From Boothiomyces macroporosus (Eukaryota; Chytridiomycota; Chytridiomycetes; Rhizophydiales; Terramycetaceae), in the NCBI GenBank assembly GCA_027604185.1, contig JADGKB010000068.1:1-64000 (forward strand): a stretch of DNA of 64,000 bases. Reading direction: 5' to 3'. Both the position numbers and the translations under genes were made by a program. Shown here in pieces: positions 1 through 64,000 of this stretch (its first letter is position 1; each line of letters opens with the position of its first letter). The notes below the pieces were generated by a model that saw only the letters and a program-made list of their open reading frames with translations, was not told the origin of the DNA and searched no databases.

Positions 1-2
1 TT

Positions 3-941
3 TTATTCATGCTGTTGAATCATTAATGTTTGAATGGCCTTGGAAATAATATTAAAATTGTACTCTACCAACCCCTGCTTTTCAAACTGCTCTTTCCTAA
101 TCAAACAAACTAGTACAAGTTTTCTAATTTAGTGATTCTTACTCATTAATGGTATACAAATATAGCAACATTCCATTATCCAAATGAATTATTGAATTTA
201 ATGGGGTTTCATTTGAATATATAAACGTCATATCTAGAATCACATCAATCATATCCGAGCATAGTTCGTAACTCTGCATATCGACTGTATTAATAACGAG
301 TACCTGGAGAACTATCAGTAGCGATATAAATCTTGCTATTCAAATCAAAAATAAACGCTTTTTCAATCCCTGAATTTGAACAAAACATATTCAATAGATT
401 TTCTAATGCCGGTAATTCTGTAATCAATTTCTGTACAATTTTCGAAAATGCTTCAAAGATAGAGTGGTCGTAGATACTCGTTTGGTGAAAAGATAGATTG
501 ATTTGCTTTTCATTGTCAATCAGCTCATCATTGATTCGTTGGAACACGTCTCTTTGGATATCAATTTTATCGTCATCTGATAATCCATCCACTTTATGAA
601 TAAATATTTCAAATGAAATCTTTGGGTTTTGACTGTAAGCATTCAGCAGAATTGGAATAAGTTTATGCAGCGATTCAATGTAATCATCCTGTGCATCTAC
701 GATATAAACGAGTGAATTTGTAGTAAAGAAATCCAGTTCTATTGAGTCCGGACAGTCCCATACTTGGAAATCGATAAACGAGGAAATATTGATTTTGTGG
801 ATTTTCAAGGTTTGTTCCAGGTAAAGGGTTTCATTGGCTTGCATTTTATTGAAGACTACATTCTGGATACTGGATTTACCTGATCTGGATTAAATTGGCT
901 TACTTTTTCTGTCCCATTAGTAGTATTTTCAACTCATTCAT
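3..941 (-). CDS. GTR2: RagC/Gtr2-type Rag GTPase
   Basis: Small GTPase that pairs with a RagA/Gtr1 partner on the vacuole or lysosome and signals amino-acid sufficiency to TORC1. Splicing three 19-nt introns (885-903, 285-303, 124-142) gives 293 residues. The sequence shows the P-loop GQKKSGKSS near residue 10, FQVWD, VDAQDDY, the Rag-specific HKVDGLSDD in place of NKxD, and the very conserved [13 protein letters not shown] and [15 protein letters not shown] stretches, followed by a C-terminal roadblock-like region ending near IQQHE. The start is the first ATG before the P-loop. Odd point: the switch II region reads WDCPD where RagC normally has WDFPGQ, and about nine residues are missing after it. 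IML1, a GAP-complex subunit for the Rag partner, lies at 27465. The family call is firm; the exact start is likely. Confidence 0.93.
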
Positions 942-1093
942 TTTCAAGATTGAAAAAAGTAAATTTACTTTTGGTAACTTATTTGAATAGGGTTAGGGTT
1001 TTTGATTAACTCTATTTCTACTGTGATAAAGTGGATATCAAGGCAGCTTACTATGCACGAGATTCTTCTGCAGAGTAACACTTTTAATGAAAA

Positions 1094-1993
1094 TCATGAA
1101 TACTTTATTCTTCTTTGAAATTTAATATAAGGTGAATGCAAACCATTATTAAATCCAGCAACCAGTTTTTTCAATCTACTCTTGTCCAGTATCCTAAACA
1201 ATACCCTTAAAGCATCCTTTTCAATGATGTTCTGGTAATGTAAATCCTCTACTATACAATTGGGCAGCTCTATTAACAGTACTGTCAAGTCATTTGGGCC
1301 AATCTTTAATCCAGATAAAAACAGTTTTTGGATTCGGGTTTCTTTAAGTTTGAATGACAAGTACTCCAGACCATCTAAATGAATAGGATTTCCCCATATT
1401 GATAGTGACCTGAGATTAGGTGGCAAATGGTTGCATAAACAAACCAGTCCAGTAGAGGTAATATTATTGTACCCCAACCCCAAAGATTCTAACGTTTGAA
1501 TTCCATTAACCAAATCAAGTATGCCTTCATCCCCGATTCGACATAGAGATAATTCCAATGTCTTTAGTTGCAAATTTATGTTCTTTACGAATGGAGGTTC
1601 GTTATACATGTACAAGTGTGCAGTATTGAATTCTACATGACCAATACCCTGGTCAAATGATCCATTAGTTTTCACTACATCTCCTGCTAATTTGAAATTG
1701 TTTCTTGGTTTTACTATGAGTTTGTTTGTCTTTGGAATATCCAGAATATCAGAAAATACTTCAATTATCGGAAACACTAGAAAGGACTTTCTTATATTAT
1801 GGAATATATCCAGTTGTTTATCTATATACAGTGTTGGCCATATTTTATCGATTTCAATAAAATTTAAAAGGAGGTTAAAGTGGAATAACGAGTTGTTGAA
1901 ATACTTGTTTGTCTTTGATAAGTGGAATATATCCCTAGCTGAAATATACTGTAGTACTAGTATCAACAACTCACTAGGCAATCTTTGAATCAT
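1094..1993 (-). CDS. F-box / leucine-rich repeat protein
   Basis: Intronless 299-residue protein. Residues 1-45 (beginning MIQRLPSELLILVLQYIS) match an F-box: the LP...LL..I and hydrophobic spacing is clear. The C-terminal half has ribonuclease-inhibitor-type leucine-rich repeats such as LETLGLG-like and LRSLSIWGNPI strands. By family knowledge it would be a substrate receptor of an SCF ubiquitin ligase, binding Skp1 through the F-box and the substrate through the repeats; no substrate can be inferred. It lies about 150 bp upstream of the RagC gene on the same strand. Confidence 0.75.
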   Translation of the reverse strand: MIQRLPSELLILVLQYISARDIFHLSKTNKYFNNSLFHFNLLLNFIEIDKIWPTLYIDKQLDIFHNIRKSFLVFPIIEVFSDILDIPKTNKLIVKPRNNFKLAGDVVKTNGSFDQGIGHVEFNTAHLYMYNEPPFVKNINLQLKTLELSLCRIGDEGILDLVNGIQTLESLGLGYNNITSTGLVCLCNHLPPNLRSLSIWGNPIHLDGLEYLSFKLKETRIQKLFLSGLKIGPNDLTVLLIELPNCIVEDLHYQNIIEKDALRVLFRILDKSRLKKLVAGFNNGLHSPYIKFQRRIKYS

Positions 1994-2083
1994 TCTGTGG
2001 CTGTGTTGGAAAGTGTAATTTCAGTAGCCCTAGGTGTATAGAGTAGCCCTAGGGTTCCAATTTAGTATTTATTTAGCCATAAC

Positions 2084-2935
2084 TTATGCTTTATTCTTGG
2101 ATACTAGCTTTGATAGAAAGTGTTTATCAATAACCAACTCGTGATCGTTCAAGTACTCTTCAATCTTACATTTATCCATAAAATACATTTCCAATACTTG
2201 CTTTAATCGTTCCAACCGATACCCATTATCTTCCAATACACGCCTACTCTCTTCAATAACATTAATTTTATAAATAGTTTGTTTGGTACATAGTATCTTG
2301 TTTATCAAGCAAGTTTCTACAAAGTCTAGAATTTCTATTGATAAATGGGGGAGCAGATCTTTGATTCTAGATTCGTATTGGCCAAAGTGGTTCCTGGAGC
2401 AAAAATAACTGTAAATATTTGGATGTATTGTTCTCTTTACTTTTTCTACATCTACTTTTACTGGCTCTTCATTTAGAGTCTCTTGGCTGTTGCTCTTGAC
2501 AATATCAGTAATGTATTTTGTTTTGGGGTGTATTTGCAGTCCTTTTAACGGGTTGCCGGACAGATCTACATAATCCAATTCTATACTTTGATTAAACTCA
2601 CCAAGCTTGTTGTTGCTCAAGTCCAAGTATTTACAGTTGATTATTGATATACTTGAAATTTGATTATTATTTGCTGATAGGTGAGCTATATCGATTTCTT
2701 TTAATTCTTTGATTTTGTTGAATGAAATATTTAATAATTCTAGTTTCTTTAGCTTGATTGAGTTCAATTTGTTTCGCGCCAAAAACAAGTACTGTAAAGA
2801 TGGATAACTTGAAGCATCAAAGTATTCTAGTTGATTGCCAGTTAAATCCAATGTAACAAGATTTAACAATTCATAATTAAAAGATACTCGCTTTGTAAAT
2901 CCAAGATCAAGTATAGTCGTAGCTTTATTTTCCAT
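2084..2935 (-). CDS. leucine-rich repeat protein
   Basis: Intronless 283-residue protein. Residues about 8-135 are a run of short LRRs (LDLTGNQL, LFLARNKL, LNISFNKI, LSANNNQI, LDLSNNKL, VDLSGNPL). The C-terminal half is helical and charged with no motif I recognise. Protein-protein scaffold is the only safe inference. Its start codon is 7 bp from the stop of the upstream stress-protein gene, and an ACGCGT box overlaps that gap. Confidence 0.7.
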   Translation of the reverse strand: MENKATTILDLGFTKRVSFNYELLNLVTLDLTGNQLEYFDASSYPSLQYLFLARNKLNSIKLKKLELLNISFNKIKELKEIDIAHLSANNNQISSISIINCKYLDLSNNKLGEFNQSIELDYVDLSGNPLKGLQIHPKTKYITDIVKSNSQETLNEEPVKVDVEKVKRTIHPNIYSYFCSRNHFGQYESRIKDLLPHLSIEILDFVETCLINKILCTKQTIYKINVIEESRRVLEDNGYRLERLKQVLEMYFMDKCKIEEYLNDHELVIDKHFLSKLVSKNKA

Positions 2936-2937
2936 TT

Positions 2938-2943
2938 ACGCGT
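2938..2943. promoter_or_regulatory. ACGCGT box at a start codon
   Basis: Palindromic ACGCGT two bases upstream of the LRR gene ATG and touching the stop codon of the next gene. The hexamer is the fungal MluI cell-cycle box bound by MBF-type factors. The same word sits at the starts of the universal stress protein, arrestin and 61.6-kb genes. Function here is inferred. Confidence 0.35.
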
Positions 2944-3443
2944 TATTTGCTGCTGAGGGGAACTAGAACAACTGGCGCACGGGAATGATGAATAACATGT
3001 TCAGATACGCTGCCTAATAAAACTCTAGACACAGCACCCAAGCCTCTACTACCAATTATAACCAAATCCGGAGAATCATTTTCAATAACTCGTTCTATTT
3101 CTTGTCTCGCATCCCCATTTACTGCAATTGCATCAACGTGAATATCTTTTGCTTGGAAAAACTTGCCTACTTCTATAAGCATCTCTATTTGTGCTTTCTT
3201 TTGCTCTCCAATGATTGTACATAACGGTAATGCTTCGTAATCCCCGGGTGGAAGCTTCTTGTTTACCATCGAGAACTCGGAGCTCGACCTACAATTTATT
3301 AGAGTAATCTTATCAGTCTGTTTCAAGACATTCTGAAAAGCCCAAGCACAGATTGCATTTGCATTATCAGTATTGCTTGAAATACAAACTAGGACTTTTC
3401 TTGTTGGTGTGTTTGCATTGGAGTGTGAATATACTTTTTCCAT
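2943..3443 (-). CDS. universal stress protein (UspA) domain protein
   Basis: Single-domain, intronless, 166 residues. It has the Rossmann-like USP fold signature VLVCISSN at the N-terminus and the nucleotide-binding motif G-x2-G-x9-G-S (GSRGLGAVSRVLLGS) followed by SEHVIHHSRAPVVLV. ATP-binding USPs act in stress responses; the target in this organism is unknown. ATG is preceded by an ACGCGT box one base upstream, in nearly the same context as the downstream LRR gene. Confidence 0.88.
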   Translation of the reverse strand: MEKVYSHSNANTPTRKVLVCISSNTDNANAICAWAFQNVLKQTDKITLINCRSSSEFSMVNKKLPPGDYEALPLCTIIGEQKKAQIEMLIEVGKFFQAKDIHVDAIAVNGDARQEIERVIENDSPDLVIIGSRGLGAVSRVLLGSVSEHVIHHSRAPVVLVPLSSK

Positions 3444-3444
3444 T

Positions 3445-3450
3445 ACGCGT
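3445..3450. promoter_or_regulatory. ACGCGT box at a start codon
   Basis: ACGCGT one base upstream of the universal stress protein ATG (CAT at 3441-3443 on the plus strand). The flanks (TAACGCGTA then ATGGAAAA) match those at the neighbouring LRR gene, suggesting a shared control element. Confidence 0.35.
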
Positions 3451-3533
3451 TAAAAATAATCACCCTACTCTCTTGGTTGCCTAACAATTAAAGATAATTT
3501 TATCAATTAACTTGTAGAATACTCTTGATCTTT

Positions 3534-4216
3534 TTATTCAGAGGGTCTGTTTACTGCTTTAAATGTGATTGTATCCAGCAACTCGGATTGATTATACAAT
3601 TTACCGACCAATTCATCACCATGAACTACTTGCCCAACACCTTCGGGAGTACCAGTCAAAATCAAGTCGCCTTTTTCTAGTTTCATTATAGAAGAAACGT
3701 GCTCAATAATGCGATTAAAACTAGATTAAAAGGATGTACTTGAAGACCATATCTCTAGTATACCCATGCTGCTTCAATTCACCATTCTTGAAGAGTTTCA
3801 TTTCCAAATTACTGGAATTAATCTTTTCCCTCTTGATTAATTTACCAATTGGTGTGAATGTATCGTACCCTTTGGATACAGTCCTGTATTAATACTAGTA
3901 ACCATGGGTTGCCTTTTTCTTTGGCTTCATTTTGTAGATTCCTAGCAGTCATGTCCAAGCACAAGACTATATAATCAATGTACTGATCCGCATCCGACTG
4001 CTTAATATTTCTTCCGTTCTTTCCTATTACTATACCCAATTCTATTTCATGATGAACCAGACAACCTTTCGGAATTTCTATGTTTTCAGGCTGTTGAATG
4101 ATTGAACTTGGAGGTTTGAGAAAGAACAGTGGCTCTTTTGGGATATTGCTGTTGAGCTCTTTTGCATGCTTTGAATAATTCCATCCAATCGCTACTATTT
4201 TCCTGCAGTTTTGCAT
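3534..4216 (-). CDS. FAHD1: fumarylacetoacetate hydrolase family protein (FAHD1-like)
   Basis: Two 19-nt introns (3884-3902, 3721-3739) restore a 214-residue single FAH domain, the usual size of FAHD1 (acylpyruvase / oxaloacetate decarboxylase, usually mitochondrial). Visible landmarks are [15 protein letters not shown], the metal-site [33 protein letters not shown], and [15 protein letters not shown] near the C-terminus. Without splicing the gene looks frameshifted; both introns fall exactly where the conserved frame changes. The ATG chosen directly precedes the conserved core, so a longer targeting sequence from an upstream exon is possible. Confidence 0.9.
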
Positions 4217-4381
4217 TTTCAAGTAAAGAATTACCAGTAAGTATTGCAATAATATCTACTTTTATGCAGCGTTTTCTATCACTACAATGTCTCAATTCTC
4301 AGTTTCCTCTCACCAACTGTCTACTTTAATGCTGTGTTTGAGATTATACTCTCTCCATCTTGAATAATCGCCAAATTCAAA

Positions 4382-5164
4382 CTATTTATTTTCCTTATCA
4401 GATACAGACTGTCTTAATGAATCTCTAACTGATCGCTGTTTAGAATCAGTAACAGATACTTTAGACTTTCGCTTTTGTGGTTCAGTAGTTTTGTTTGTAT
4501 ACTTTTGGGCAAACAGCAGTGCAACGATATCCAAAGACCAAAACGTATAAGACGGCCCGTCACCAATCTGCGGAATAATAGCACCCAATATACTTACTAT
4601 CAAAAATAGGATGCAAGTTATCCACGGAAACGCGATACAGCACCTATCTCTATTCTTGATTGCACTTTTATCCGCCAAACACCATATTTTGTAACTAATA
4701 AATCCATGCGTTATCAAATTGCTTATTCCCAAAAAACAATTGCAGATATTGAATACAACTAGGTCATAAGAAGAGGGGTTTTGCTGTAAGCCACTGGTTA
4801 TACCAATTACAGTAGCAGCTATATAAAATAAGGGAAATGCAAGTAATCCCAAAACCAGTCTTGATTTTTTTTGATTATCAATTAGCTTGCGCATCAGCAA
4901 GATATATCCTACTTGCAAAAAGACTGAAGAAATGTAATCAAACAGGTAAACTATAGTATTCATCCAATAATATTCTACTGTTCCTGGTTGGATATTGTAC
5001 AGTGAAATTACTTGCTGACAGTAGCAGAATATAAACGCGGATAAATTAGAAACTAGTATGACGATAGATATATAGTTGCGGTTTTTGATTGCTTGCAAGT
5101 CCATTATTGAGAATGCTAGTCCAAGATTTACAAATGCTATAGAGTAGAATACATCCTGCGACAT
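4382..5164 (-). CDS. multi-pass membrane protein, unknown
   Basis: Intronless 260-residue protein with about seven hydrophobic segments (for example YISIVILVSNLSAFIFCY, LVLGLLAFPLFYIAATVIG and ITCILFLIVSILGAIIP) and a basic, Ser-rich C-terminal tail after residue 225. The layout recalls a seven-helix receptor or similar fungal membrane protein, but I see no family signature and assign no function. Confidence 0.6.
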   Translation of the reverse strand: MSQDVFYSIAFVNLGLAFSIMDLQAIKNRNYISIVILVSNLSAFIFCYCQQVISLYNIQPGTVEYYWMNTIVYLFDYISSVFLQVGYILLMRKLIDNQKKSRLVLGLLAFPLFYIAATVIGITSGLQQNPSSYDLVVFNICNCFLGISNLITHGFISYKIWCLADKSAIKNRDRCCIAFPWITCILFLIVSILGAIIPQIGDGPSYTFWSLDIVALLFAQKYTNKTTEPQKRKSKVSVTDSKQRSVRDSLRQSVSDKENK

Positions 5165-5425
5165 TTTGAAATGACGTTTTTCGCGCTCTATTATTCATAT
5201 CTGCCATGTGCATAAATAATTCTCTATCGCCTGATTCCTTTCTACTGTCTTTGAAAGAAACTGTAAGTTATAATCGAAATTAAACTTGAAGTTTAGTATT
5301 GCTAAAGTTAAAGTTAAACAATTTTAAAGTTAAACAATATCAAAGTTATACAAATTATATCAAACTTGATAAAAGCTTAATTAAGCTTTAATAATAGTGT
5401 AACTTATTCTTGTCCGAAAAAGAAA

Positions 5426-6339
5426 ATGCATCAATTTTTTCCGCCAAATGAAAATGAAATTGTAAAACTAGAGCTCCAAATAAAAGCTCTTGAAAGCATA
5501 TTGGACGAATATTCAAAGCAAGAACCACCTTTATTATTACGCTGGAGATCTAAAGTGTACCAACTGATGGTCACTCATAAATTTGAAATCCTGGAAAAAG
5601 ACAAGGAAATCAACAGATTGAATGAATTATTGGATAGATGTAACGAAGAAAAAAAAGAAAAAAACGTGGAGATTCAAGATTTAAAGAATCAGATTTTATA
5701 TAAAGATTCTCTAGTATTAGATTTAAACAGTCAAATCAATCAACTACAAAAAGATAATAGTCAGTTGGAAATAGTGAATACAAAAGAAAGAAATCGATAT
5801 GGAAAGATTAATGAAATGAATATAAACAAAATCAAACAGATACAAGAGTAAGTTCAACTAATGTAGCCTAGTGAATATTGAACTGAGTAATTTATCGAGC
5901 AACATTAATCAGCAGCTGTCAATCATAGATAAGCGAGTACAATTCGCTACTGATCGCTTATTAATGCTCAAAAGTAAAAATATTTAACATAGGTATAAAA
6001 GAACAAGAAGCAAAGAATTTTGAATATGTTAAACAGGAAAAAACTTTGCTTGAATTGGAAGTAGTGCAATTGCAGAAAGATCGGAAAACACTATTGAATC
6101 AATTGTTGAATACAGAGCAACCTTTGAAAGAACTGGAGAAGCAAGATGCTTGTGAAACTGGTTTAGTAGACAGGATTAAAGAATCGAGTTTAACAGAGAC
6201 TAAGGAAAGTGGAGTGAAACAAGAACCAATAGATAAATTAAAAACAGACAATATCAAAGACTCTCAAGTAAAGAAACTAGAAAAGGATAAATTAGAAGCT
6301 TTGGATCAGTTGTCTGAATTGCTATTAAAAATAGTTTAA
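5426..6339 (+). CDS. coiled-coil protein
   Basis: Two 19-nt introns (5848-5866, 5974-5992) join three exons into 291 residues. After the short motif LLLRWRSKVYQLMVTHKFE, nearly the whole protein is charged heptad coiled coil. That motif resembles the RWRxKVxxLMV segment I associate with the centriolar protein CCHCR1, which would fit a flagellated cell, but the match is short and the call is tentative. Divergent from the membrane-protein gene with about 260 bp between them. Confidence 0.6.
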
Positions 6340-6494
6340 TTTTTTTTGTTTTCGAATATTCTAGATTCTACACGACTGTTAATCTAATAGACAGGTACTC
6401 TGGTGTACAGGTATTCTATCTTGGTTTTACATCCATGTATCCATGAGAGCACTTTAAAAATGTAAAAATCCAAGTAATGATCGAATATAATTTA

Positions 6495-6737
6495 TTACAC
6501 TGCAACTGCCTCCTGGTCAAAATCTACTGTTTCCCCTTCCTCCCTAAACTCTTCCACATCATAAATAACCCTAATAATCAGCGAACAAGAGGGACAAGTG
6601 GCAACGTCAATTTCATCCGCAAGGTCTTGTCTGGATATCTGGAATTTGTCTCCGCATGGACAAGGAAAGTAAAACATTTCCTCTTCTTCATTGTATTCGA
6701 AATCTTCTATTTCAATTTCATCATAAAAGGATGTCAT
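6495..6737 (-). CDS. DPH3: diphthamide biosynthesis protein 3 (CSL zinc finger)
   Basis: 80 residues, intronless. CSL zinc-finger protein: the N-terminal [20 protein letters not shown] is followed by PCPCGDKF with two Cys ligands, and [13 protein letters not shown] supplies the second pair. DPH3/Kti11 donates electrons to the radical-SAM Dph1-Dph2 enzyme in the first step of diphthamide synthesis on EF2 and also serves Elongator-dependent tRNA wobble-uridine modification. Full length for the family. A T-run box (CAAAATTTTTTAAC on the minus strand) lies just upstream of the start. Confidence 0.95.
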
Positions 6738-6876
6738 GAATTACAAAAAAAAGTTAAAAAATTTTGAAACTGACAATGAATGATTCACCTGACTTGGATA
6801 ACTAGTTGGTTGGAGTAACTTTAAATGCGTATAAATACCAGCACATTAGTGCATGTCTGAGACTCGTCATATTGAT

Positions 6877-6947
6877 ATCTAAGGATTGGTACTCTAATGT
6901 ATCTAGGATTGGTACTCTAATGTATCTAAGGATTGGTACTCAAATCA
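6877..6947. repeat. three-copy tandem repeat, unit 23-24 bp
   Basis: Three adjoining units at 6877-6900, 6901-6923 and 6924-6947 share the core GGATTGGTACTC. The first two are nearly identical and differ by one base of length; the third diverges at its end. They lie in the 251-bp gap between DPH3 and the small gene at 6989. No coding sense is visible, and nothing else is recognisable in that gap. Confidence 0.8.
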
Positions 6948-6988
6948 GTAGGAGTCTGCTTCAAATAATCGCTGATAGCACACTCAAA

Positions 6989-7308
6989 TCAGTCTGAAAG
7001 TTTACTCGCTGTATTCCAATACATGCTCTTCAAACCCATAATAAATAACAGCCCTAACTTGGACATATTAGACTGTAGTCTTTTTTGTTCTGAAAGAATG
7101 TGCTCATTCGAATCCAAATAGCGCTGCCTTATTTCTGTCTGGTATTGATTCTGATACCTGTCATCTATAATATGGCCACGTGGATAATTAGTGCATTTAC
7201 GTCCATCTGTAGGTTTCACAGCCAGGAACAATTCCAAGTAGATTCCATGATATTGCCTGAGCCATTCCTACTAAAAAAATTCCTCACGGTTGGGCTCACA
7301 GTTTCCAT
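6989..7308 (-). CDS. small hypothetical protein
   Basis: ATG at 7308, a 20-nt intron (7268-7287, GT...AG) and one long exon give 99 residues: a short METVSPT start, then a mixed sequence with YLELFLAVKPTDG and RYQNQYQTEIRQRYL, ending TASKLSD. Without the intron the long frame has no ATG, so splicing is needed. No family recognised. The size and one hydrophobic patch (LGLLFIMGL) would suit a small mitochondrial protein, but that is a guess. Divergent from the DOMON gene, 73 bp between starts. Confidence 0.5.
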
Positions 7309-7381
7309 CTTTTGTCTTCCAAATTTGGACTGTCACAAAGCCTCAAAAGCACACGGAAAAGTTTACAAAGAATAGACAAAA

Positions 7382-8807
7382 ATGAATTTATTTTCATTCC
7401 TTTTATTTACATGTAAAATAATACTAACCAAGTTTCCCTGGCTGCTGGACAAACTTCCGCAAGTGTTCCCGGCACCATTCAAGTATTTGGCAATGCTGAT
7501 GGCCAAGGGAATGTAATTATCACAGTACATGCTGCTGCGAAAGGTTGGGTGTCAATTATGAATGGAGATAATATGGAGGGTACCCAAGTTATCGTTGGAT
7601 GGAACAACAATGGAAAGTACATGATTTCAGATAGGAAAAGTACTGCAACTATTCTTCCTCTTCCGTTCCCTAACACTGCTTCAAAAATAACTACTCTTCA
7701 AGTACCTGCTCCTAGCTGGGCTAACTTGGCATTCTCATTCACCAGACCGCTTTCAAACACAGATATAAAACTAACGAATTCAAGCATATACAGTTATGCC
7801 TATGCTGACCATCCTGTTCGTACACCTACGGATCCTAATACTTCATTTGATATTCATGATAGACATGGAGGGTTTGGTCCTTTGGATTTTACAACTCTTA
7901 AAGTCACCAACAGTAATGGAACTGTTCCTGCACCGAAAGTAGTTGCTGGACCTAGTAGCGGAATTCTTGTTTTGCCAGATAACTTTTCTTATTCCACTCT
8001 TGTTACTGTTCATGCTTACTTGCTAATGTTTGCTTGGATAGTTTGTCCTTTTATCGGAATTTATATAGCCAGATACCTAAAGACTGCTCTTGGTATCTGG
8101 TGGTTGCGTTTACATACTCTGTTCATGTTGGTTGGTGTTTGTATTTGCTCTGTCACTGGTATCTTGTTTATTTTCTTGTATCGGCCTGGGCCTCACTTTG
8201 GGATGGATGGAAATAACCCACACAAAGTAATTATTTCTAATGATAGTTGATTGGTATACTTGTTACTGGTTTATTATTTGCACAAATGATACTGGGTGTA
8301 GTTTCTGATCAACTGTTTGAAGTTAACAGAACTTCTATTCCATGGTATGATCGAGCACATTGGTGGTTGGGAAGGTTGACTTTTTTGGCTGCCTTGGTGA
8401 ACATGTACTTTGGATTTTCTCTGTTCAAGAGCAATTTCGGTTCTGATATGGCTTCCTACTTGCCATATGTAGGATATGCATTGGCTGGAGTGGGCGTATT
8501 GGCAATGATTGCTGGACATTTCATTCATGGTGGACAAGATAGTAAATGCTGATTAACAATAGATCATGTAGCCCCACTTGCAGAACCTGTCAAGCAAAAC
8601 GATTTCAAACCTCCACCAGACTATGAAGACCGTTTTCAAAACAGATATCCACCACAAGATAGAAATCCAGATCGATATCAATCTAGCGACAGATACAATT
8701 CAAGTCCTAGATCCCCTGGAGGTTACACTCAAAGACAAGAAAGGCAACGAACACAGGAAAGGAGAAGAGATGACAGATACAGAGAAGACAGAAACTACCG
8801 GCGTTGA
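7382..8807 (+). CDS. secreted DOMON / cytochrome b561 membrane protein
   Basis: Introns of 20, 20 and 21 nt (7413-7432, 8227-8246, 8542-8562) give 454 residues. Order: signal peptide (MNLFSFLLFTFSLAA), a DOMON heme-binding domain (about 20-190), five or six transmembrane helices of a cytochrome b561 core (about 215-375) with candidate heme histidines in VHAYLLMFAW, LRLHTLFMLV, NNPHK and DRAHWWLGR, and a cytosolic Arg/Asp/Tyr-rich tail. By family knowledge such CYBDOM-type proteins move electrons across the plasma membrane to extracellular acceptors such as ferric iron. Removing the first intron restores the signal peptide, which supports the model. Confidence 0.88.
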
Positions 8808-8942
8808 TTTTTTTTCAATAAATTTAAATATTCCTACTTTTACAATACTGGGGGGCTTCAAAGCTGAATAAATTTGAAAATCCTACTTTGAAAAAGTATA
8901 TTATTTTTTAAATACATCGAATCATGATAAATCCATAAAAAA

Positions 8943-11669
8943 TCAAGAATCATTGCCGCCCTTGCCGGCAGTCATATCCACAACAACTTGGTGCTTGATA
9001 TTTTCCAATTTAGTTTGTGAAGTTCTACATTAACAATAATTACTGTAAATCTCTGGTTGACACTTTATCCTCTGGAATATGCGTAATACCTTGCAGCTTC
9101 AAATTACCCCTTTTGTTAGTTTCGCCTTACCAATATTCTCTGTTTTTCGCAAGTCTACTTATTATTGATGGAATTGTTTGGTATGAATCTAACGCTCCAA
9201 ATAGCGGTTGCACAACGTAATCAATAAACCCGATTTGGCAACTGGCAACATTAACGTTATCTCTGTCCATGTAAGGAGAAACTGGGAGACTAAGCTTCTT
9301 TTCCAGGTCGCCTTGGCATACGAATTCAGTCATTATCAGCCTAGTCCACTGTTTATAGATTGGGAGGTCTTTTGTAGGGTTAGAAACGTCAGAACATTTA
9401 ATCATAATTTTGAATAGTAGCATACGGTCTTCTCTGGTTTCGTATGGATCAAATGTCTCTGCACTGGCAACTTTGGATTTGAACATTGAAAGCAGAGCAA
9501 AATGCTGAGTTAAATCTACATTAAACTCGTCTACCTGTTGCTAAAACTAGATCGACAACTATTTCTCGGATTGATTTAAATTCTGCTTTAGTCAAATGTG
9601 CTAAAAAGTTGTTTTCTGATCTGGCGAGTACTACAAACGAAGAAGCAGAATGATGGTTTTCTAGTACTGCTTTGTCATTGTACAAAATAGCTTTTGGGTC
9701 GGAAGTAGCAACTAAAAAGTTGTTTGTGTAGCCTGGATGATCGTGATCATGAATTATAGCAGCAAAGTACATTCCAAGAAGCTCAATGTCTGACCAGATA
9801 TCTTTAATTTTTGTGGTATTTGCTAAACAATGGATGCAGTGTAGTACGTCTGCGGCATGAAGAGAATTATGATCTAGAATTAATTAATGATTACATGGTA
9901 AATCAGCATGGTAGCCTTTTTCGATAGAACTGATGCAATTTCCAAATTTGTCTAGAGGTATGAGAAAAGCTTCAAATAGTTTTGCCTGAGCAAACAAGTG
10001 GTGCGAGAGTACCATCAATGTTCTATTTCCTGTAGCCCGGGCTAATTCAAATAGGTTAAAGTCGTAGTCGTTGTATCTAGATAGTAAATTTGCAATTTCT
10101 TCTATTTCTGGTGGATATACAGCTCTAGGATCTTGCGCGATATTGGAAATGCGTCTATCGTCCCCTGTGAGCTGAGTGTTTGCGACCGTTCCAGTTGCTG
10201 CTTCAGGCTCTGCTGCCGCTGGAGTGCTTTCTTCCTCATTGGTTGGGGCTTTCACATTAGTTGTAGGGTTCTCAGCTGTAGTGGACAACCTTCTTCTGTA
10301 GTTTGATTTTCCTCTGCCCTTCCTCCTTCTGGCGGCAATTTCAGAAAATAGCCATGCCTATAGTTAAAAGAATTGTACTTGTTGTTCATTATCCATAGAA
10401 TCGCCTATTGTGCTTTCAAAATCAGGAGTAAGCAAATTTGAAGAACCAAGCAGTGATGTTACTTGCCCAAGAGCCAACAAATGGCGTGAAGACAATCCTG
10501 GGTCTGCCATCACTGATCTTATAACCATCATACTCCTTTCTAATGGAGATTCAATAGACTTTACGGCCTTTTGATTATACGATTTGGCTAATGTCAAAAG
10601 TTGGTTTTTAAGCTTTGCATTGTGCTTCTTCATATCTTTGGACATTAAGAATTGCATTCGGTAGAAGTGTTCCGTTTCATAAGAAGTGAATGTTACTACT
10701 CCAGAAGTGATAATTATACAAGCAAAGCCCAGACCAAAAGCCCCGTAAACTTCACTTGGAATATTACCATTCAAAATCATTGCAACGATATTCATGATTA
10801 TCCATACAAAAGTGATTGTTCCCACTGTTAGTAGAGTATGAATAAATCTAGCCCTGACACCAAAGAATGACAGGAGCAGCAATGAAGTCATAACCAATGT
10901 TGGCTGCAAAAAGTTTAGTTGTGCTTCGAGTACAAATGTTCTAACTCCAACCCCAATAAATATTTGAAAGAACACAACCAGGGACGTTACCAAGTCGATT
11001 GACTCGTAAAAAATTTGTGGTTTGATGTAATAACATGAGCCCAAGCCAAGAATATAAGGAACAAGCACCACTACAAACCAAAAGGCAGCATCGTAAATGG
11101 GATCATAGGAGTTGCAAATGTAATTAGGATTGCATTTGTTGCTAAGATAAAAGGTAACTTACCAATAAATTCCAGTGGGGCATGTGATAGTAGCACCGCT
11201 ATTAATTGTAGGTAAGTATAAGGATGAGTATTGGTCATAGCCAATGGTATCGCTCGCTATAAAATATATATATAACACCGAGAGGACAGAGAATAATGCG
11301 GTTAGAGTTTTCCGCCATCTAGCAAGATTTAATGCTACAAAATAACTGGAAAATTCTGATTCCAAGTCTGGAGATCTGAATGACAAGAATGCGGATAAGA
11401 GTGAAGCATGATCTTCTAGTGTCTGACTCTCCGTCACGTCGTTTCCTTCATTCTTTAGCTTATCAGGTGAAGTCGCCATAAATGAATCTCTGCGTACTGA
11501 ATCTAGTTCGTCTTGTTGGCCAGGGTGCTGTTGTACTCTGACTTTATCTAGGAATTATACTTTAGAAACCTGTAAATGTAATCGTCTTTTTCACTTCCAT
11601 TCCTTCGTTTACTTCTGCGCCTGATGATGCTTTTGGAGATATACTCATATGACTGTTTTGCTTATTCAT
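8943..11669 (-). CDS. membrane-anchored cyclic nucleotide phosphodiesterase (class I)
   Basis: Seven introns of 19-22 nt (11548-11569, 11142-11162, 10358-10378, 9874-9894, 9516-9534, 9110-9130, 9025-9043) yield 860 residues. The N-terminal 90 residues are hydrophilic. Then come about six transmembrane helices (about 95-330), a low-complexity linker, and a class I PDE catalytic domain (about 500-830) with the metal-binding HNSLHAADVLH, IIHDHDHPGYTN and the downstream KCSDVSNPTKDL. It should hydrolyse cAMP and/or cGMP at a membrane. The architecture differs from fungal soluble Pde2. All seven introns fall where the conserved frame breaks, so the model is well supported; the first ATG is the least certain part. 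Confidence 0.9.
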
Positions 11670-11792
11670 GCAAGTTTGAAATGGTAAGCAGAGTCGATTT
11701 TCTATCTTGATTAGAAAAGTTTTGATGATATCACTTCAATGTGACATCACAATATAGAACAACGCGCTCTCTGCGTGAGAAATACTCTTGCT

Positions 11793-12505
11793 TTATTTCA
11801 GATTCCATTGATATTTTTGATTTCCAATCATGCAGTAGATTTCGCCAACAGTAATGTCAATCGGATTTGACAGCATCAAAGGAATTGCCTCAAACTTCAA
11901 AGACCCACTTGTCCATGCAATTGAATAGTGGAATGAGGGGTCCTAAATTAACGAAAACTACTTTGTAGTAGGTCGGCAGTTTGTATTGAGCAAGAATAGC
12001 ATTGATTTGATCTACCAAGCTAGTAAGAATATCGCTTCCGAAGCCAATATCAACCGATACAAAGCTCTTTGAGTTGTCATCATTATTGTAGTTTCGTATC
12101 CCTCTAGTCCGCAGTGTGAAGCTATAATCAAAATTATTTACCTCTGCTGGTTGCGGAATATCTTGCCCAGCTTATCCAGCAATCCAGAGATATGAAATAC
12201 TTTTAAATTCACCGTTCGTGACAGGCTAATGTGAATATCCTCAATCACTTGCAATTCCGGGCATAGCTTCCTCGCTTCCAATAAAACTGTTGAATTCAGT
12301 TCTCGCAGCTCGTCATGGTCAACTAGGTCAATGGTTCTTACTTTCAATGTAGATAAACGTTGGCTGATTAAGCAATCCTTACCCAGTTGCCCTGTGTTCC
12401 TCTCTCTTTTGCCTCACTTGGAAAAGCGGGAATCTTTATTTTCTTATTTTGCGGTTTAATTTCCTGTTCATCTTCTGACGACTCGTACTGTCTTATATTT
12501 TGCAT
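11793..12505 (-). CDS. USB1: U6 snRNA 3' exonuclease USB1
   Basis: Four introns (12364-12382, 12323-12341, 12122-12141, 11943-11961; 19-20 nt) give 211 residues. Both catalytic HxS tetrapeptides of the 2H phosphoesterase fold are present: DIHISLSRTV and PSFHYSIAW. GNW precedes the fold as in USB1. The enzyme trims the U6 snRNA 3' tail and leaves the terminal phosphate state needed for LSm2-8 binding. The second intron sits only 21 codons into the conserved part, and the unspliced frames otherwise stop. Divergent from the SH3 gene with only 30 bp between start codons. Confidence 0.92.
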
Positions 12506-12535
12506 TTCTTGAAACTAATTTCCCAAATCTCATCC

Positions 12536-13266
12536 ATGACTTTGATTATTCGCGATTTCGCTTACAAACCGACAGATACCAGATACAGCGGAGTTTATCC
12601 AACACTAGCGGTGGAACAGAAGACTTCAAAGCAAAAGGAACAACCGGCAGAAGAGCAGGAAGAAGAGTACGATTCTGACGAATCAAACACGGATGAAGAC
12701 TGGGATTGGTCCTGGTCATTCAGCATCAATAAAGACAAGAAACCAACTCAATCCAAAGGGAAAGGTAAATCATTTTAAACGTAGAAAAGAAACCGGTGGA
12801 AATTGCGGATTTGGAAACTACATTAATACCTAAAATAACAAAGCAAATACAAGCGCTAGTCACACAACCGGACATGGTAGTGAAAATATATAGAGCCCGT
12901 ACCATATTTCCATTTGTCAAAGGAACGGAATACGAAATGTCCCTTGAATCCCCAGAGGAGCTGTTAATAGTGTCCATAGATAAGCCAGAACCACCAAAGG
13001 AAGAACAGACTGAGCGCTGGTCTTCAATTGATGATTTAGAAGAGAAAAAACCCGTCGCGCAAAAGTCTGTCAATATTAAAATGGACCCTCCAGCAGAAGC
13101 TTTCCATAAAGAAATTGAACAATTCCTGGGATACAACAAGAATTACGGAGACGGTTGGCTAACTGCCCTGAAAGTAAAGATATATGGAAACTGGACTCTG
13201 GGTGTTTCGTTAGTTGTGTTGAAAGACCTGGGATTAGTACCGGGAAATTATATCGAACCAATTTAG
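12536..13266 (+). CDS. SH3-domain protein with a split SH3 fold
   Basis: One 20-nt intron (12765-12784); 236 residues. The N-terminus begins MTLIIRDFAYKPTD, resembling the start of fungal Nbp2/Skb5-like SH3 proteins (from memory, tentative), followed by an acidic linker. An SH3 is recognisable in two parts: RARTIFPFVKGTEYEMSL with a following ELLIVS strand (about residues 105-140), then DGWLTAL and GLVPGNYIEPI at the C-terminus. About 55 charged residues are inserted between them. SH3 domains bind proline-rich peptides; the partner is unknown. Its stop is 44 bp from the convergent transporter stop. Confidence 0.7.
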
Positions 13267-13310
13267 GAATAAAAGAATGAATTTTTTAGTGAAGTTGATT
13301 CTATATCTAT

Positions 13311-14992
13311 TTAATTGTTCATAGTATGCATTTCTAGATTTGGGTCCATGTCGTTCTGTCGCTGGTAGGCTCCTCTCGCCAATAGTGTTGAAATACTTTC
13401 TTTTACTCTTACAAATGATGACAAGGAACTAATGAACATGACTATATCTGATATTAGACGTGTTTACCTTCCCAAGTGACATTAAATCTATATCCAACAT
13501 AGTACACTGGAATCCCACTACAAATGAGAAAGAGTGCGTATAGCGCTTGTGTAGGTGCTTCCCAAATACTAAATGCTACCAATGCGCTTGATGCAACTGA
13601 AAATACGATTGGAAATGCAAGCCAAACTTTAAATGGTCGTTCGGCGTATGGTTCAGTCATTCTTAGAATCAATATGCCAAATACACATAGAAAATAGAAT
13701 GACCAAGCGATGAACGAATACAAGTTCACTAGCACTTTATAATCACCGGAAAGAATATAGAGCATGGAGAGACTGGCTTGTAGTATGAGTGCATTCGCCG
13801 GAGTTCTAGTGGAAGTATATATAGTAGAGAGAAACTTTGGAGCATGGCCCTGCTGGGATGTAATAAAAGTAACTCTTGCCCCCGTAAATACCGTAGCGTT
13901 TGTAGCTCCAAGAGTCGATATGATTACAATCAATGGAATAATAGAGCTTCCAACACTACCAAACACTGCTTTCCCAAAGTCCTAGATTTAAAGCAAGAGT
14001 ACCATTCCGATAGTGGTAGAATGTGCCACGGTTGTCTTGTCTAGTACCGCAAAATAGGCGATATTGGTTGTGAAATAACAAATTGTAACCAGAACGGTAC
14101 CGCCAATAATCGCTCTAGGAAGATTTTTAGATGGCTCCTTTAATTCACCAGTGACGACATTCAAGTTGTTCCACCCATCAAATGCCCATAGAGCACTGAA
14201 TATCGCAAGTGCATAATTTCCTGGGTAAGATGAAGAACCTTCAAAAATTGGTCTTTTAAAGTTTTCCGTGGGAGATCCTTTGTATAGAAAATACGCACCC
14301 ATCGCTGCAATGTAACCCAGCGCACAAATCTTTAATGTGGTCATAAAATCCTGGACCCTTGTGCTTGCTTTTGTAGATATACAGTTGATAAATGTAATAA
14401 CACATATTATGCTAATCGCTAGAACTTTGATAATGAATGGTGAATTTCCTTCACCAGAGTTGGTTTCCAAAATCTTTGAAATGTATTCAGCACAGGTATG
14501 TGTGATTATCGCAATTCCGCCGGGTCTGCCTGCCAAAATTCCTGTCCAACTAAATAAGAATGCTGGAAGCGCTCCATAAGCTCTTTTCAAGTACGGATGT
14601 TCGCCTCCAGAAGAGGGTATCATCGTTCCTAATTCTGCATAGCATAAACCACCGCACATTGATAGAAATCCTGCTCCTACCCACACGCACAACGCTCCCC
14701 CCACACTTCCACTATATTCAACAATCGGTCCAGGCGAGGCAAATATGCCGCTTCCGATTATAACTCCAACAATTAATCCTAGACCGTTCCAGATTGTAAT
14801 TGATTTATCAAGCTCGGTTTCGCTTCTATGGAGGGTATGAGAAATCGGGATTTGCGGCAACGAATCGTCATATTCAAATAAAGATTCTGTGTCTGAAATT
14901 TGATTAAATAACAGCTCAATATCCTCTGAGCCGTCTGGATTATTCATTTCGTTTCCGTCTTCCATCAAGCAGCTTTTTGATTCCAGAACCAA
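13311..14992 (-). CDS. LAT-family (SLC7-type) amino acid transporter
   Basis: Two introns (13982-14002, 21 nt; 13448-13467, 20 nt) give 546 residues with about 12 transmembrane helices. Family marks: GVIIGSGIFASPG in helix 1, PSSGGEHPYL, FSALWAFDGWNNLN and ELKEPSKNLPRAI. The acidic N-terminal ~65 residues are cytosolic. By family knowledge it exchanges or takes up large neutral or cationic amino acids. A shorter start (MEDGNEMNN) 9 codons in is possible. The C-terminal exon continues past the second intron to MHTMNN. Confidence 0.92.
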
Positions 14993-15103
14993 GGCAAAAA
15001 ATAAATCCAGCAGAGAGCCTTAAAACCATTTCTGCACACAGATTTATTTTAATAATATTCCCCTTGAGGTTTGTTTACCTGTCTGATTTTATTGACAATT
15101 TCC

Positions 15104-16659
15104 ATGACACTGAGAACAGTACCGGCTTTTGATCCTACAATTGTAGACCCAAAGGAAAGGGACAGGCTTAGTAAATCCAAGTGGTACATGTATATTAAGC
15201 AGGCTCCCGCCATTAGCGAATCATGTAGAATTGCACATCCGCCAGGCACAAAGCAGACAAACCCCAACCCATGTAATTCCAAAGAGGAAACCAAAGACTC
15301 CAAAGCTAGTAAACAAGCTAGGTATTTGGAAATTAACAAAGGGTCGGACAGATTTCCCAAGCTGGATATTGTAAAGTCAGACCAAATGAAGCTAATCTTG
15401 AAGGTTGGATAGACTAACCCAGATCAACCAATCTGCTAGATTTTTAATGACGCTTCATGAAAAGTCATTGGAGCACAAGCGCCGGCAAGAACAGTTGCAG
15501 GAGAAACGAAAGTTGAATGCCAATCAATCCTACGACTGGGTAATTGTAAAACAAATCAGCCAAGAATATCAATTCCTGAAATATATTGAAAATCTGAAGC
15601 AAAGGGGTCAATTCATGACGGAGCAGTTACGTGAGGAGGATAGACTATTGATTGGACACCTCGTGGAATCAATGTCAAACAAAGAGGATTCCCAGCCTCG
15701 TGAAGAAATGATCAATGCAAATCAACCCAAAGTTGCCAGAGTGCCTGTTACAACAGAAAAAGGGCTCGCTCTAATCAAAGATTTCCTGGATACTGTACGA
15801 AGCAACATGAGGTCGAGTCCGTTTCGGCCAAAATTAAAAGGACAGACTTCCATGATGCGGCATTATCCTGATAGAGAAAAGGACCATGTATTTGGAAAGC
15901 CCCCAAAATTCACTGAAGAAATGGCAATGGAATTCAACCGAACTTTTGGAGAAATTGAAACACTGAGCGCAAATGTACAAATCAAACTCACTGCTGTTGA
16001 ATCAGATTCGGAGCTGTTTGAAATTGCTCCAACAATCGTAATTGTTATTGATACAGGCAGCAGCAATTGAAGCAATGCAAGGCACGACAAAATTACTCAG
16101 TAAGAGCGACAAAAAGCTGGATACCCCAAAAAGCAAAGAAACCATTGCTCAAGTAATACAAACTAACTGTTAGAGTGTTGCAGAATTGCTCAAGAAAGAG
16201 TTTATAACTGATCAGCACATCATGCAAAAACAGTTGCTAAAGTATCTGCGTTTGCGCTCGACTGAAAAGCTCCAGAAGAGCTTGGAAATCGATACAATGG
16301 TAGAGACCCAAAACTTGGCGACAAGTAGAGTCAACAAGTGCATTCAGAATGCGAAATTGACCCCGATTACCCTCAAAGAGGTACCGAACCTATGGTAACT
16401 GGTATTAACATCTAGGATGCACGGGAAAGTTGCTGAAACGATTCCGTTTGAGTTCTCAAAGATCGGGATTGTGGAAAATATGAATCCTGTGTCAATTACT
16501 CATGGATATCATCGGGACCGACCAGCACCAGCAATCCAAGATCCAAAACTGAACTTGACAAAAACTGATACTCAATCTAGGCTAGATGAACAGATCAATG
16601 CCATAAAGTTAATGTTTGCACAAGAATTTGGAGACTTGCCACAAAAGGATGCAAAGTAG
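15104..16659 (+). CDS. hydrophilic hypothetical protein
   Basis: Four introns (15404-15422, 16038-16056, 16153-16173, 16395-16415; 19-21 nt) join into 491 residues beginning MTLRTVPAFDP. The protein is highly charged, with predicted helices (for example EHKRRQEQLQEKRK) and no membrane segment or Cys pattern. I do not recognise the family; a cytoskeletal or flagellar role is possible but not shown. The spliced total is a multiple of three and every intron bridges a frame break, so the gene model is sound. Convergent with GTPBP1, 46 bp apart. Confidence 0.7.
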
Positions 16660-16705
16660 AATTGCAGTAATAAAATATATATTACATTCAATCGCAGTAC
16701 TGGAT

Positions 16706-18476
16706 TCAGCTTTGTTTAGCTTCTGGTATTATTGACACAACCTTTCCTACACCTTTGGTTCTTCCTTCACGGAACAGCACTTTGGTGCCAACTTTGATAT
16801 ATTCTGGATGCTGGAGGAATCTTTGGTTAACAATATATTACCTAAATCTTACAATAGATCGATCACCAGTTCTTAATATCTGTTTATCTGTCATATTTAC
16901 AATTCTAGCAGTTTGGCGGACACCACCACAGTGTAACATTGCTTGGTACCTTTCTTTGATAGTTGTGCTGTGATACAAAACTAATATCTCAGCTTCAAAC
17001 TCCATTACTGCCTGTGGTTCCAATGATTTACTATAATTAGAATTGGTATACCTTAACATCACCATGCCTTTCCTTATCCCTGCTCTTTTGATTTTCTTTA
17101 AAGCAAAAGAAGCGCCTTGTCCAGCAGATGCACATGGTACATTTACTCTTTTGCGGTGAATAGATTTAACCATGGAAGGAACAAAATTTCCAAGAGTATC
17201 TGGTCCTAGCAACAAAGTATCGCCAACATGTACAATACCGCTAATAATATTACCGCTTACGACAGTTCCAACTCCAGGAACAGAAAAGGTATCGGTGATC
17301 TGATATTCTACTGGAGCTTTGCTATCATACTTGTTTCCAGAATTCACATGCAATAAGTTGATGAACATGCGCAGCAAATCTAAACCTTCACCAGTTACAT
17401 TTGAAACTTGGAATATTGGACACACTCTTTCGCTGACAAACTGACCAGAAGTAATCAATACATCTCCTTTTGATTTTATAAACATTGGGATCTTTCTGCA
17501 TCCGCTTGATTTCAAAATTTTCACCAACTGATTCACTGTAGCCTCCAATACATTAGCAGGACACATATCAATTTTTGTAATGACAATATAGACAGGTACT
17601 TGCAAAGCTAATGCCAATCCCAAGTGCTCTTTGGTCATTCCGATTATGCCAGCATTAGCTCCTATCATCAGCATTACAAAATCAGGTGAGCAGCCAGTCA
17701 TCCCAAACACAGTAGTCTTCAAATACTTTTCGTGACCAGCCAAATCCAAGAAGGACACAACTTTGGATGATTTCAAACAAATGTCATCCCATCCCATCTT
17801 TTGCTTTGCAGCTGGAGGAGTGACAATAGAACCGGTTGAGCTAAATCCCATTATTTCAGTTCCTACAGAAGATGTCCGTCCAGTTTCTACTTCATGTTTG
17901 AATCTGAACAAGTTTACTCTAGCTTTTCCACGCCCGTCATCCAAAGTGTTCTTTGTCAGCACACCTAATAATGTAGATTTCCCCGCATCTACGTTCCCAA
18001 CAACACATATCCTTAGTTCTGGCAAATCTTGCATTTTCCCTGGTCTCAACCGCACCAGAACATGGGCATACCTGTACTCTGTTGATTCTATTGGATCTGC
18101 GTTTGTGGAAGTAACTAGGGTAGGAGTGTTTCGCTCATGTAGTAGGGTCACATCTGCTCCCAACTTTTCCGCAGCATTTTTAACATTTGCCAAAACAACT
18201 TGGTAGTCTTGTTTGGTCAAATCCATAGAAGATCCGTCATCTACACATCAGAAAGAGCTTACCTTCCAAACCGACCTCAAAAATCGTCTCTCCAATGTCA
18301 ACTTGTATTTTAGAATTTAGCAAATCTATCAGTTGTTCACCGCCAGTCATCAAAACCTCCCTGAGGGTATTGGTTTTGGTTCCTGGGGATATAGATATCG
18401 ATGCCAAGCCTTCTGTTAATTCAAAAGCCAAAGCGCTGGCGTCCTCGGCTGAAAATCCTATTTTTTCCATGGTCAA
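16706..18476 (-). CDS. GTPBP1: GTPBP1/2-family translational GTPase
   Basis: Two introns (18241-18262, 22 nt; 16821-16841, 21 nt); 575 residues. The EF-Tu-like G domain has G1 [10 protein letters not shown]3 DLAGHE and G4 TKID, plus the GTPBP1-specific VGTEIMGF and [15 protein letters not shown]. Domains II and III follow ([12 protein letters not shown] and a C-terminal [16 protein letters not shown]). GTPBP1 proteins act in ribosome rescue and exosome-linked mRNA turnover in animals; the family is absent from yeast. The N-terminal 80 residues form the usual separate exon. An alternative start is the second Met. Confidence 0.95.
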
Positions 18477-18664
18477 TTTTTAACTTGGTTTTGTTTTATA
18501 GGCAAGTTTTTAAAGCCACAGGCATCATCAGAGTCATCCAGCAAAAAGGATTACAAGCTTTCAGAAACGATCGGTCCACTATCGCATGAGTCGCAACAAT
18601 CAGCTTAGCTGTATTCGGCGGACTCGCATAGATCACTGACTGTTAATCGCATTATTTTATTAGT

Positions 18665-19577
18665 TTATGAAACAACCTTCTTTTTTGGACTAGTACTCTT
18701 CTTCTTTTTCTTTTCATCATGAGCTTTTACAATCACTAGCTTGTTTACTTTTTCTTCCAAGACTACTGTTAGTAGGCGCAACCTTCTACTGGGTCTTCCA
18801 AAACCGGCTCTTGTACAATTGGTTCACTCAAGAAATTAATTGATTCAGATGATTGAGTGGTTGGGAATGATATTGGCTCTGGCTCGCTGGATACTCCAAA
18901 CATACCAAACTTTGGTTCAGCAGGAGGGTTCAACAAACGAACAATTAGATCATCCAGTTGCGCAAATGTCAAAAGCGAACCTTGGAATAATTCTTGGCTT
19001 TTGTTGTACATTTTTTCATGAAAGTGTCTGCTAAATTCCACACTTGCACTTGCGCTGGATAAATTAGAAAATACCTTTGAACATCAACAAACGGCCCAAA
19101 CAAGCTATTTTTAGCCAATACCAGAGCATTAAATTCAGCTTCGTTGATGGATTGTCTTCCAATCAAGGAAGGCCAGTGCATATTAAGAGCATAATTAACA
19201 AGGTGTAGGTGATTCTGGGCTGCTTGAGCTTCCAATTCAACTTCGGCTCTCTTTTCTTGCAATAATCGGTTGGTTTCTGCAAGTCTTTCTTCAGCTGCTT
19301 TTTGCTCTTGAACTTGTTGCTTGATGAAACAATGCTTACCTCTCCTTCAATAACTGCAAGTTGCTTCAAAACTTCTTCAAATTCCTTGATTAAATATGAA
19401 ACTTCAGGTTTTCTTCCAATGGCTTCTATCTGATCTTGGTTCAAAGTTGATTTATCTGCGGCTTCGTAGTTTTCAATTTTGGTCTTTGATTAATTCAGAC
19501 AGTACCATTCGCTTTCGCTGGGTTCGAAGCCTCTTGTTGATCAAGGCCTCAATTGGGTTTTCAATGGTGCAGATCAT
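18665..19577 (-). CDS. Caprin-like RNA-binding coiled-coil protein
   Basis: Introns at 19484-19505, 19320-19339, 19055-19074 and 18763-18782 (20-22 nt); 276 residues. The segment LNQDQIEAIGRKPEVSYLI followed by a long coiled coil resembles the HR1/dimerisation region of Caprin-1 (NQDQLEAL...EV). The tail is acidic and then Lys-rich (KKKKKSTSPKKK). Caprins bind mRNA and G3BP in translational control. The resemblance covers the N-terminal third only; an ordinary coiled-coil protein is the alternative. Tandem with NASP, 25 bp apart. Confidence 0.55.
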
Positions 19578-19602
19578 GGACTAAAAAATTTCAGGAAACT
19601 TT

Positions 19603-20740
19603 TTATTTTTTGATTTTCTTGGAGTCTTGCGCAGTGTCTTCAGTCTTTCTCTTTTTAACGAGGCTGGAAATGTCCTGCGCAGGAGCTTTTGCAGTAACAA
19701 TCTGTTCTCCTTCGGTTTCCTTTTCAATCAGGGTGTTCAGATCAACCAACTACGATTAGCAGCAATTACTTTTAAATCCAGATCGGCAAGGAATCCTTGG
19801 ATTTCATTGACTTCCTTTTCAATTTCCTTAGAAAGCGGCTCTTTTCCTTTGGAGCTTGGAGGTAAGAGTTCTTCTATGCGCTTGTGCAAGGCTTCCATTG
19901 CCAAATTTACTTGCTCGCAAGCTTCTTCATTCATTTCGGAGTATTCGAATGAGAGCGCTAGCTTAAAGTGAGCCTCTGCGAGCTCGCGATGGTTGTTGGC
20001 AAAGTGCTCTTTCTTCAGTGCAAGTGCAGTCTCATAGTCTTTAGTTGCTTGTTCAAAGTTTTCTAATTAGTCTAAACTTACCGGATTCTAAAGATACATC
20101 ACCAAGAGACAAGTGTACCTCGGCTAATTGATGTATAGACTTTTCATCTGTTTGAGAGGATAGAATTAAGCGAGCAACGTCCAAATTTTCCCAAGCCAAT
20201 TCTAGATCATCTGCAGGAGGCAATTCAATTTCATCCAAAACCTTTCCCTCATCATCCTCTAAATCTTCTTCATCGCCTTGGAAAGAGAAGTTTGGGTTGT
20301 TGATCGTTTGCTCTTGAACTGATTGATCAGCCTTTTCCCCAAGAACAGAGTTCTTTTGAGCGCCAACAGCCAGCAATGCCTTGCCATACAAGTAGAATGT
20401 TGGGGCTACTTCTAATGCATACTGTCCCAAATGCTTAACTCTTGAAATTAAAAAGTAGTTACTGAACTTCAACAGCAATCGCCAGTTTCTCTGCTGCATC
20501 ATCATAAATACCAAGTGCAAGTGCCTGAGTGCCTTCTTGAATTAAAATATAAGCGTCGTTGAGTGTCATGCTGTTGATCATTTCTTGATGGGTCTGATCT
20601 ACGGAATTATCTTCATCCTCTTGCTCCACAGTATTTTCAGGTGCACTATTATCTACTACTTCTTGGGATTCCTTTGTAACCTTATCCTTCATTGGCAAAT
20701 CAGTTTGAATTTCTTGTTGCGAGATTTCAGGAACAGTCAT
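19603..20740 (-). CDS. NASP: NASP/Hif1/Sim3-type histone chaperone
   Basis: Introns 20441-20462 (22 nt), 20063-20081 (19 nt) and 19750-19769 (20 nt); 358 residues. The SHNi-TPR layout is clear: first TPR (AYILIQEGTQALALGIYDDA), TFYLYGKALLAVG, an acidic insert interrupting the second TPR (DEEDLEDDEGKV), then LELAWENLDVARLI, LAEVHLSLGDVSLESENFEQA and a basic nuclear-localisation tail ending SKKIKK. NASP chaperones H3-H4 and linker histones in the nucleus. A T-run box lies 5-20 bp upstream of the ATG. Confidence 0.92.
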
Positions 20741-20803
20741 TTGTTGGAAAAAATTTCAAGGCGGACACAATGTCCAGAAGCAAAGGAAGAGTAAAGCCAA
20801 AGG

Positions 20804-23540
20804 TCATTTATTTCCCAAGAGCATTTTTCTAAAATCATCCTGCGTTTTCGGTTTCAGGTCTTTGTCAGCAGTTTCTTTGGTGACCTTTTGAGCTTTCAAG
20901 ACATTCTTTTGATGACTTCTACCTACAGCTCTGGGTACAAGAGCAGTCGGTTTGACAGTTGCTGGTTCACGCAAGTCTTTCTTTCGGCGGATATTTGGAT
21001 CTGCCACAGAGACGGTAATGTACCGATTATCTAGTCTCGTTCCGTTTAATTGAAGGGCTTTTCTGGCAGATTCCTAGATCTTTAATAATGAATTACGACA
21101 TCATGAAATGTTACATATCCAAACCCACGGGGGTTATTCTTTTGATCGAGTATAATCCTAATATCCTTAATACTACCACACTGATATTAAAGGAAATTAC
21201 CGTGGAAAACAGATTCTCCAAATCTTGCTCTAAAATTGAATTTGAAAGATTTGTAACATACAGTACTTTTTCATCAGCTTCATGAAAAGTCTTTTTTAAT
21301 GGATTGGAAATTGCTACGCTAATATTTCGTCCTTCTTCGATTTCGGTTTCATTCAGTTTGCAGCTTTCCTTTGCTTCTTCCTAACATTAACAGCCTATTA
21401 CCGGTCGCGCAAATTGTACGTAGGCAAAAGCAGATTTCCCTTTGTATTGTAATCGGATATCTTTAATTTTACCAAACTAGGTTAAAATATTTTACATAAC
21501 CAAAATGCTGACGTAGAATGATCTTGTTGATATTGCTAGACAGATTGGATACATAGACGGTGTCTTTTTCTTCTTGATTCTTAAACTTCCACTTTAGTTC
21601 TGCTGGGCGGCATCTTTGAGGTGTCAATGTATATCCACCAACTTCAAATTCTCCTTCTGATATAACATCTCTAACTGATTGAGGATCTTGATATTCAAGA
21701 AATGCTTCTAGTTGGCCATTCTCTGGATTTGGCATCATGTAAAAATCAATGATTTTCCCATATTTTTCAAATACTGTAATTATATCATTTTCTGTAACAT
21801 GGCCATCTAAATTGCCAAAGAAAAGCATCGATCCTGCGTTTTTACTTTCATTAGATCAAATCTACCTGTCAATCACTTTGAACTGAGAAATGTCAACTTT
21901 CTTTTCTTTCTTCACCTTCTTTCTCTCAGGAAGCTCATAATCACTTTCTAGCTCTCGCTTCTTTTTCGTTTCTTTGACTATTGTTTCTTGCTGAATATCC
22001 GTGTATCCTGCGTCTCTTTCTCTGCAAGTGAATAATATTTGACGACACTTGATGATCGAGTCAACCGAACCATAAAGTTCCTCAAAGTTGCACCATGCTG
22101 TATAAAGGAGGCCAATGTTATTCTTGTAGGTTTTCACTGAATTACGAAAAACTGCCCTGGCTTTCTCGTAATCTTTAATGGTGATGGCAGTTGTTGCATA
22201 GCCCAACCACATTTTTATATCATTATTATCCTTCAATATTTTGTCAAATACTGCATATCCTTTTTGCTTTTCATCAAATTCAAGACAGTAAAGCTTTGCC
22301 ATGGTAACTTGCAAATCAAAATTTACATTCACTGCTTCGCACGCTATAATTAAACAAGTTTACATTTTTGATATTCGAATAACTGCTTGTACAAGCTTTC
22401 CAATTGATTTAAATTCAAAAGTTGTCTTTTTGCAATTGTCAACCGTGTAACCAGTAATTTAATCAAATCTATAGGGCTCCCACTAGTAAAGTATATTCCT
22501 CTTTGAAAGATCTCATCCAAATTTCCCTTTTTCTTTTCAATCAAATACAAATAGGAAACCCACAGGTCGCAATTCACCATACAGGTAGTTGAGCTACTAA
22601 CTGCTCTGTATATCACTTTTTCCACTTGCTCCTCTTTCAATCTATCAAACACATAGTTAACATAGGAATTCCAGACATATGGATCGTTGAAATATATTTC
22701 AACTACCCGCTCATAAATCCGAATAGCCCTATCCATACTTTCCTCCTTTTCAAATTCCAAATACTCTAAATAATCCTGGAGATTTCCATTTTTGATTCTA
22801 ATTTCAAATTCTTCCCTCTTTTGACACTGGCTTTTGACATTATTGACTAACCGCGAAGCACTTTTCATTCTCTGGTCATAGTTATCCTGCGCACTGGATT
22901 CGAATGACGAATAGTTGCTGAATGTAGAATCGATTTCCATATGCAATGTTTCCAGTCTCTTTAAATACTCTGCTCTACACTCCTCGGTATTTTCCTTGAT
23001 GAACTCCAAATATATATCATAGAGCAAGTGGCTCTACATTTAATTCAAATTACCTCCTTAAAATCAGCTGCAAATATTTTGAGCTGAATCCGCATCAACT
23101 CTAGTGCTTTATCTCTAGATAAATTTCCATCTTCCACTTGCATTACCAAATACTCAAAGAATTCTGAACATATTCTGACACCTACTTTCAATAAGCACGA
23201 TAATTACATTTAGTTGGAATTACTTTTCTGTTGATCCAATGCGTTCAAATAACATTCAATAACTTGTTTGTTGTCCAATTCGCTGATTGTGAGATCGGAA
23301 ATCCATTCCAACCACATGTCTATATTATATTTAATTACCAACAGATAAAGTAAAGATATTCGCAAACACTTTCCTGGCAGCGTTCAGTTCTGCAAGATCA
23401 CTTCTCAGCAAATCTAGTAATTCCAGATGCGCTTGCTGATTATAAGGATTGTCAGCGATCAGCCGTCTCAGTTCATTCGCCTTATTCTCGTCCACTCCCT
23501 CCTTGAATTCCATGTCATAGTCGTCTTCTGAAGATGTCAT
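20804..23540 (-). CDS. PRP24: SART3/Prp24-type U6 snRNP recycling factor
   Basis: About 843 residues after nine splicing events (23320-23338, 23182-23223, 23034-23053, 22344-22363, 21845-21865, 21477-21495, 21381-21401, 21181-21200, 21074-21096). Residues about 30-470 are HAT helical repeats (VWNSYVNYVFDRLKEE, WLGYATTAITIKDYEKARAV). A basic stretch (PERKKVKKEKK) follows, then three RRMs (RNP2 MLFFGNL, VYVSNL, VLYVTNL; RNP1 AFAYVQF and GFGYVTF). The protein ends in QDDFRKMLLGNK, the LSm2-8-binding motif of Prp24/SART3. It anneals U4 to U6 after splicing. The second splicing event is the apparent nested intron reported separately. Confidence 0.92.
23182..23223 (-). other. probable nested spliceosomal intron (stwintron), 42 nt
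   Basis: Intron position in the SART3/Prp24 gene that is twice the usual length. Removing an inner 23-nt GT...AG segment (23185-23207) leaves GTAATTCCAACTAAATTAG, a perfect 19-nt intron of the genome's standard type with CTAAAT then TAG. After both are removed the reading frame continues in phase through KSVRICSEFFEYL. A single-step 39-nt intron with a different acceptor is the simpler alternative. Confidence 0.6.
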
Positions 23541-23568
23541 TTCTTAAAAAGTAAAACTCAACATTTTA

Positions 23569-23808
23569 TTATTTAAAAGAGCTGCACTGCTGATGCCCTG
23601 GTACGCACACATACCAGTCACCCACTATACATTTTGTTCCAGAGGTGCATTTACAGTCCAACGGGGAATCCACGCACTCCTTGTCTCTGCATTCATATTT
23701 GGTGCAACCCAGTGGTTTCTGCTCCTGTTTTTTCGGCTCTTCCTCTTGGAAAAAGTTGAAGAATGCAAGGCTGCTCTGTAGGAAGATAAGCGTTAAAAGT
23801 AACTTCAT
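23569..23808 (-). CDS. LCL2: small secreted Cys-rich protein (LCL2-like)
   Basis: 79 residues with a signal peptide (MKLLLTLIFLQSSLAF), a short acidic linker and eight Cys in the mature part arranged as CTKYECRDKECVDSPLDCKC then CIVGDWYVC and a final C. The pattern C-x-KY-x-C...C...P..C.C resembles fungal Lcl2, an ER/secretory protein linked to ERAD and chronological lifespan, but it is shorter. Divergent from SWA2, 47 bp between start codons. Confidence 0.6.
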   Translation of the reverse strand: MKLLLTLIFLQSSLAFFNFFQEEEPKKQEQKPLGCTKYECRDKECVDSPLDCKCTSGTKCIVGDWYVCVPGHQQCSSFK

Positions 23809-23855
23809 TGTCTTTCGTCACCCAAAATTTTATCGTGGAGCTTGAGATTGTAAAA

Positions 23856-26471
23856 ATGAATTTGCAAATGAATCCTAATCAGAGACCACACTCCCGGCAG
23901 ACAAGCCAAAATAATCCGGGTCAATTTGCGGATTTACTGGGAGATTTTTCTTTTCCAAAAAGCAATTCAAACACTCCAAATGGAAAAACACTCAGTCAGT
24001 TGTCTTCCCAACCAGCAACTCCGAAAATGAGTAGTTATGCTGCAACCAAACCAATTAATACCAGCGGCTCTGGGATCAATCCCGCTCAATTCACTCCTGT
24101 ATCAAACTTTTTAAATTCTAATACTCCGCCAAATACTCAACAAATACAAACCCCTCCAATTAATACCCAGAAGAATAGTCTTCAGAACCCAATGAAACCA
24201 GTGCCTGCTGCCCAAGTAAATTTAACCACAATGCAGAATCAAATGTTACTTAATATGGAAAATTCAATGAAATCAAACACCGTCCAGAAACCCAGTATAA
24301 CAGGGAATAAAACCACCGGCCAGGATTTAAATACATTAAAATGGAATAATAGTAACCAATTACCAATGAACCAAATGAACAAACCTACTACCCAAATTCC
24401 AGTGTCATCGGTGAAAAATTCACCTCAGAATCCTCAAACCTTGATAAATCAAACAGCTGGGTTAGGGAATGTCTCGACAGGGCTTTCCAATAACCCAAAC
24501 AATTTTCCATTGGGAAAACCAAGTAATGCAAAAAGTGAGAATGAATGGCAGGGATTTGATATTTTTAATGATAATTTTGCAGCTCAACCTTCAAAAAATG
24601 TACAACCGCCTGCATCTAAACAGCTGGATATTTTTGATTTAGAATATCTTGGAAGCGCAGCTGCACCAAAACCAGATTCCACCTTTAATGAATCAAAAGA
24701 AAATCTACTGGGAGTGCTTGCCCTTCCTGTGGATCACTCTCCTAAAAAACCACCAGCAGAAATCTCAAATCCGCCTCCAGCTGCAACTATCAATGTACAA
24801 AAAGAAGATGAATTGGTGGGCCAACTAGTAAAGATGGGCTTTGGTGCAAAAGAGAGCAAAATGGCTTTATCGGACACCAATAATAATTTGGAAAGAGCGG
24901 TTGAACTGTTATGCAACCCTCCATCGCAAAGGAAGCCCTCATTTGAATATCCATCAGAAGATGTAGCCAGGCTGCAAGCAATGGGATTTAAACCGGAGCA
25001 ATCTAAAATTGCATTAATGGAAGCAAATGGCGACGTTGAAAAGGCTATTGATATTCTTGTACATCAAAAATTTACACGAAAAGTGTCTTTCAGTGCTGAA
25101 GTACCTTCAAAAGGGGAAACTAAGGTCGATGCTGCAAAAATCGTTGATACAGCGTCGTCAATAGGAAAATCAATGTTTAACAGTGCCAAGTCAGTGTTGG
25201 CGTTCTCAAAGAAAAAGGTAGAAGAGGTTTTGGATACAATCGCCAAAGAAAAAGATGAAAGAGGATACTCTGATAGAACAGAAGACGAATTGGAATGGGC
25301 ACGTAGTAAATATAAAGATCAAGTAGCGAGCAAATCCCCGGAGCAGTATGAGCCAATTCAAAAAACGCCGAAACAATCTCCTGTTCGTATGCCTGGGTTT
25401 GAAGATGAAGATGAAGTAGACATTCCTTTGGAGAAAAAGCGTACCTCAAGTACCCAGCGTTCCCCTTCTAATACTCTTCTAGAAACTGGTGCGCTCAACA
25501 AGTCTGAAAGCATTAAACCAAATCCCCCTCAAACTCAAAACTTGAAGCCAATCAAGGAAGATATTCTAGCATCTCAAGCTCAGATCGATTTGTCTAATAC
25601 GCACAAGAATCTTGGGAATGAACTGTTCAAAAAAGGTCAGTTTGGTGATGCTGAACAAAAATACTGTGATGCCATAAAAGATTTGCCTGAAGGACACTCT
25701 TTAACATTTATTTTGTTCAACAATAGAGCTGCTGCGAGATTGAAAACTGGGGATTACAAAGGAGCAATTAGCGATTGCGATCTCGTTTTTAATAGGGATC
25801 CGCAGGATGTAAAGTGTTTGCTACGCAGAGCCAATGCATGGGAAGCGTTGGAACAGTGGGAAAAGGCTAAAGATGATTATAAAAAGATTCTGGCGATTGA
25901 TCCAAATACTAAAGGTGTATCTTTGGCGATTGCAAGATGTACAAGCGCCTCACAACCAAAGGAGCCAGCTGCAGCTGCCCCTAAAGAAACTATTCCCGTA
26001 TCTAAGCCAGTGTAAACTTTATTGATATTAGTGTAATATCTGCAGCTGTAAAAACTGCAGTAGACCAAGCAGTACAAAATTTACGGGCTGCCAATGAAGC
26101 AAATGAACAGGAGGAATCACAAAAGTTTGCATTGCTGGATACTGTAAATGATAAAGTGAGTTTATTCTAATTTAGATTGATCTGTGGAAAAAGAGCAAGG
26201 AGAAAAACCTAAGAGCCTTGCTCTCTTCTCTGGAAGCTATCTTGTGGCCGGGATGTAATTGGAAACCTGTAAATCTTGGAGAACTTATTACACCCCAGCA
26301 GGTTAAAGTAAAGTACATGAAAGCAGTAGCCAAAGTACATCCTGATAAAGTAAATATCCTTAACTGTAGCTATCGCCCAACTGCACAGTTGAAGAGAAAC
26401 TAATCGCAAACTCTGTATTCTCAATTCTCAACAAAGCTTGGGATGAGTTTAAAATTGCCAACAACATATAA
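23856..26471 (+). CDS. SWA2: auxilin / Swa2 clathrin-uncoating co-chaperone
   Basis: Three 20-nt introns near the 3' end (26012-26031, 26156-26175, 26350-26369); 851 residues. Order: a long Asn/Gln/Pro-rich disordered region with possible clathrin/adaptor motifs (DLLGDF, DIFDLEYL), two UBA domains (about 315-352 and 368-405, both with MGF), a TPR block (about 578-695, NLGNELFKKGQFGDAE) and a C-terminal J domain with AVAKVHPDK (the HPD that stimulates Hsp70). This is the Swa2 architecture with one extra UBA. It strips clathrin from vesicles with Hsc70. The first ATG in frame is at 23856. Confidence 0.93.
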
Positions 26472-26486
26472 TAAATTCGTTATTTA

Positions 26487-27441
26487 TTAATAGGATTTTA
26501 TTGGACTGTTTTTCATTGATGCCCATTCAGTCCAAGAGCCGTCGTATAATCTGACCTTTGAACGCTTTCCAACTTGATCCAATGCCAAGTAGATGATTGC
26601 AGCAGTCACCCCAGAGCCACACATTGTGACAATTGGCAAGTCCAAATTGATTCGTTTATCATCAAAAATCTTTTGGAGTTCTTTTGGTGATTTAAGGCAG
26701 CCAGTTTCAGATTCAATTAGAATTCCAAAAGGAATATTAATTGCTGACGGGCAATGGCCTAAAGTTAAAAAAGTACAAACCTGAAGACAATCCTGGTCTA
26801 GGCTCTGGGTCTGTACCAGCAAATCTACCAACTGACCGTGCATCAAGAATAGTATCTTTTTGGTCAGAAGTAAAGTCGGATACGGATGTCAAAAGTTGGG
26901 AATAATTGATAATCATTTCAGGATTGACTTCAGAAGGAGTTGGGTAACGCGTAGTCTGATTAGAATATAAATACTTGGAACTCTGGAATTGCTGATTCGA
27001 CTGGCCGGCTTTCAAGCTTCCATTTCTTCAAACCCCCATCCAATACTGAAACTTTTTCATGGCCAAATGCCTTCAACATCCACCATATCCTTGGAGATGA
27101 GAATATTCCATGAGAATCATATACTACAACGTGGTCTTCTTTGGATATTCCAAGATTGCCTAGTTTTAGTCCGACGTACCCATGTGTTTTGCAAAGTCTA
27201 CTTCGTTGGGCATCATATGCGGAAGCGATGAAAGGGGATCACTTACCAAATCCAAGTCAATGAACCTGGCATTCGGAATGTGCTGAATCCTGTAATCCAG
27301 TAGTCCCTTTGGTTCAGGGCCTTGTTTCGGCAACAAGTGCCAAGATGCGTCCAGGATCACTACGTCTTTTCGTCCCGCTAACCATTCAGATGTGACCAAG
27401 CTCGAAATAGTTGATAATTTGGTGGACATTTTTCTAAACAT
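26487..27441 (-). CDS. TUM1: mercaptopyruvate sulfurtransferase / Tum1 (tandem rhodanese)
   Basis: Introns 27160-27179, 26956-26974 and 26759-26780 (20, 19, 22 nt); 297 residues. Two rhodanese domains: an inactive first one (VVILDASWHLLP, HIPNARFIDLD, VVVYDSHGIFSSPRIWWML) and an active second one with loop CGSGVTA. The CGSGVT loop fits mercaptopyruvate rather than thiosulfate substrates. In fungi Tum1 passes sulfur to Uba4/Urm1 for tRNA thiolation. The convergent SWA2 stop is 15 bp away; the divergent IML1 start is 23 bp away. A second Met four codons in is an alternative start. Confidence 0.92.
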
Positions 27442-27464
27442 CCGAGATTTCTTGCAAAAATTGA
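27442..27464. promoter_or_regulatory. 23-bp bidirectional spacer between TUM1 and IML1 starts
   Basis: The whole space between two divergent ATGs is 23 bp and contains CTTGCAAAAATTGA. TTGCAAAA also occurs in the 31-bp TRMO/UGT spacer. Promoter elements and 5' UTRs must overlap or lie inside the opposite coding sequence. Confidence 0.5.
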
Positions 27465-30400
27465 ATGCTAAAAAGAGGTGAACTGACTGTTTACAATCTG
27501 TGGATTCATGATGAGCGCCATACAACACACGATTTGGTAATCAATCCGGATGTATTCAGCGACCTGTTAATCGGAGATTTGGTCGAGATTACTCCCTACG
27601 ATAAGAATGATGAAAACGAGAGCAGACTACTGTTAAAGGTTACCGTGATAGATAAAGATTTAATTGGGAAGCAGCTGCAGGTTATCCGGTATTAATACAG
27701 ATTTCAATCGCCCAAAATATCGCAACCCAATTTCAGTTTCCTGCAAGAAGTCTGGTTACAGTCCGTAAAGTTACAGAGGTTGAATCAGTGTCTGTATTAG
27801 AGATTGCATTCAGAGATCAGTACATTGGCAGAAGCGATATGTGGCAATTGAAAAATTCACTGATTGGAAGCTGCGTATATGTGGGAAAGAAAGTAACCTC
27901 CCTTGGAGTCAGGGGGCAAATCAAAGGAATATTTGTAAATGGAGTTTCAAAGCTATCTGGATACGTTTCTGAACAAACTCGTCCCATCTTTCGCTCAGAG
28001 ACAGCAAAGTATTTTATATTTATTCAAATGAGTAAGGAAATGTGGGACTTTGATGAAGATGGGGAGATTATGTTTGAAAAAGGAGTCCATGGTTTCCTCC
28101 CTGAGTTATTCGCTAGGTGGAAAAAGATTGGAACTAACCACATAGTATCAATTGTGTTATTCGCGCGAATACAGTATTCTCAAGAGCCTACGAATATGAA
28201 TCATGCCTTTCATAGAGATGCGAATGGAAGATATTGCCGAGATTTTTACAGAGTAATTATTGACTGGGAAACCAGGACAGACTGGAACCAAATTCTAGGT
28301 AATCGTATTTTAAATCAGTTCCACTCAAAGCCGAGTTTATTAAATTTCAGCGAGATGTTCTACAAATGCAAGGCATTGATGGTTCAACAATTCTAATGGG
28401 GGCCAACTCTACAGCTTCAGAAGGAAATATTCTTGAGGCAATTAACCTAGCACTTAACCCATTCGATAAACATTACATTGACAGGGATCTATCTAGAACA
28501 GTAGACTTTGCTTTAATTCAAGGGTCTGTCAATCATTATAATTACCCCATCGACAGGAATATTTGAAGTTGAAAAAAAACTGTGCAGAATGACTACTCAG
28601 AGAATGATAGACAATGGAATATCCTTGGATTTAGTATGCCTTTCGAAACCCCCATTACACTCAGTTCCTCTGTTCAAATTCTTTACTAGAAATCCAAGAC
28701 CTACTAGCAGTAATCTTGGTGGTTATGATGCTAGTTTTGAAACAGGGCCATTGTCGCTCAGCATCGCTACTAGATCCGATAAAAGTATGGATAGAGAATA
28801 TTATAGTGCTAGGACAGTCACATCTGAACATCGAAAACAGGAGGTGTTTGACTATCTATACACAGATGACGAGATAGACGAAGTTGGTTCATATGTATAT
28901 ATGATCCCTGATTGGGTAGATTGTAGCTTTTGGAGCAGAGATGTGCAGAAATTTGATTGGGAGATTGGAGAAAATAAGTTTAATTCAAGATGTAAAATGT
29001 ACGAAGTTCAAATGATGGGGCTGATGGACATGGAATCGAAAATTCAGCTGCCATATTTAGATATTTTCAATAATGTTATTGGGGAGAAGGGTCATTTTCC
29101 AGTGTCAAAAGACCCTACTACAACGTGTATAGAGTATGATGAATCGTTGTTCAAAATAGCAAGGTCAAAATTTAATAGCCTAAGCTCAATTGCAAACAGC
29201 GAAGATATTGAAACCGCTCTGAATCGATTTGCTAGTCCAGATAGTCATGGTAATTCTTCCAAATCGACAGCAATTTTAAATAGAATTAGCCTAGACGATC
29301 AAGAACGTAGGCTTGGGGTTAGGTTAGGATCCAGTTTACCAAAAACTGCACCATTGGGGTCTAGTTTACCGAAAGCCATTCCATTCGTTTCCACAGCCAA
29401 TGATAGATGGGTTAGAGAAAGTTCATTTCCAGATAAACAGCTAGATTTGGTATCGAAATTTCGAAAGAAAAACCTGTTGGAAGGAAAAAATGACAACATT
29501 AAAGACACTTATGAATATTCAAAATATTCCACCTCACGGGAGCCTATTACCATAATGAACCACAATCGAACTTTCCAAAACTACCGAAATGAAGACCATA
29601 AAGGCAGCTGCTCCACCGATTCCAGAGGAAATTCTCCTGTGAATGACTCCCACCGTATGTTTTCAAAAGGGGCTTCTCCTGGGAAAACTCCGATCAAACA
29701 GCAATTCTTGAGGCATAACTACGTCAACCCTTTTCAAAAAGGAAAAAGGGTAAAAACAGGCATAAATGACAAAAGATGGGAGCATATCTTTCCAGTAATT
29801 GCTTTTAATACGTAGAAGTGGATCTCGCATGATGAACACCAAAGTTACACAAATTGGAAGTCGTTGTGCTCTCCTGCATGCTTACCATTGACAATAGAGT
29901 ATTTTCCTTCCCAAGAGGAATTATCGGAATTCTATCAAGAATACACCTGTAATTTTATGTAACATAGACAATGTACTTCCAAGTGATGAACTTGGCACTT
30001 TAGACAATCAGAAAATTGAATCTTTGTTGGTAGAATTAATCGGGCAAAGATTAGCCCAGGGGTTTCAATTGATTGTATCCCCAATGGCTGAAATTTCTCA
30101 AGGTAATGGTTTTATTTATAAAGCGAAACACGCGGAATCGAGGAAAAGTGTTATCAAAAGCGATGAAAAAGGGTCAATTCATACAGTGTCTATTTCGAAA
30201 CCCTACTATGTATGTCTTGGGGATCATGTCCATAAACTCTTTTACGATGCTTCAGGAAATAATGTAGAAGTAAAACGGTATACCAGAGTTGTAAAATATA
30301 ATCGTGAGCCAATGGATTATACGTGTGAGATATGGTACCGGCATTTTGAAGGATATATAACTCGCACTGTGTCGTTTACCTATCCAGCATTATCTACATA

Positions 30401-31946
30401 TAACTGGAATTATTTAGATCACTTGATTTCTGGAAATCAAGATCAAATGACTGATGCATTACGATTTTGGAGAATTAGATTTCTTTTAATTCCAACAGAG
30501 ACACCTCCCACATTTTCTACTGGAGATAAGCTTGATGAGGAGGAAGAAAGGCTGGTAGGATTCGCGAAATTCATGTAAATATGATTGACATTAGGGAGCA
30601 TATTGAAAAAGCCAGGCTGATAACGAATGAAGAAAGACTGGCAAACCACGATGGGCAGAATAGAAAATCTCTGGATATTCAACTCACTACTTTAAATCTT
30701 AGCAGTTTGGTAGCTAGTGAAAATGTTCATCCATTATTGCCTGAAGCGTTCACAAAAAGTAAAAATGAAGAATACGGTAGCTGTAATCTTGAAAAGCTGT
30801 CCAGAAGAATGAATTTCGAAACCATTGCAAATGCCATGAAGAAGAACCCACCAGATGGTTTATGTTTCCAAGATAGACACTGGCACAACGAGATTTGTAA
30901 GTAGCTGTTTACGTAGATGAAAATGTAATAACTGGTGGTGAGTTGGTGGACTGGATTTTACAGCACTTTGAAGAAGCTGACTCTCGTGAAGCAGCCATTG
31001 ATATTGGAAACTATTTAATTGACGGCGGATTAATTGAACATGCAAAACAGCGCCATAAATTGTTGGATGGTTTCTATTTCTACAAATTTTGTAAAAACTG
31101 GGAAAGCGACATCCATGGGAAATCTAGTATTGAAGCAAACTCGACCAGGTTTCGATTCCAGGCTGTTAAACAAATACCAATTGATATGGATCCACATAAA
31201 AAGTCCTCCAGACCTGAAATTGCGCTGCTGCATTATGACACCACACATAACACTAAAAATTGCTATCATTTCCAATTACATTGGTTGGTTTGTACTGCTA
31301 GGTTGGTTGAAGATATGCTTCACCTATGGAGCAGGAATGCCGAAAAGTGCGGATTTAAACTAGTGGAATGTCCAGGTGTCCAAGTACTTTATGTTTAATT
31401 TCGCAGGCATCAGAATTTGGAGAAGACAATCCTTTCCAGGCATTATTACCAATCAAACTCGCTTTATTACCACCTTCCATTGATACCGTATTGAAGAAAT
31501 TGAAATGCAGCGTTCGACTTCCAGATGAGTGGTTCAAGAGAGAGCTTATTAGATCCTTCAACTTTGTCTTGGACACGGAATCTGATTCCTCGTTTCCTCC
31601 AAATTCAAGAGGATTTTCGTATCAGAGGAAGCCTTGGCCCAACAGTAATTGAATTTTAATCATAGCACAATTTGTTCATCGCAGTGGTGCTGCATTCGTT
31701 CAAATTCTTCCCAACGATCAGGGATTCCTATGGGTCAACAATCGGCTCCTATTAGCCAGTGTAAATTCCAACAAATCGTCAGGTTCACTTCCATCGCCAG
31801 ACTCTGACAGAAAACAGTTTGAAGATTTTTGTAGTAATGAAAGGAGCCTGGAGCGTTTCTGGGAAACCTTGCAAGAAAAACTTATTTCAGTTACTATCGC
31901 AGAATCTTCATGCTGCTCTGGTCCGATTATAATAGATAGTCTGTAA
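27465..31946 (+). CDS. IML1: IML1/DEPDC5, GATOR1 (SEACIT) subunit
   Basis: Nine introns (27681-27700, 28299-28318, 28501-28522, 29795-29815, 29949-29967, 30575-30594, 30897-30916, 31384-31406, 31646-31666; 19-23 nt) give 1431 residues. Signature blocks: FRDQYIGRSDMWQLKNSLIG, FRSETAKYFIFIQMSKEMWD, GFLPELFARWKKIGTNHIVS, DRDLSRTGLSIIIITPSTG, TTQRMIDNGISLDLVCLSKP; a DEP domain at about 1085-1165 (VITGGELVDWILQHF); and a conserved C-terminus. GATOR1 is the GAP for RagA/Gtr1 and shuts off TORC1 when amino acids are scarce. The RagC gene at 3-941 belongs to the same pathway. The next gene starts 28 bp downstream. Confidence 0.97.
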
Positions 31947-31974
31947 ATTTTCACTTTTTTCCAAATTCAAAAAA

Positions 31975-34798
31975 ATGAAGCAGAGATTCTCAGCATTGGA
32001 TATTTCTGTAATGGTCGGTGAATTAGCTCCGAAATTAGTCGGAATGAGATTGGCAAACTGTAAGACTCGCTAATGTAGTGTATGATATCAATGCAAGAAC
32101 GCTCTTATTGAAATTTCAAAAACCAGAAAAGAAAGAAATGGTCCTATTAGAGTCTGGAGTACGGATTCATACGACCAATTACGTTAGAAATAAAGAGCAA
32201 ACACCATCTGGATTCAATGTGAAATTGCGAAAGCATTTGAGGACCAGAAGATTGAACTCGTTGAAACAACTTGGGCAGGATAGAAGAATTGACTTGGAAT
32301 TTGGAGAAGGAGAATATAGTATTATTGTTTTAATCCGAGGTTTCCATTTAATCATTGAGTTCTTTGCTGCTGGAAATATAATCCTGACAGATTATGAATA
32401 CAGAATTATGTCAGTGTTAAGAACTGTGGAGCTGAAGGATCAAGATCCTGTGCAAGTAGGGAACATTTACAATATGGAAAACATATTTATGTTTAAACCA
32501 ATTAATATGGATATACTACTTAAAGCAATCACGGACCCAAAGTTGCCGGATATTTCTTCAAAGAAGGCCAAAGTTCAAAATTTACGAAATCTATTGCGAT
32601 CTGCATTGGGGCCGTCATATGGTCCTTCATTGATTGAGTTGACAATATCTAAAGCAGGATTAGACCCACAGATGGCCAACTTGGAGTGCTTTAGTGATAC
32701 AAATAGCAAAGAATTCCAGGGACTTTTAACAGCATTTGAAAATACAGATAGAATGATACTAGAGCCAGCGTCCGAAAATTTTCGAGGATATATTGTTGCA
32801 GAAAACACCGAAACACGGGATAAACCGAGTGTCGTCTATGACGAATTTCATCCATTCAATCCTACTCATATGAATGCACAAGTGATACTGGAGTATGAAT
32901 CATTCAATGAAGCTGTAGATGAATTTTTTTCAAAGATCGAGTCCCAGAGACTGGAACAAAAGGCAAAACAGGCAGAGATGCATGCAATCAAGAAATTAGA
33001 AGCTGTCAAGCAAAACAATTTGAATCAAATCAAGAATTTCCAAATGTCTCAAGAAGAGAAACAGTTGAAAGCTGCTGCTATTGAAATGAATTTGGATATG
33101 GTAGATTCTGCGATCAAAACAGTTTGCTCATTTGTTGCATCTGGTATGGATTGGGTGGACTTGAAAGAACTGATCAATGAAGAAAAGGCTAATGGAAATC
33201 CTTTGGCTTTAATAATTGAGGATTTAAAGCTTGCAGTTGGAATGATTATTTTAAAGTTACCGAATCCCGAAGTTGAAAATGATGATTCTGATGATGATTC
33301 TGATGATTCTTCGGAAGATGTCCGTGTGAAAAAGTCAACTTTGTTGGTTGACGTTGATATTTATCAGTCAGCATATGCGAATGCCCGAAGCTACTATACA
33401 GCAAAAAAGGTTGCAATCGAAAAGGAAAAGAAAACTATTTTGGCTTCAGCGAAAGCTTTGGACAATGCAGAAAAGAAAATCATGAAGAATTTGGCGTCAA
33501 AGGAATTGAATTCAGCAAAAATTACTAAATACCGGTCTCCGATGTGGTTTGAAAAGTTCCTTTGGTTTATCACTACGGAAAACTACCTCGTCATTGGTGG
33601 AAGGGATGATAATCAAAATGAGCTGTTAATTACAAAGTATTTACAGCCTGGTGATGTTTATGTACATTCGGACTTGGAAGGAAGCCCTCCAGTTATAGTT
33701 AAAGCGGTGGATAAGGAATTGCGCAATTATATATCCATTACAACATTAAATCAAGCAGCAGCAATGTGTTTGTGTAACTCGAAGGCATGGGACTCAAAGA
33801 TTGTAACATCGGCGTATTGGGTGAAAAGTAATCAAGTAACAAAAGTGTCGCACGCTGGAGATAGTATGCCACTGGGGAAATTTCGAATTTTGGGAGAAAA
33901 GAATTTCCTACCAGCAACTCAGCTACTAATGGGAATTGGATTACTATTCGAAATAGAAAACACTGAAAATGAACACTTCCATGAGAGAAGGCCATGGGCC
34001 ATTGAAGGTACAATTTCACTTGCGGATATTCAAACTTCATTTATTGATGTTTTTGTCGACCCGGAAGAGGAAGTAAAGCCGATTTCTCCCAAGACAGAAG
34101 AAACTGAAGTTAAAATTCTGATGACCCAATCACAAATGTCAACTGAGTATTATGAAGAAACAACCCCAACCGAAGAAACCATTAATCAATCAGAGGACGA
34201 AATCTTACAACAACCAGTAGATACTGTGAAATCAAATTCTCCAAAGGTGTTGACTAGAGGTCAGAAGTCCAAGCTCAAGAAAATGAAATCAAAATATGCA
34301 GATCAGGACGAAGATGATCGAAAAATGATGATGGAACTATTAGGGTCCGCTAAAGGTCCACAACCGAAAGGTAAAAAAGCGAAAGCAGAAGCTTCCAAAA
34401 AGATTGAACAGTTAATATCTTTCAAAGGCAAAAAGCCCAACGCAAAAAAACCTCCCACTGCAACTACAAAGAAAGAAGATAGTTCAACAATTACAGAACT
34501 CCCAAACATTAATTTTGATACACTAACCAGTCAACCAAGTGATGGAGATAAGGTGATTAGCTGTTTGCCTGTTTGTGCGCCATGGGTAGTTCTTCAAAAG
34601 TATCATTATAAAGTTAAAATTACACCTGGTTCGCAAAAGAGAGGAAAGGCAGCCAAGCAGGTCTGTAATTCTTTCACTAATTTTGCTGAAAAGAATTCAA
34701 AGGAAGAGATTTTGGAAGCAATCAAACTGGTCCCAGAACAAGAGTGGATCAATGTTATGCTTTCGAAAGTAAAAATAGGAACTCTTGAAAAAAAGTAG
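31975..34798 (+). CDS. RQC2: NEMF / Rqc2 ribosome quality-control factor
   Basis: One 19-nt intron (32060-32078); 934 residues. NFACT-N starts MKQRFSALDISVMVGEL, with the conserved SGVRIHTT and GQDRRIDLEFG. A coiled-coil middle and an acidic Asp/Ser run (about 430) follow. The NFACT-R domain (about 510-620) has RSPMWFEKFLWFIT, IGGRDDNQNE, HSDLEGSPP and SAYWVKSNQVTKVSHAG. A Lys-rich linker leads to NFACT-C (about 850-934, CAPWVVLQKYHYKVKITPGS). The protein binds stalled 60S subunits, recruits Listerin and directs CAT-tail synthesis. Its T-run box (CACTTTTTTCCAAA) is inside the 28-bp spacer after IML1. Confidence 0.97.
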
Positions 34799-34992
34799 CA
34801 ATATAATATCCTTTTCTAAAATGCTTTTCAATTATTTTTGGTACTTGTCCAATGAATAATCTACAAATAAATTCTTTATTCTTTTCATCTCAGCCAAATA
34901 CTAAAATACCCAAAATAAAGCCTCATCATTCATTTTATTGAGTTCTTTATTGAATAAAGTATGACCTGATCTAATGCACATTCAGAAAACAG

Positions 34993-36774
34993 TTACGACA
35001 GTATAGTCTCTAGATATACTTTTACGTGTTTAGTTGGTACTGGCTTTTTGGTCGCAAAAATGTGCGTATCGTCCCGAGCACAGTCAGGAATATCATTGTT
35101 CTTATCTTCGGCATAACTCTTTGGGATAGGTAGTTCGGGAATTGATCCAAATGGGATTCCAACTTTTATTGAAGGAATGTAGATTGAAGTAGTTTGCATA
35201 GGCGTGGTTGATGGACGCTTTTTTGAACTTTGACACTTTCTACCCGCTAATCGAGGAAAGCCTGGGGATGCGGTTGTCGCTCTAGTTTTCTGTTTCTCCT
35301 CTGCTACAACAATCGAAGGAGCCATAGTGTCTTTTCCATCCAAATTGTCACATTGGAACTTCTCTAGCTCAAATGCAGTTGATGGTCTTGAAATCGGTTC
35401 CAGTATATTCGCTAAATCTTTTTTCCTATTAAGATATGTATGGCGCTCGTTTTCAGATTTGCGATATTTCGCTTTTCTTTCGTATTTCTCCAACTTCAAA
35501 CGAAGTTGTCTCGATAACCTCTTCTCTTCCGCCAAAACGTCTAAACATTCTTGAAATGAGGTAGAAAGCTGTTGCAGATGATGAAGAATTTTTGATATGT
35601 AGGTTTCGACTGAAATAGACTCCATAAGCTCTTTGTGAACATGGGCACTTGATGAACTGAGCACATAATGTGACAGGTACTTTCTCAAAGTTTCGATATG
35701 GCCACAATTAAAGTTAGTCTCAGGGTATCTTTTAGGGGTTCCAATACGAACATTTCTGTATGGATTATTCCTTTTGTTAAAAAGAGCTTACATATTTTTT
35801 ACCAAATTTTTGAAAGCGCATTTCAATTCTACACCTACTGTGCTTGCTGGCTCAAACAGCTTTCGAGCACCAATCATATCAGCAGTTTCTACAATTGAGT
35901 CGTGAGTAATTTCAACATTTTCAGGTTGAAATCCTTCAGCAAATGCCTCCTTTGGTTGTATGAATGTCACAGATTTCTTTTCCGTGCAGTTATGCGAATT
36001 GTCAGGGTTGTGATCAGAATCATTGGGCAATATATCTGATTTGCGCTTACCGTCATCCAAAACACCATCTCGTAGCCGATCCATTCTGGAGACTTTGGAC
36101 CGAAATTCCTCTAAAGCGGCATCCAGAATTGCTGTTTCATCCAAAAATAACCTTTTAGTAATAGCTCTTTTTTCTTCTTTAATTTCGTTCGTAACTTTGG
36201 ATTGCAACTGTTTTTCTTTCTCGAGTAATAACTTGTGTAAATCATCCCTTGCTTGATTTGCAATAACCCGATCTTGAAGTAATTTTTTGTTTGATGCGAT
36301 TAAATCCGCATTTTGTCTAGAAATCGTTTGCATAGATTTCCCTATTTCATCTAGCAAAAGGTTTTGCATTTTGATCATTTTTTTTAAATCAGTTACAGAT
36401 GCGTTTTCAAGATTGTCTACCTTCCACAAATTTTTATCAGTGCTTTCCTCATTAGGAGAAAGATGTAATTTCGAAATAACTTTGTTGATCACTCTTGACA
36501 AATCAATTTCAGCAAATTTGATTAATGTTGAGGGATTGGTAGCTGCCTCTTCAGAAAGAGTAACTTTAATTACTTCAGATATTGTATTCATATGCACTAA
36601 ATCCTGAGGTGCTACTGAAGCAAATCTATTTCTTGCTTTTTGCGCACCTTCATCTTGCTGCTTTAAGAATTGCTTTTTTGGCTTTTCACTGGACAAGGTG
36701 TTTGATTGGATTTTGTTACTTGGCACTTCATTAGGTACTTTAGTGAAATCAATAAACAATTCTTCTGTTGACAT
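34993..36774 (-). CDS. coiled-coil protein, unknown
   Basis: One 21-nt intron (35771-35791); 586 residues. Residues 1-100 are polar, about 130-230 contain helical coiled coil (LLLDEIGKSMQTISRQNADL), and another short coiled coil with basic residues lies after the intron (RLSRQLRLKLEKYERKAKY). The C-terminus is Pro/Ser-rich. No family recognised; centrosomal or cytoskeletal proteins often look like this. The ATG at 36774 (MSTEELFIDF) is the first in frame. The 194 bp between its stop and the RQC2 stop shows nothing identifiable. Confidence 0.7.
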
Positions 36775-36883
36775 AGACAATAAAAATTTCCGATTAAAAT
36801 TTTCAAAGAACAATTGTGTTGCTTCAGTACTTGGTTTATTTACAACAAAAAAATAGTAATTTATTTAATCAGCAGGAAGTGTG

Positions 36884-38705
36884 TTAATCCATCTGCACAC
36901 ACGCGAAAAGTTTATCAATCTCCTGCCCAAGGTCCATTCGGGGAGTTCCTTCTAGATTATCAGAAAGAGGATTCGAGCCTTCGACTTTAGAATTGGATTT
37001 TCGAATAATTGTAGGAGCATTAGACTGTGGAAAGGGAATACTTTGTAAAGTATTTGCTTTCATTGAAGCTGGGGATGGAGATTTAATAGTTGGTCTTCGA
37101 CCTGCTGGTTCTGTTCGCAGATAAGACATGCTTTTGACGGTATCCCCTGAATTACTCGTTGTTTATACCTGGTTTTCGCTCATCAGCATTGTCCTTCAAG
37201 GTAACCTCTGAAGGTCTAATTACTGCTCTATCTTCCAAAAGTGGTGGTGATTTGCGACCAAGGAGCTCTGAGACTTCCTCTGAGACAATATCTAATGAGG
37301 ATTTGAGTATTCTCTTTGCTGGAGGAACATCTTTTAGGAATGAGGTGGGATGGAATATTGAAATTGGAACGTCAATCTCTAACTTTTTGTTTCCTATCCA
37401 AATTAATACAGCAATGTTGTATGAAATGTCAATCAAGTTAGAATTTCGAATAGTTCTTGCTGACAGCTTAAAATTAGAATTATCTTACTGGAATGGCCAA
37501 ATCGAGAATTACAATTTTTGTATTCTCTGTTTCAATACCGTCCCATTGAGCGGTTTGATATTCAATTGAGGTCTGTTCCGAATTTTGAGTATGATTTAAG
37601 ATGTCGATCGCAGAATTAGTTTTTGACTTTCGGTATTCATAGGTTTTTTTAACAACAACACGTTTGGAAAACGAGACAGGATTCAAAGAAATATTATCAG
37701 ATGGCGACTCACAACTGAATGTTCTTATCTTTCTTACCAATTCAAGTTCAATTTTGTCAATCTGAATGAGTAATCGCTCTTACCCTCTTAACTGTTTCAT
37801 TTTTGATGTCAAGGTGGAGGAAACAAGCACTTCCACTTTCGACTGCTCCTGATGCATTGTCATCCTGAGCTGTGCGTGTACAAACAGAAGCTTTGGCTGT
37901 TAGTTTTAGCTTCTTCCCCAACCCGAAAAGTCCATTCGGAATTAGTTCGGTTTTCTCGACACTAACTACCGACCTATCGTTGAGGTCGTAGCAATTCACA
38001 AGTGATAATGGAACCGATTCGTATACATGAACTAGTTTATAAGCTGCCAGCGGTTCTCTTGGGACCATTCCTTGTTTAGATTCAACAACCCTGGGTGTCA
38101 ATTAATATTTACCCGGCAACAAAATATCGAATGCCTCCTGCCTTTTCGTGCCAGTAGCTGCTTGGAAGTGGATGGATAGGCAACACTTCTGTCTTTATGT
38201 TGTACGAGTGCTCCTCACTTTGCAAATTGAATGGAATGGAGAAGTTGTAAGTCATAGTCCCATACTTTGCCTTCCACATTCCGTGTTCATCCGGAGTTCC
38301 TGCGTAGACGGAATCGGAAGGAACTAGATGAAGATCTTGTAATATCCAATGCTTCGATAGGAAAAGTCTTGGTTTGGACTTTTTGGCGGTAAGGTTCTCT
38401 TCAATACCGATTAGATAAACCATTATCCGCCCCAGTTTGCATATTCCTTCTTTGTAGCACGTTAGTTTTAGCTTTCCCTCCACAGAACTATTGGTAACAA
38501 ATGTGTCTCTCTCCAGACTTAGTTCAACTTCCAACGATGGGATACGCGATTTTACGTCCTTTGGAGCAGTTTCAAATGGAGGTAAAATTGATTTGAAAAT
38601 TTTTTGGTCAGTTTCAGGACTTAGCGAATGAATATCATAGTCGTGATCGTTCATATATTCCTGACTAATAGCTGTTGATATTGGATTCGAATGCCAATTT
38701 GTCAT
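36884..38705 (-). CDS. arrestin-domain protein
   Basis: Four 22-nt introns (38091-38112, 37762-37783, 37467-37488, 37147-37168); about 577 residues. Two arrestin-like beta-sandwich halves: the N domain has LEVELSLERDTFVTNSSVEG, KLTCYKEG, MTYNFSIPFNLQ and GIRYFVAGVV; the C domain has DISYNIAVLIWIGNKKLEID followed by VPISIFHP. A disordered Ser/Pro tail follows. Related fungal proteins (ARTs, Rim8/PalF) bring Rsp5-type ubiquitin ligases to membrane cargo. No PPxY motif is evident in the part I read. An upstream exon may exist, since the frame stays open above the chosen ATG. An ACGCGT box lies 17 bp upstream. Confidence 0.82.
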
Positions 38706-39208
38706 TTGGGGCAACTTTTTGACGCGTAAACTCAAGCTTTGCAAACTCAACTATGCAAGCCTACCAATAATGACTGGCAAAATTAAAGTTAATATTCTAG
38801 AAGTGGCGATATGCCCCATTTCAAATTGAAGATAGATCGTTCTATTTTTACCAAGCCAGTAAACAGTTACTATGGAAATTCGACTTGTTGGCTTGGTCCC
38901 ATTCATAAGCGGTATCTGTAAACACGTGATAGCTTACCATTCCTTCCAAACGGCTTGCAATTTGACTCACCCATTTGCAGGCTTTTCATTGGCTAAAGAT
39001 TTTGAACAAGCGGGTGTGGCTTGAAGCCATTAACTTATAAGACAGTCAAATTTATGCGCTTCACAAAAACCATTTGGCTATATACATTGCACTAAAATCC
39101 ACCCTGCGCAAATTATAATAGCCTAGATCTCATATTAATTGCTCCTTTATAAACCAAAAAAATTCATCAACACCAAACACTCCACTTTCAAACTACAGAA
39201 AATTTAAA
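38706..39208. other. 503-bp intergenic region, divergent promoter
   Basis: One of the longest non-coding gaps in the window, between the arrestin and bZIP starts. It holds ACGCGT (38722-38727), a TGACTCA site (38963-38969), an ATTGG (inverted CCAAT) near 38990 and a TTATAAA box about 60 bp before the bZIP ATG. No RNA gene or open frame is recognisable. Confidence 0.6.
38963..38969. promoter_or_regulatory. GCN4/AP-1-type site TGACTCA
   Basis: Exact TGACTCA, the optimal Gcn4 binding word, 240 bp upstream of a GCN4-like bZIP gene. It suggests autoregulation, or control of the divergent arrestin gene. A single 7-bp match can occur by chance. Confidence 0.4.
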
Positions 39209-39776
39209 ATGCAACATTCAATCGCTAACCAATACGACTTCTCCGCTAGATCACCTCTTTTTAACGGGACATTCAAAAAACCCGCCAGATAAATTTGTTT
39301 TATCTGACCCAACTCTCGACCTATTCTCATTTGATGACTTTTTTAACCAACAACAAACCTCTGACTATTTCTCCTCCAACTATACTTTTGATGACTTTTT
39401 ATCTGAAGAAACTCCTATGATACAATGTGCTCCCGATATGGCTTCTGACACTGTACAGATTTCATTACCAAGTCCTGCTCTTGATATCTCTGACCAATTG
39501 CTTTCCAACGCCCAACAGCCTAACACTGCTCCTTGCTACAAACCAATTGCACCTGCTATGATGAAGACGCCTATTACTTTTGATAGGAATTCGTCTTCCA
39601 GAGTTGCAAACAAAAGAATGCGTAACACTGAGTCTGCTAGAAGATCAAGGGAAAGAAAAGCCCTCCGATTGGCCGAGCTCGAACATTTGTTGGAGCAATC
39701 GGAAAAAACTCGAATAACTTTGGCTAGTGAGCTTGCTATGCTCCAATTGCAAAAGAAGCGGAACTGGGATAATTGA
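39209..39776 (+). CDS. GCN4-like bZIP factor with apparent +1 shift
   Basis: The C-terminus is a bZIP: basic region RMRNTESARRSRERK followed by a leucine zipper (LAELEHLLEQSEKTRITLASEL), nearly the Gcn4/Cpc1 pattern NTEAARRSRARK. The middle is an acidic/aromatic activation region (LDLFSFDDFF, YTFDDFLSEE). The ATG at 39209 opens a 27-codon frame ending in TAA; the activation region is in the next frame. Skipping one A in the six-A run at 39275-39280 fuses them into 188 residues. No GT...AG intron can do this. Options are a sequence error, programmed +1 shifting, or a uORF with the main start at 39417. GCN4 activates amino-acid biosynthesis under starvation. Confidence 0.8.
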
Positions 39777-39845
39777 AATAAATTATTTTTGCGCATTTAT
39801 CGCATTACCTATTACCTTGACTTTGCAATTTTTTAATCGTGGGAG

Positions 39846-40887
39846 ATGGCGACCAGACAAGAAAGACAGGGAGACAAAGCGTTAAATGAAAAGCACACCA
39901 AAATTTTAAAGGAACTGATGGCCAGACCAGAAAATAGGAAATGTGCGGATTGCGGGAAGAAAGGTAAAGAATTCGTTGATAAAAGACCCTCGATGGGCAT
40001 CATGGAATTTGGGGATATTCTTTTGCATTAATTGCTCTGGAGTTCACCGCTCTATTGGAACTCATATTACCAAAGTGAAATCAGCAGATTTGGATACATG
40101 GACACCAGAGCAAGTGGAAAATATGATACGATGGGGAAACGCAAAAGCAAAGTGATTCGTAATTGACAGTAGTTATTACTGGGAACATGACTTGCCTAAA
40201 GGCTTCCAGAAAGGTACTGGGAATGTCGACTCCTTCATTCGAGATAAATACGAGCGAAAAAAATATGCTATGCGTGGGGATATTCCGGATCCATCTACCA
40301 TAAACGTATCTGGTGTAAGCTCTCTTTAATTTCAGGGCGAACCACATGTAAGCGCTCAACCCCAACAGAAGCCTTCAGCCCCTAAACAGGACCCAACACA
40401 GCAATTATTTAGCGCTTTTCAGAATGCCGCTCCAGCAGTCACTTCCAAACCTTCAGCTACGGAACAGCTTTTTGAAGCTTTTCAATCTGCTCCAGTTGCT
40501 CAACCGCCTAAAAATTCAAAAGATTCCATCTTGTCATTGTATTCAAACCCACCACCAACAAACACTACTGCACAATCAACTGGATTTGCAGCATTCCAAC
40601 CTCAATCTACATTTTCACCTACTAATAGCTTTATGCCACCAAATCAACAACAGAACTTGGGTTTAAATTCTTTTGGCAATTTTGGTGCCCCTAATTCGAC
40701 ACTAACAAGCACCCCTAGCTTTCATTCAACTCAAAACCCTGCACCAACAGAGTTTGGGGCTTTTGCAGACTTTCAAACTCCAGCTACCAAAACCACCCCA
40801 AAAGATCCATTTGCTGATTTTGGCAATTTTGGAACAACATCAACTTCAAACAACAAACCGAAAGATGATTGGTCCGCATTTGAATAA
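39846..40887 (+). CDS. ArfGAP (SMAP/Age2-type)
   Basis: Introns 39964-39985, 40152-40169 and 40315-40335 (22, 18, 21 nt); 326 residues. The N-terminal ArfGAP zinc finger has C-x2-C-x16-C-x2-C (CADC...CINC) followed by the catalytic arginine in SGVHRSIGTHITKVKS and by LDTWTPEQVENM. The remainder is disordered and rich in FG/NF/DF-like motifs (FADFGNFG, DDWSAFE) suited to adaptor or clathrin binding. It stimulates GTP hydrolysis on Arf during vesicle formation. The 18-nt intron is among the shortest in the window. Convergent with the FHA-BRCT gene, 41 bp between stops. Confidence 0.93.
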
Positions 40888-40928
40888 CAGAATAAACATT
40901 TAACTGAAATATTATATTAGAAACGGAT

Positions 40929-42548
40929 TTACTTTAGCAAGAAATTATCAAACTGCACCTCTTGCCTCAATATTCCAGTTAGAATCAACTCTACTTCGAA
41001 TACCTGAAAGCCAGATTGTAGAAAGTCTTCATATTCTTTTCTTTGCTGTCGATTTCCGATAATCAATACAGAAGTATCCGTTGGTGCTGCTCTCATCAAC
41101 TACATTAAAGAATATCATGCCTTTCCACCAGCAGCTTCAAGAATCTGTTTCAATTCTTCGTATTCAGGTTTTACACTTTTTGTAGAGAAGAACACTATGT
41201 TTTTAAATATAGGATGTTCAAGATTAGATCTAGCAAGCGAAATAGAATTCTTTAAATTGAAACCCCACTTCCTTTCATCTTTGGCATCTTTCAAGATATA
41301 TTTGGATTCATCTATCTTAGATTATCTATACCTACAAAATAACCTGCTTTCATTGACGCTTCCAGCCATTTTGAAGTTACAATATACTTTCCATATGAAA
41401 GACAACACAGAAATTTTACAGTCCGCCTCATTATATCCATCACAAAATGAGTACAGTTTTTGTAATCCAGCACTTCCTCCCCTTTCAAATAATCCAACGT
41501 CTCACGACACTCTTCCAAAGTGATAATCTTGCCCAAAAGAACTTTTGGCACTTCCTTGTCTAGAGAATTTCGTTGTTTTTTTGATAATCGATTTTCTGGT
41601 TCAGCACTCTTCAGTGTGAGAGATGGGCGCTTCTTTCTTGTACTAGCTGTCTTTACTGGAGTGTCGTTTGATAGAATCTCATCTATTGGAGAATCTTCTA
41701 GATGTTCGCTTTTTGAACGAGATCTTGTTAATTTGTTATTACCTTCTATTCCTTTGAACAGTCCCTTTTCTTCCCTTTGACTGCTTTAAACTAGGATTAT
41801 CTCCATATATGGTGTCCAGAGTCTTGTTTTCTTTTTGCACAACCGCTTCTTCTGAAACTAATTCATCCACCTGTGAAGTACCCTGGGTATTGGTATTTAG
41901 ATTATTAATTTCCGATTCGCCTGATTGTAGTTTTGAATCCGCTGGTTTCAATTCTCCCATTTGTTCACGATCTACCACGATTGCTGAGGTGGAGCGCTCT
42001 GTTACATTGTTATTGGATTCCTCAGAAACGCTACCCCTGTGTATCTCAGTAGGCGTATTTTTCGTTAGAGGCAAGGTAGATTCAGACGAATTCTCTGTTA
42101 ATTCACTCCATTTATCCTTCAGTTAGAATTATTTACTTGGAGTATTTTGTACTGGCATTTAGTTGGACCAAATGTTATGATTTTGTTATCCAGCAGTTGA
42201 TACAACCGCCTACTGCATAATCTGTACTCTGCCGTCCCTAGAAACGTCCCATTGGTGGAGGATAAATCCTCAACAAAATGCTCACTCCCATCTGGAGAGA
42301 TTTCTGAGTCAGCAATATATACCAATGATTGCGTGGTAGCTACTAACTCCTACCCCTTCCACATGCACATCCACTTTTGGAGCAGATCCTACAATGTTGG
42401 TGCCATTGTAAATTTGTTGAATGGTTCCGCCGTCCAAGAAATGTAATTCTGCTACCTAAAGTAAATTAGCACGAACCACTTTTTTATCTTTTTCGTCTAT
42501 TCTCATTCTTCCTCGCTGATTAATGTAATTAACCCGACTTTCGTCCAT
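40929..42548 (-). CDS. FHA + tandem BRCT protein (MDC1/Mdb1-like)
   Basis: Seven introns (42516-42533, 42456-42476, 42304-42322, 42117-42136, 41724-41742, 41316-41335, 41100-41120; 18-21 nt); 493 residues. The N-terminal FHA domain (about 20-120) has NIVGSAPKVDVHVEGVGVSS, HAIIEI and LSSTNGTFLG. A disordered Ser/Thr-rich middle follows. The C-terminal tandem BRCT (about 300-490) includes THFVMDIMRRTVKFL, YIVTSKWLEASMKAGYF, DAKDERKWGFNL and VELILTGILRQE, which align well with the MDC1/PTIP pair. MDC1 and fission-yeast Mdb1 read gamma-H2A at DNA breaks. The last intron is GC-AG. Confidence 0.8.
41100..41120 (-). other. GC-AG micro-intron, 21 nt
   Basis: Last intron of the FHA-BRCT gene. Its 5' end is AAG|GCATGA and its 3' end TTTAATGTAG. 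No GT donor nearby keeps the conserved BRCT frame (GGK then LMRAAPTD); the nearest GT gives a premature stop. The exon side (AG before GC) is typical of GC-AG introns. Confidence 0.7.
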
Positions 42549-42746
42549 TCCAAGATTGTTTAAAATTCGGACAATTTTCAGAGTATCGATTCAACTTGAT
42601 TCCCCATTAACCAAATGCCAGTGCTATTTCGGCAGTACATTTATTATTATTTTTCACTCATAGCTCGCCAATTTAAGAGCCTTGGGTTGGTTTAAACAAC
42701 AGACTAATAAAACGAGACTGGTAATGGATCAATAATTTTACGTTAA

Positions 42747-42902
42747 TTATTCTTTCTGGATAGGACTTTGGGATTGTGGAGTCTTGATATTAAGCAGCGG
42801 CTCCAATAACAGTTCAGCACCAACGTTATTCATTGTCATTTTTTTGCCTTCTGATGCATGAGAATGAGTCAAAGTTGACCAAGACAACACAGCATTACTC
42901 AT
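42747..42902 (-). CDS. possible 51-residue protein
   Basis: Open frame from ATG at 42902 to TAA at 42747, beginning MSNAVLSWSTLTHSHASEGK and ending SPIQKE, in the gap between the FHA-BRCT and CBS genes. It contains several Met and a Leu-rich patch (GAELLLEPLL). It has no recognised family and could be chance; its 57-bp distance to the divergent CBS start is typical for real gene pairs here. The adjoining 42549-42746 shows nothing recognisable. Confidence 0.3.
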   Translation of the reverse strand: MSNAVLSWSTLTHSHASEGKKMTMNNVGAELLLEPLLNIKTPQSQSPIQKE

Positions 42903-42920
42903 TCTGATTCAAAAAAAATA

Positions 42921-42928
42921 TATATAAA
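42921..42928 (+). promoter_or_regulatory. TATA box upstream of the CBS gene
   Basis: TATATAAA within an A-run, about 35 bp before the ATG of the CBS protein. A clear TATA element is unusual among the tightly packed genes here and fits a strongly expressed gene. Confidence 0.45.
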
Positions 42929-42959
42929 AGATGGAACTTTCCTGCAAAAATTACAAAAA

Positions 42960-44051
42960 ATGTTAGTTCATCAAAATCAAACAGTCCAAGTCCCAACCAA
43001 GGTCTTATCCTGCTATGAAGTATTGGACACCTTCTCAATCTCCCACGTCATCAAGTTCAAGAACGCAAACGGCTCGCGCGCTATTATTGATGTCAATGAA
43101 GCTACTCCTCTCAGTGAAGTGCTGCAAACTCTGAAAGACAACAACATCCTCGCTGTCCCGATCTACCGAACTAGTTCTGACTACAGCGCAAAGATTTACA
43201 CCGGCATTGTTTCTGTCCACGACATCTTGTCTTTTGCGTACTTTCAACAAATCTTTGATAAAGACACAATAGTAAGCAAAGACGAATTATCTGCCGCTGT
43301 GAATAGCTTTGTAAAGAAACAATTCTTTGAATCACCTGTCAAGAACATCCTTCGAAGAAGAGAAGAGCCGGTTCCATTTATTTTCTCTTCAACAGACTCT
43401 ATTAGCAATTTGATTAAAGCCTTTACTGTTGGCGGTCACCATCGTGTTTTGGTGGTTGATTCGGACATTATGGTCGATTCCTTGGTCGGGCCAATTCCAA
43501 CCAGTTCAACACTCTCAATTATATCCCAAATGGACCTTGTTAATTACTTGTATGCATCTGATATCGATCAAACGAAACTTCCTCCAGAATTCATCCAAAA
43601 CATCTTTACCCTCCCACTGTCTGAAACTCACTCGCCTGCAAAAAAGAAGGTTGGAGACTCTGTTATTGCCATTAATGCCTTCCAACCTGCTCTTGCTGCC
43701 TTCAATATCATGCAGTTGAACAATATTCATGCCTTGCCTGTTATCAATTCGGATGACAAAATCATTGGTACCATCAGCGTGAAGAATTTGCGTGGTATTA
43801 CTATGGAAAACATTGACAAATTGGCTTTGACTGCAATGGAATTCTTGGAAATTGAAGACCCAGTGGATGCAGCTTACAACAAGCATACTCTTGACACTAC
43901 CAATGTTTCTTGCTCTGTTGAACATGCAGTTCAAATCATGCTTCAAGATCGCATTCATCATGTGTGGACTATTAGCCAGAATTCAGACATCAGAGGATGC
44001 GTTACTCTAACAGATATCTTGTATTTGTTTACAAAGAGGGTTTCAAAATAA
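42960..44051 (+). CDS. four-CBS-domain protein (AMPK-gamma/Sds23-like layout)
   Basis: Intronless, 363 residues. Four CBS repeats form two Bateman modules: ATPLSEVLQTLKDNNILAVP, SISNLIKAFTVGGHHRVLVV with ISQMDLVNYL, FQPALAAFNIMQLNNIHALP with GTISVKNLRG, and SCSVEHAVQIMLQDRIHHVW with GCVTLTDILYLF. Such modules bind adenine nucleotides and regulate partners; AMPK gamma (Snf4) and Sds23 are the nearest architectures, and I cannot choose between them. Codons are richer in C at third positions than in the neighbours, and a TATA box is present, suggesting high expression. Confidence 0.82.
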   Translation: MLVHQNQTVQVPTKVLSCYEVLDTFSISHVIKFKNANGSRAIIDVNEATPLSEVLQTLKDNNILAVPIYRTSSDYSAKIYTGIVSVHDILSFAYFQQIFDKDTIVSKDELSAAVNSFVKKQFFESPVKNILRRREEPVPFIFSSTDSISNLIKAFTVGGHHRVLVVDSDIMVDSLVGPIPTSSTLSIISQMDLVNYLYASDIDQTKLPPEFIQNIFTLPLSETHSPAKKKVGDSVIAINAFQPALAAFNIMQLNNIHALPVINSDDKIIGTISVKNLRGITMENIDKLALTAMEFLEIEDPVDAAYNKHTLDTTNVSCSVEHAVQIMLQDRIHHVWTISQNSDIRGCVTLTDILYLFTKRVSK

Positions 44052-44082
44052 TAAAAAGATTGATTAATGTGCGAATATATTT

Positions 44083-45831
44083 CTATAGCGATAGTGTTAG
44101 AATTTGGTCATAGCACCAAGGTGTCAAGTATTTATCCACAGTAGTACAGCGCGGCCACTTTGTTTCGTCTACACCACTTTCGCAGCTAGTGATAATTGCC
44201 TGGATTTCACTGAATATTTGATTGCGGACAGTTTCGTCCAAAGCAAAAAGCCTTTCTTTCAAATCTTTGTGATATGAAGTTTTTGCTTTGGATTCGTCCA
44301 AGCGAAGGATGTATTCAATCAAAAAATCTGCCAAAGAGGTAATCATTTGTAGTTCTTTGGTTGTACCAACCACTTTCGCCATTTTCACAAGCACCGGATA
44401 AAAGAATTCAGCAAAAGCAGTGAGAGGAACAATAAGGTCTTGAATTACTTGTTGGTCAGTTTCGTCTTTGTTATCACTGTTGACATTGGTGTGCTTCATT
44501 AGCGCTTTAAGAATCTGGTCTACTAGCTTGAAATAATTTCCAATAAATTCAGAAAGAGCAACACTTTGACGGAACTCGTTCAACAACTTTGGTAGGAACT
44601 GGAATAAATGAACAAACAGATCATGCTGCGCCGGTGTGTTCAAGTGGTCGATAAACGCTTTCTTTTCGTTCAACCGAATGCATAATCTAAAGTAATCCAG
44701 AATTGTTCCGTCGCCAACATCAATGTCTTCTGTTTTTAAGACTGATTCAAATCTGGACGGATCATCAAAGCTTGAAAGAATATTTTCTTCCACCAAAGTG
44801 CTTATCTTCAGTATATCCCTATCTGATAGTGAAGAAGCGAGTTGCTGAATCAGGATATTTGTATCTTCATAGCCGCACAAGAACGAAGCCATTCTTTGAA
44901 ATAACGAATAAACCCCAGGTGATGGTTGCCACAAGAATAGCTTTACACACTGTTTGATGAAAGGAGCTCTAACATAAGTTCAAATTACGGGTTGACTATC
45001 TTTAGAGATGTGACTAACAGCGAAGTAGGGATCTTGTTGTAGATTGAAGACATCTTTTCTAATCGAGCAGGCTCATCCTAATCTTAAATCTAAACCTTAC
45101 CAAGATGTTATTAAGCACATGCGCGGCAGCATTAATTGCAGTTTTAATCAGTTCTTGATAAGGCAAAGGCAAATCCTTCATTTTCGGATATTGACGCAAC
45201 AATGCCCACCAAGGCTTGATATCAGGAGAAGGTATTTTTTTCATTTCTTCTTTACATTTTGGCACTGATTGGAGAAATACTCTTAAAGAATCCACCATTC
45301 TACCGTATTTCGCCAATCGATAGGAATCAAACTGCTCGATTGATGTTGGTCTGTCCAAGCTAAACGAATTGGTAGAAGGCGGTCTATAATACAGGTATCT
45401 GTTCCAAATATTCCCAGAACTTTGAACCTGCATAATTTCTTCCAAATGCAGCCGGTAAAATAACGACGTGTAGAATTTAGTAAATGCCTATTTAAAAAAG
45501 TTGTTACTAGCGCATCGATCTTTGTGGCAATCAATAGGTGCCCTTCACTAGCCGCGTAGGATTTCTCCATCAAGCTATCAAAAGCTGAGAGATATTCTGA
45601 GCCCATTTTTGAAAAGAACGGTAAAGCACGCAGAAACTTTTTGTATATTCTCCTTGACAATTCCGGATATTTAGGGATATCGTTGTTGTCACTGATTGTA
45701 GTTGATATGCCAATATTATTCCGAGAAATTCTTGTTAATTTTTTCGCATTATCTCCTAATGCTGTATACCATTCGTTCACTAATATTGACTCCCATATAT
45801 AGCAATATAGCACTGTATCTTCCTTGAACAT
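44083..45831 (-). CDS. Lec1/Ypr097w-like protein (DUF3818-type region)
   Basis: Introns 45488-45507, 45078-45100 and 44969-44988 (20, 23, 20 nt); 561 residues from the first clear ATG. All-helical protein with conserved-looking blocks YTSLFYRLHLEEIMQVQSSG, NIWNRYLYYRPPS, WWALLRQYPKMKDLPLPYQE, LDEPARLEKM and KLFLWQPSPGVYSLFQRM. These recall the helical domain that flanks the PX domain in fungal Lec1/Ypr097w lipid-binding proteins; no PX domain is seen. The frame is open upstream of the chosen ATG (CGHKSFGVQSHRAALLSLPQ), so a 5' exon is likely missing. Family call from memory, moderate. Confidence 0.55.
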
Positions 45832-46162
45832 TTGGGGCAAAGAAAGCAAAGCGGCCCGGTGACTTTGAACACCAAAGGACTTGTGACCGCAAACGAAAAC
45901 AAAATATCAACGATAAATAGGAAATCTATTATTTACATGGATAATACTTGGCGGGAATCCGATTTCATTCCAGTAGGAACTAGAACTGATGGTACGACTC
46001 AATCGTCCAATCAGGCAAAACTGAAACACGGAACAACTGAGGCCGGTAAGCTCATTCAATGCGCTGCTCTATATCGTTGTCTCAAACAGTTGTTACTCTC
46101 CCATTTTGCTGTAAAATTTCCTTTTTCATCTGAAACAACTGAAATTTTTTTCAAAAAAAAAT
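45832..46162. other. 331-bp intergenic region, divergent promoter
   Basis: Between the Lec1-like and GMP synthase starts. The left part may hold the missing first exon of the Lec1-like gene, since its frame is open for about 20 codons above the ATG. The right end carries GAAATTTTTTTCA (46141-46153), the T-run box also seen at other starts. No RNA gene is recognisable. Confidence 0.5.
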
Positions 46163-47831
46163 ATGGCAACCCAAATCGCTGGCCAATACGATACTATTCT
46201 CATTTTAGACTTTGGGTCTCAGTACACGCACTTGATTGCTCGTAGAATTCGTGAATTTGGTGTTTATTCTGAATTGTTGGCTTGCACTACCAAAATCGCA
46301 GACTTGTCATTCAAACCAAAGGGTGTAATTCTCTCTGGAGGACCATATTCTGTTTATGAAGCAGGCTCACCGCACGTTGATCCTGCTGTTTGGGATTTAA
46401 AGGTGCCAGTGTTGGGTATCTGTTATGGACTACAGGTACATATTTCATAATACCAGGAAATTTGCCACACCAGAGGAGGAAAAGTTGAAAATTGCGAAAA
46501 GAAGGAATTTGGAAAGGCGATTATTACTGTACAGGGAGAATCTCAGTTGTTTCAAGGATTAGCCAAAGAAATTTCTGTATGGATGAGTCATGGCGACCAA
46601 GTAACCAAAGTACCTGAAGGATTCACAACCATCGCCTCTACACATACTGCCCCATTTGCTGCTGTTGAAAAAGCCCAAGATAGAATCTACGGAATTCAAT
46701 TCCACCCAGAGGTTACCCATTCCGATTTAGGAAAGGAATTGTTGGAAAACTTTGTTGTAAAGATTTGCCATGCAAAAAGTTCATGGACTATGGTAATACT
46801 TTCTTTAATTTTTGAAAAACTTTATTGAAACTGAAATCGAAAGAATTCGCAACCAAGTTGGGCCAACTGCTCAGGTAGTCGGGGCCGTTAGTGGTGGTGT
46901 TGATAGTACCATTGCAGCCAAACTGATGAGTATGGCTATTGGTGATAGATTCCATGCTATTCTGGTAGACAACGGAGTAATGAGAATGAACGAATGTGCT
47001 CAGTCCAAAGTCCTTTTGCAGGAACATTTAGGAATCAACCTTACTTTGGCAGATGCTAGCGAATTGTTTTTGGGAAGATTGAAGGGTGTCACTGTAATTC
47101 AATTTTAACTTTAGAATCCTGAACAAAAAAGAAAGATTATTGGAAATACATTTATTGAAGTATTCGAAGCTGAAGCTGCCAAAATCGAGAAAGAGCAAGA
47201 AGAAAGTGGAAAAGGCAAGATCGAGTTTCTTCTTCAAGGAACACTGTATCCCGATGTTATTGAATCCATCTCTTTCAAGGGTCCTTCTGCCACCATTAAA
47301 ACTCATCATGTAATTTCTAGTTAAAATTAGAATGTTGGAGGATTATTGGAAGACATGAAACTCAAAGTTATTGAACCTCTCCGCGAACTTTTCAAAGATG
47401 AAGTCCGTGAATTGGGTTCCATTTTGAAGATTGACGATGAATTAGTTTGGAGACATCCATTCCCTGGTCCAGGTATTGCAATCAGAGTATTGGGTGAAGT
47501 AACTCCATCCCAGGTAGAAATTGCAAGAAAGGCTGATTATATTTACATTGAAGAAATCAAAAAGGCTGGTCTGTATCGCAAAATCTCACAAGCTTATGCC
47601 GCATTATTGCCAGTTAAATCTGTCGGTGTGATGGGTGACAACAGAACTTATGAACAAGTAATTGCTTTAAGAGCTGTTGAAACAACTGATTTTATGACTG
47701 CCGACTGGTTTGAAATGCCATATGCTCTTTTGAAGAAAATCAGTAGCAGAATCATCAATGAAGTTGATGGAGTGAACAGGGTCGTTTACGACATCTCTTC
47801 TAAACCACCAGCAACTATTGAATGGGAATAA
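46163..47831 (+). CDS. GUA1: GMP synthase (glutamine-hydrolysing)
   Basis: Four introns (46436-46456, 46793-46814, 47094-47114, 47310-47330; 21-22 nt) give 527 residues, the normal length (yeast 525). The class I glutaminase has the nucleophile Cys in GICYGLQ and His/Glu in [12 protein letters not shown]. The ATP-pyrophosphatase P-loop is SGGVDST. The C-terminal dimerisation domain ends KPPATIEWE. It converts XMP to GMP. The second intron has GT at its 5' end but TG at its 3' end (see separate entry). All three 21-nt introns carry an in-frame TAA at the branch site. A T-run box precedes the ATG. Confidence 0.97.
46793..46814 (+). other. 22-nt intron lacking a 3' AG (GT...TG)
   Basis: The intron interrupts the conserved WTMENFIE block of GMP synthase. 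Spliced as GT...TTTTTG it gives WTM-KNFIE in frame. The only downstream AG lies 29 nt further on, breaks the frame and deletes conserved residues. Either a non-canonical acceptor or a one-base sequence error (TAG read as TTG). Confidence 0.6.
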
Positions 47832-47855
47832 AGATTTTAATTTAAAAAGCCCAAA

Positions 47856-49055
47856 TTACTGTTTATAATTTATTTGAGTGACCTTTTCAATTTGAACCCA
47901 TGCAGTATCTTGATGAATATGATGATTTCCAAATCGTACAGTGAACTTGATGTTGAGCATGTCATAATCAACTTCATAATCCTGCACTTTTGTTTTTTGT
48001 TCGTTTGTTCTTTGCCCTACTAATTCTGTCATTGGGCCTTGACCTCTTCCTCTATGAACAGATCTTATATCCAAAGAGAGCATTTCCGATATAGCATCAA
48101 TCAAAATCTGAGATTCTCCGTTTTCATAAAAGTTGCTGTGTTTCTCTTCAGAATCAACTAAATTTCTAATGAAGTGTATAGAGTCATCATTCCACTCAAC
48201 AGGAAGTTGGTAAGGATCTTGTAAACCAGCAGCTACCCATTGCGGTATACGCATAGCAAATTTACTGCATCTTGAACCATTCTTTGGGCAGGTGTAGTTG
48301 TTTTTCAAATCGTGATCTACCATTTGGTGGATACAGCTTGGACAATCAAATGGCCCCCACGGCTTTAAATCCACTATTGGAGTTCCGTGAACTAAATCTG
48401 CTCCAGCAACTGTGACAGTTTTCTCTTCTACATTCACTCGAACTATCTGGACAAGACTTGACCCTATGGCATTTGGTCTATGTGGAGACCTTGTTGCAAA
48501 CAGCCCGATAGACCCACCATTCAACAGAGGTGGCAAAACTTTGGCAGCAAATGATTGAACGCGATTTGTAAAAGTCTTTGATTTACTGCTGAAGCTTCTT
48601 GATTTTAAAGAAGCGTCTGAATTTGTTTCATTAGCAATCAAAGTCTTTACCAGATTTGTATTTTCATGAAAGAGAAACAGAATATGCAAATGAGAATATG
48701 TTGCAAGTCCTTCAAGGGTTTCCTGCGGCAGCTCTGGCGATAACTTGATAATCGAACGGGAGGAAGGAACCAAAAGACCCTGTCTAGGAGTCCCTCTTCT
48801 AGCGACATATGGAGAGTCGATGTATCCAATCGTTAAAAGGGGATAGCCAGAGTTGCATATTTTTTCCACCACTCCTTTACGCAAGGATTTCTCTGCATTG
48901 ATTCTTCCCACTCTCTCTGCTTGAATCTTTTGCTTGCAATGCTCATGTCCTGGTAAAAGTTCAATTTCCAGTTCCTGCTTCCTGGTGAATGTAAAATACA
49001 GTGTTGCAATTCCAATTCCAAATACCACCCCAATCGAAATGTCTTTGAGTTCCAT
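47856..49055 (-). CDS. TRMO: tRNA (adenine-N6)-methyltransferase TRMO (TsaA fold)
   Basis: Intronless, 399 residues. The N-terminus has a hydrophobic helix (ISIGVVFGIGIATLYFTF), suggesting a membrane anchor or mitochondrial targeting, then a short coiled coil. The TsaA/TRMO beta-barrel domain begins LLTIGYIDSPY and carries the signature ATRSPHRPNAIGSSLV and HGTPIVDLKPW. TRMO methylates t6A37 to m6t6A in ACY-decoding tRNAs using SAM. The C-terminal half is longer than in bacteria and resembles animal NAP1-type TRMO. The ATG at 49055 is the first in frame; the UGT gene starts 31 bp away divergently. Confidence 0.9.
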   Translation of the reverse strand: MELKDISIGVVFGIGIATLYFTFTRKQELEIELLPGHEHCKQKIQAERVGRINAEKSLRKGVVEKICNSGYPLLTIGYIDSPYVARRGTPRQGLLVPSSRSIIKLSPELPQETLEGLATYSHLHILFLFHENTNLVKTLIANETNSDASLKSRSFSSKSKTFTNRVQSFAAKVLPPLLNGGSIGLFATRSPHRPNAIGSSLVQIVRVNVEEKTVTVAGADLVHGTPIVDLKPWGPFDCPSCIHQMVDHDLKNNYTCPKNGSRCSKFAMRIPQWVAAGLQDPYQLPVEWNDDSIHFIRNLVDSEEKHSNFYENGESQILIDAISEMLSLDIRSVHRGRGQGPMTELVGQRTNEQKTKVQDYEVDYDMLNIKFTVRFGNHHIHQDTAWVQIEKVTQINYKQ

Positions 49056-49086
49056 TTTGGCGAATGATAAATTTTGCAAAATTAAA

Positions 49087-50490
49087 ATGACCGAATCAAA
49101 CCATTGGGTTGTGTTTCCGTACTTGGCCTTCAGCCATATGATCCCTACGTTGGAGCTGTGTTACAACTTGATCAAGATTAAGGGCATCCATATCACTGTT
49201 GTGTTGGACTCTGGATTAATTGAAAAATTAAAGAAGGATAAGTTGATTCCCCAGGCTCTCCTGCAAAGCAATCCAGGGATTGAATTTCATCCAATTCCTA
49301 CTTTTGAAAAAGTGGACGATGAAGAAATTGATGGTGACAAGTTCATTGAAATAAACATGAACCACGCCCATGAAGCTGTTAAAACAATCAATTCAAATCG
49401 CAAAATTACTTCGATTCTATTGGAAATGTATGGCACGTTCTGTCACAAACAAGTCTTGGGTTTCAATATTCCTCATTACGTGTATTTCACCACCAATTCA
49501 TTTGCCACTTACTTTAGAGTGGTTCAACATGTGCACCCTCAGTTAATACAAAATCAGCCCGAATTACCTGAAAATATTACAAAGGAGTTTGCAGAAAAAG
49601 TACTAGGAGATCTGAACTTGCTTTATTGGGTTCAAATGCGGTTCAGAGGTGGGGTACCAACTACACCAGCCAACCTCAAGCACTTTTATTTCAACAATGA
49701 AAATACTAATATTGTAGCAGCAATGAAGAACGCAAAAGCGGTAATTTTCAATTCATTTTCTGCCTTTGATACAGAAAACAAAGATTTGCTATTCAAAGAT
49801 ACTTCCTTTAACACAAAGTATGTACATGTTGGACCAGTTTCATTGTACAACACCTCTCCGAAACTACGCGACTCTGATGATCATCCAATCATTAAATGGT
49901 TGAATGGCCAAAAGAAGAATTCTGTCCTCTATATTGCCTTTGGATCTGTATTTAAAGTTAAAAACCAAGAAATCCCGCAGATTGCTGAGGCATTGCTTCA
50001 ATTAGACATTCCATTCATCTGGGCTTTGAAAAAAGATCAACAAGAATACTTGCCAGAAAAAGTCAGATCATGTATTCTGCAAGAGAACACTGAAATCCCT
50101 CTTACGAGAAAAGGAATCATCACTTCTTGGGCCCCTCAGGTTGGGATATTAAAGAATCCAGCAGTAGCAGCATTCGTTAGTCATGTAGGATGGAACAGCT
50201 TTTTGGAAGCCATTTCTGGCGGTGTCCCTTTGATTGCTTGGCCGATATTCGCTGAGCAATTGATTAATGGCATGATGATTTTGACTAAAGGAATGGGAGT
50301 TTTGATGCAAAATACTGGTTTGTTCAGTAAAAAGGTGCTGCAAACTCCTGAAATTATTGAAACCATTAGACAGGTGCTCCCTGCAGATGGTTCATCACCT
50401 TATAAAGCGAAAATGGAATATTTCCAACAAAAGTTATGGGAAGCCATCCAACCAAATGGTGAGTCGTACAAAGAATTGGAATCGTTATAA
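49087..50490 (+). CDS. UDP-glycosyltransferase with plant-type PSPG box
   Basis: Intronless, 467 residues. The GT-B fold begins HWVVFPYLAFSHMIPTLEL with the catalytic His. The C-terminal donor site is a near-complete plant secondary product box: SWAPQVGILKNPAVAAFVSH, then GWNSFLEAISGGVPLIAW and PIFAEQ. There is no signal peptide and no C-terminal membrane anchor, unlike animal and most fungal UGTs. It should glycosylate a small molecule from UDP-sugar; the acceptor is unknown. Lack of introns and the plant-like box suggest possible horizontal acquisition. Convergent with CSC1, stops 29 bp apart. Confidence 0.93.
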   Translation: MTESNHWVVFPYLAFSHMIPTLELCYNLIKIKGIHITVVLDSGLIEKLKKDKLIPQALLQSNPGIEFHPIPTFEKVDDEEIDGDKFIEINMNHAHEAVKTINSNRKITSILLEMYGTFCHKQVLGFNIPHYVYFTTNSFATYFRVVQHVHPQLIQNQPELPENITKEFAEKVLGDLNLLYWVQMRFRGGVPTTPANLKHFYFNNENTNIVAAMKNAKAVIFNSFSAFDTENKDLLFKDTSFNTKYVHVGPVSLYNTSPKLRDSDDHPIIKWLNGQKKNSVLYIAFGSVFKVKNQEIPQIAEALLQLDIPFIWALKKDQQEYLPEKVRSCILQENTEIPLTRKGIITSWAPQVGILKNPAVAAFVSHVGWNSFLEAISGGVPLIAWPIFAEQLINGMMILTKGMGVLMQNTGLFSKKVLQTPEIIETIRQVLPADGSSPYKAKMEYFQQKLWEAIQPNGESYKELESL

Positions 50491-50519
50491 TAAATCCAAT
50501 TTATTCACAATTAAATGTT

Positions 50520-53500
50520 TTATGATACAGCAAGATTTAACCAAGAAGTTATTCCATCGAAAAATCCATTCACCCGTCCCAACAAACTCCTTTCTTCAGC
50601 TTCAATATCTGGATCAGCTTCTTCAATGCTTAGTCTTTGCTGGTATTTCAATCTTTGTAGTAAAGCTTTTTGTTGCTTCCCTTGGTCTTTCCTCAGGGAT
50701 TCAAAGTTGTTCCCTTTTATCCAAGGAAGAGGAAGTTTACCGATTAATGCTGGGTGCATGTAAGAATGTAGCTGACAATCTTCCTCGACATCATCAACGA
50801 AAAAGTTGTCAGATTCTTCACCATATTTTAGCATCGCAGATTCAAGAGGGACATCAAGAATGCCGGCTACACGAGTCATTGGGGGTTCAATGTGGCTACT
50901 CATAGTATCTGGAGGTGTGTTCAACTGTTGATATCCAGAACCACTTGATTGGTCTAAAATGGGATTGATTTCTGAAGGATCATGGAAAGGGTTAAATTCA
51001 GGATTTGGTTGTATGATATTAAAAGTACTGTAGCGCTTATTTGGTATAAGCTCATCTCCTGAAGAGGAATCTTCAGAAATATTAATTTGAATTTGATCTT
51101 GCTGATATCTGTTTTTCATTGACAGTGATGACATTCGACTTTTCAATTTTCGGTTGCTTCTTCCTTCAAATCCTGCTAGTTCTTGCTCAAATAACAACTC
51201 TGGCTGGGTGAGTTGACTTCCAGACGGTTCGCTGTGCATCACATTTCCTTCACCCTGCTTTGATAGAGAGCGCATGGCTTTTCCAATAACTTCCAACGGG
51301 ATATTTCGAATTTGCTTTTCGTATGCATCATTTAGCAATTTGTAGGCAAAGAAGGTGAGGAATAACAATGGAATCACTCCAATCACCATCTGCGCGTAGG
51401 CAGACAAGCTTTCAATACTTCCTAAGCTGCTTAAAGTGCTGTATGATCCTTCCTCTGCTGATTTTAGTGCCAAGACACCCATCATTGACAACTGCATAAT
51501 TGCGACTCCAGACAAACACCTATTGACTACATAGGGCGTGGCCACACCCTTTGATTCATAAAGCGGAATATGGACATACATTAGCAAATATTTGTAGATA
51601 AAATATCCCAGCGCAAAAAAGAGGGTGCAGAAAGGCAATATTAAAGGCTGAATGGAGCTATACATGATGCCAATTATAAACACCTGGATTAATAATGGCT
51701 GTACCAATATAGGTAACGGGTAAACAATCCCATAATGAATGACAGTCAATATTGAAGGATAGTATGCATCTGAAGTTTGGCGCGGTGTACTCTTCTGCAA
51801 AGTAGTTAGACGGTACATCCATGTCAGGAATAAAGGGGCGGCAAGAAGCAGTTGCGCAGGAAGAATTGCTGTGCTTTGGAGGATGATTAAATTAATCAGA
51901 GTAGTCGCAGCCTTCATTAATATCAAGTACCTTGGGTAACATTTGACCCAGCTTTTCAAGGAGCTTTTGTGGATTCCATAAATTAATTTCGTACAGAATA
52001 CTTGCAAATTGAATTACAATCACATTCCACAATTGATAAAAGAAATACCTAATGTTATCTTTAATTACTTTGATAACAAACTAAGTTGGATCCAACTTTC
52101 TGCCTCAATACCTTGAAGTTGACATAGAACTAGGATTAAAATGAGTTTACTTAATAGGACACTTGGCAAGAATGAATTCCAAGCTGCGATCAACGTAGTC
52201 GAGATTACTCCTTGGATGAATTGAATCCAAGTGGGAGTTAAATCCGTTAGGATCGGTTTAAGAATGGGAAGGAGCACAGCAAGCTGTTCCAAATCGATCA
52301 GCCCTGCAAATGAAGTTATAACACTAGTAGAAAATAGAACCAACAGCGACATTACCGTCATCACGAAAATCATTCGAAATAGTTTGGTGTAACTGTGGGC
52401 TGCCTTTGAAGATAAATTTGTCCAATATATATCCCTTGGTTCTGGGGCATTTTTCACTATGCATGCGAATGGATCCATATGGCTCACTGCCTGACTGACA
52501 ATAGCTGCTGAAATTGGAGATTCGAATGAAACAATTCCGATAGAAGTCGCAGCGCTAAGATGAGGATTTCGTCTAAATCTTTCTACCATCGAATCCCAGT
52601 GCCTAAAGTTTGCCACATAGTTTTGGGTAGAATCGACTCTTTCACCAAAAAGTCCCAAGAATCCGGTTTTGTGAGTTGGTCTGTACTCTGGATCGATACT
52701 ATTGTACCTGTTTAAAATCTCCTCTATTGCAATGTCTACTGCAGACATTTGGGGGTTGTTAAAGGAGGTAGCTTCCGGAATCACAAACGCCCGTTCAAGT
52801 TTGGGCAGCTTCTCCAATTGAAGACACAGTTTTTCAAGCTTTTCAAGATAATACAGCCTTTTTTGCACCGCTTGTTGTAGCAAAGACCAATTCCTACAAA
52901 GAACAACATTTTCTACTTTACCAACTTGCAGATTATTGAAAAAAATTGATAGATTAACCTCATTTTGCAATTCTTTTGGGATTCCGAAAACCATCACACT
53001 TCGCATTTCAATTTTGCTCAGTTTCGTCCTTTTTAAAGCGTATTCGTCATACTGCAATTTCAAAGTGAGATACCCGCGATAGAAAACAATCAAAAAGCCA
53101 AATGCTGCAAAAGAAATAACCCATGTGCAGCCCAAGATCATCTTCAGATAAATAGATCGTTGAGGTACCTGCGTTAATAATTGATACATTTTCAATCGAC
53201 AATGACGGGATCATTATTGCCTCCAGTTGGTAGTATCCTGTAATATTTCGTAGATCTGGCGGATTCGAATAGAAATTGATAGGGCCAATTACGCCAGCTC
53301 CGAAAATCGTCAGCATAAAGAACAACTGATATCCCATTTTCAAGAATCGTAAAAACATCACTCCATCCAGACCGACAGTATTAATCAGGAAGCTTTCTGA
53401 TGTGGAATATACTGTAAATATCCAGGATAGTATCCCATGAGATAAACTTGGCGGTCTTCCTCTTGAAAGCATTTTCCTGGGAGCATAAATGTCTGCTTGC

Positions 53501-53663
53501 CACCTTGGTTACTCTTGAATTACCTTCGTACAAAGCAGAATACAATTACACAGCACAATCCAATTGAAGAAAAGGTGAAGAATGGAACTATGATTCCTTG
53601 CGGTGATTTTTTCTCTAGGGAAACAACTGAATGTACAAGTAGGGGTATGATCTGCGGCTTCAT
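50520..53663 (-). CDS. CSC1: CSC1/OSCA/TMEM63 mechanosensitive channel family
   Basis: Introns 53504-53523, 53169-53187, 52049-52068 and 51912-51930 (20, 19, 20, 19 nt); 1021 residues. N-terminal helix and the WQADIYAPRKM segment, two further helices, a cytosolic RNA-recognition-like domain (about 180-400: SVMVFGIPKEL, a coiled-coil insert, SIGIVSFESPISAAIVSQ), APEPRDIYWTNLS, then about eight helices of the DUF221 pore region and a long Ser-rich cytosolic tail. This is the standard CSC1 topology of an osmosensitive cation channel in the plasma membrane. Tandem after CBP80 with a 43-bp gap. Confidence 0.93.
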
Positions 53664-53706
53664 AAGTCTAAATTTTTCAAGTAAAATTTTTGTGAAATGG
53701 AATATA

Positions 53707-56306
53707 TTAGAAGATATCTTCTCCATGGAGTTCGTAGACATATTTTGCTTCATTCCAAATTGTGAGAATACGCTCATCGGTCACTGATCCAAAGACAATT
53801 CCATCGATTGTGAATTTCAACTTGTCAATTTCAACTTGGAATTCCCTAGTCATTTGCCTAAAGAAGCCAGAGACCCATCTCCAATATACAGCATCTTCAG
53901 GCGTAATTGCAGACAACACTTCAACGAATTTCTCATTAGATATATCTTACCTGCATACACAAAATGAAAGTGTCTTTTCTTTCTTTCTGCGCGGCTTCTA
54001 GAGCAGCTTCCAGAGAGGCAGCACTTTCAACAACGTCATCTGTATTAATAAAACTTACCGTTCATCATCTCGTCTGTTTGATGCCTCTGCTTTTCTAGCC
54101 GGATGGTTATTTGCTCAACTCTTACCGTTAATTTGTTCAGTGTGGTTGAAAGGATATTCCATACAAAGAACTTTGTGCAATTCTTTTCCAAGTTTTCAGA
54201 AGAGAGCAGCCAAGTAATAATTGCTTTTGCTTCAATGATTTTGTAGTTTACTAATTTGGTGAGGATAATCTCCAAGAATTGCGGGTTCTTTTCCCAAAAG
54301 GCTTGTGTCACTCTGGTGGTCAACAGCTGGCGTTCTTCGTCTTCATTGATTTTTTGCAAAAGAGGAAGATATCTTTCAACTACATCCAACAAATGGGAAA
54401 AGGATTTACTTCCTTGATACATGATGCATTGCAAGAATGCCTCGTGAGCATTTTCATAGGAAGTCTTTCCAATAAACCTTTCAGAGAAGTTTCCAGAGCT
54501 TTGAGAAATATACTTGTCGATAGACGTCAAAACTTCTTCAATCAGCGCAGTATCATCTCTGTGAGAAATCTTTGAATTCAATTCTCTGACCAAGTCAAAC
54601 AAGTTGTCATCTGCAACAATGTCGGATTCTTGGAACGAAAACAAGAAACTTGGTGCAGATGTAGAAAAGATTTGGCCATGGAGCTCAAAGCTTTCTGGAA
54701 TGCTGTTTTTGATACGATCATAATATGCCAGTCGCACACAGTTCTGCAAAGTTTCTCTTACAAAGACAAATTTTCCACATGTTGGGTCGGCATCCAAAAC
54801 ATATTCCCTAATGTAAATTAATGAGAACCATTCCGACCATTTCCAGGAATATCCAAAGTTGCTCAAATGACGAGCAAAAAAGTCGCTGAATCTTTTAATA
54901 CACTCGACATCCATTCCACCGATTCCATTTTCACTATCCAGTCTGGCAAAGAGCAACTTAATTGATCTTCCCAAAACACTAGGGATTTTGTCCAAAGATT
55001 CTTTGCAAAGATCAATAATAAGAGTGGAATAATAGACAAATCGTTCATGACACTTTGGAAGTCTAAACATCTCTTGGAAAATCGCTTCAATAACTGCTTC
55101 GTAAACCTGGATTGCTTGTTGCTCTATGTAGGAAGTATTGAAATATTGTTCAGTATTCAACAGAATGAAAGCACATTCTTTATGGTTCAAAGAAAACATT
55201 CTGATAATATCGATGATTGAATCTTCCAATATATGCCTGGATAATTGCGTTGTTGAAGGCAAATTGCAGATTTTTTTCTAAATTTAGAGAATCTTACATT
55301 GCCGGCAATGTTAACTCCATCATCAAAAATCCAAAATTTCGATTGGTACAAAAATTTCACCTGGGTGACACTTGATGGGATTGTAATCACTGGGATATCA
55401 TGCGGAATCTGGCGACTGTTTGCTTCAGCAAATTGTTGGTTGTAGTTTGGAAGAATAGGTGTTTCCCAATTGGAATTCTTTAAATTCATAGTTTGTTCCC
55501 ACAACAAAGCTAATTTCTAGAATTAGATCCTATTACGTCCATAGATTCATAAGGTTCTCCTCCAACGCAATCCCTATATACCAGCAATGCGTTGTTTGCA
55601 GCTTTTATCCCAGTTGAAACTGCGTTTTCGGCTCTTGTGGTCATATAGATACCAATTTCACCCATAATTCGTTCCAGTTCCATAAGATTTCTATCTCTCA
55701 ATTGTACTGCAGCCCAGGGAATGGCAGCCATAACCACATACACAAATGCATCAGCCCTTTCCTGATTCACGTTAATTTCAGATGCCACAGCGAGAAAAGT
55801 ATCAAACAAACCAATTAGTTGGCCAGGTAAGATTACCCCAGCGTTTACACATTCTGAAAAATATCGAATGACCAGCTTGATTTGCCTAAATGAAGATGAT
55901 TCCAACCCAGCATTCAATAATTCAGCAGCAGCGACAATCATATCTTGCCCAATATCGAAATTCCTTGCATTCAAGATTCCAGTCAAAGTGCCGTATAGTG
56001 AAATATTAAAGGAAATTGGAAGGCAAGTTTTCCAGGATTTAATGAAAATATCGCGGGATTCGTATTCCTTTTCCAATAGATCCGCCAAGTGCTCCAAGTG
56101 CTCTTGAGGTTGATGCTACTGTTAGTTATTCATGTACTTTATCTCCAATTTTGAAAAACAGGGAAACTATTCGTTCATTCTGTTCCTCTTCCGGACTCTT
56201 GATCACCACAGGATCTTCCTGGTATTGTCCTGATGAGCTGTATCTTTTCTTGTAACTTTTGTAACCTCTTTCCCTATCTTTTTGTCAATTTTATTTTCTT
56301 ACTCAT
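53707..56306 (-). CDS. CBC1: nuclear cap-binding protein subunit 1 (CBP80)
   Basis: Introns 56278-56302 (25 nt), 56116-56137, 55517-55536, 55278-55297, 54040-54058 and 53932-53950; about 824 residues. MIF4G-type helical repeats align with human NCBP1: SLYGTLTGILNARNFDIGQD, LLWEQTMNLKNSNWE, VIEAIFQEMFRLPKCHERFV, FFARHLSNFGYSWKWSEW and VFVRETLQNCVRLAYYDRI. It binds CBP20 and the m7G cap of nascent RNA and promotes splicing and export. The proposed first coding exon is only ATG-A before a 25-nt intron; the downstream frame has no other ATG. That first exon is the weakest part of the model. Confidence 0.92.
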
Positions 56307-56579
56307 GAGATTTAATTTTTTTAAAGTAGAAATTGGGTTCAAAATGCTCTACTGAGATGGAATAAATAGATGAATCTACCGCATAGTAACTCTTATTGGC
56401 TTGTAATTGGATTGGGTATCCTGAAAGCGGGAAAATAAAGAGGGAATTTAAAGTCTTTGGTTGTGCTATTTATTAATGGAAATCAGGCATCTGTTTCTAT
56501 TGCACAGTAGGTTTAAATGGCCCGCCAAAGCAGCAATCCGGACTTTTTTTTGTTTTTCTGAAAACGATCTAGTCTGACC

Positions 56580-57161
56580 ATGACAGAAGATAAAGACCGA
56601 CCAGAAAGAGTTGAACATCACAAAGTGGTAGTCTCCAATCTCACCCCAAAAATCAACGATAATCACATAAAGGAAATTTTTGGAAAGTTTGGAAAAATCA
56701 ACTATTCTGATATTTCAGAGAAAAAGTTGGGTATTGCTTGTGTTAATTTAGGTAATGGAGAAATATCAAAGAAAGCCTACGTCTCATTCGCCACTAGGGC
56801 TGATGCTGAAGAAGCGATCAAGCATATGGACAAAGGGGTTATCGACAAAGCTGTAATAGAGGTTTCATTCTTCACTCCCTTCAGAAGAGATCGACCTCCA
56901 AGAGGAAGGGAATATGGCCAATTGAGACGTAGATACAGTCCAAAAAGAAGGTCGCCTTCTCCAAGAAGACACGAACGCTCTCCGCCAAGACGCTATCGTT
57001 CTCGCTCTCGCTCCCCAATCCGCAGACGCTCTCCTCCAAGAAGAAGGTCCGTTTCGCCTGAACGGGAAAGAAGACCTCGCAGGTCCCCATCATACTCTCC
57101 AAAGAGAGGCAGAGGTTCCCCATCTTACTCTCCTAGAAGAAGTCGCAGCCGTTCTCGCTAG
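56580..57161 (+). CDS. RNPS1: RNPS1-like SR protein
   Basis: Intronless, 193 residues. One RRM (about 14-98) has RNP2 VVVSNL and a degenerate RNP1 KKAYVSFA, and IKHMDKGVID resembles the RNPS1 KHMDGGQID. A C-terminal RS/RSP-rich tail follows. RNPS1 is a peripheral exon-junction-complex and splicing activator; other one-RRM SR proteins are possible. The 273 bp to the CBP80 start contains a T-run (CTTTTTTTTGTTTTTCTG) just before the ATG and otherwise nothing I recognise. Confidence 0.75.
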   Translation: MTEDKDRPERVEHHKVVVSNLTPKINDNHIKEIFGKFGKINYSDISEKKLGIACVNLGNGEISKKAYVSFATRADAEEAIKHMDKGVIDKAVIEVSFFTPFRRDRPPRGREYGQLRRRYSPKRRSPSPRRHERSPPRRYRSRSRSPIRRRSPPRRRSVSPERERRPRRSPSYSPKRGRGSPSYSPRRSRSRSR

Positions 57162-57246
57162 TAGGTTGAATAAATAAGTATTGTAACCATAAGGTGGTGC
57201 TGTTTTATCATACATGTTCTGAATCGATTTTTTTTTCACCACCAAT

Positions 57247-58405
57247 ATGTCAATGCCAGGTTTTGGAGTTGATACTCCTCACTTGTCGTCCAAGTTGGAG
57301 CAGAGATTGAAGAAAGCTCATGAAGTACTATCTAGAAATAGAACTTCATTATTGCTGACGTTAAAATCTGGAGAAAAGCTTTCATATGCCGAAGTGGGAG
57401 ATAGAAACGGGATTCCAACGCTCTGGATCAACGGACCTACGGCGAATCGATTTCTCATCGCTTTATATGACGAAGTTTGTACTGAATTGGGTGTGCGTTT
57501 AATTTCATTTGATCGGCCTGGAAGAGGAGCTTCATCACCTTTGAAGGACCCTAAATATTGGACATTTGCCAGTTTTGCAGGTACTTGATTATTGACAAGA
57601 TTATATTGACGAAGCGACTGATTTGTTGGAAATCCCAAAGTTTTATGTGGTTGCGCATTCGTTTGGTACTTCATATGCACTTGCTGCCTATGAAAAGCTT
57701 TCACACAAGATTATTGGCGCATTCAGATTCCTAGCTACTTGGGCACCTTCTAATTTACCTTGCATGCCTTCATCGTATGCCCTGCAACGATCACTGCCAA
57801 CATCGGCGTTGCGCACCTTGACTTCCATTTCCCAGTCTTCGTGGTTAGCATCCCTTACTTCTACCTCAGTGCCTTGCCAAATGGGAGCTATTGGTGCGAG
57901 GGAAAAGGATATTTTAAACGACGGGTATAGCAAACGAATTTTAGAAAAGTGCAAGTTAGAGCATGATGGAGATAGTTATAAAGCCTATGAATTGGATTGG
58001 CTATTAGCATTAGAAGTCCAACACAAATTCTCTTTTGATCACCGAAAACTAAAGTGTTCAGTTAAATGTTGGCACGGAATGGATGATTCTATCACTCCGT
58101 TAGGAGCCGCAATGTGGATGCAAAGGGAAATGGATCACTTTTTATTATACGCAGTAGAGGGAGCTACACATAATATTCATTTTGATGGGGCAATCGTCAA
58201 GGCTGTTTTTGCAGATATTTGCGCTGATGCTTTAGCCCGCAAGGCCAAAGAAACAGAAGAACAAGCACAGCAGCAGCCGGCAGTAGAACCAACGAATGAA
58301 GAGACTCGGCCAGCTGCTACTAATGAACAAAATGTACCCGAACAAGCATCTGTCCAACCTCCAGCACCACAATATCCTGAAGAACAAAACGTTTGGCAAC
58401 AATAA
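57247..58405 (+). CDS. alpha/beta hydrolase
   Basis: One 19-nt intron (57581-57599); 379 residues. Hydrolase landmarks: SFDRPGRGASS, the nucleophile elbow AHSFGTSYA, an acid in HGMDDSITP and the His in EGATHNIHF. The C-terminal ~60 residues are low-complexity Glu/Gln/Pro/Ala. The substrate is unknown. A T-run box (CGATTTTTTTTTCA, 57225-57238) lies 9 bp before the ATG. Its stop codon is 5 bp from the stop of the convergent PRL gene. Confidence 0.85.
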
Positions 58406-58410
58406 ACAAT

Positions 58411-58914
58411 TTATTTCTTAAATAGCTTTTTAAGAAACGAACCTTTTTTCCTTTTAAATCCATTCTTTTTGTCTAATAACCAATTCAGCTGCGTTTTATT
58501 GATTGCTCCACGTCTCCGCTGACGTACCCACTCTACCGCTTCTATTCTGTCCATTCCGGCATCAATTAGCGCACAGCACACCAGCAGCGGTGCCCTTCCA
58601 ATCCCAGACACACAGTGAATGGCAATAACTTGATCGCTTTTTTTCCATTCATCAATGTATTTGAAATATTTCTCAATTATTTCATTGGACGGGACATTTC
58701 CGTCTTCAAAATAGCTTTCTACAACCGAGATTCCTTCATTTTCGAGTAATTCTGCGTCATATGTTGGTTCGGATATCCTGACTAGGTGTTTACAATTGTG
58801 CGCCTTTAAAATATTTAAATATTCTGGTATTAGGTCCACTGGAGGACAATCTGTCACTAGGAATTTAATTGGCAATAAGGGTGAACTGATGAGGGATTGG
58901 TTCAGGTGTTGCAT
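58411..58914 (-). CDS. PTP4A: PRL/PTP4A-type phosphatase lacking a CaaX box
   Basis: Intronless, 167 residues, the normal PRL size. It has the WPD-loop region VVESYFEDGNVPS, the P-loop HCVSGIGRAPLLV (Cx5R; PRLs have Ala after the Arg as here), MDRIEAVEWVRQRRRGAINK and a polybasic tail KRKKGSFLKKLFKK. PRLs act at membranes and bind CNNM magnesium transporters. The protein ends in basic residues with no CaaX prenylation motif, so membrane binding would rely on charge alone. A T-run box precedes the ATG. Confidence 0.9.
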   Translation of the reverse strand: MQHLNQSLISSPLLPIKFLVTDCPPVDLIPEYLNILKAHNCKHLVRISEPTYDAELLENEGISVVESYFEDGNVPSNEIIEKYFKYIDEWKKSDQVIAIHCVSGIGRAPLLVCCALIDAGMDRIEAVEWVRQRRRGAINKTQLNWLLDKKNGFKRKKGSFLKKLFKK

Positions 58915-58995
58915 GCAGAGTTGGAAATTAAAAAAAATTCACAGCAACCCGTGCTTTAATTCAGAATGTTGATTTTTCCAATGAGAGCAATTATA

Positions 58996-61648
58996 TTAAG
59001 AGTACAACTTTCCATTTTGGAATGCCGAGACAAACTTTGGGACGTCCACCAATATTTGACCAAATTCTGGATCATCCTTGGTCTTTTTGCTCTCCCCAAC
59101 TCGGACAATAAAGTCAAACTTGTTCCACATGACATCAGTCTCCAACATTGGTGTAATTCCGAACGCCTGGACTGCTGCAGAGTTGACCATTACGGTAAAG
59201 TAAGTTCTGTCGTGCGCGATACGGATACCTGGACCCAAAGGTTTTGTGGCCCTCAACCAAGGAATAAAGGCTATAATACACATGATGAGAATGAAAAGCT
59301 CTATAATTACAAACGCGATGCCCATACCATATCCAAAATCCGATATGTAAATAATCAGATAATCAGGATTAATTACACTTTGCGGACACGAGTATCCTTT
59401 TGAAGAAAAAGATCTAAATACTCCAGACCGGAGTAATATTCCAATCATTGTTTCTATCCCTGGCTCCAGAATGGCTGGATCCACTGCAATCATGTTGGTC
59501 GTAGTCCACCACATTAGTGGATTCACTGCTCCATTATATGTCTGAGGCAATAGGTAAAAGGATGTTTCCCCTTCCAGAATATTTACTAGAGATTGATATA
59601 TCCATGTAATATTTGCAGTATCGCCGACATTTAAAATATGGGCGTTAACAGCAGCTATTGAAGCTGGCGAACCATCCGTGGCAAACTCCATTGAAATAGT
59701 TGCCTTTTTGTGATCATATATCTGAGTTGTACATATTGGGTAGAGACGTACATTTTCAGCTGTCATCGCGCAAGCTGTACTGCCGGTCAGTATTGTAGTA
59801 ACATTAAAGCCGCCATTTTGTGGAGTGGCTACATTTGAAATGAACCCTGTTTTGGTAAAGTCTTGAGGGGGAGCAGCAGCGTACATTGCGGTAGCGGTAG
59901 CTGAATCGTAACCGATAGATTCCAGTGTTTCAATGTCAATATTGGCAGCGCATATGCATGATGTACTTAGAGTGGTTACAAATCCATCACCTTGAATGAC
60001 CGTTGTCAAAGATGCTGCATCAATAAGCTGTGGGGAAATAATGAATGTAGTTACATTTACCTCCTGCTCTGACCTTAGAATACCAAATGAGTTTCCAAAA
60101 ATAAGCTCTCCGACTCCCATAGCAGTTTGAACTTTGGGATACCCTCTATCATATAGGTATCCTTCTTCGTCAAAAATTTCACAAGTGAGCGTTCCAGATA
60201 GATACCTGAAATCTTGATAGCTTAGAGAAGCTGCTGCAAAAATTGGAAGCAGAGCTGCAACCAATTGTAGCAACCAGAACAGAGATATTCTTGAAAGAAA
60301 TTTTCTGGAAGGACTTCGATATCCCAATTTACTAGCAAACGATAGCTTTTGTAAATGACCGGTATGTACAAACCCACAGGCAGCCAAACTAAACCCTCGT
60401 TTTCTGGTTATAAAATATCCAATCAAAGCAGATGCAGCATCGTTCATTGCAAATATGGTAAGTTCATAAGTTAGGTGCATCCAAAATTCAAGTATAACCA
60501 ACCCAGAATGCCTAAATGATTCTCCGCTAAATGTGATTAGCAGTCCGCCAGGGCTATGAAGCACGATAAATAGACCCAGTAGTAATAGATTGGATAATAA
60601 GGAAATAAAAATCCAAGCCATTTGGATCAACTTTTTATCCTGCAGCTCCCTCGCTGTGGCCGGGCTTCCATTACTGCTGGCTCTGCTTTGTGCAAGTGAG
60701 TGACTAGATTTATTCAGATTGGAGACACTTCCTTTGACCAAACTGTGTTGGGAAAAATTTCTCGAACCAAAGGGATTACTAGCATAGCCCGCATCCAATA
60801 GCGACTGCATTTGTTCACCGTCATCAATAAATGCACTTTTTACAATACCTGAATTAACACGTAGTACCTTTTAGCTGACCGGTATGCTCATCCACTACCT
60901 CCTGAGCTGCCTCTTTTGAAATATATGTCCTCAACGCTGCAGGATTATCAGCAATACTGATTCGTCGATTTGGATCAAATCCCATGGCAGGAGGAGGTTT
61001 TTTGGATTTAGATATAGACCTTTGAGCAAATTCTTGGCTATTTCCGCCTCTTCCGCTCCTGATACTGTGCTTCCTATCCAATGGAGAGATTGGTGAGGGA
61101 CTGCTAGAAGGCGGGTCGTGTTTAACTTGGTCTTGGGATGGTTTAGTTCCTATACTAAGTCTGGCAACTGGTGCGACATCTGCAAAGTTGGACTGTCTTT
61201 GAGAAAACGAACCTCCGTGTACCATCCGTGTATTTGGTGTTTTGGCCAGGCTCGAAAAATCTTGATAACTCATCTTTCTATTCATGGTTATTGGATTGTT
61301 TGAGGTTGGTTTATTTAGGGAATTAGGTTCATTTCCTATGTGGGGGCTGGTTCCAATCGACTCTTCTTTGGACATGTTTTGTGTCTTTCCGAGTGGAATA
61401 TTTTCACCGATATCCATTATATGCTGATCGACCCGAACCCAATCGTCGCGAGAAGATTCTGGAGGAACTTCTGAGGTACCTTCACCTGTTTCTTCAAGTG
61501 GTGAGAAATTCACACCCTTCTTCCTGAGCTGCTCCACTGCTCCTCCAATCGGGTCCAATTTCTTTTTCAGCATTTGAGATTTGTTAATCTCTGGTAAGTT
61601 TGAATTAGAGTTTTGGTCGGTGATGTCTTCGGGTTTTCCTTCATCCAT
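58996..61648 (-). CDS. large membrane protein with cysteine-containing ectodomain, unknown
   Basis: One 19-nt intron (60849-60867); 877 residues. Residues 1-320 are disordered, Ser/Pro-rich and probably cytosolic. Hydrophobic helices lie at about 337-357, 380-410 and 450-475. An extracellular-looking domain of ~290 residues follows, rich in Thr/Ala with several Cys (STSCICAANID, SCPQSV), then a final helix (YGMGIAFVIIELFILIMCII) and a 70-residue tail. No family recognised. The layout suggests a surface receptor or channel-like protein peculiar to this lineage. Confidence 0.75.
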
Positions 61649-61667
61649 TTTTTAGTTGTTCTAAAAA

Positions 61668-61673
61668 ACGCGT
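61668..61673. promoter_or_regulatory. ACGCGT box in a 33-bp divergent spacer
   Basis: ACGCGT lies between the starts of the membrane-protein gene (61648) and the acidic-protein gene (61682), 19 and 8 bp from the two ATGs. It is the fourth ACGCGT near a start codon in this window. Confidence 0.35.
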
Positions 61674-61681
61674 GGTGACAA

Positions 61682-62473
61682 ATGCTATATCCGGATTCCT
61701 CTTCAAGCGTATCTCCTGAATTTCAAGAAATCGCAACTGAATATTATTCACAGATTTCAATAGAATATCGAGATTTGCAATCTAAATCTACTCACAAGCG
61801 AACTGCATCGTATGAACCATACGAGGTAATTTTTGGTCAAGTGAAAGATGCAGTCAAGTTAGGACTTCAAATACCACAAAAAAACACCTCAAAGACTAAA
61901 AATACCTTGAAAACACGTAGCATCAAAGAATCTGACTCTGAAGAACTATTTTCAGATGGTTTGGATTGGGAATCAGAATCTGACAGCGATTGTGATTGCG
62001 AATCTCTAATAGAATTCCGCACAGATGGAGAATTTGCATCTTTACAGAAGGTGGTTGAAACTATGACTGAAAAACTCGATGAAGTTGTAAAAGTTCATAA
62101 TCAGGTAGAACTAGACCAACACTTTCAAAGTGAATTGTTGAAATCAAGTATGCTTGCTGACTTTCACGAAAGATACATTCTCAAGGCGTTAGAGAGACGC
62201 AGATTGGAAAACGACACTATCGAAAACATCAAAAACGATGTAAATTTAGCCCAAAGCGTTTGGAACGAAACCCTTCGAGCTAATCCAATGCAAGTATTAG
62301 AAAATATAGGCAGGAATCTTCCTCCAAAAGAGGACGATATTGGTCTAACTGCCACGATTCACGAAATGGAAGAACTGGTAGAAATCTCTGATTCTTCAAA
62401 GGAATATTCGAAATATATTCCTTCATTTGCGACTAGATTGAACGTAGATGACAAACTCTTTGACCAAAACTAG
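61682..62473 (+). CDS. acidic helical protein, unknown
   Basis: Intronless, 263 residues. A Ser/Asp/Glu-rich acidic stretch (about 80-115, DWESESDSDCDCESLIEF) precedes helical regions (TMTEKLDEVVKVHNQVELDQ, ILKALERRRLENDTIENI). No family recognised. Its neighbour CFAP52 is convergent, with 49 bp between stops. A nuclear or cytoskeletal scaffold is possible but unproven. Confidence 0.65.
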   Translation: MLYPDSSSSVSPEFQEIATEYYSQISIEYRDLQSKSTHKRTASYEPYEVIFGQVKDAVKLGLQIPQKNTSKTKNTLKTRSIKESDSEELFSDGLDWESESDSDCDCESLIEFRTDGEFASLQKVVETMTEKLDEVVKVHNQVELDQHFQSELLKSSMLADFHERYILKALERRRLENDTIENIKNDVNLAQSVWNETLRANPMQVLENIGRNLPPKEDDIGLTATIHEMEELVEISDSSKEYSKYIPSFATRLNVDDKLFDQN

Positions 62474-62522
62474 TTTTAATAAACACTGCTAACTTAACCG
62501 ATATTTTATTATAACTAAAAAT

Positions 62523-64000
62523 TTATGCTTTTGGCATTTGCCATTGGAAGATGGCACCTTCAGAACTAACAGAGACTACAAAGTTTCCGTTTGGGGAAAT
62601 TCTAACTTTGGTAATATCAGTCGAGTGGCCCATACCAACTGAATGCAATTCTCCTTCTTCATACCTGTATACTTTAACAATCTTATCGCTGCCGCCGACG
62701 ACAAACAATTTGCCGTTTTCTGTAATATCCAACCCATTAATTGTATCACTTTGACTTGCTTGAATTTCCCTTATTAGCGAACCATCAAATGCTTCCCAGT
62801 ATGCTACTTTTCTATCAGTTCCCGAAGTCAATAGTTGAGATTCGTCTGGATAGTAGCAGCACGCGTGGAAGAACGATGGAGCGAAAAGCACTTGGTTTCT
62901 AACGTATCTAGTCAGATCCCAAATGATGCAAGAACCATCAGAAGAAGCAGACACACATTCATATCCATTCTTACGGATTTTTATACAAGTAACTGTTCCC
63001 TTGTGCTCTTTCATGGCATGATCCAATTGCTGCGTTTGTTTGCTGATCTTCCAAACTCGCACTTGTCCATCTGGGATTAATTTAAATACTCACCTTCCCC
63101 ACCAGATACAATTCTGAAATCACCGCGGTTATTGTAGGCGTCGGTAACTGCAAGCGCAGTTACTACTCTTTTATGTGCATCATTGATAACATATTGCAAT
63201 CTACCAGACTGTGGCCCAAATGCTCTGATTTTTCCATCGTTCCACCCAGTTATAAGAGAGCTTCCATCTTTCTTGAACGTAATACATTGGCATTCCAAGT
63301 TAGGAACGCTAATTCTTAACAGCTCTTCTTTAGTGTTTGCATTCCACAAACGAATGTCGCTATCAGATGCAGTAGCAAAAATGTCGCTTGATTCACTGAA
63401 ATTAGTGGTATCTTACGTTGGGAAACATACATCGTTGATTCTTGAATAGTGACAGGTAGTGATTAAGGTAGGTTTGAAATCTTCAACAGAAACCGAATAA
63501 ATGTTCGATTGGGCGGTTCCGGCATGGAATTTGGTTGGAGAGTCAAATGAAATTGAAGTGACACTTCCACTAACTTTTGTGGATCTAAAATTAATAGAAA
63601 TTACTTTAGGATATTCAAATTTGGCAGGCCCAATACTGCAATTGTTCCATCACCACATCCAGCTATAACAGAATCACCCTTTGGCGACAGAGCAGTCGAT
63701 AAGATTCCCAAACTAAACAAATCCTGTTGTTAACCTCAAATACCTTTTCTTTTGGTGGGCCGGCTTTTTTGAACAGTTTTGATTTCAAGCTGACTTGCTG
63801 TAAATCCCCAGTTGTAGTTCCACAGTACATGTACTCGTCATTTTCGTCAACTGCAATACATTTGACAATACGTTTAATTTGGCCAGTTTGGCAGTTTGTT
63901 GCTCGGACCTTTCTCTTTTCAGCGTTCAATTCCCAAACTCGCAATGTTCCTACACCACCAGTTACAAACTGAGTGTCGCTCTTGTTTAAATAAGCCAAAG
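62523..64000 (-). CDS. CFAP52: CFAP52/WDR16 ciliary WD40 protein (partial)
   Basis: The gene runs off the right edge; the N-terminal part is outside. Introns read: 63724-63743, 63585-63604, 63396-63416 and 63071-63093 (20-23 nt). WD40 repeats align closely to CFAP52: GTLRVWELNAEKRKVRATNC, GQIKRIVKCIAVDENDEYMY, CGTTTGDLQ, ELLRISVPNLECQCITFKKD, VINDAHKRVVTALAV, KEHKGTVTCIKIRKN and LTSGTDRKVAYWEAFDGSLI. CFAP52 is a doublet-microtubule inner protein of motile cilia and flagella. Its presence implies a flagellated life stage. Confidence 0.96.

Follow-up and report, generated by a model that had tools for sequence, protein, structure and literature searches.

An ultrashort class of predicted spliceosomal introns of about 19-23 nt in the chytrid Boothiomyces macroporosus

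Introduction

Ultrashort introns are already on record in ciliates, a nucleomorph, dicyemids and mikrocytid parasites. The sources cited here give lengths of 18-21 nt for the nucleomorph of the chlorarachniophyte Bigelowiella natans (PMC10245619, PMC2483917), 15-16 nt for the heterotrich ciliate Stentor coeruleus, in which the branch A lies at nt 10 of 15 (PMC9505925), 20-33 nt for Paramecium and 21-29 nt for Nyctotherus (PMC2633312), and a near-uniform 16-17 nt for mikrocytids, with 224 introns in M. mackini (PMC10245619). Anchored branch points are discussed for the intron-poor genomes of Yarrowia, Giardia and Trichomonas (PMC2483917).

The window analysed here is a whole stretch of 64,000 nt, for which an earlier note had proposed a genome-wide class of tiny introns in a flagellated fungus-like host. 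The host was aptly described: it is Boothiomyces macroporosus (Chytridiomycota), and a CFAP52 gene lies in the window. The CBP80 protein of the window is identical to the deposited CBP80 of this species at 771 of 772 residues, which rules out a chlorarachniophyte nucleomorph (the nucleus of a green-algal endosymbiont) as the source.

Results

Intron lengths in the window

A gene finder with a flat prior was used, in which GT..AG was the sole intron signal and all lengths from 10 to 60 nt were equally weighted. Under these settings a sharp length peak appeared at 19-22 nt, and 60 of the 87 introns called in the window were 18-23 nt long. Each of 47 control dinucleotide pairs, scored with a codon table that had earlier been trained using GT..AG, gave between 2 and 21 introns of this size vs 60 for GT..AG. 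The highest control was TA..GA (21), because this pair sees GTA..AGA shifted by one base; the runner-up reached 13.

The trained model predicted 99 introns in the window, carried by 31 of 37 gene models, close to the approximately 100 introns in about 28 genes resolved by eye in the earlier note. The lengths also agreed well, with 31 introns of 19 nt (about 28 by eye), 29 of 20 nt (31), 22 of 21 nt (21), 12 of 22 nt (13), 4 of 23 nt (4) and 1 of 25 nt (1). The two 18-nt introns of the earlier reading found no convincing counterpart: a loose motif matches three 18-mers of the window, none of which the trained model uses. The view that no ordinary-length intron was needed is nearly right, except that an intron of 42 nt (23182-23223, minus strand), placed by eye against P0071, is required to link the two halves of the SART3-like gene. 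Spliced totals are multiples of three in the model too, which is worthless as independent evidence, since any such gene model forces it. Retention would break the reading frame at 77 of the 99 introns and bring an in-frame stop in 21 of the remaining 22, counts that have to be read with the preference of an ab initio finder for such introns in mind.

The features are listed below with their strand. Except for the silent intron in CBP80, the 42-nt intron and the GT..TG intron, all come from the trained model, those called gene model from it only; "gapless" refers to junctions compared with homologues, and examples of weak-looking introns among the 99 are marked doubtful.

3..941, minus: Rag GTPase C/Gtr2-like gene; introns 885-903, 285-303, 124-142; 3/3 gapless
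3534..4216, minus: FAHD1-like gene; introns 3884-3902, 3721-3739; 2/2 gapless
5426..6339, plus: gene model; introns 5848-5866, 5974-5992
7382..8807, plus: DOMON / cytochrome b561 gene; introns 7413-7432, 8227-8246, 8542-8562
8943..11669, minus: cyclic-nucleotide phosphodiesterase gene; introns 11548-11569, 11142-11162, 10358-10378, 9874-9894, 9516-9534, 9110-9130, 9025-9043; 6/7 gapless
11793..12505, minus: HVSL-family gene; introns 12364-12382, 12323-12341, 12122-12141, 11943-11961
12536..13266, plus: gene model; intron 12765-12784
13311..14965, minus: gene model; introns 13982-14002, 13448-13467
15104..16659, plus: gene model; introns 15404-15422, 16038-16056, 16153-16173, 16395-16415
16706..18470, minus: GTPBP1-like gene; introns 18241-18262, 16821-16841; 2/2 gapless
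18665..19577, minus: gene model; introns 19484-19505, 19320-19339, 19055-19074, 18763-18782
19603..20740, minus: SHNi-TPR (NASP-like) gene; introns 20441-20462, 20063-20081, 19750-19769
20804..23540, minus: SART3-like "Splicing factor" gene, two models joined; introns 23320-23338, 23182-23223 (42 nt), 23034-23053, 22344-22363, 21845-21865, 21477-21495, 21381-21401, 21181-21200, 21074-21096; 7/7 tested gapless, against close relatives only
23856..26471, plus: gene model; introns 26012-26031, 26156-26175, 26350-26369
26487..27441, minus: sulfurtransferase gene; introns 27160-27179, 26956-26974, 26759-26780; 3/3 without a gap within 4 residues
27465..34798, plus: gene model, probably two genes fused by the finder; introns 27681-27700, 28299-28318, 28501-28522, 29795-29815, 29949-29967, 30575-30594, 30897-30916, 31384-31406, 31645-31665, 31921-31939 (doubtful), 32060-32078
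34993..36774, minus: gene model; intron 35771-35791
36884..38705, minus: gene model; introns 38091-38112, 37762-37783, 37467-37488, 37147-37168
39846..40887, plus: gene model (ArfGAP-like by eye); introns 39964-39985, 40152-40172, 40315-40335
41115..42548, minus: gene model; introns 42456-42476, 42304-42322, 42117-42136, 41724-41742, 41316-41335
44083..45831, minus: gene model; introns 45488-45507, 45078-45100, 44969-44988
46163..47831, plus: GMP synthase gene, two models joined; introns 46436-46456, 46793-46814 (GT..TG), 47094-47114, 47310-47330; 3/3 GT-AG junctions gapless
48945..50490, plus: gene model; intron 48953-48971 (doubtful)
50520..53472, minus: gene model; introns 53169-53187, 52130-52150, 52049-52068, 51912-51930
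53707..56306, minus: nuclear cap-binding protein CBP80 gene; introns 56278-56302 (doubtful), 56116-56137, 55517-55536, 55278-55297, 54040-54058, 53932-53950; 5/6 gapless
54808..54828, minus: silent 21-nt intron in CBP80, frame kept and no stop; missed by the trained finder, translated in the deposited protein
56580..57177, plus: gene model; intron 56929-56947 (doubtful)
57247..58405, plus: gene model; intron 57581-57599
58996..61648, minus: gene model; intron 60849-60867
62523..63830, minus: CFAP52 gene, 5' part outside the window; introns 63724-63743, 63585-63604, 63396-63416, 63071-63093; 3/4 gapless

An Rfam scan at the gathering threshold and a tRNA scan of the window gave no match.

Homology across the junctions

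Once spliced, 34 of the 37 tested junctions (nine genes, 37 of the 99 junctions) aligned gaplessly with homologues; of the other three junctions, two lie within variable stretches and one adjoins a 2-residue gap. In the phosphodiesterase gene, five of the six gapless junctions hold against Batrachochytrium and Gorgonomyces alike. The CBP80 protein deposited for this species already has four of the gapless tiny introns spliced out, and the public annotation of Boothiomyces macroporosus already includes some introns of this class. Translated tiny introns seem to be present in proteins from Terramyces and Globomyces; therefore, the trait may span the clade. The tiny-intron state is probably older than the split from Terramyces and perhaps older than that from Globomyces. 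The gene sets of all three genera may hold translated introns and lack exons.

Motif and splice-site geometry

About 90% of the trained-set introns begin with GTA, while TAAN occurs in 272 and TAAY in 234 of the 336, which bears out the motif seen by eye (GTA at the start, TAAY or TAAA close to the AG). Among 180 introns of 18-23 nt called without motif or length information, 141 contain a YTRA whose A is followed by 4-7 nt; shuffling of their interiors gave a mean of 26.2 and a maximum of 45, and only 22 of 87 flat-called introns of other lengths have YTRA so placed. The putative branch A, within a branch-point-like YTRAY, is found at nt 14-17, mostly 14-15, and 4-8 nt, mostly 5-6, follow it to the 3' end, the terminal AG included. 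In scans for noncanonical sites, GC donors gave 4 calls vs 1-3 for five other donors and TG acceptors 6 vs 2-7 for five other acceptors, and because these counts are so near to each other, a noncanonical class is not claimed. Single GC-AG and GT-TG cases were read against homologues, and the class is not perfectly uniform. Taken together, the GT..AG borders, the placed YTRAY, the restored homology and the genome-wide occurrence support the view that these segments are U2-type spliceosomal introns.

Genome-wide occurrence

The proposed genome-wide extent was confirmed, the length peak recurring in an independent sample of 200 kb from 20 other contigs. With the flat prior and a codon table trained on the window, 104 introns of 18-23 nt were called there, along with 16 of 12-17 nt, 6 of 24-29 nt and 81 scattered between 30 and 150 nt. 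In a joint trained model of the window and the 200 kb, which used a length prior, 336 of 345 predicted introns were 18-24 nt long. Over the whole genome, a narrow intron motif occurs 7,509 times vs 2,013 for the reversed motif. In the sampled parts nearly all predicted introns belong to one narrow class below about 30 nt, and the class is genome-wide, which is what defines an ultrashort-intron genome. The earlier figure of hundreds per megabase is, if anything, too low; a rough extrapolation gives about 1,150 per Mb, and the 15.2-Mb genome probably holds introns in the thousands. The share of 19-nt introns in the joint model was 25 of 92 in the window vs 35 of 244 elsewhere.

Splicing machinery

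The genome encodes U1, U2 and U6 RNAs whose recognition sequences are canonical; U1 scored 68.8 bits, marginally under the family cut-off of 69.5. The U2 RNA carries GUAGUA, which the putative branch motif of the introns matches. A loss of U2AF1, SF1 or SF3B had been suspected; the genes for U2AF1, U2AF2, SF1 and SF3B1, the last standing for SF3B in the search, are all present. U2AF2, scored exon by exon, reached 230.7, under the cut-off of 310.3, and U2AF1 was located by a degenerate pattern search. A zf-CCCH search for U2AF1 had given 17 matches, with loci for 14; the models around these loci and one further match were unlike U2AF1, and one locus had no gene model at the match. A RED_N profile found no match in the genome, which shows no absence, since the control genomes were silent too.

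Discussion

It is very probable that nearly all U2-type introns of Boothiomyces macroporosus have been reduced to a floor of 19-23 nt, set by two length minima, and they would be cut by the ordinary spliceosome. About 14 nt from the 5' splice site to the branch A and about 5 nt from there to the 3' splice site would fix the length. A polypyrimidine tract would find no room between the branch point and the 3' splice site; U2AF2 may work from U-rich sequence lying upstream of the branch point, or via protein partners, and U2AF1 would recognise the AG. The same lack of room invites a different account of these introns, in which an SPF45/RBM17-like route recognises the 3' splice sites independently of U2AF, SMU1-RED stabilises the short distance from 5' splice site to branch as reported for human short introns, and U2AF has other tasks. 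RED is a helper of short introns in human cells. Roles of SMU1 and RBM17 in human short introns provide a precedent (PMC12862383). However, the U2AF1 and U2AF2 genes are retained and look complete, and a U2AF-free route is considered unlikely; RED_N gave no match, which shows no absence given the silent controls.

The ordinary-spliceosome reading also has to be weighed against a mixed genome, in which ordinary-length introns form a second class of some size that the finder missed. The 42-nt intron added by homology and the 9 of 345 modelled introns outside 18-24 nt point that way, and the trained model penalises other lengths, while the models leave out UTR introns. Against this, the flat-prior calls between 30 and 150 nt are thin (81 across 121 lengths) and show no second peak, nor do further such calls up to 60 nt, which makes such a class quite improbable. 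Explanations other than introns would be indels that arose in sequencing or assembly, programmed frameshifting, or the excision of DNA elements before transcription. These were rejected, being extremely improbable given the sharp lengths of 19-23 nt, the GT..AG borders, the placed branch motif, thousands of copies on many contigs and a full set of intron-recognition factors in the genome.

Beyond the species, it seems somewhat more probable than the contrary that intron miniaturisation took place independently in a chytrid clade, the Terramycetaceae and Globomyces. There the introns of an intron-rich fungal genome would have reached a two-ruler minimum (branch A not before nt 14, about 5 nt on to the 3' splice site), while the branch sequence stayed conserved and the canonical recognition machinery complete. 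If true, fungi would have their first example of this kind, one in which introns both ultrashort and numerous go with an anchored, conserved branch motif, and the deposited gene models of the clade would hold translated introns and skipped exons.

The likeness to the Bigelowiella natans nucleomorph lies in near-equal lengths, many introns per gene and a 5' splice site that is weak past the GTA (PMC10245619, PMC2483917); that genome, however, is a relic endosymbiont nucleus, whereas Boothiomyces has a fungal genome of 15.2 Mb and a clear, placed YTRAY where the passages on the nucleomorph report no branch-point signature. Stentor coeruleus shares genome-wide occurrence, a fixed branch A with 5 nt left to the 3' end, and retention of U2AF1, U2AF2 and SF3B subunits (SF3B1 in Boothiomyces) (PMC9505925). 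The distance from 5' splice site to branch, however, is 14 nt in Boothiomyces and 10 nt in Stentor, and the branch sequence is clearly conserved in the former, while the latter is described without a strong consensus. Paramecium and Nyctotherus are likewise intron-rich, with nearly all introns tiny (PMC2633312), but their introns are slightly longer, and for Nyctotherus the source describes the branch motif as not found. Mikrocytids resemble Boothiomyces in near-uniform ultrashort length (PMC10245619), but are described as having few introns and a strongly reduced spliceosome, whereas Boothiomyces, with 19-23 nt and with SF1, U2AF1, U2AF2, SF3B1 and U1 found, falls outside that type. Yarrowia, Giardia and Trichomonas likewise have their branch motif a short, almost constant way from the AG and lack a 3' polypyrimidine tract (PMC2483917); there the setting is intron-poor, while Boothiomyces pairs the anchored branch with an intron-rich genome.

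Summarizing, the Boothiomyces introns add a fungus to the known class of ultrashort introns, with predicted lengths near the shortest known in any organism, and they provide a fungal test of minimum intron size. In a fungus that has U2AF1, U2AF2, SF1 and SF3B1 genes as well as a sharp branch motif, the smallest workable spacing of 5' splice site, branch point and 3' splice site can be tested near the yeasts, whose spliceosome structures are known.

Ultrashort introns in the window and across the genome

In the window (G000:C68:1-64000; 64 kb, GC about 34-41% per 4-kb step), genes were sought with our own Viterbi finder, which uses codon usage, ATG and stop and has GT..AG as its sole intron signal. 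With the length prior flat over 10-300 nt, 42 of 89 introns clustered at 19-23 nt, and with it flat over 10-60 nt, 60 of the 87 GT..AG introns measured 18-23 nt. As a control, 47 alternative donor/acceptor dinucleotide pairs were run on the window with the latter prior and yielded 2-21 introns of 18-23 nt each; the highest value belongs to TA..GA, which is GTA..AGA seen one base shifted, and the runner-up pair gave 13. The trained model, in which learned end signals and a length distribution were added, produced 37 gene models; introns occur in 31 of these and number 99 in total (19 nt, 31; 20 nt, 29; 21 nt, 22; 22 nt, 12; 23 nt, 4; 25 nt, 1). This matches within a few counts the histogram obtained by eye in an earlier note, except for the two 18-nt introns reported there, a length that none of the 99 has. 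Retention would shift the frame in 77 of the 99, and 21 of the remaining 22 contain an in-frame stop, the finder being biased towards such introns. One long model, at 27465-34798 (+), seems to be two genes joined, and its doubtful intron 31921-31939 may be an artificial link.

The genome comprises 15.2 Mb in 216 contigs. In 10 kb from each of 20 other contigs, a flat prior of 10-150 nt returned 104 introns in the 18-23 nt range, 16 at 12-17 nt, 6 at 24-29 nt and 81 scattered over 30-150 nt. The joint model, built on the window and this sample with both end signals and length prior, gave 144 genes (115 intron-bearing) and 345 introns, 336 of which are 18-24 nt long (19 nt, 60; 20 nt, 132; 21 nt, 81; 22 nt, 50; 23 nt, 11; 24 nt, 2). 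In the same model, 19-nt introns make up 25/92 in the window vs 35/244 in the sampled loci (L002-L021), with most of the window excess in the first 16 kb. The pattern GTAAN{6,10}TAAYN{2,3}AG has 33 matches in the window vs 2.7 in shuffles, and 7,509 in the whole genome vs 2,013 for the reversed pattern. Since it covers 31 of the 99 window introns, the genome total can be roughly extrapolated to about 17,500 introns, (7509-2013)/0.31, if equal sensitivity elsewhere is assumed. Two unrelated searches returned identically scoring pairs of matches 42-45 kb apart on one contig (G000:C20:74242/119309 and G000:C36:45043/87227), which may be local duplications or an assembly feature.

Support from homologous proteins

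Nine genes with good homologues, read by eye, cover 37 of the 99 predicted junctions; for 34 of these 37, at least one homologue aligns with every gap more than 4 residues from the junction.

Junctions aligned without a gap, by gene
Rag GTPase C: 3 of 3
FAHD1-like: 2 of 2
GTPBP1-like: 2 of 2
Sulfurtransferase: 3 of 3
CFAP52: 3 of 4; the failing one lies beside a 2-residue gap
GMP synthase, 46163..47831 (+): 3 of 3
Phosphodiesterase, 8943..11669 (-): 6 of 7; the last intron, in a variable stretch, fails
SART3-like, 20804..23540 (-): 7 of 7; homologues from close relatives only (Boothiomyces, Terramyces)
CBP80, 53707..56306 (-): 5 of 6; the first intron, in a variable stretch, fails

Five phosphodiesterase junctions agree with Batrachochytrium and Gorgonomyces alike; the alignments give weaker support to the SART3-like junctions, because the homologues of that gene are close relatives.

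The CBP80 gene of the window agrees with the deposited Boothiomyces macroporosus protein in 771 of 772 residues. Four introns of the trained model are left out of the deposited protein, so introns of this kind are already present in public annotation. The same protein translates one such intron, a stop-free 21-nt GT..AG segment (54808-54828, -), as FSLIYIR, and the trained finder missed it too; in the alignment these residues are absent from 7 of 8 homologues from other genomes, the exception being Globomyces. The Globomyces protein (P0002) has YLIENNNR at the place of this silent CBP80 intron, compatible with a 24-nt GTA..AG segment, and VQKKFVLNTQ (30 nt) at another place. In the Terramyces protein P0074, the eight residues CNKQLTID replace the single Tyr of the window gene and of three other chytrids, exactly at the junction of intron 9874-9894; their back-translation is compatible with a 21-nt GT..AG intron that has the same codon phase and a branch motif of the TTRAC type. 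The deposited Terramyces and Globomyces proteins thus seem to hold translated tiny introns at the positions of 9874-9894 and 54808-54828. The proteins of Boothiomyces JEL0838 and JEL0866 (P0071, P0072) omit the exon that window introns 21181-21200 and 21074-21096 enclose, just as though the stretch 21074-21200 had been taken for one longer intron. Read from the protein letters of Terramyces, Globomyces and these Boothiomyces strains, the cases suggest that the trait is common to the clade, whose gene models would include translated introns and lost exons.

Intron anatomy and unusual cases

As a guard against circularity, anatomy was described on 180 introns of 18-23 nt called without motif information under a flat length prior. 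A YTRA motif whose A is followed by 4-7 nt occurs in 141 of the 180, compared with a mean of 26.2 (maximum 45) in shuffled interiors and 22 of 87 calls of other lengths. Among the 142 introns whose branch motif lies 4-8 nt from the end, the putative branch A is nt 14 in 57, nt 15 in 67, nt 16 in 15 and nt 17 in 3, and is followed, AG included, by 4 nt in 4, 5 nt in 53, 6 nt in 69, 7 nt in 15 and 8 nt in 1. The distances from 5' splice site to branch and from branch to 3' end are uncorrelated (r 0.05), within a range bounded by the length class and by the selection for 4-8 nt. We read intron length as set by two minima, 14 + 5 = 19 nt, a sum equal to the shortest common intron length. In the joint model the introns are A+T rich, with a donor like GTAATT or GTAAAT (+5 preference slight), T or C directly 5' of the terminal AG in most, and G directly 5' of the donor in 169 of 336.

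Predicted tiny introns with GC..AG ends
L051 (G000:C1:324250-325150): in U2AF1, 21 nt, found by eye
L002, 1882-1901: found in a scan with GC donors allowed
L004, 9151-9170: found in the same scan

In GMP synthase, homology requires omission of the 22-nt GTAATACTTTCTTTAATTTTTG (46793-46814, +), which is a GT..TG intron or reflects a base error in an AG. The 42-nt intron at 23182-23223 (-) is readable as a 19-nt tiny intron split by a 23-nt one; such an intron within an intron is possible, and a plain 42-nt intron equally so. Flat-prior calls elsewhere have no length peak near 42 nt.

Splicing machinery

The genome contains two U2 snRNA copies, both with GUAGUA, a U6 snRNA with ACAGAGA, and a U1 snRNA that starts AUACUUACCUG and scores 68.8 bits, slightly below the 69.5-bit cut-off. 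The loss of U2AF1 or SF1 suspected in the earlier note is not borne out, as both genes were found. SF1 has a helix-hairpin, a KH and a zinc-knuckle domain; U2AF1, identified by eye in 0.9 kb of DNA, shows the two CCCH fingers and the intervening domain. The U2AF1 gene itself holds four tiny introns (19 and 20 nt in the model; a 21-nt GC..AG and a 19-nt GT..AG by eye). Scored exon by exon, the U2AF2 family match stays below its cut-off (230.7 vs 310.3 bits); the tandem RRMs (211.9 bits) and C-terminal domain of its gene model, however, match structures of U2AF 65 kDa, and near the N-terminus the model matches a U2AF 59 kDa chain. SF3B1 was found in its N-terminal part only, because the locus ends there.

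Intron anatomy, the genome-wide occurrence of the class and the recognition factors are shown; the tiny introns would probably be removed by an ordinary U2 spliceosome. With branch A mostly 5-6 nt from the 3' end, the stretch separating the two has no polypyrimidine tract; U2AF2 may use a U-rich stretch 5' of the branch, or act via protein contacts, while U2AF1 would read the AG. The main mechanistic rival is a U2AF-independent route via SPF45 and SMU1-RED, described for human short introns (PMC12862383); the RED search was silent in this genome and in the control genomes alike. Removal by the U2 spliceosome with U2AF remains our preferred reading.

Comparison with known ultrashort introns

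Introns measure 16-17 nt in mikrocytids, 18-21 in a nucleomorph and 15-16 in heterotrich ciliates (PMC10245619), 21-29 nt in Nyctotherus and 20-33 in Paramecium (PMC2633312). The branch signature is missing in Paramecium, the B. natans nucleomorph and dicyemids, and the branch-AG distance is anchored in Yarrowia, Giardia and Trichomonas (PMC2483917); PMC8371127 holds a sanchytrid genome table. Boothiomyces macroporosus is a chytrid (Rhizophydiales, Terramycetaceae). In the open-access literature, judged mostly by title, no report of ultrashort nuclear introns in chytrids or other fungi was found, and a description elsewhere is possible; papers that name Boothiomyces, judged by title and opening of the abstract, contain nothing on introns. 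The introns of Boothiomyces macroporosus belong to the ultrashort class and are, within the reach of these searches, its first fungal case. In Stentor the branch A is nt 10 of 15 and U2AF and SF3B are retained (PMC9505925); since this ciliate already has ultrashort introns together with a branch A in a constant position and a retained U2AF, none of the three is new alone. Within the class, Boothiomyces is set apart by a branch sequence that is both conserved and placed, in an intron-rich genome.
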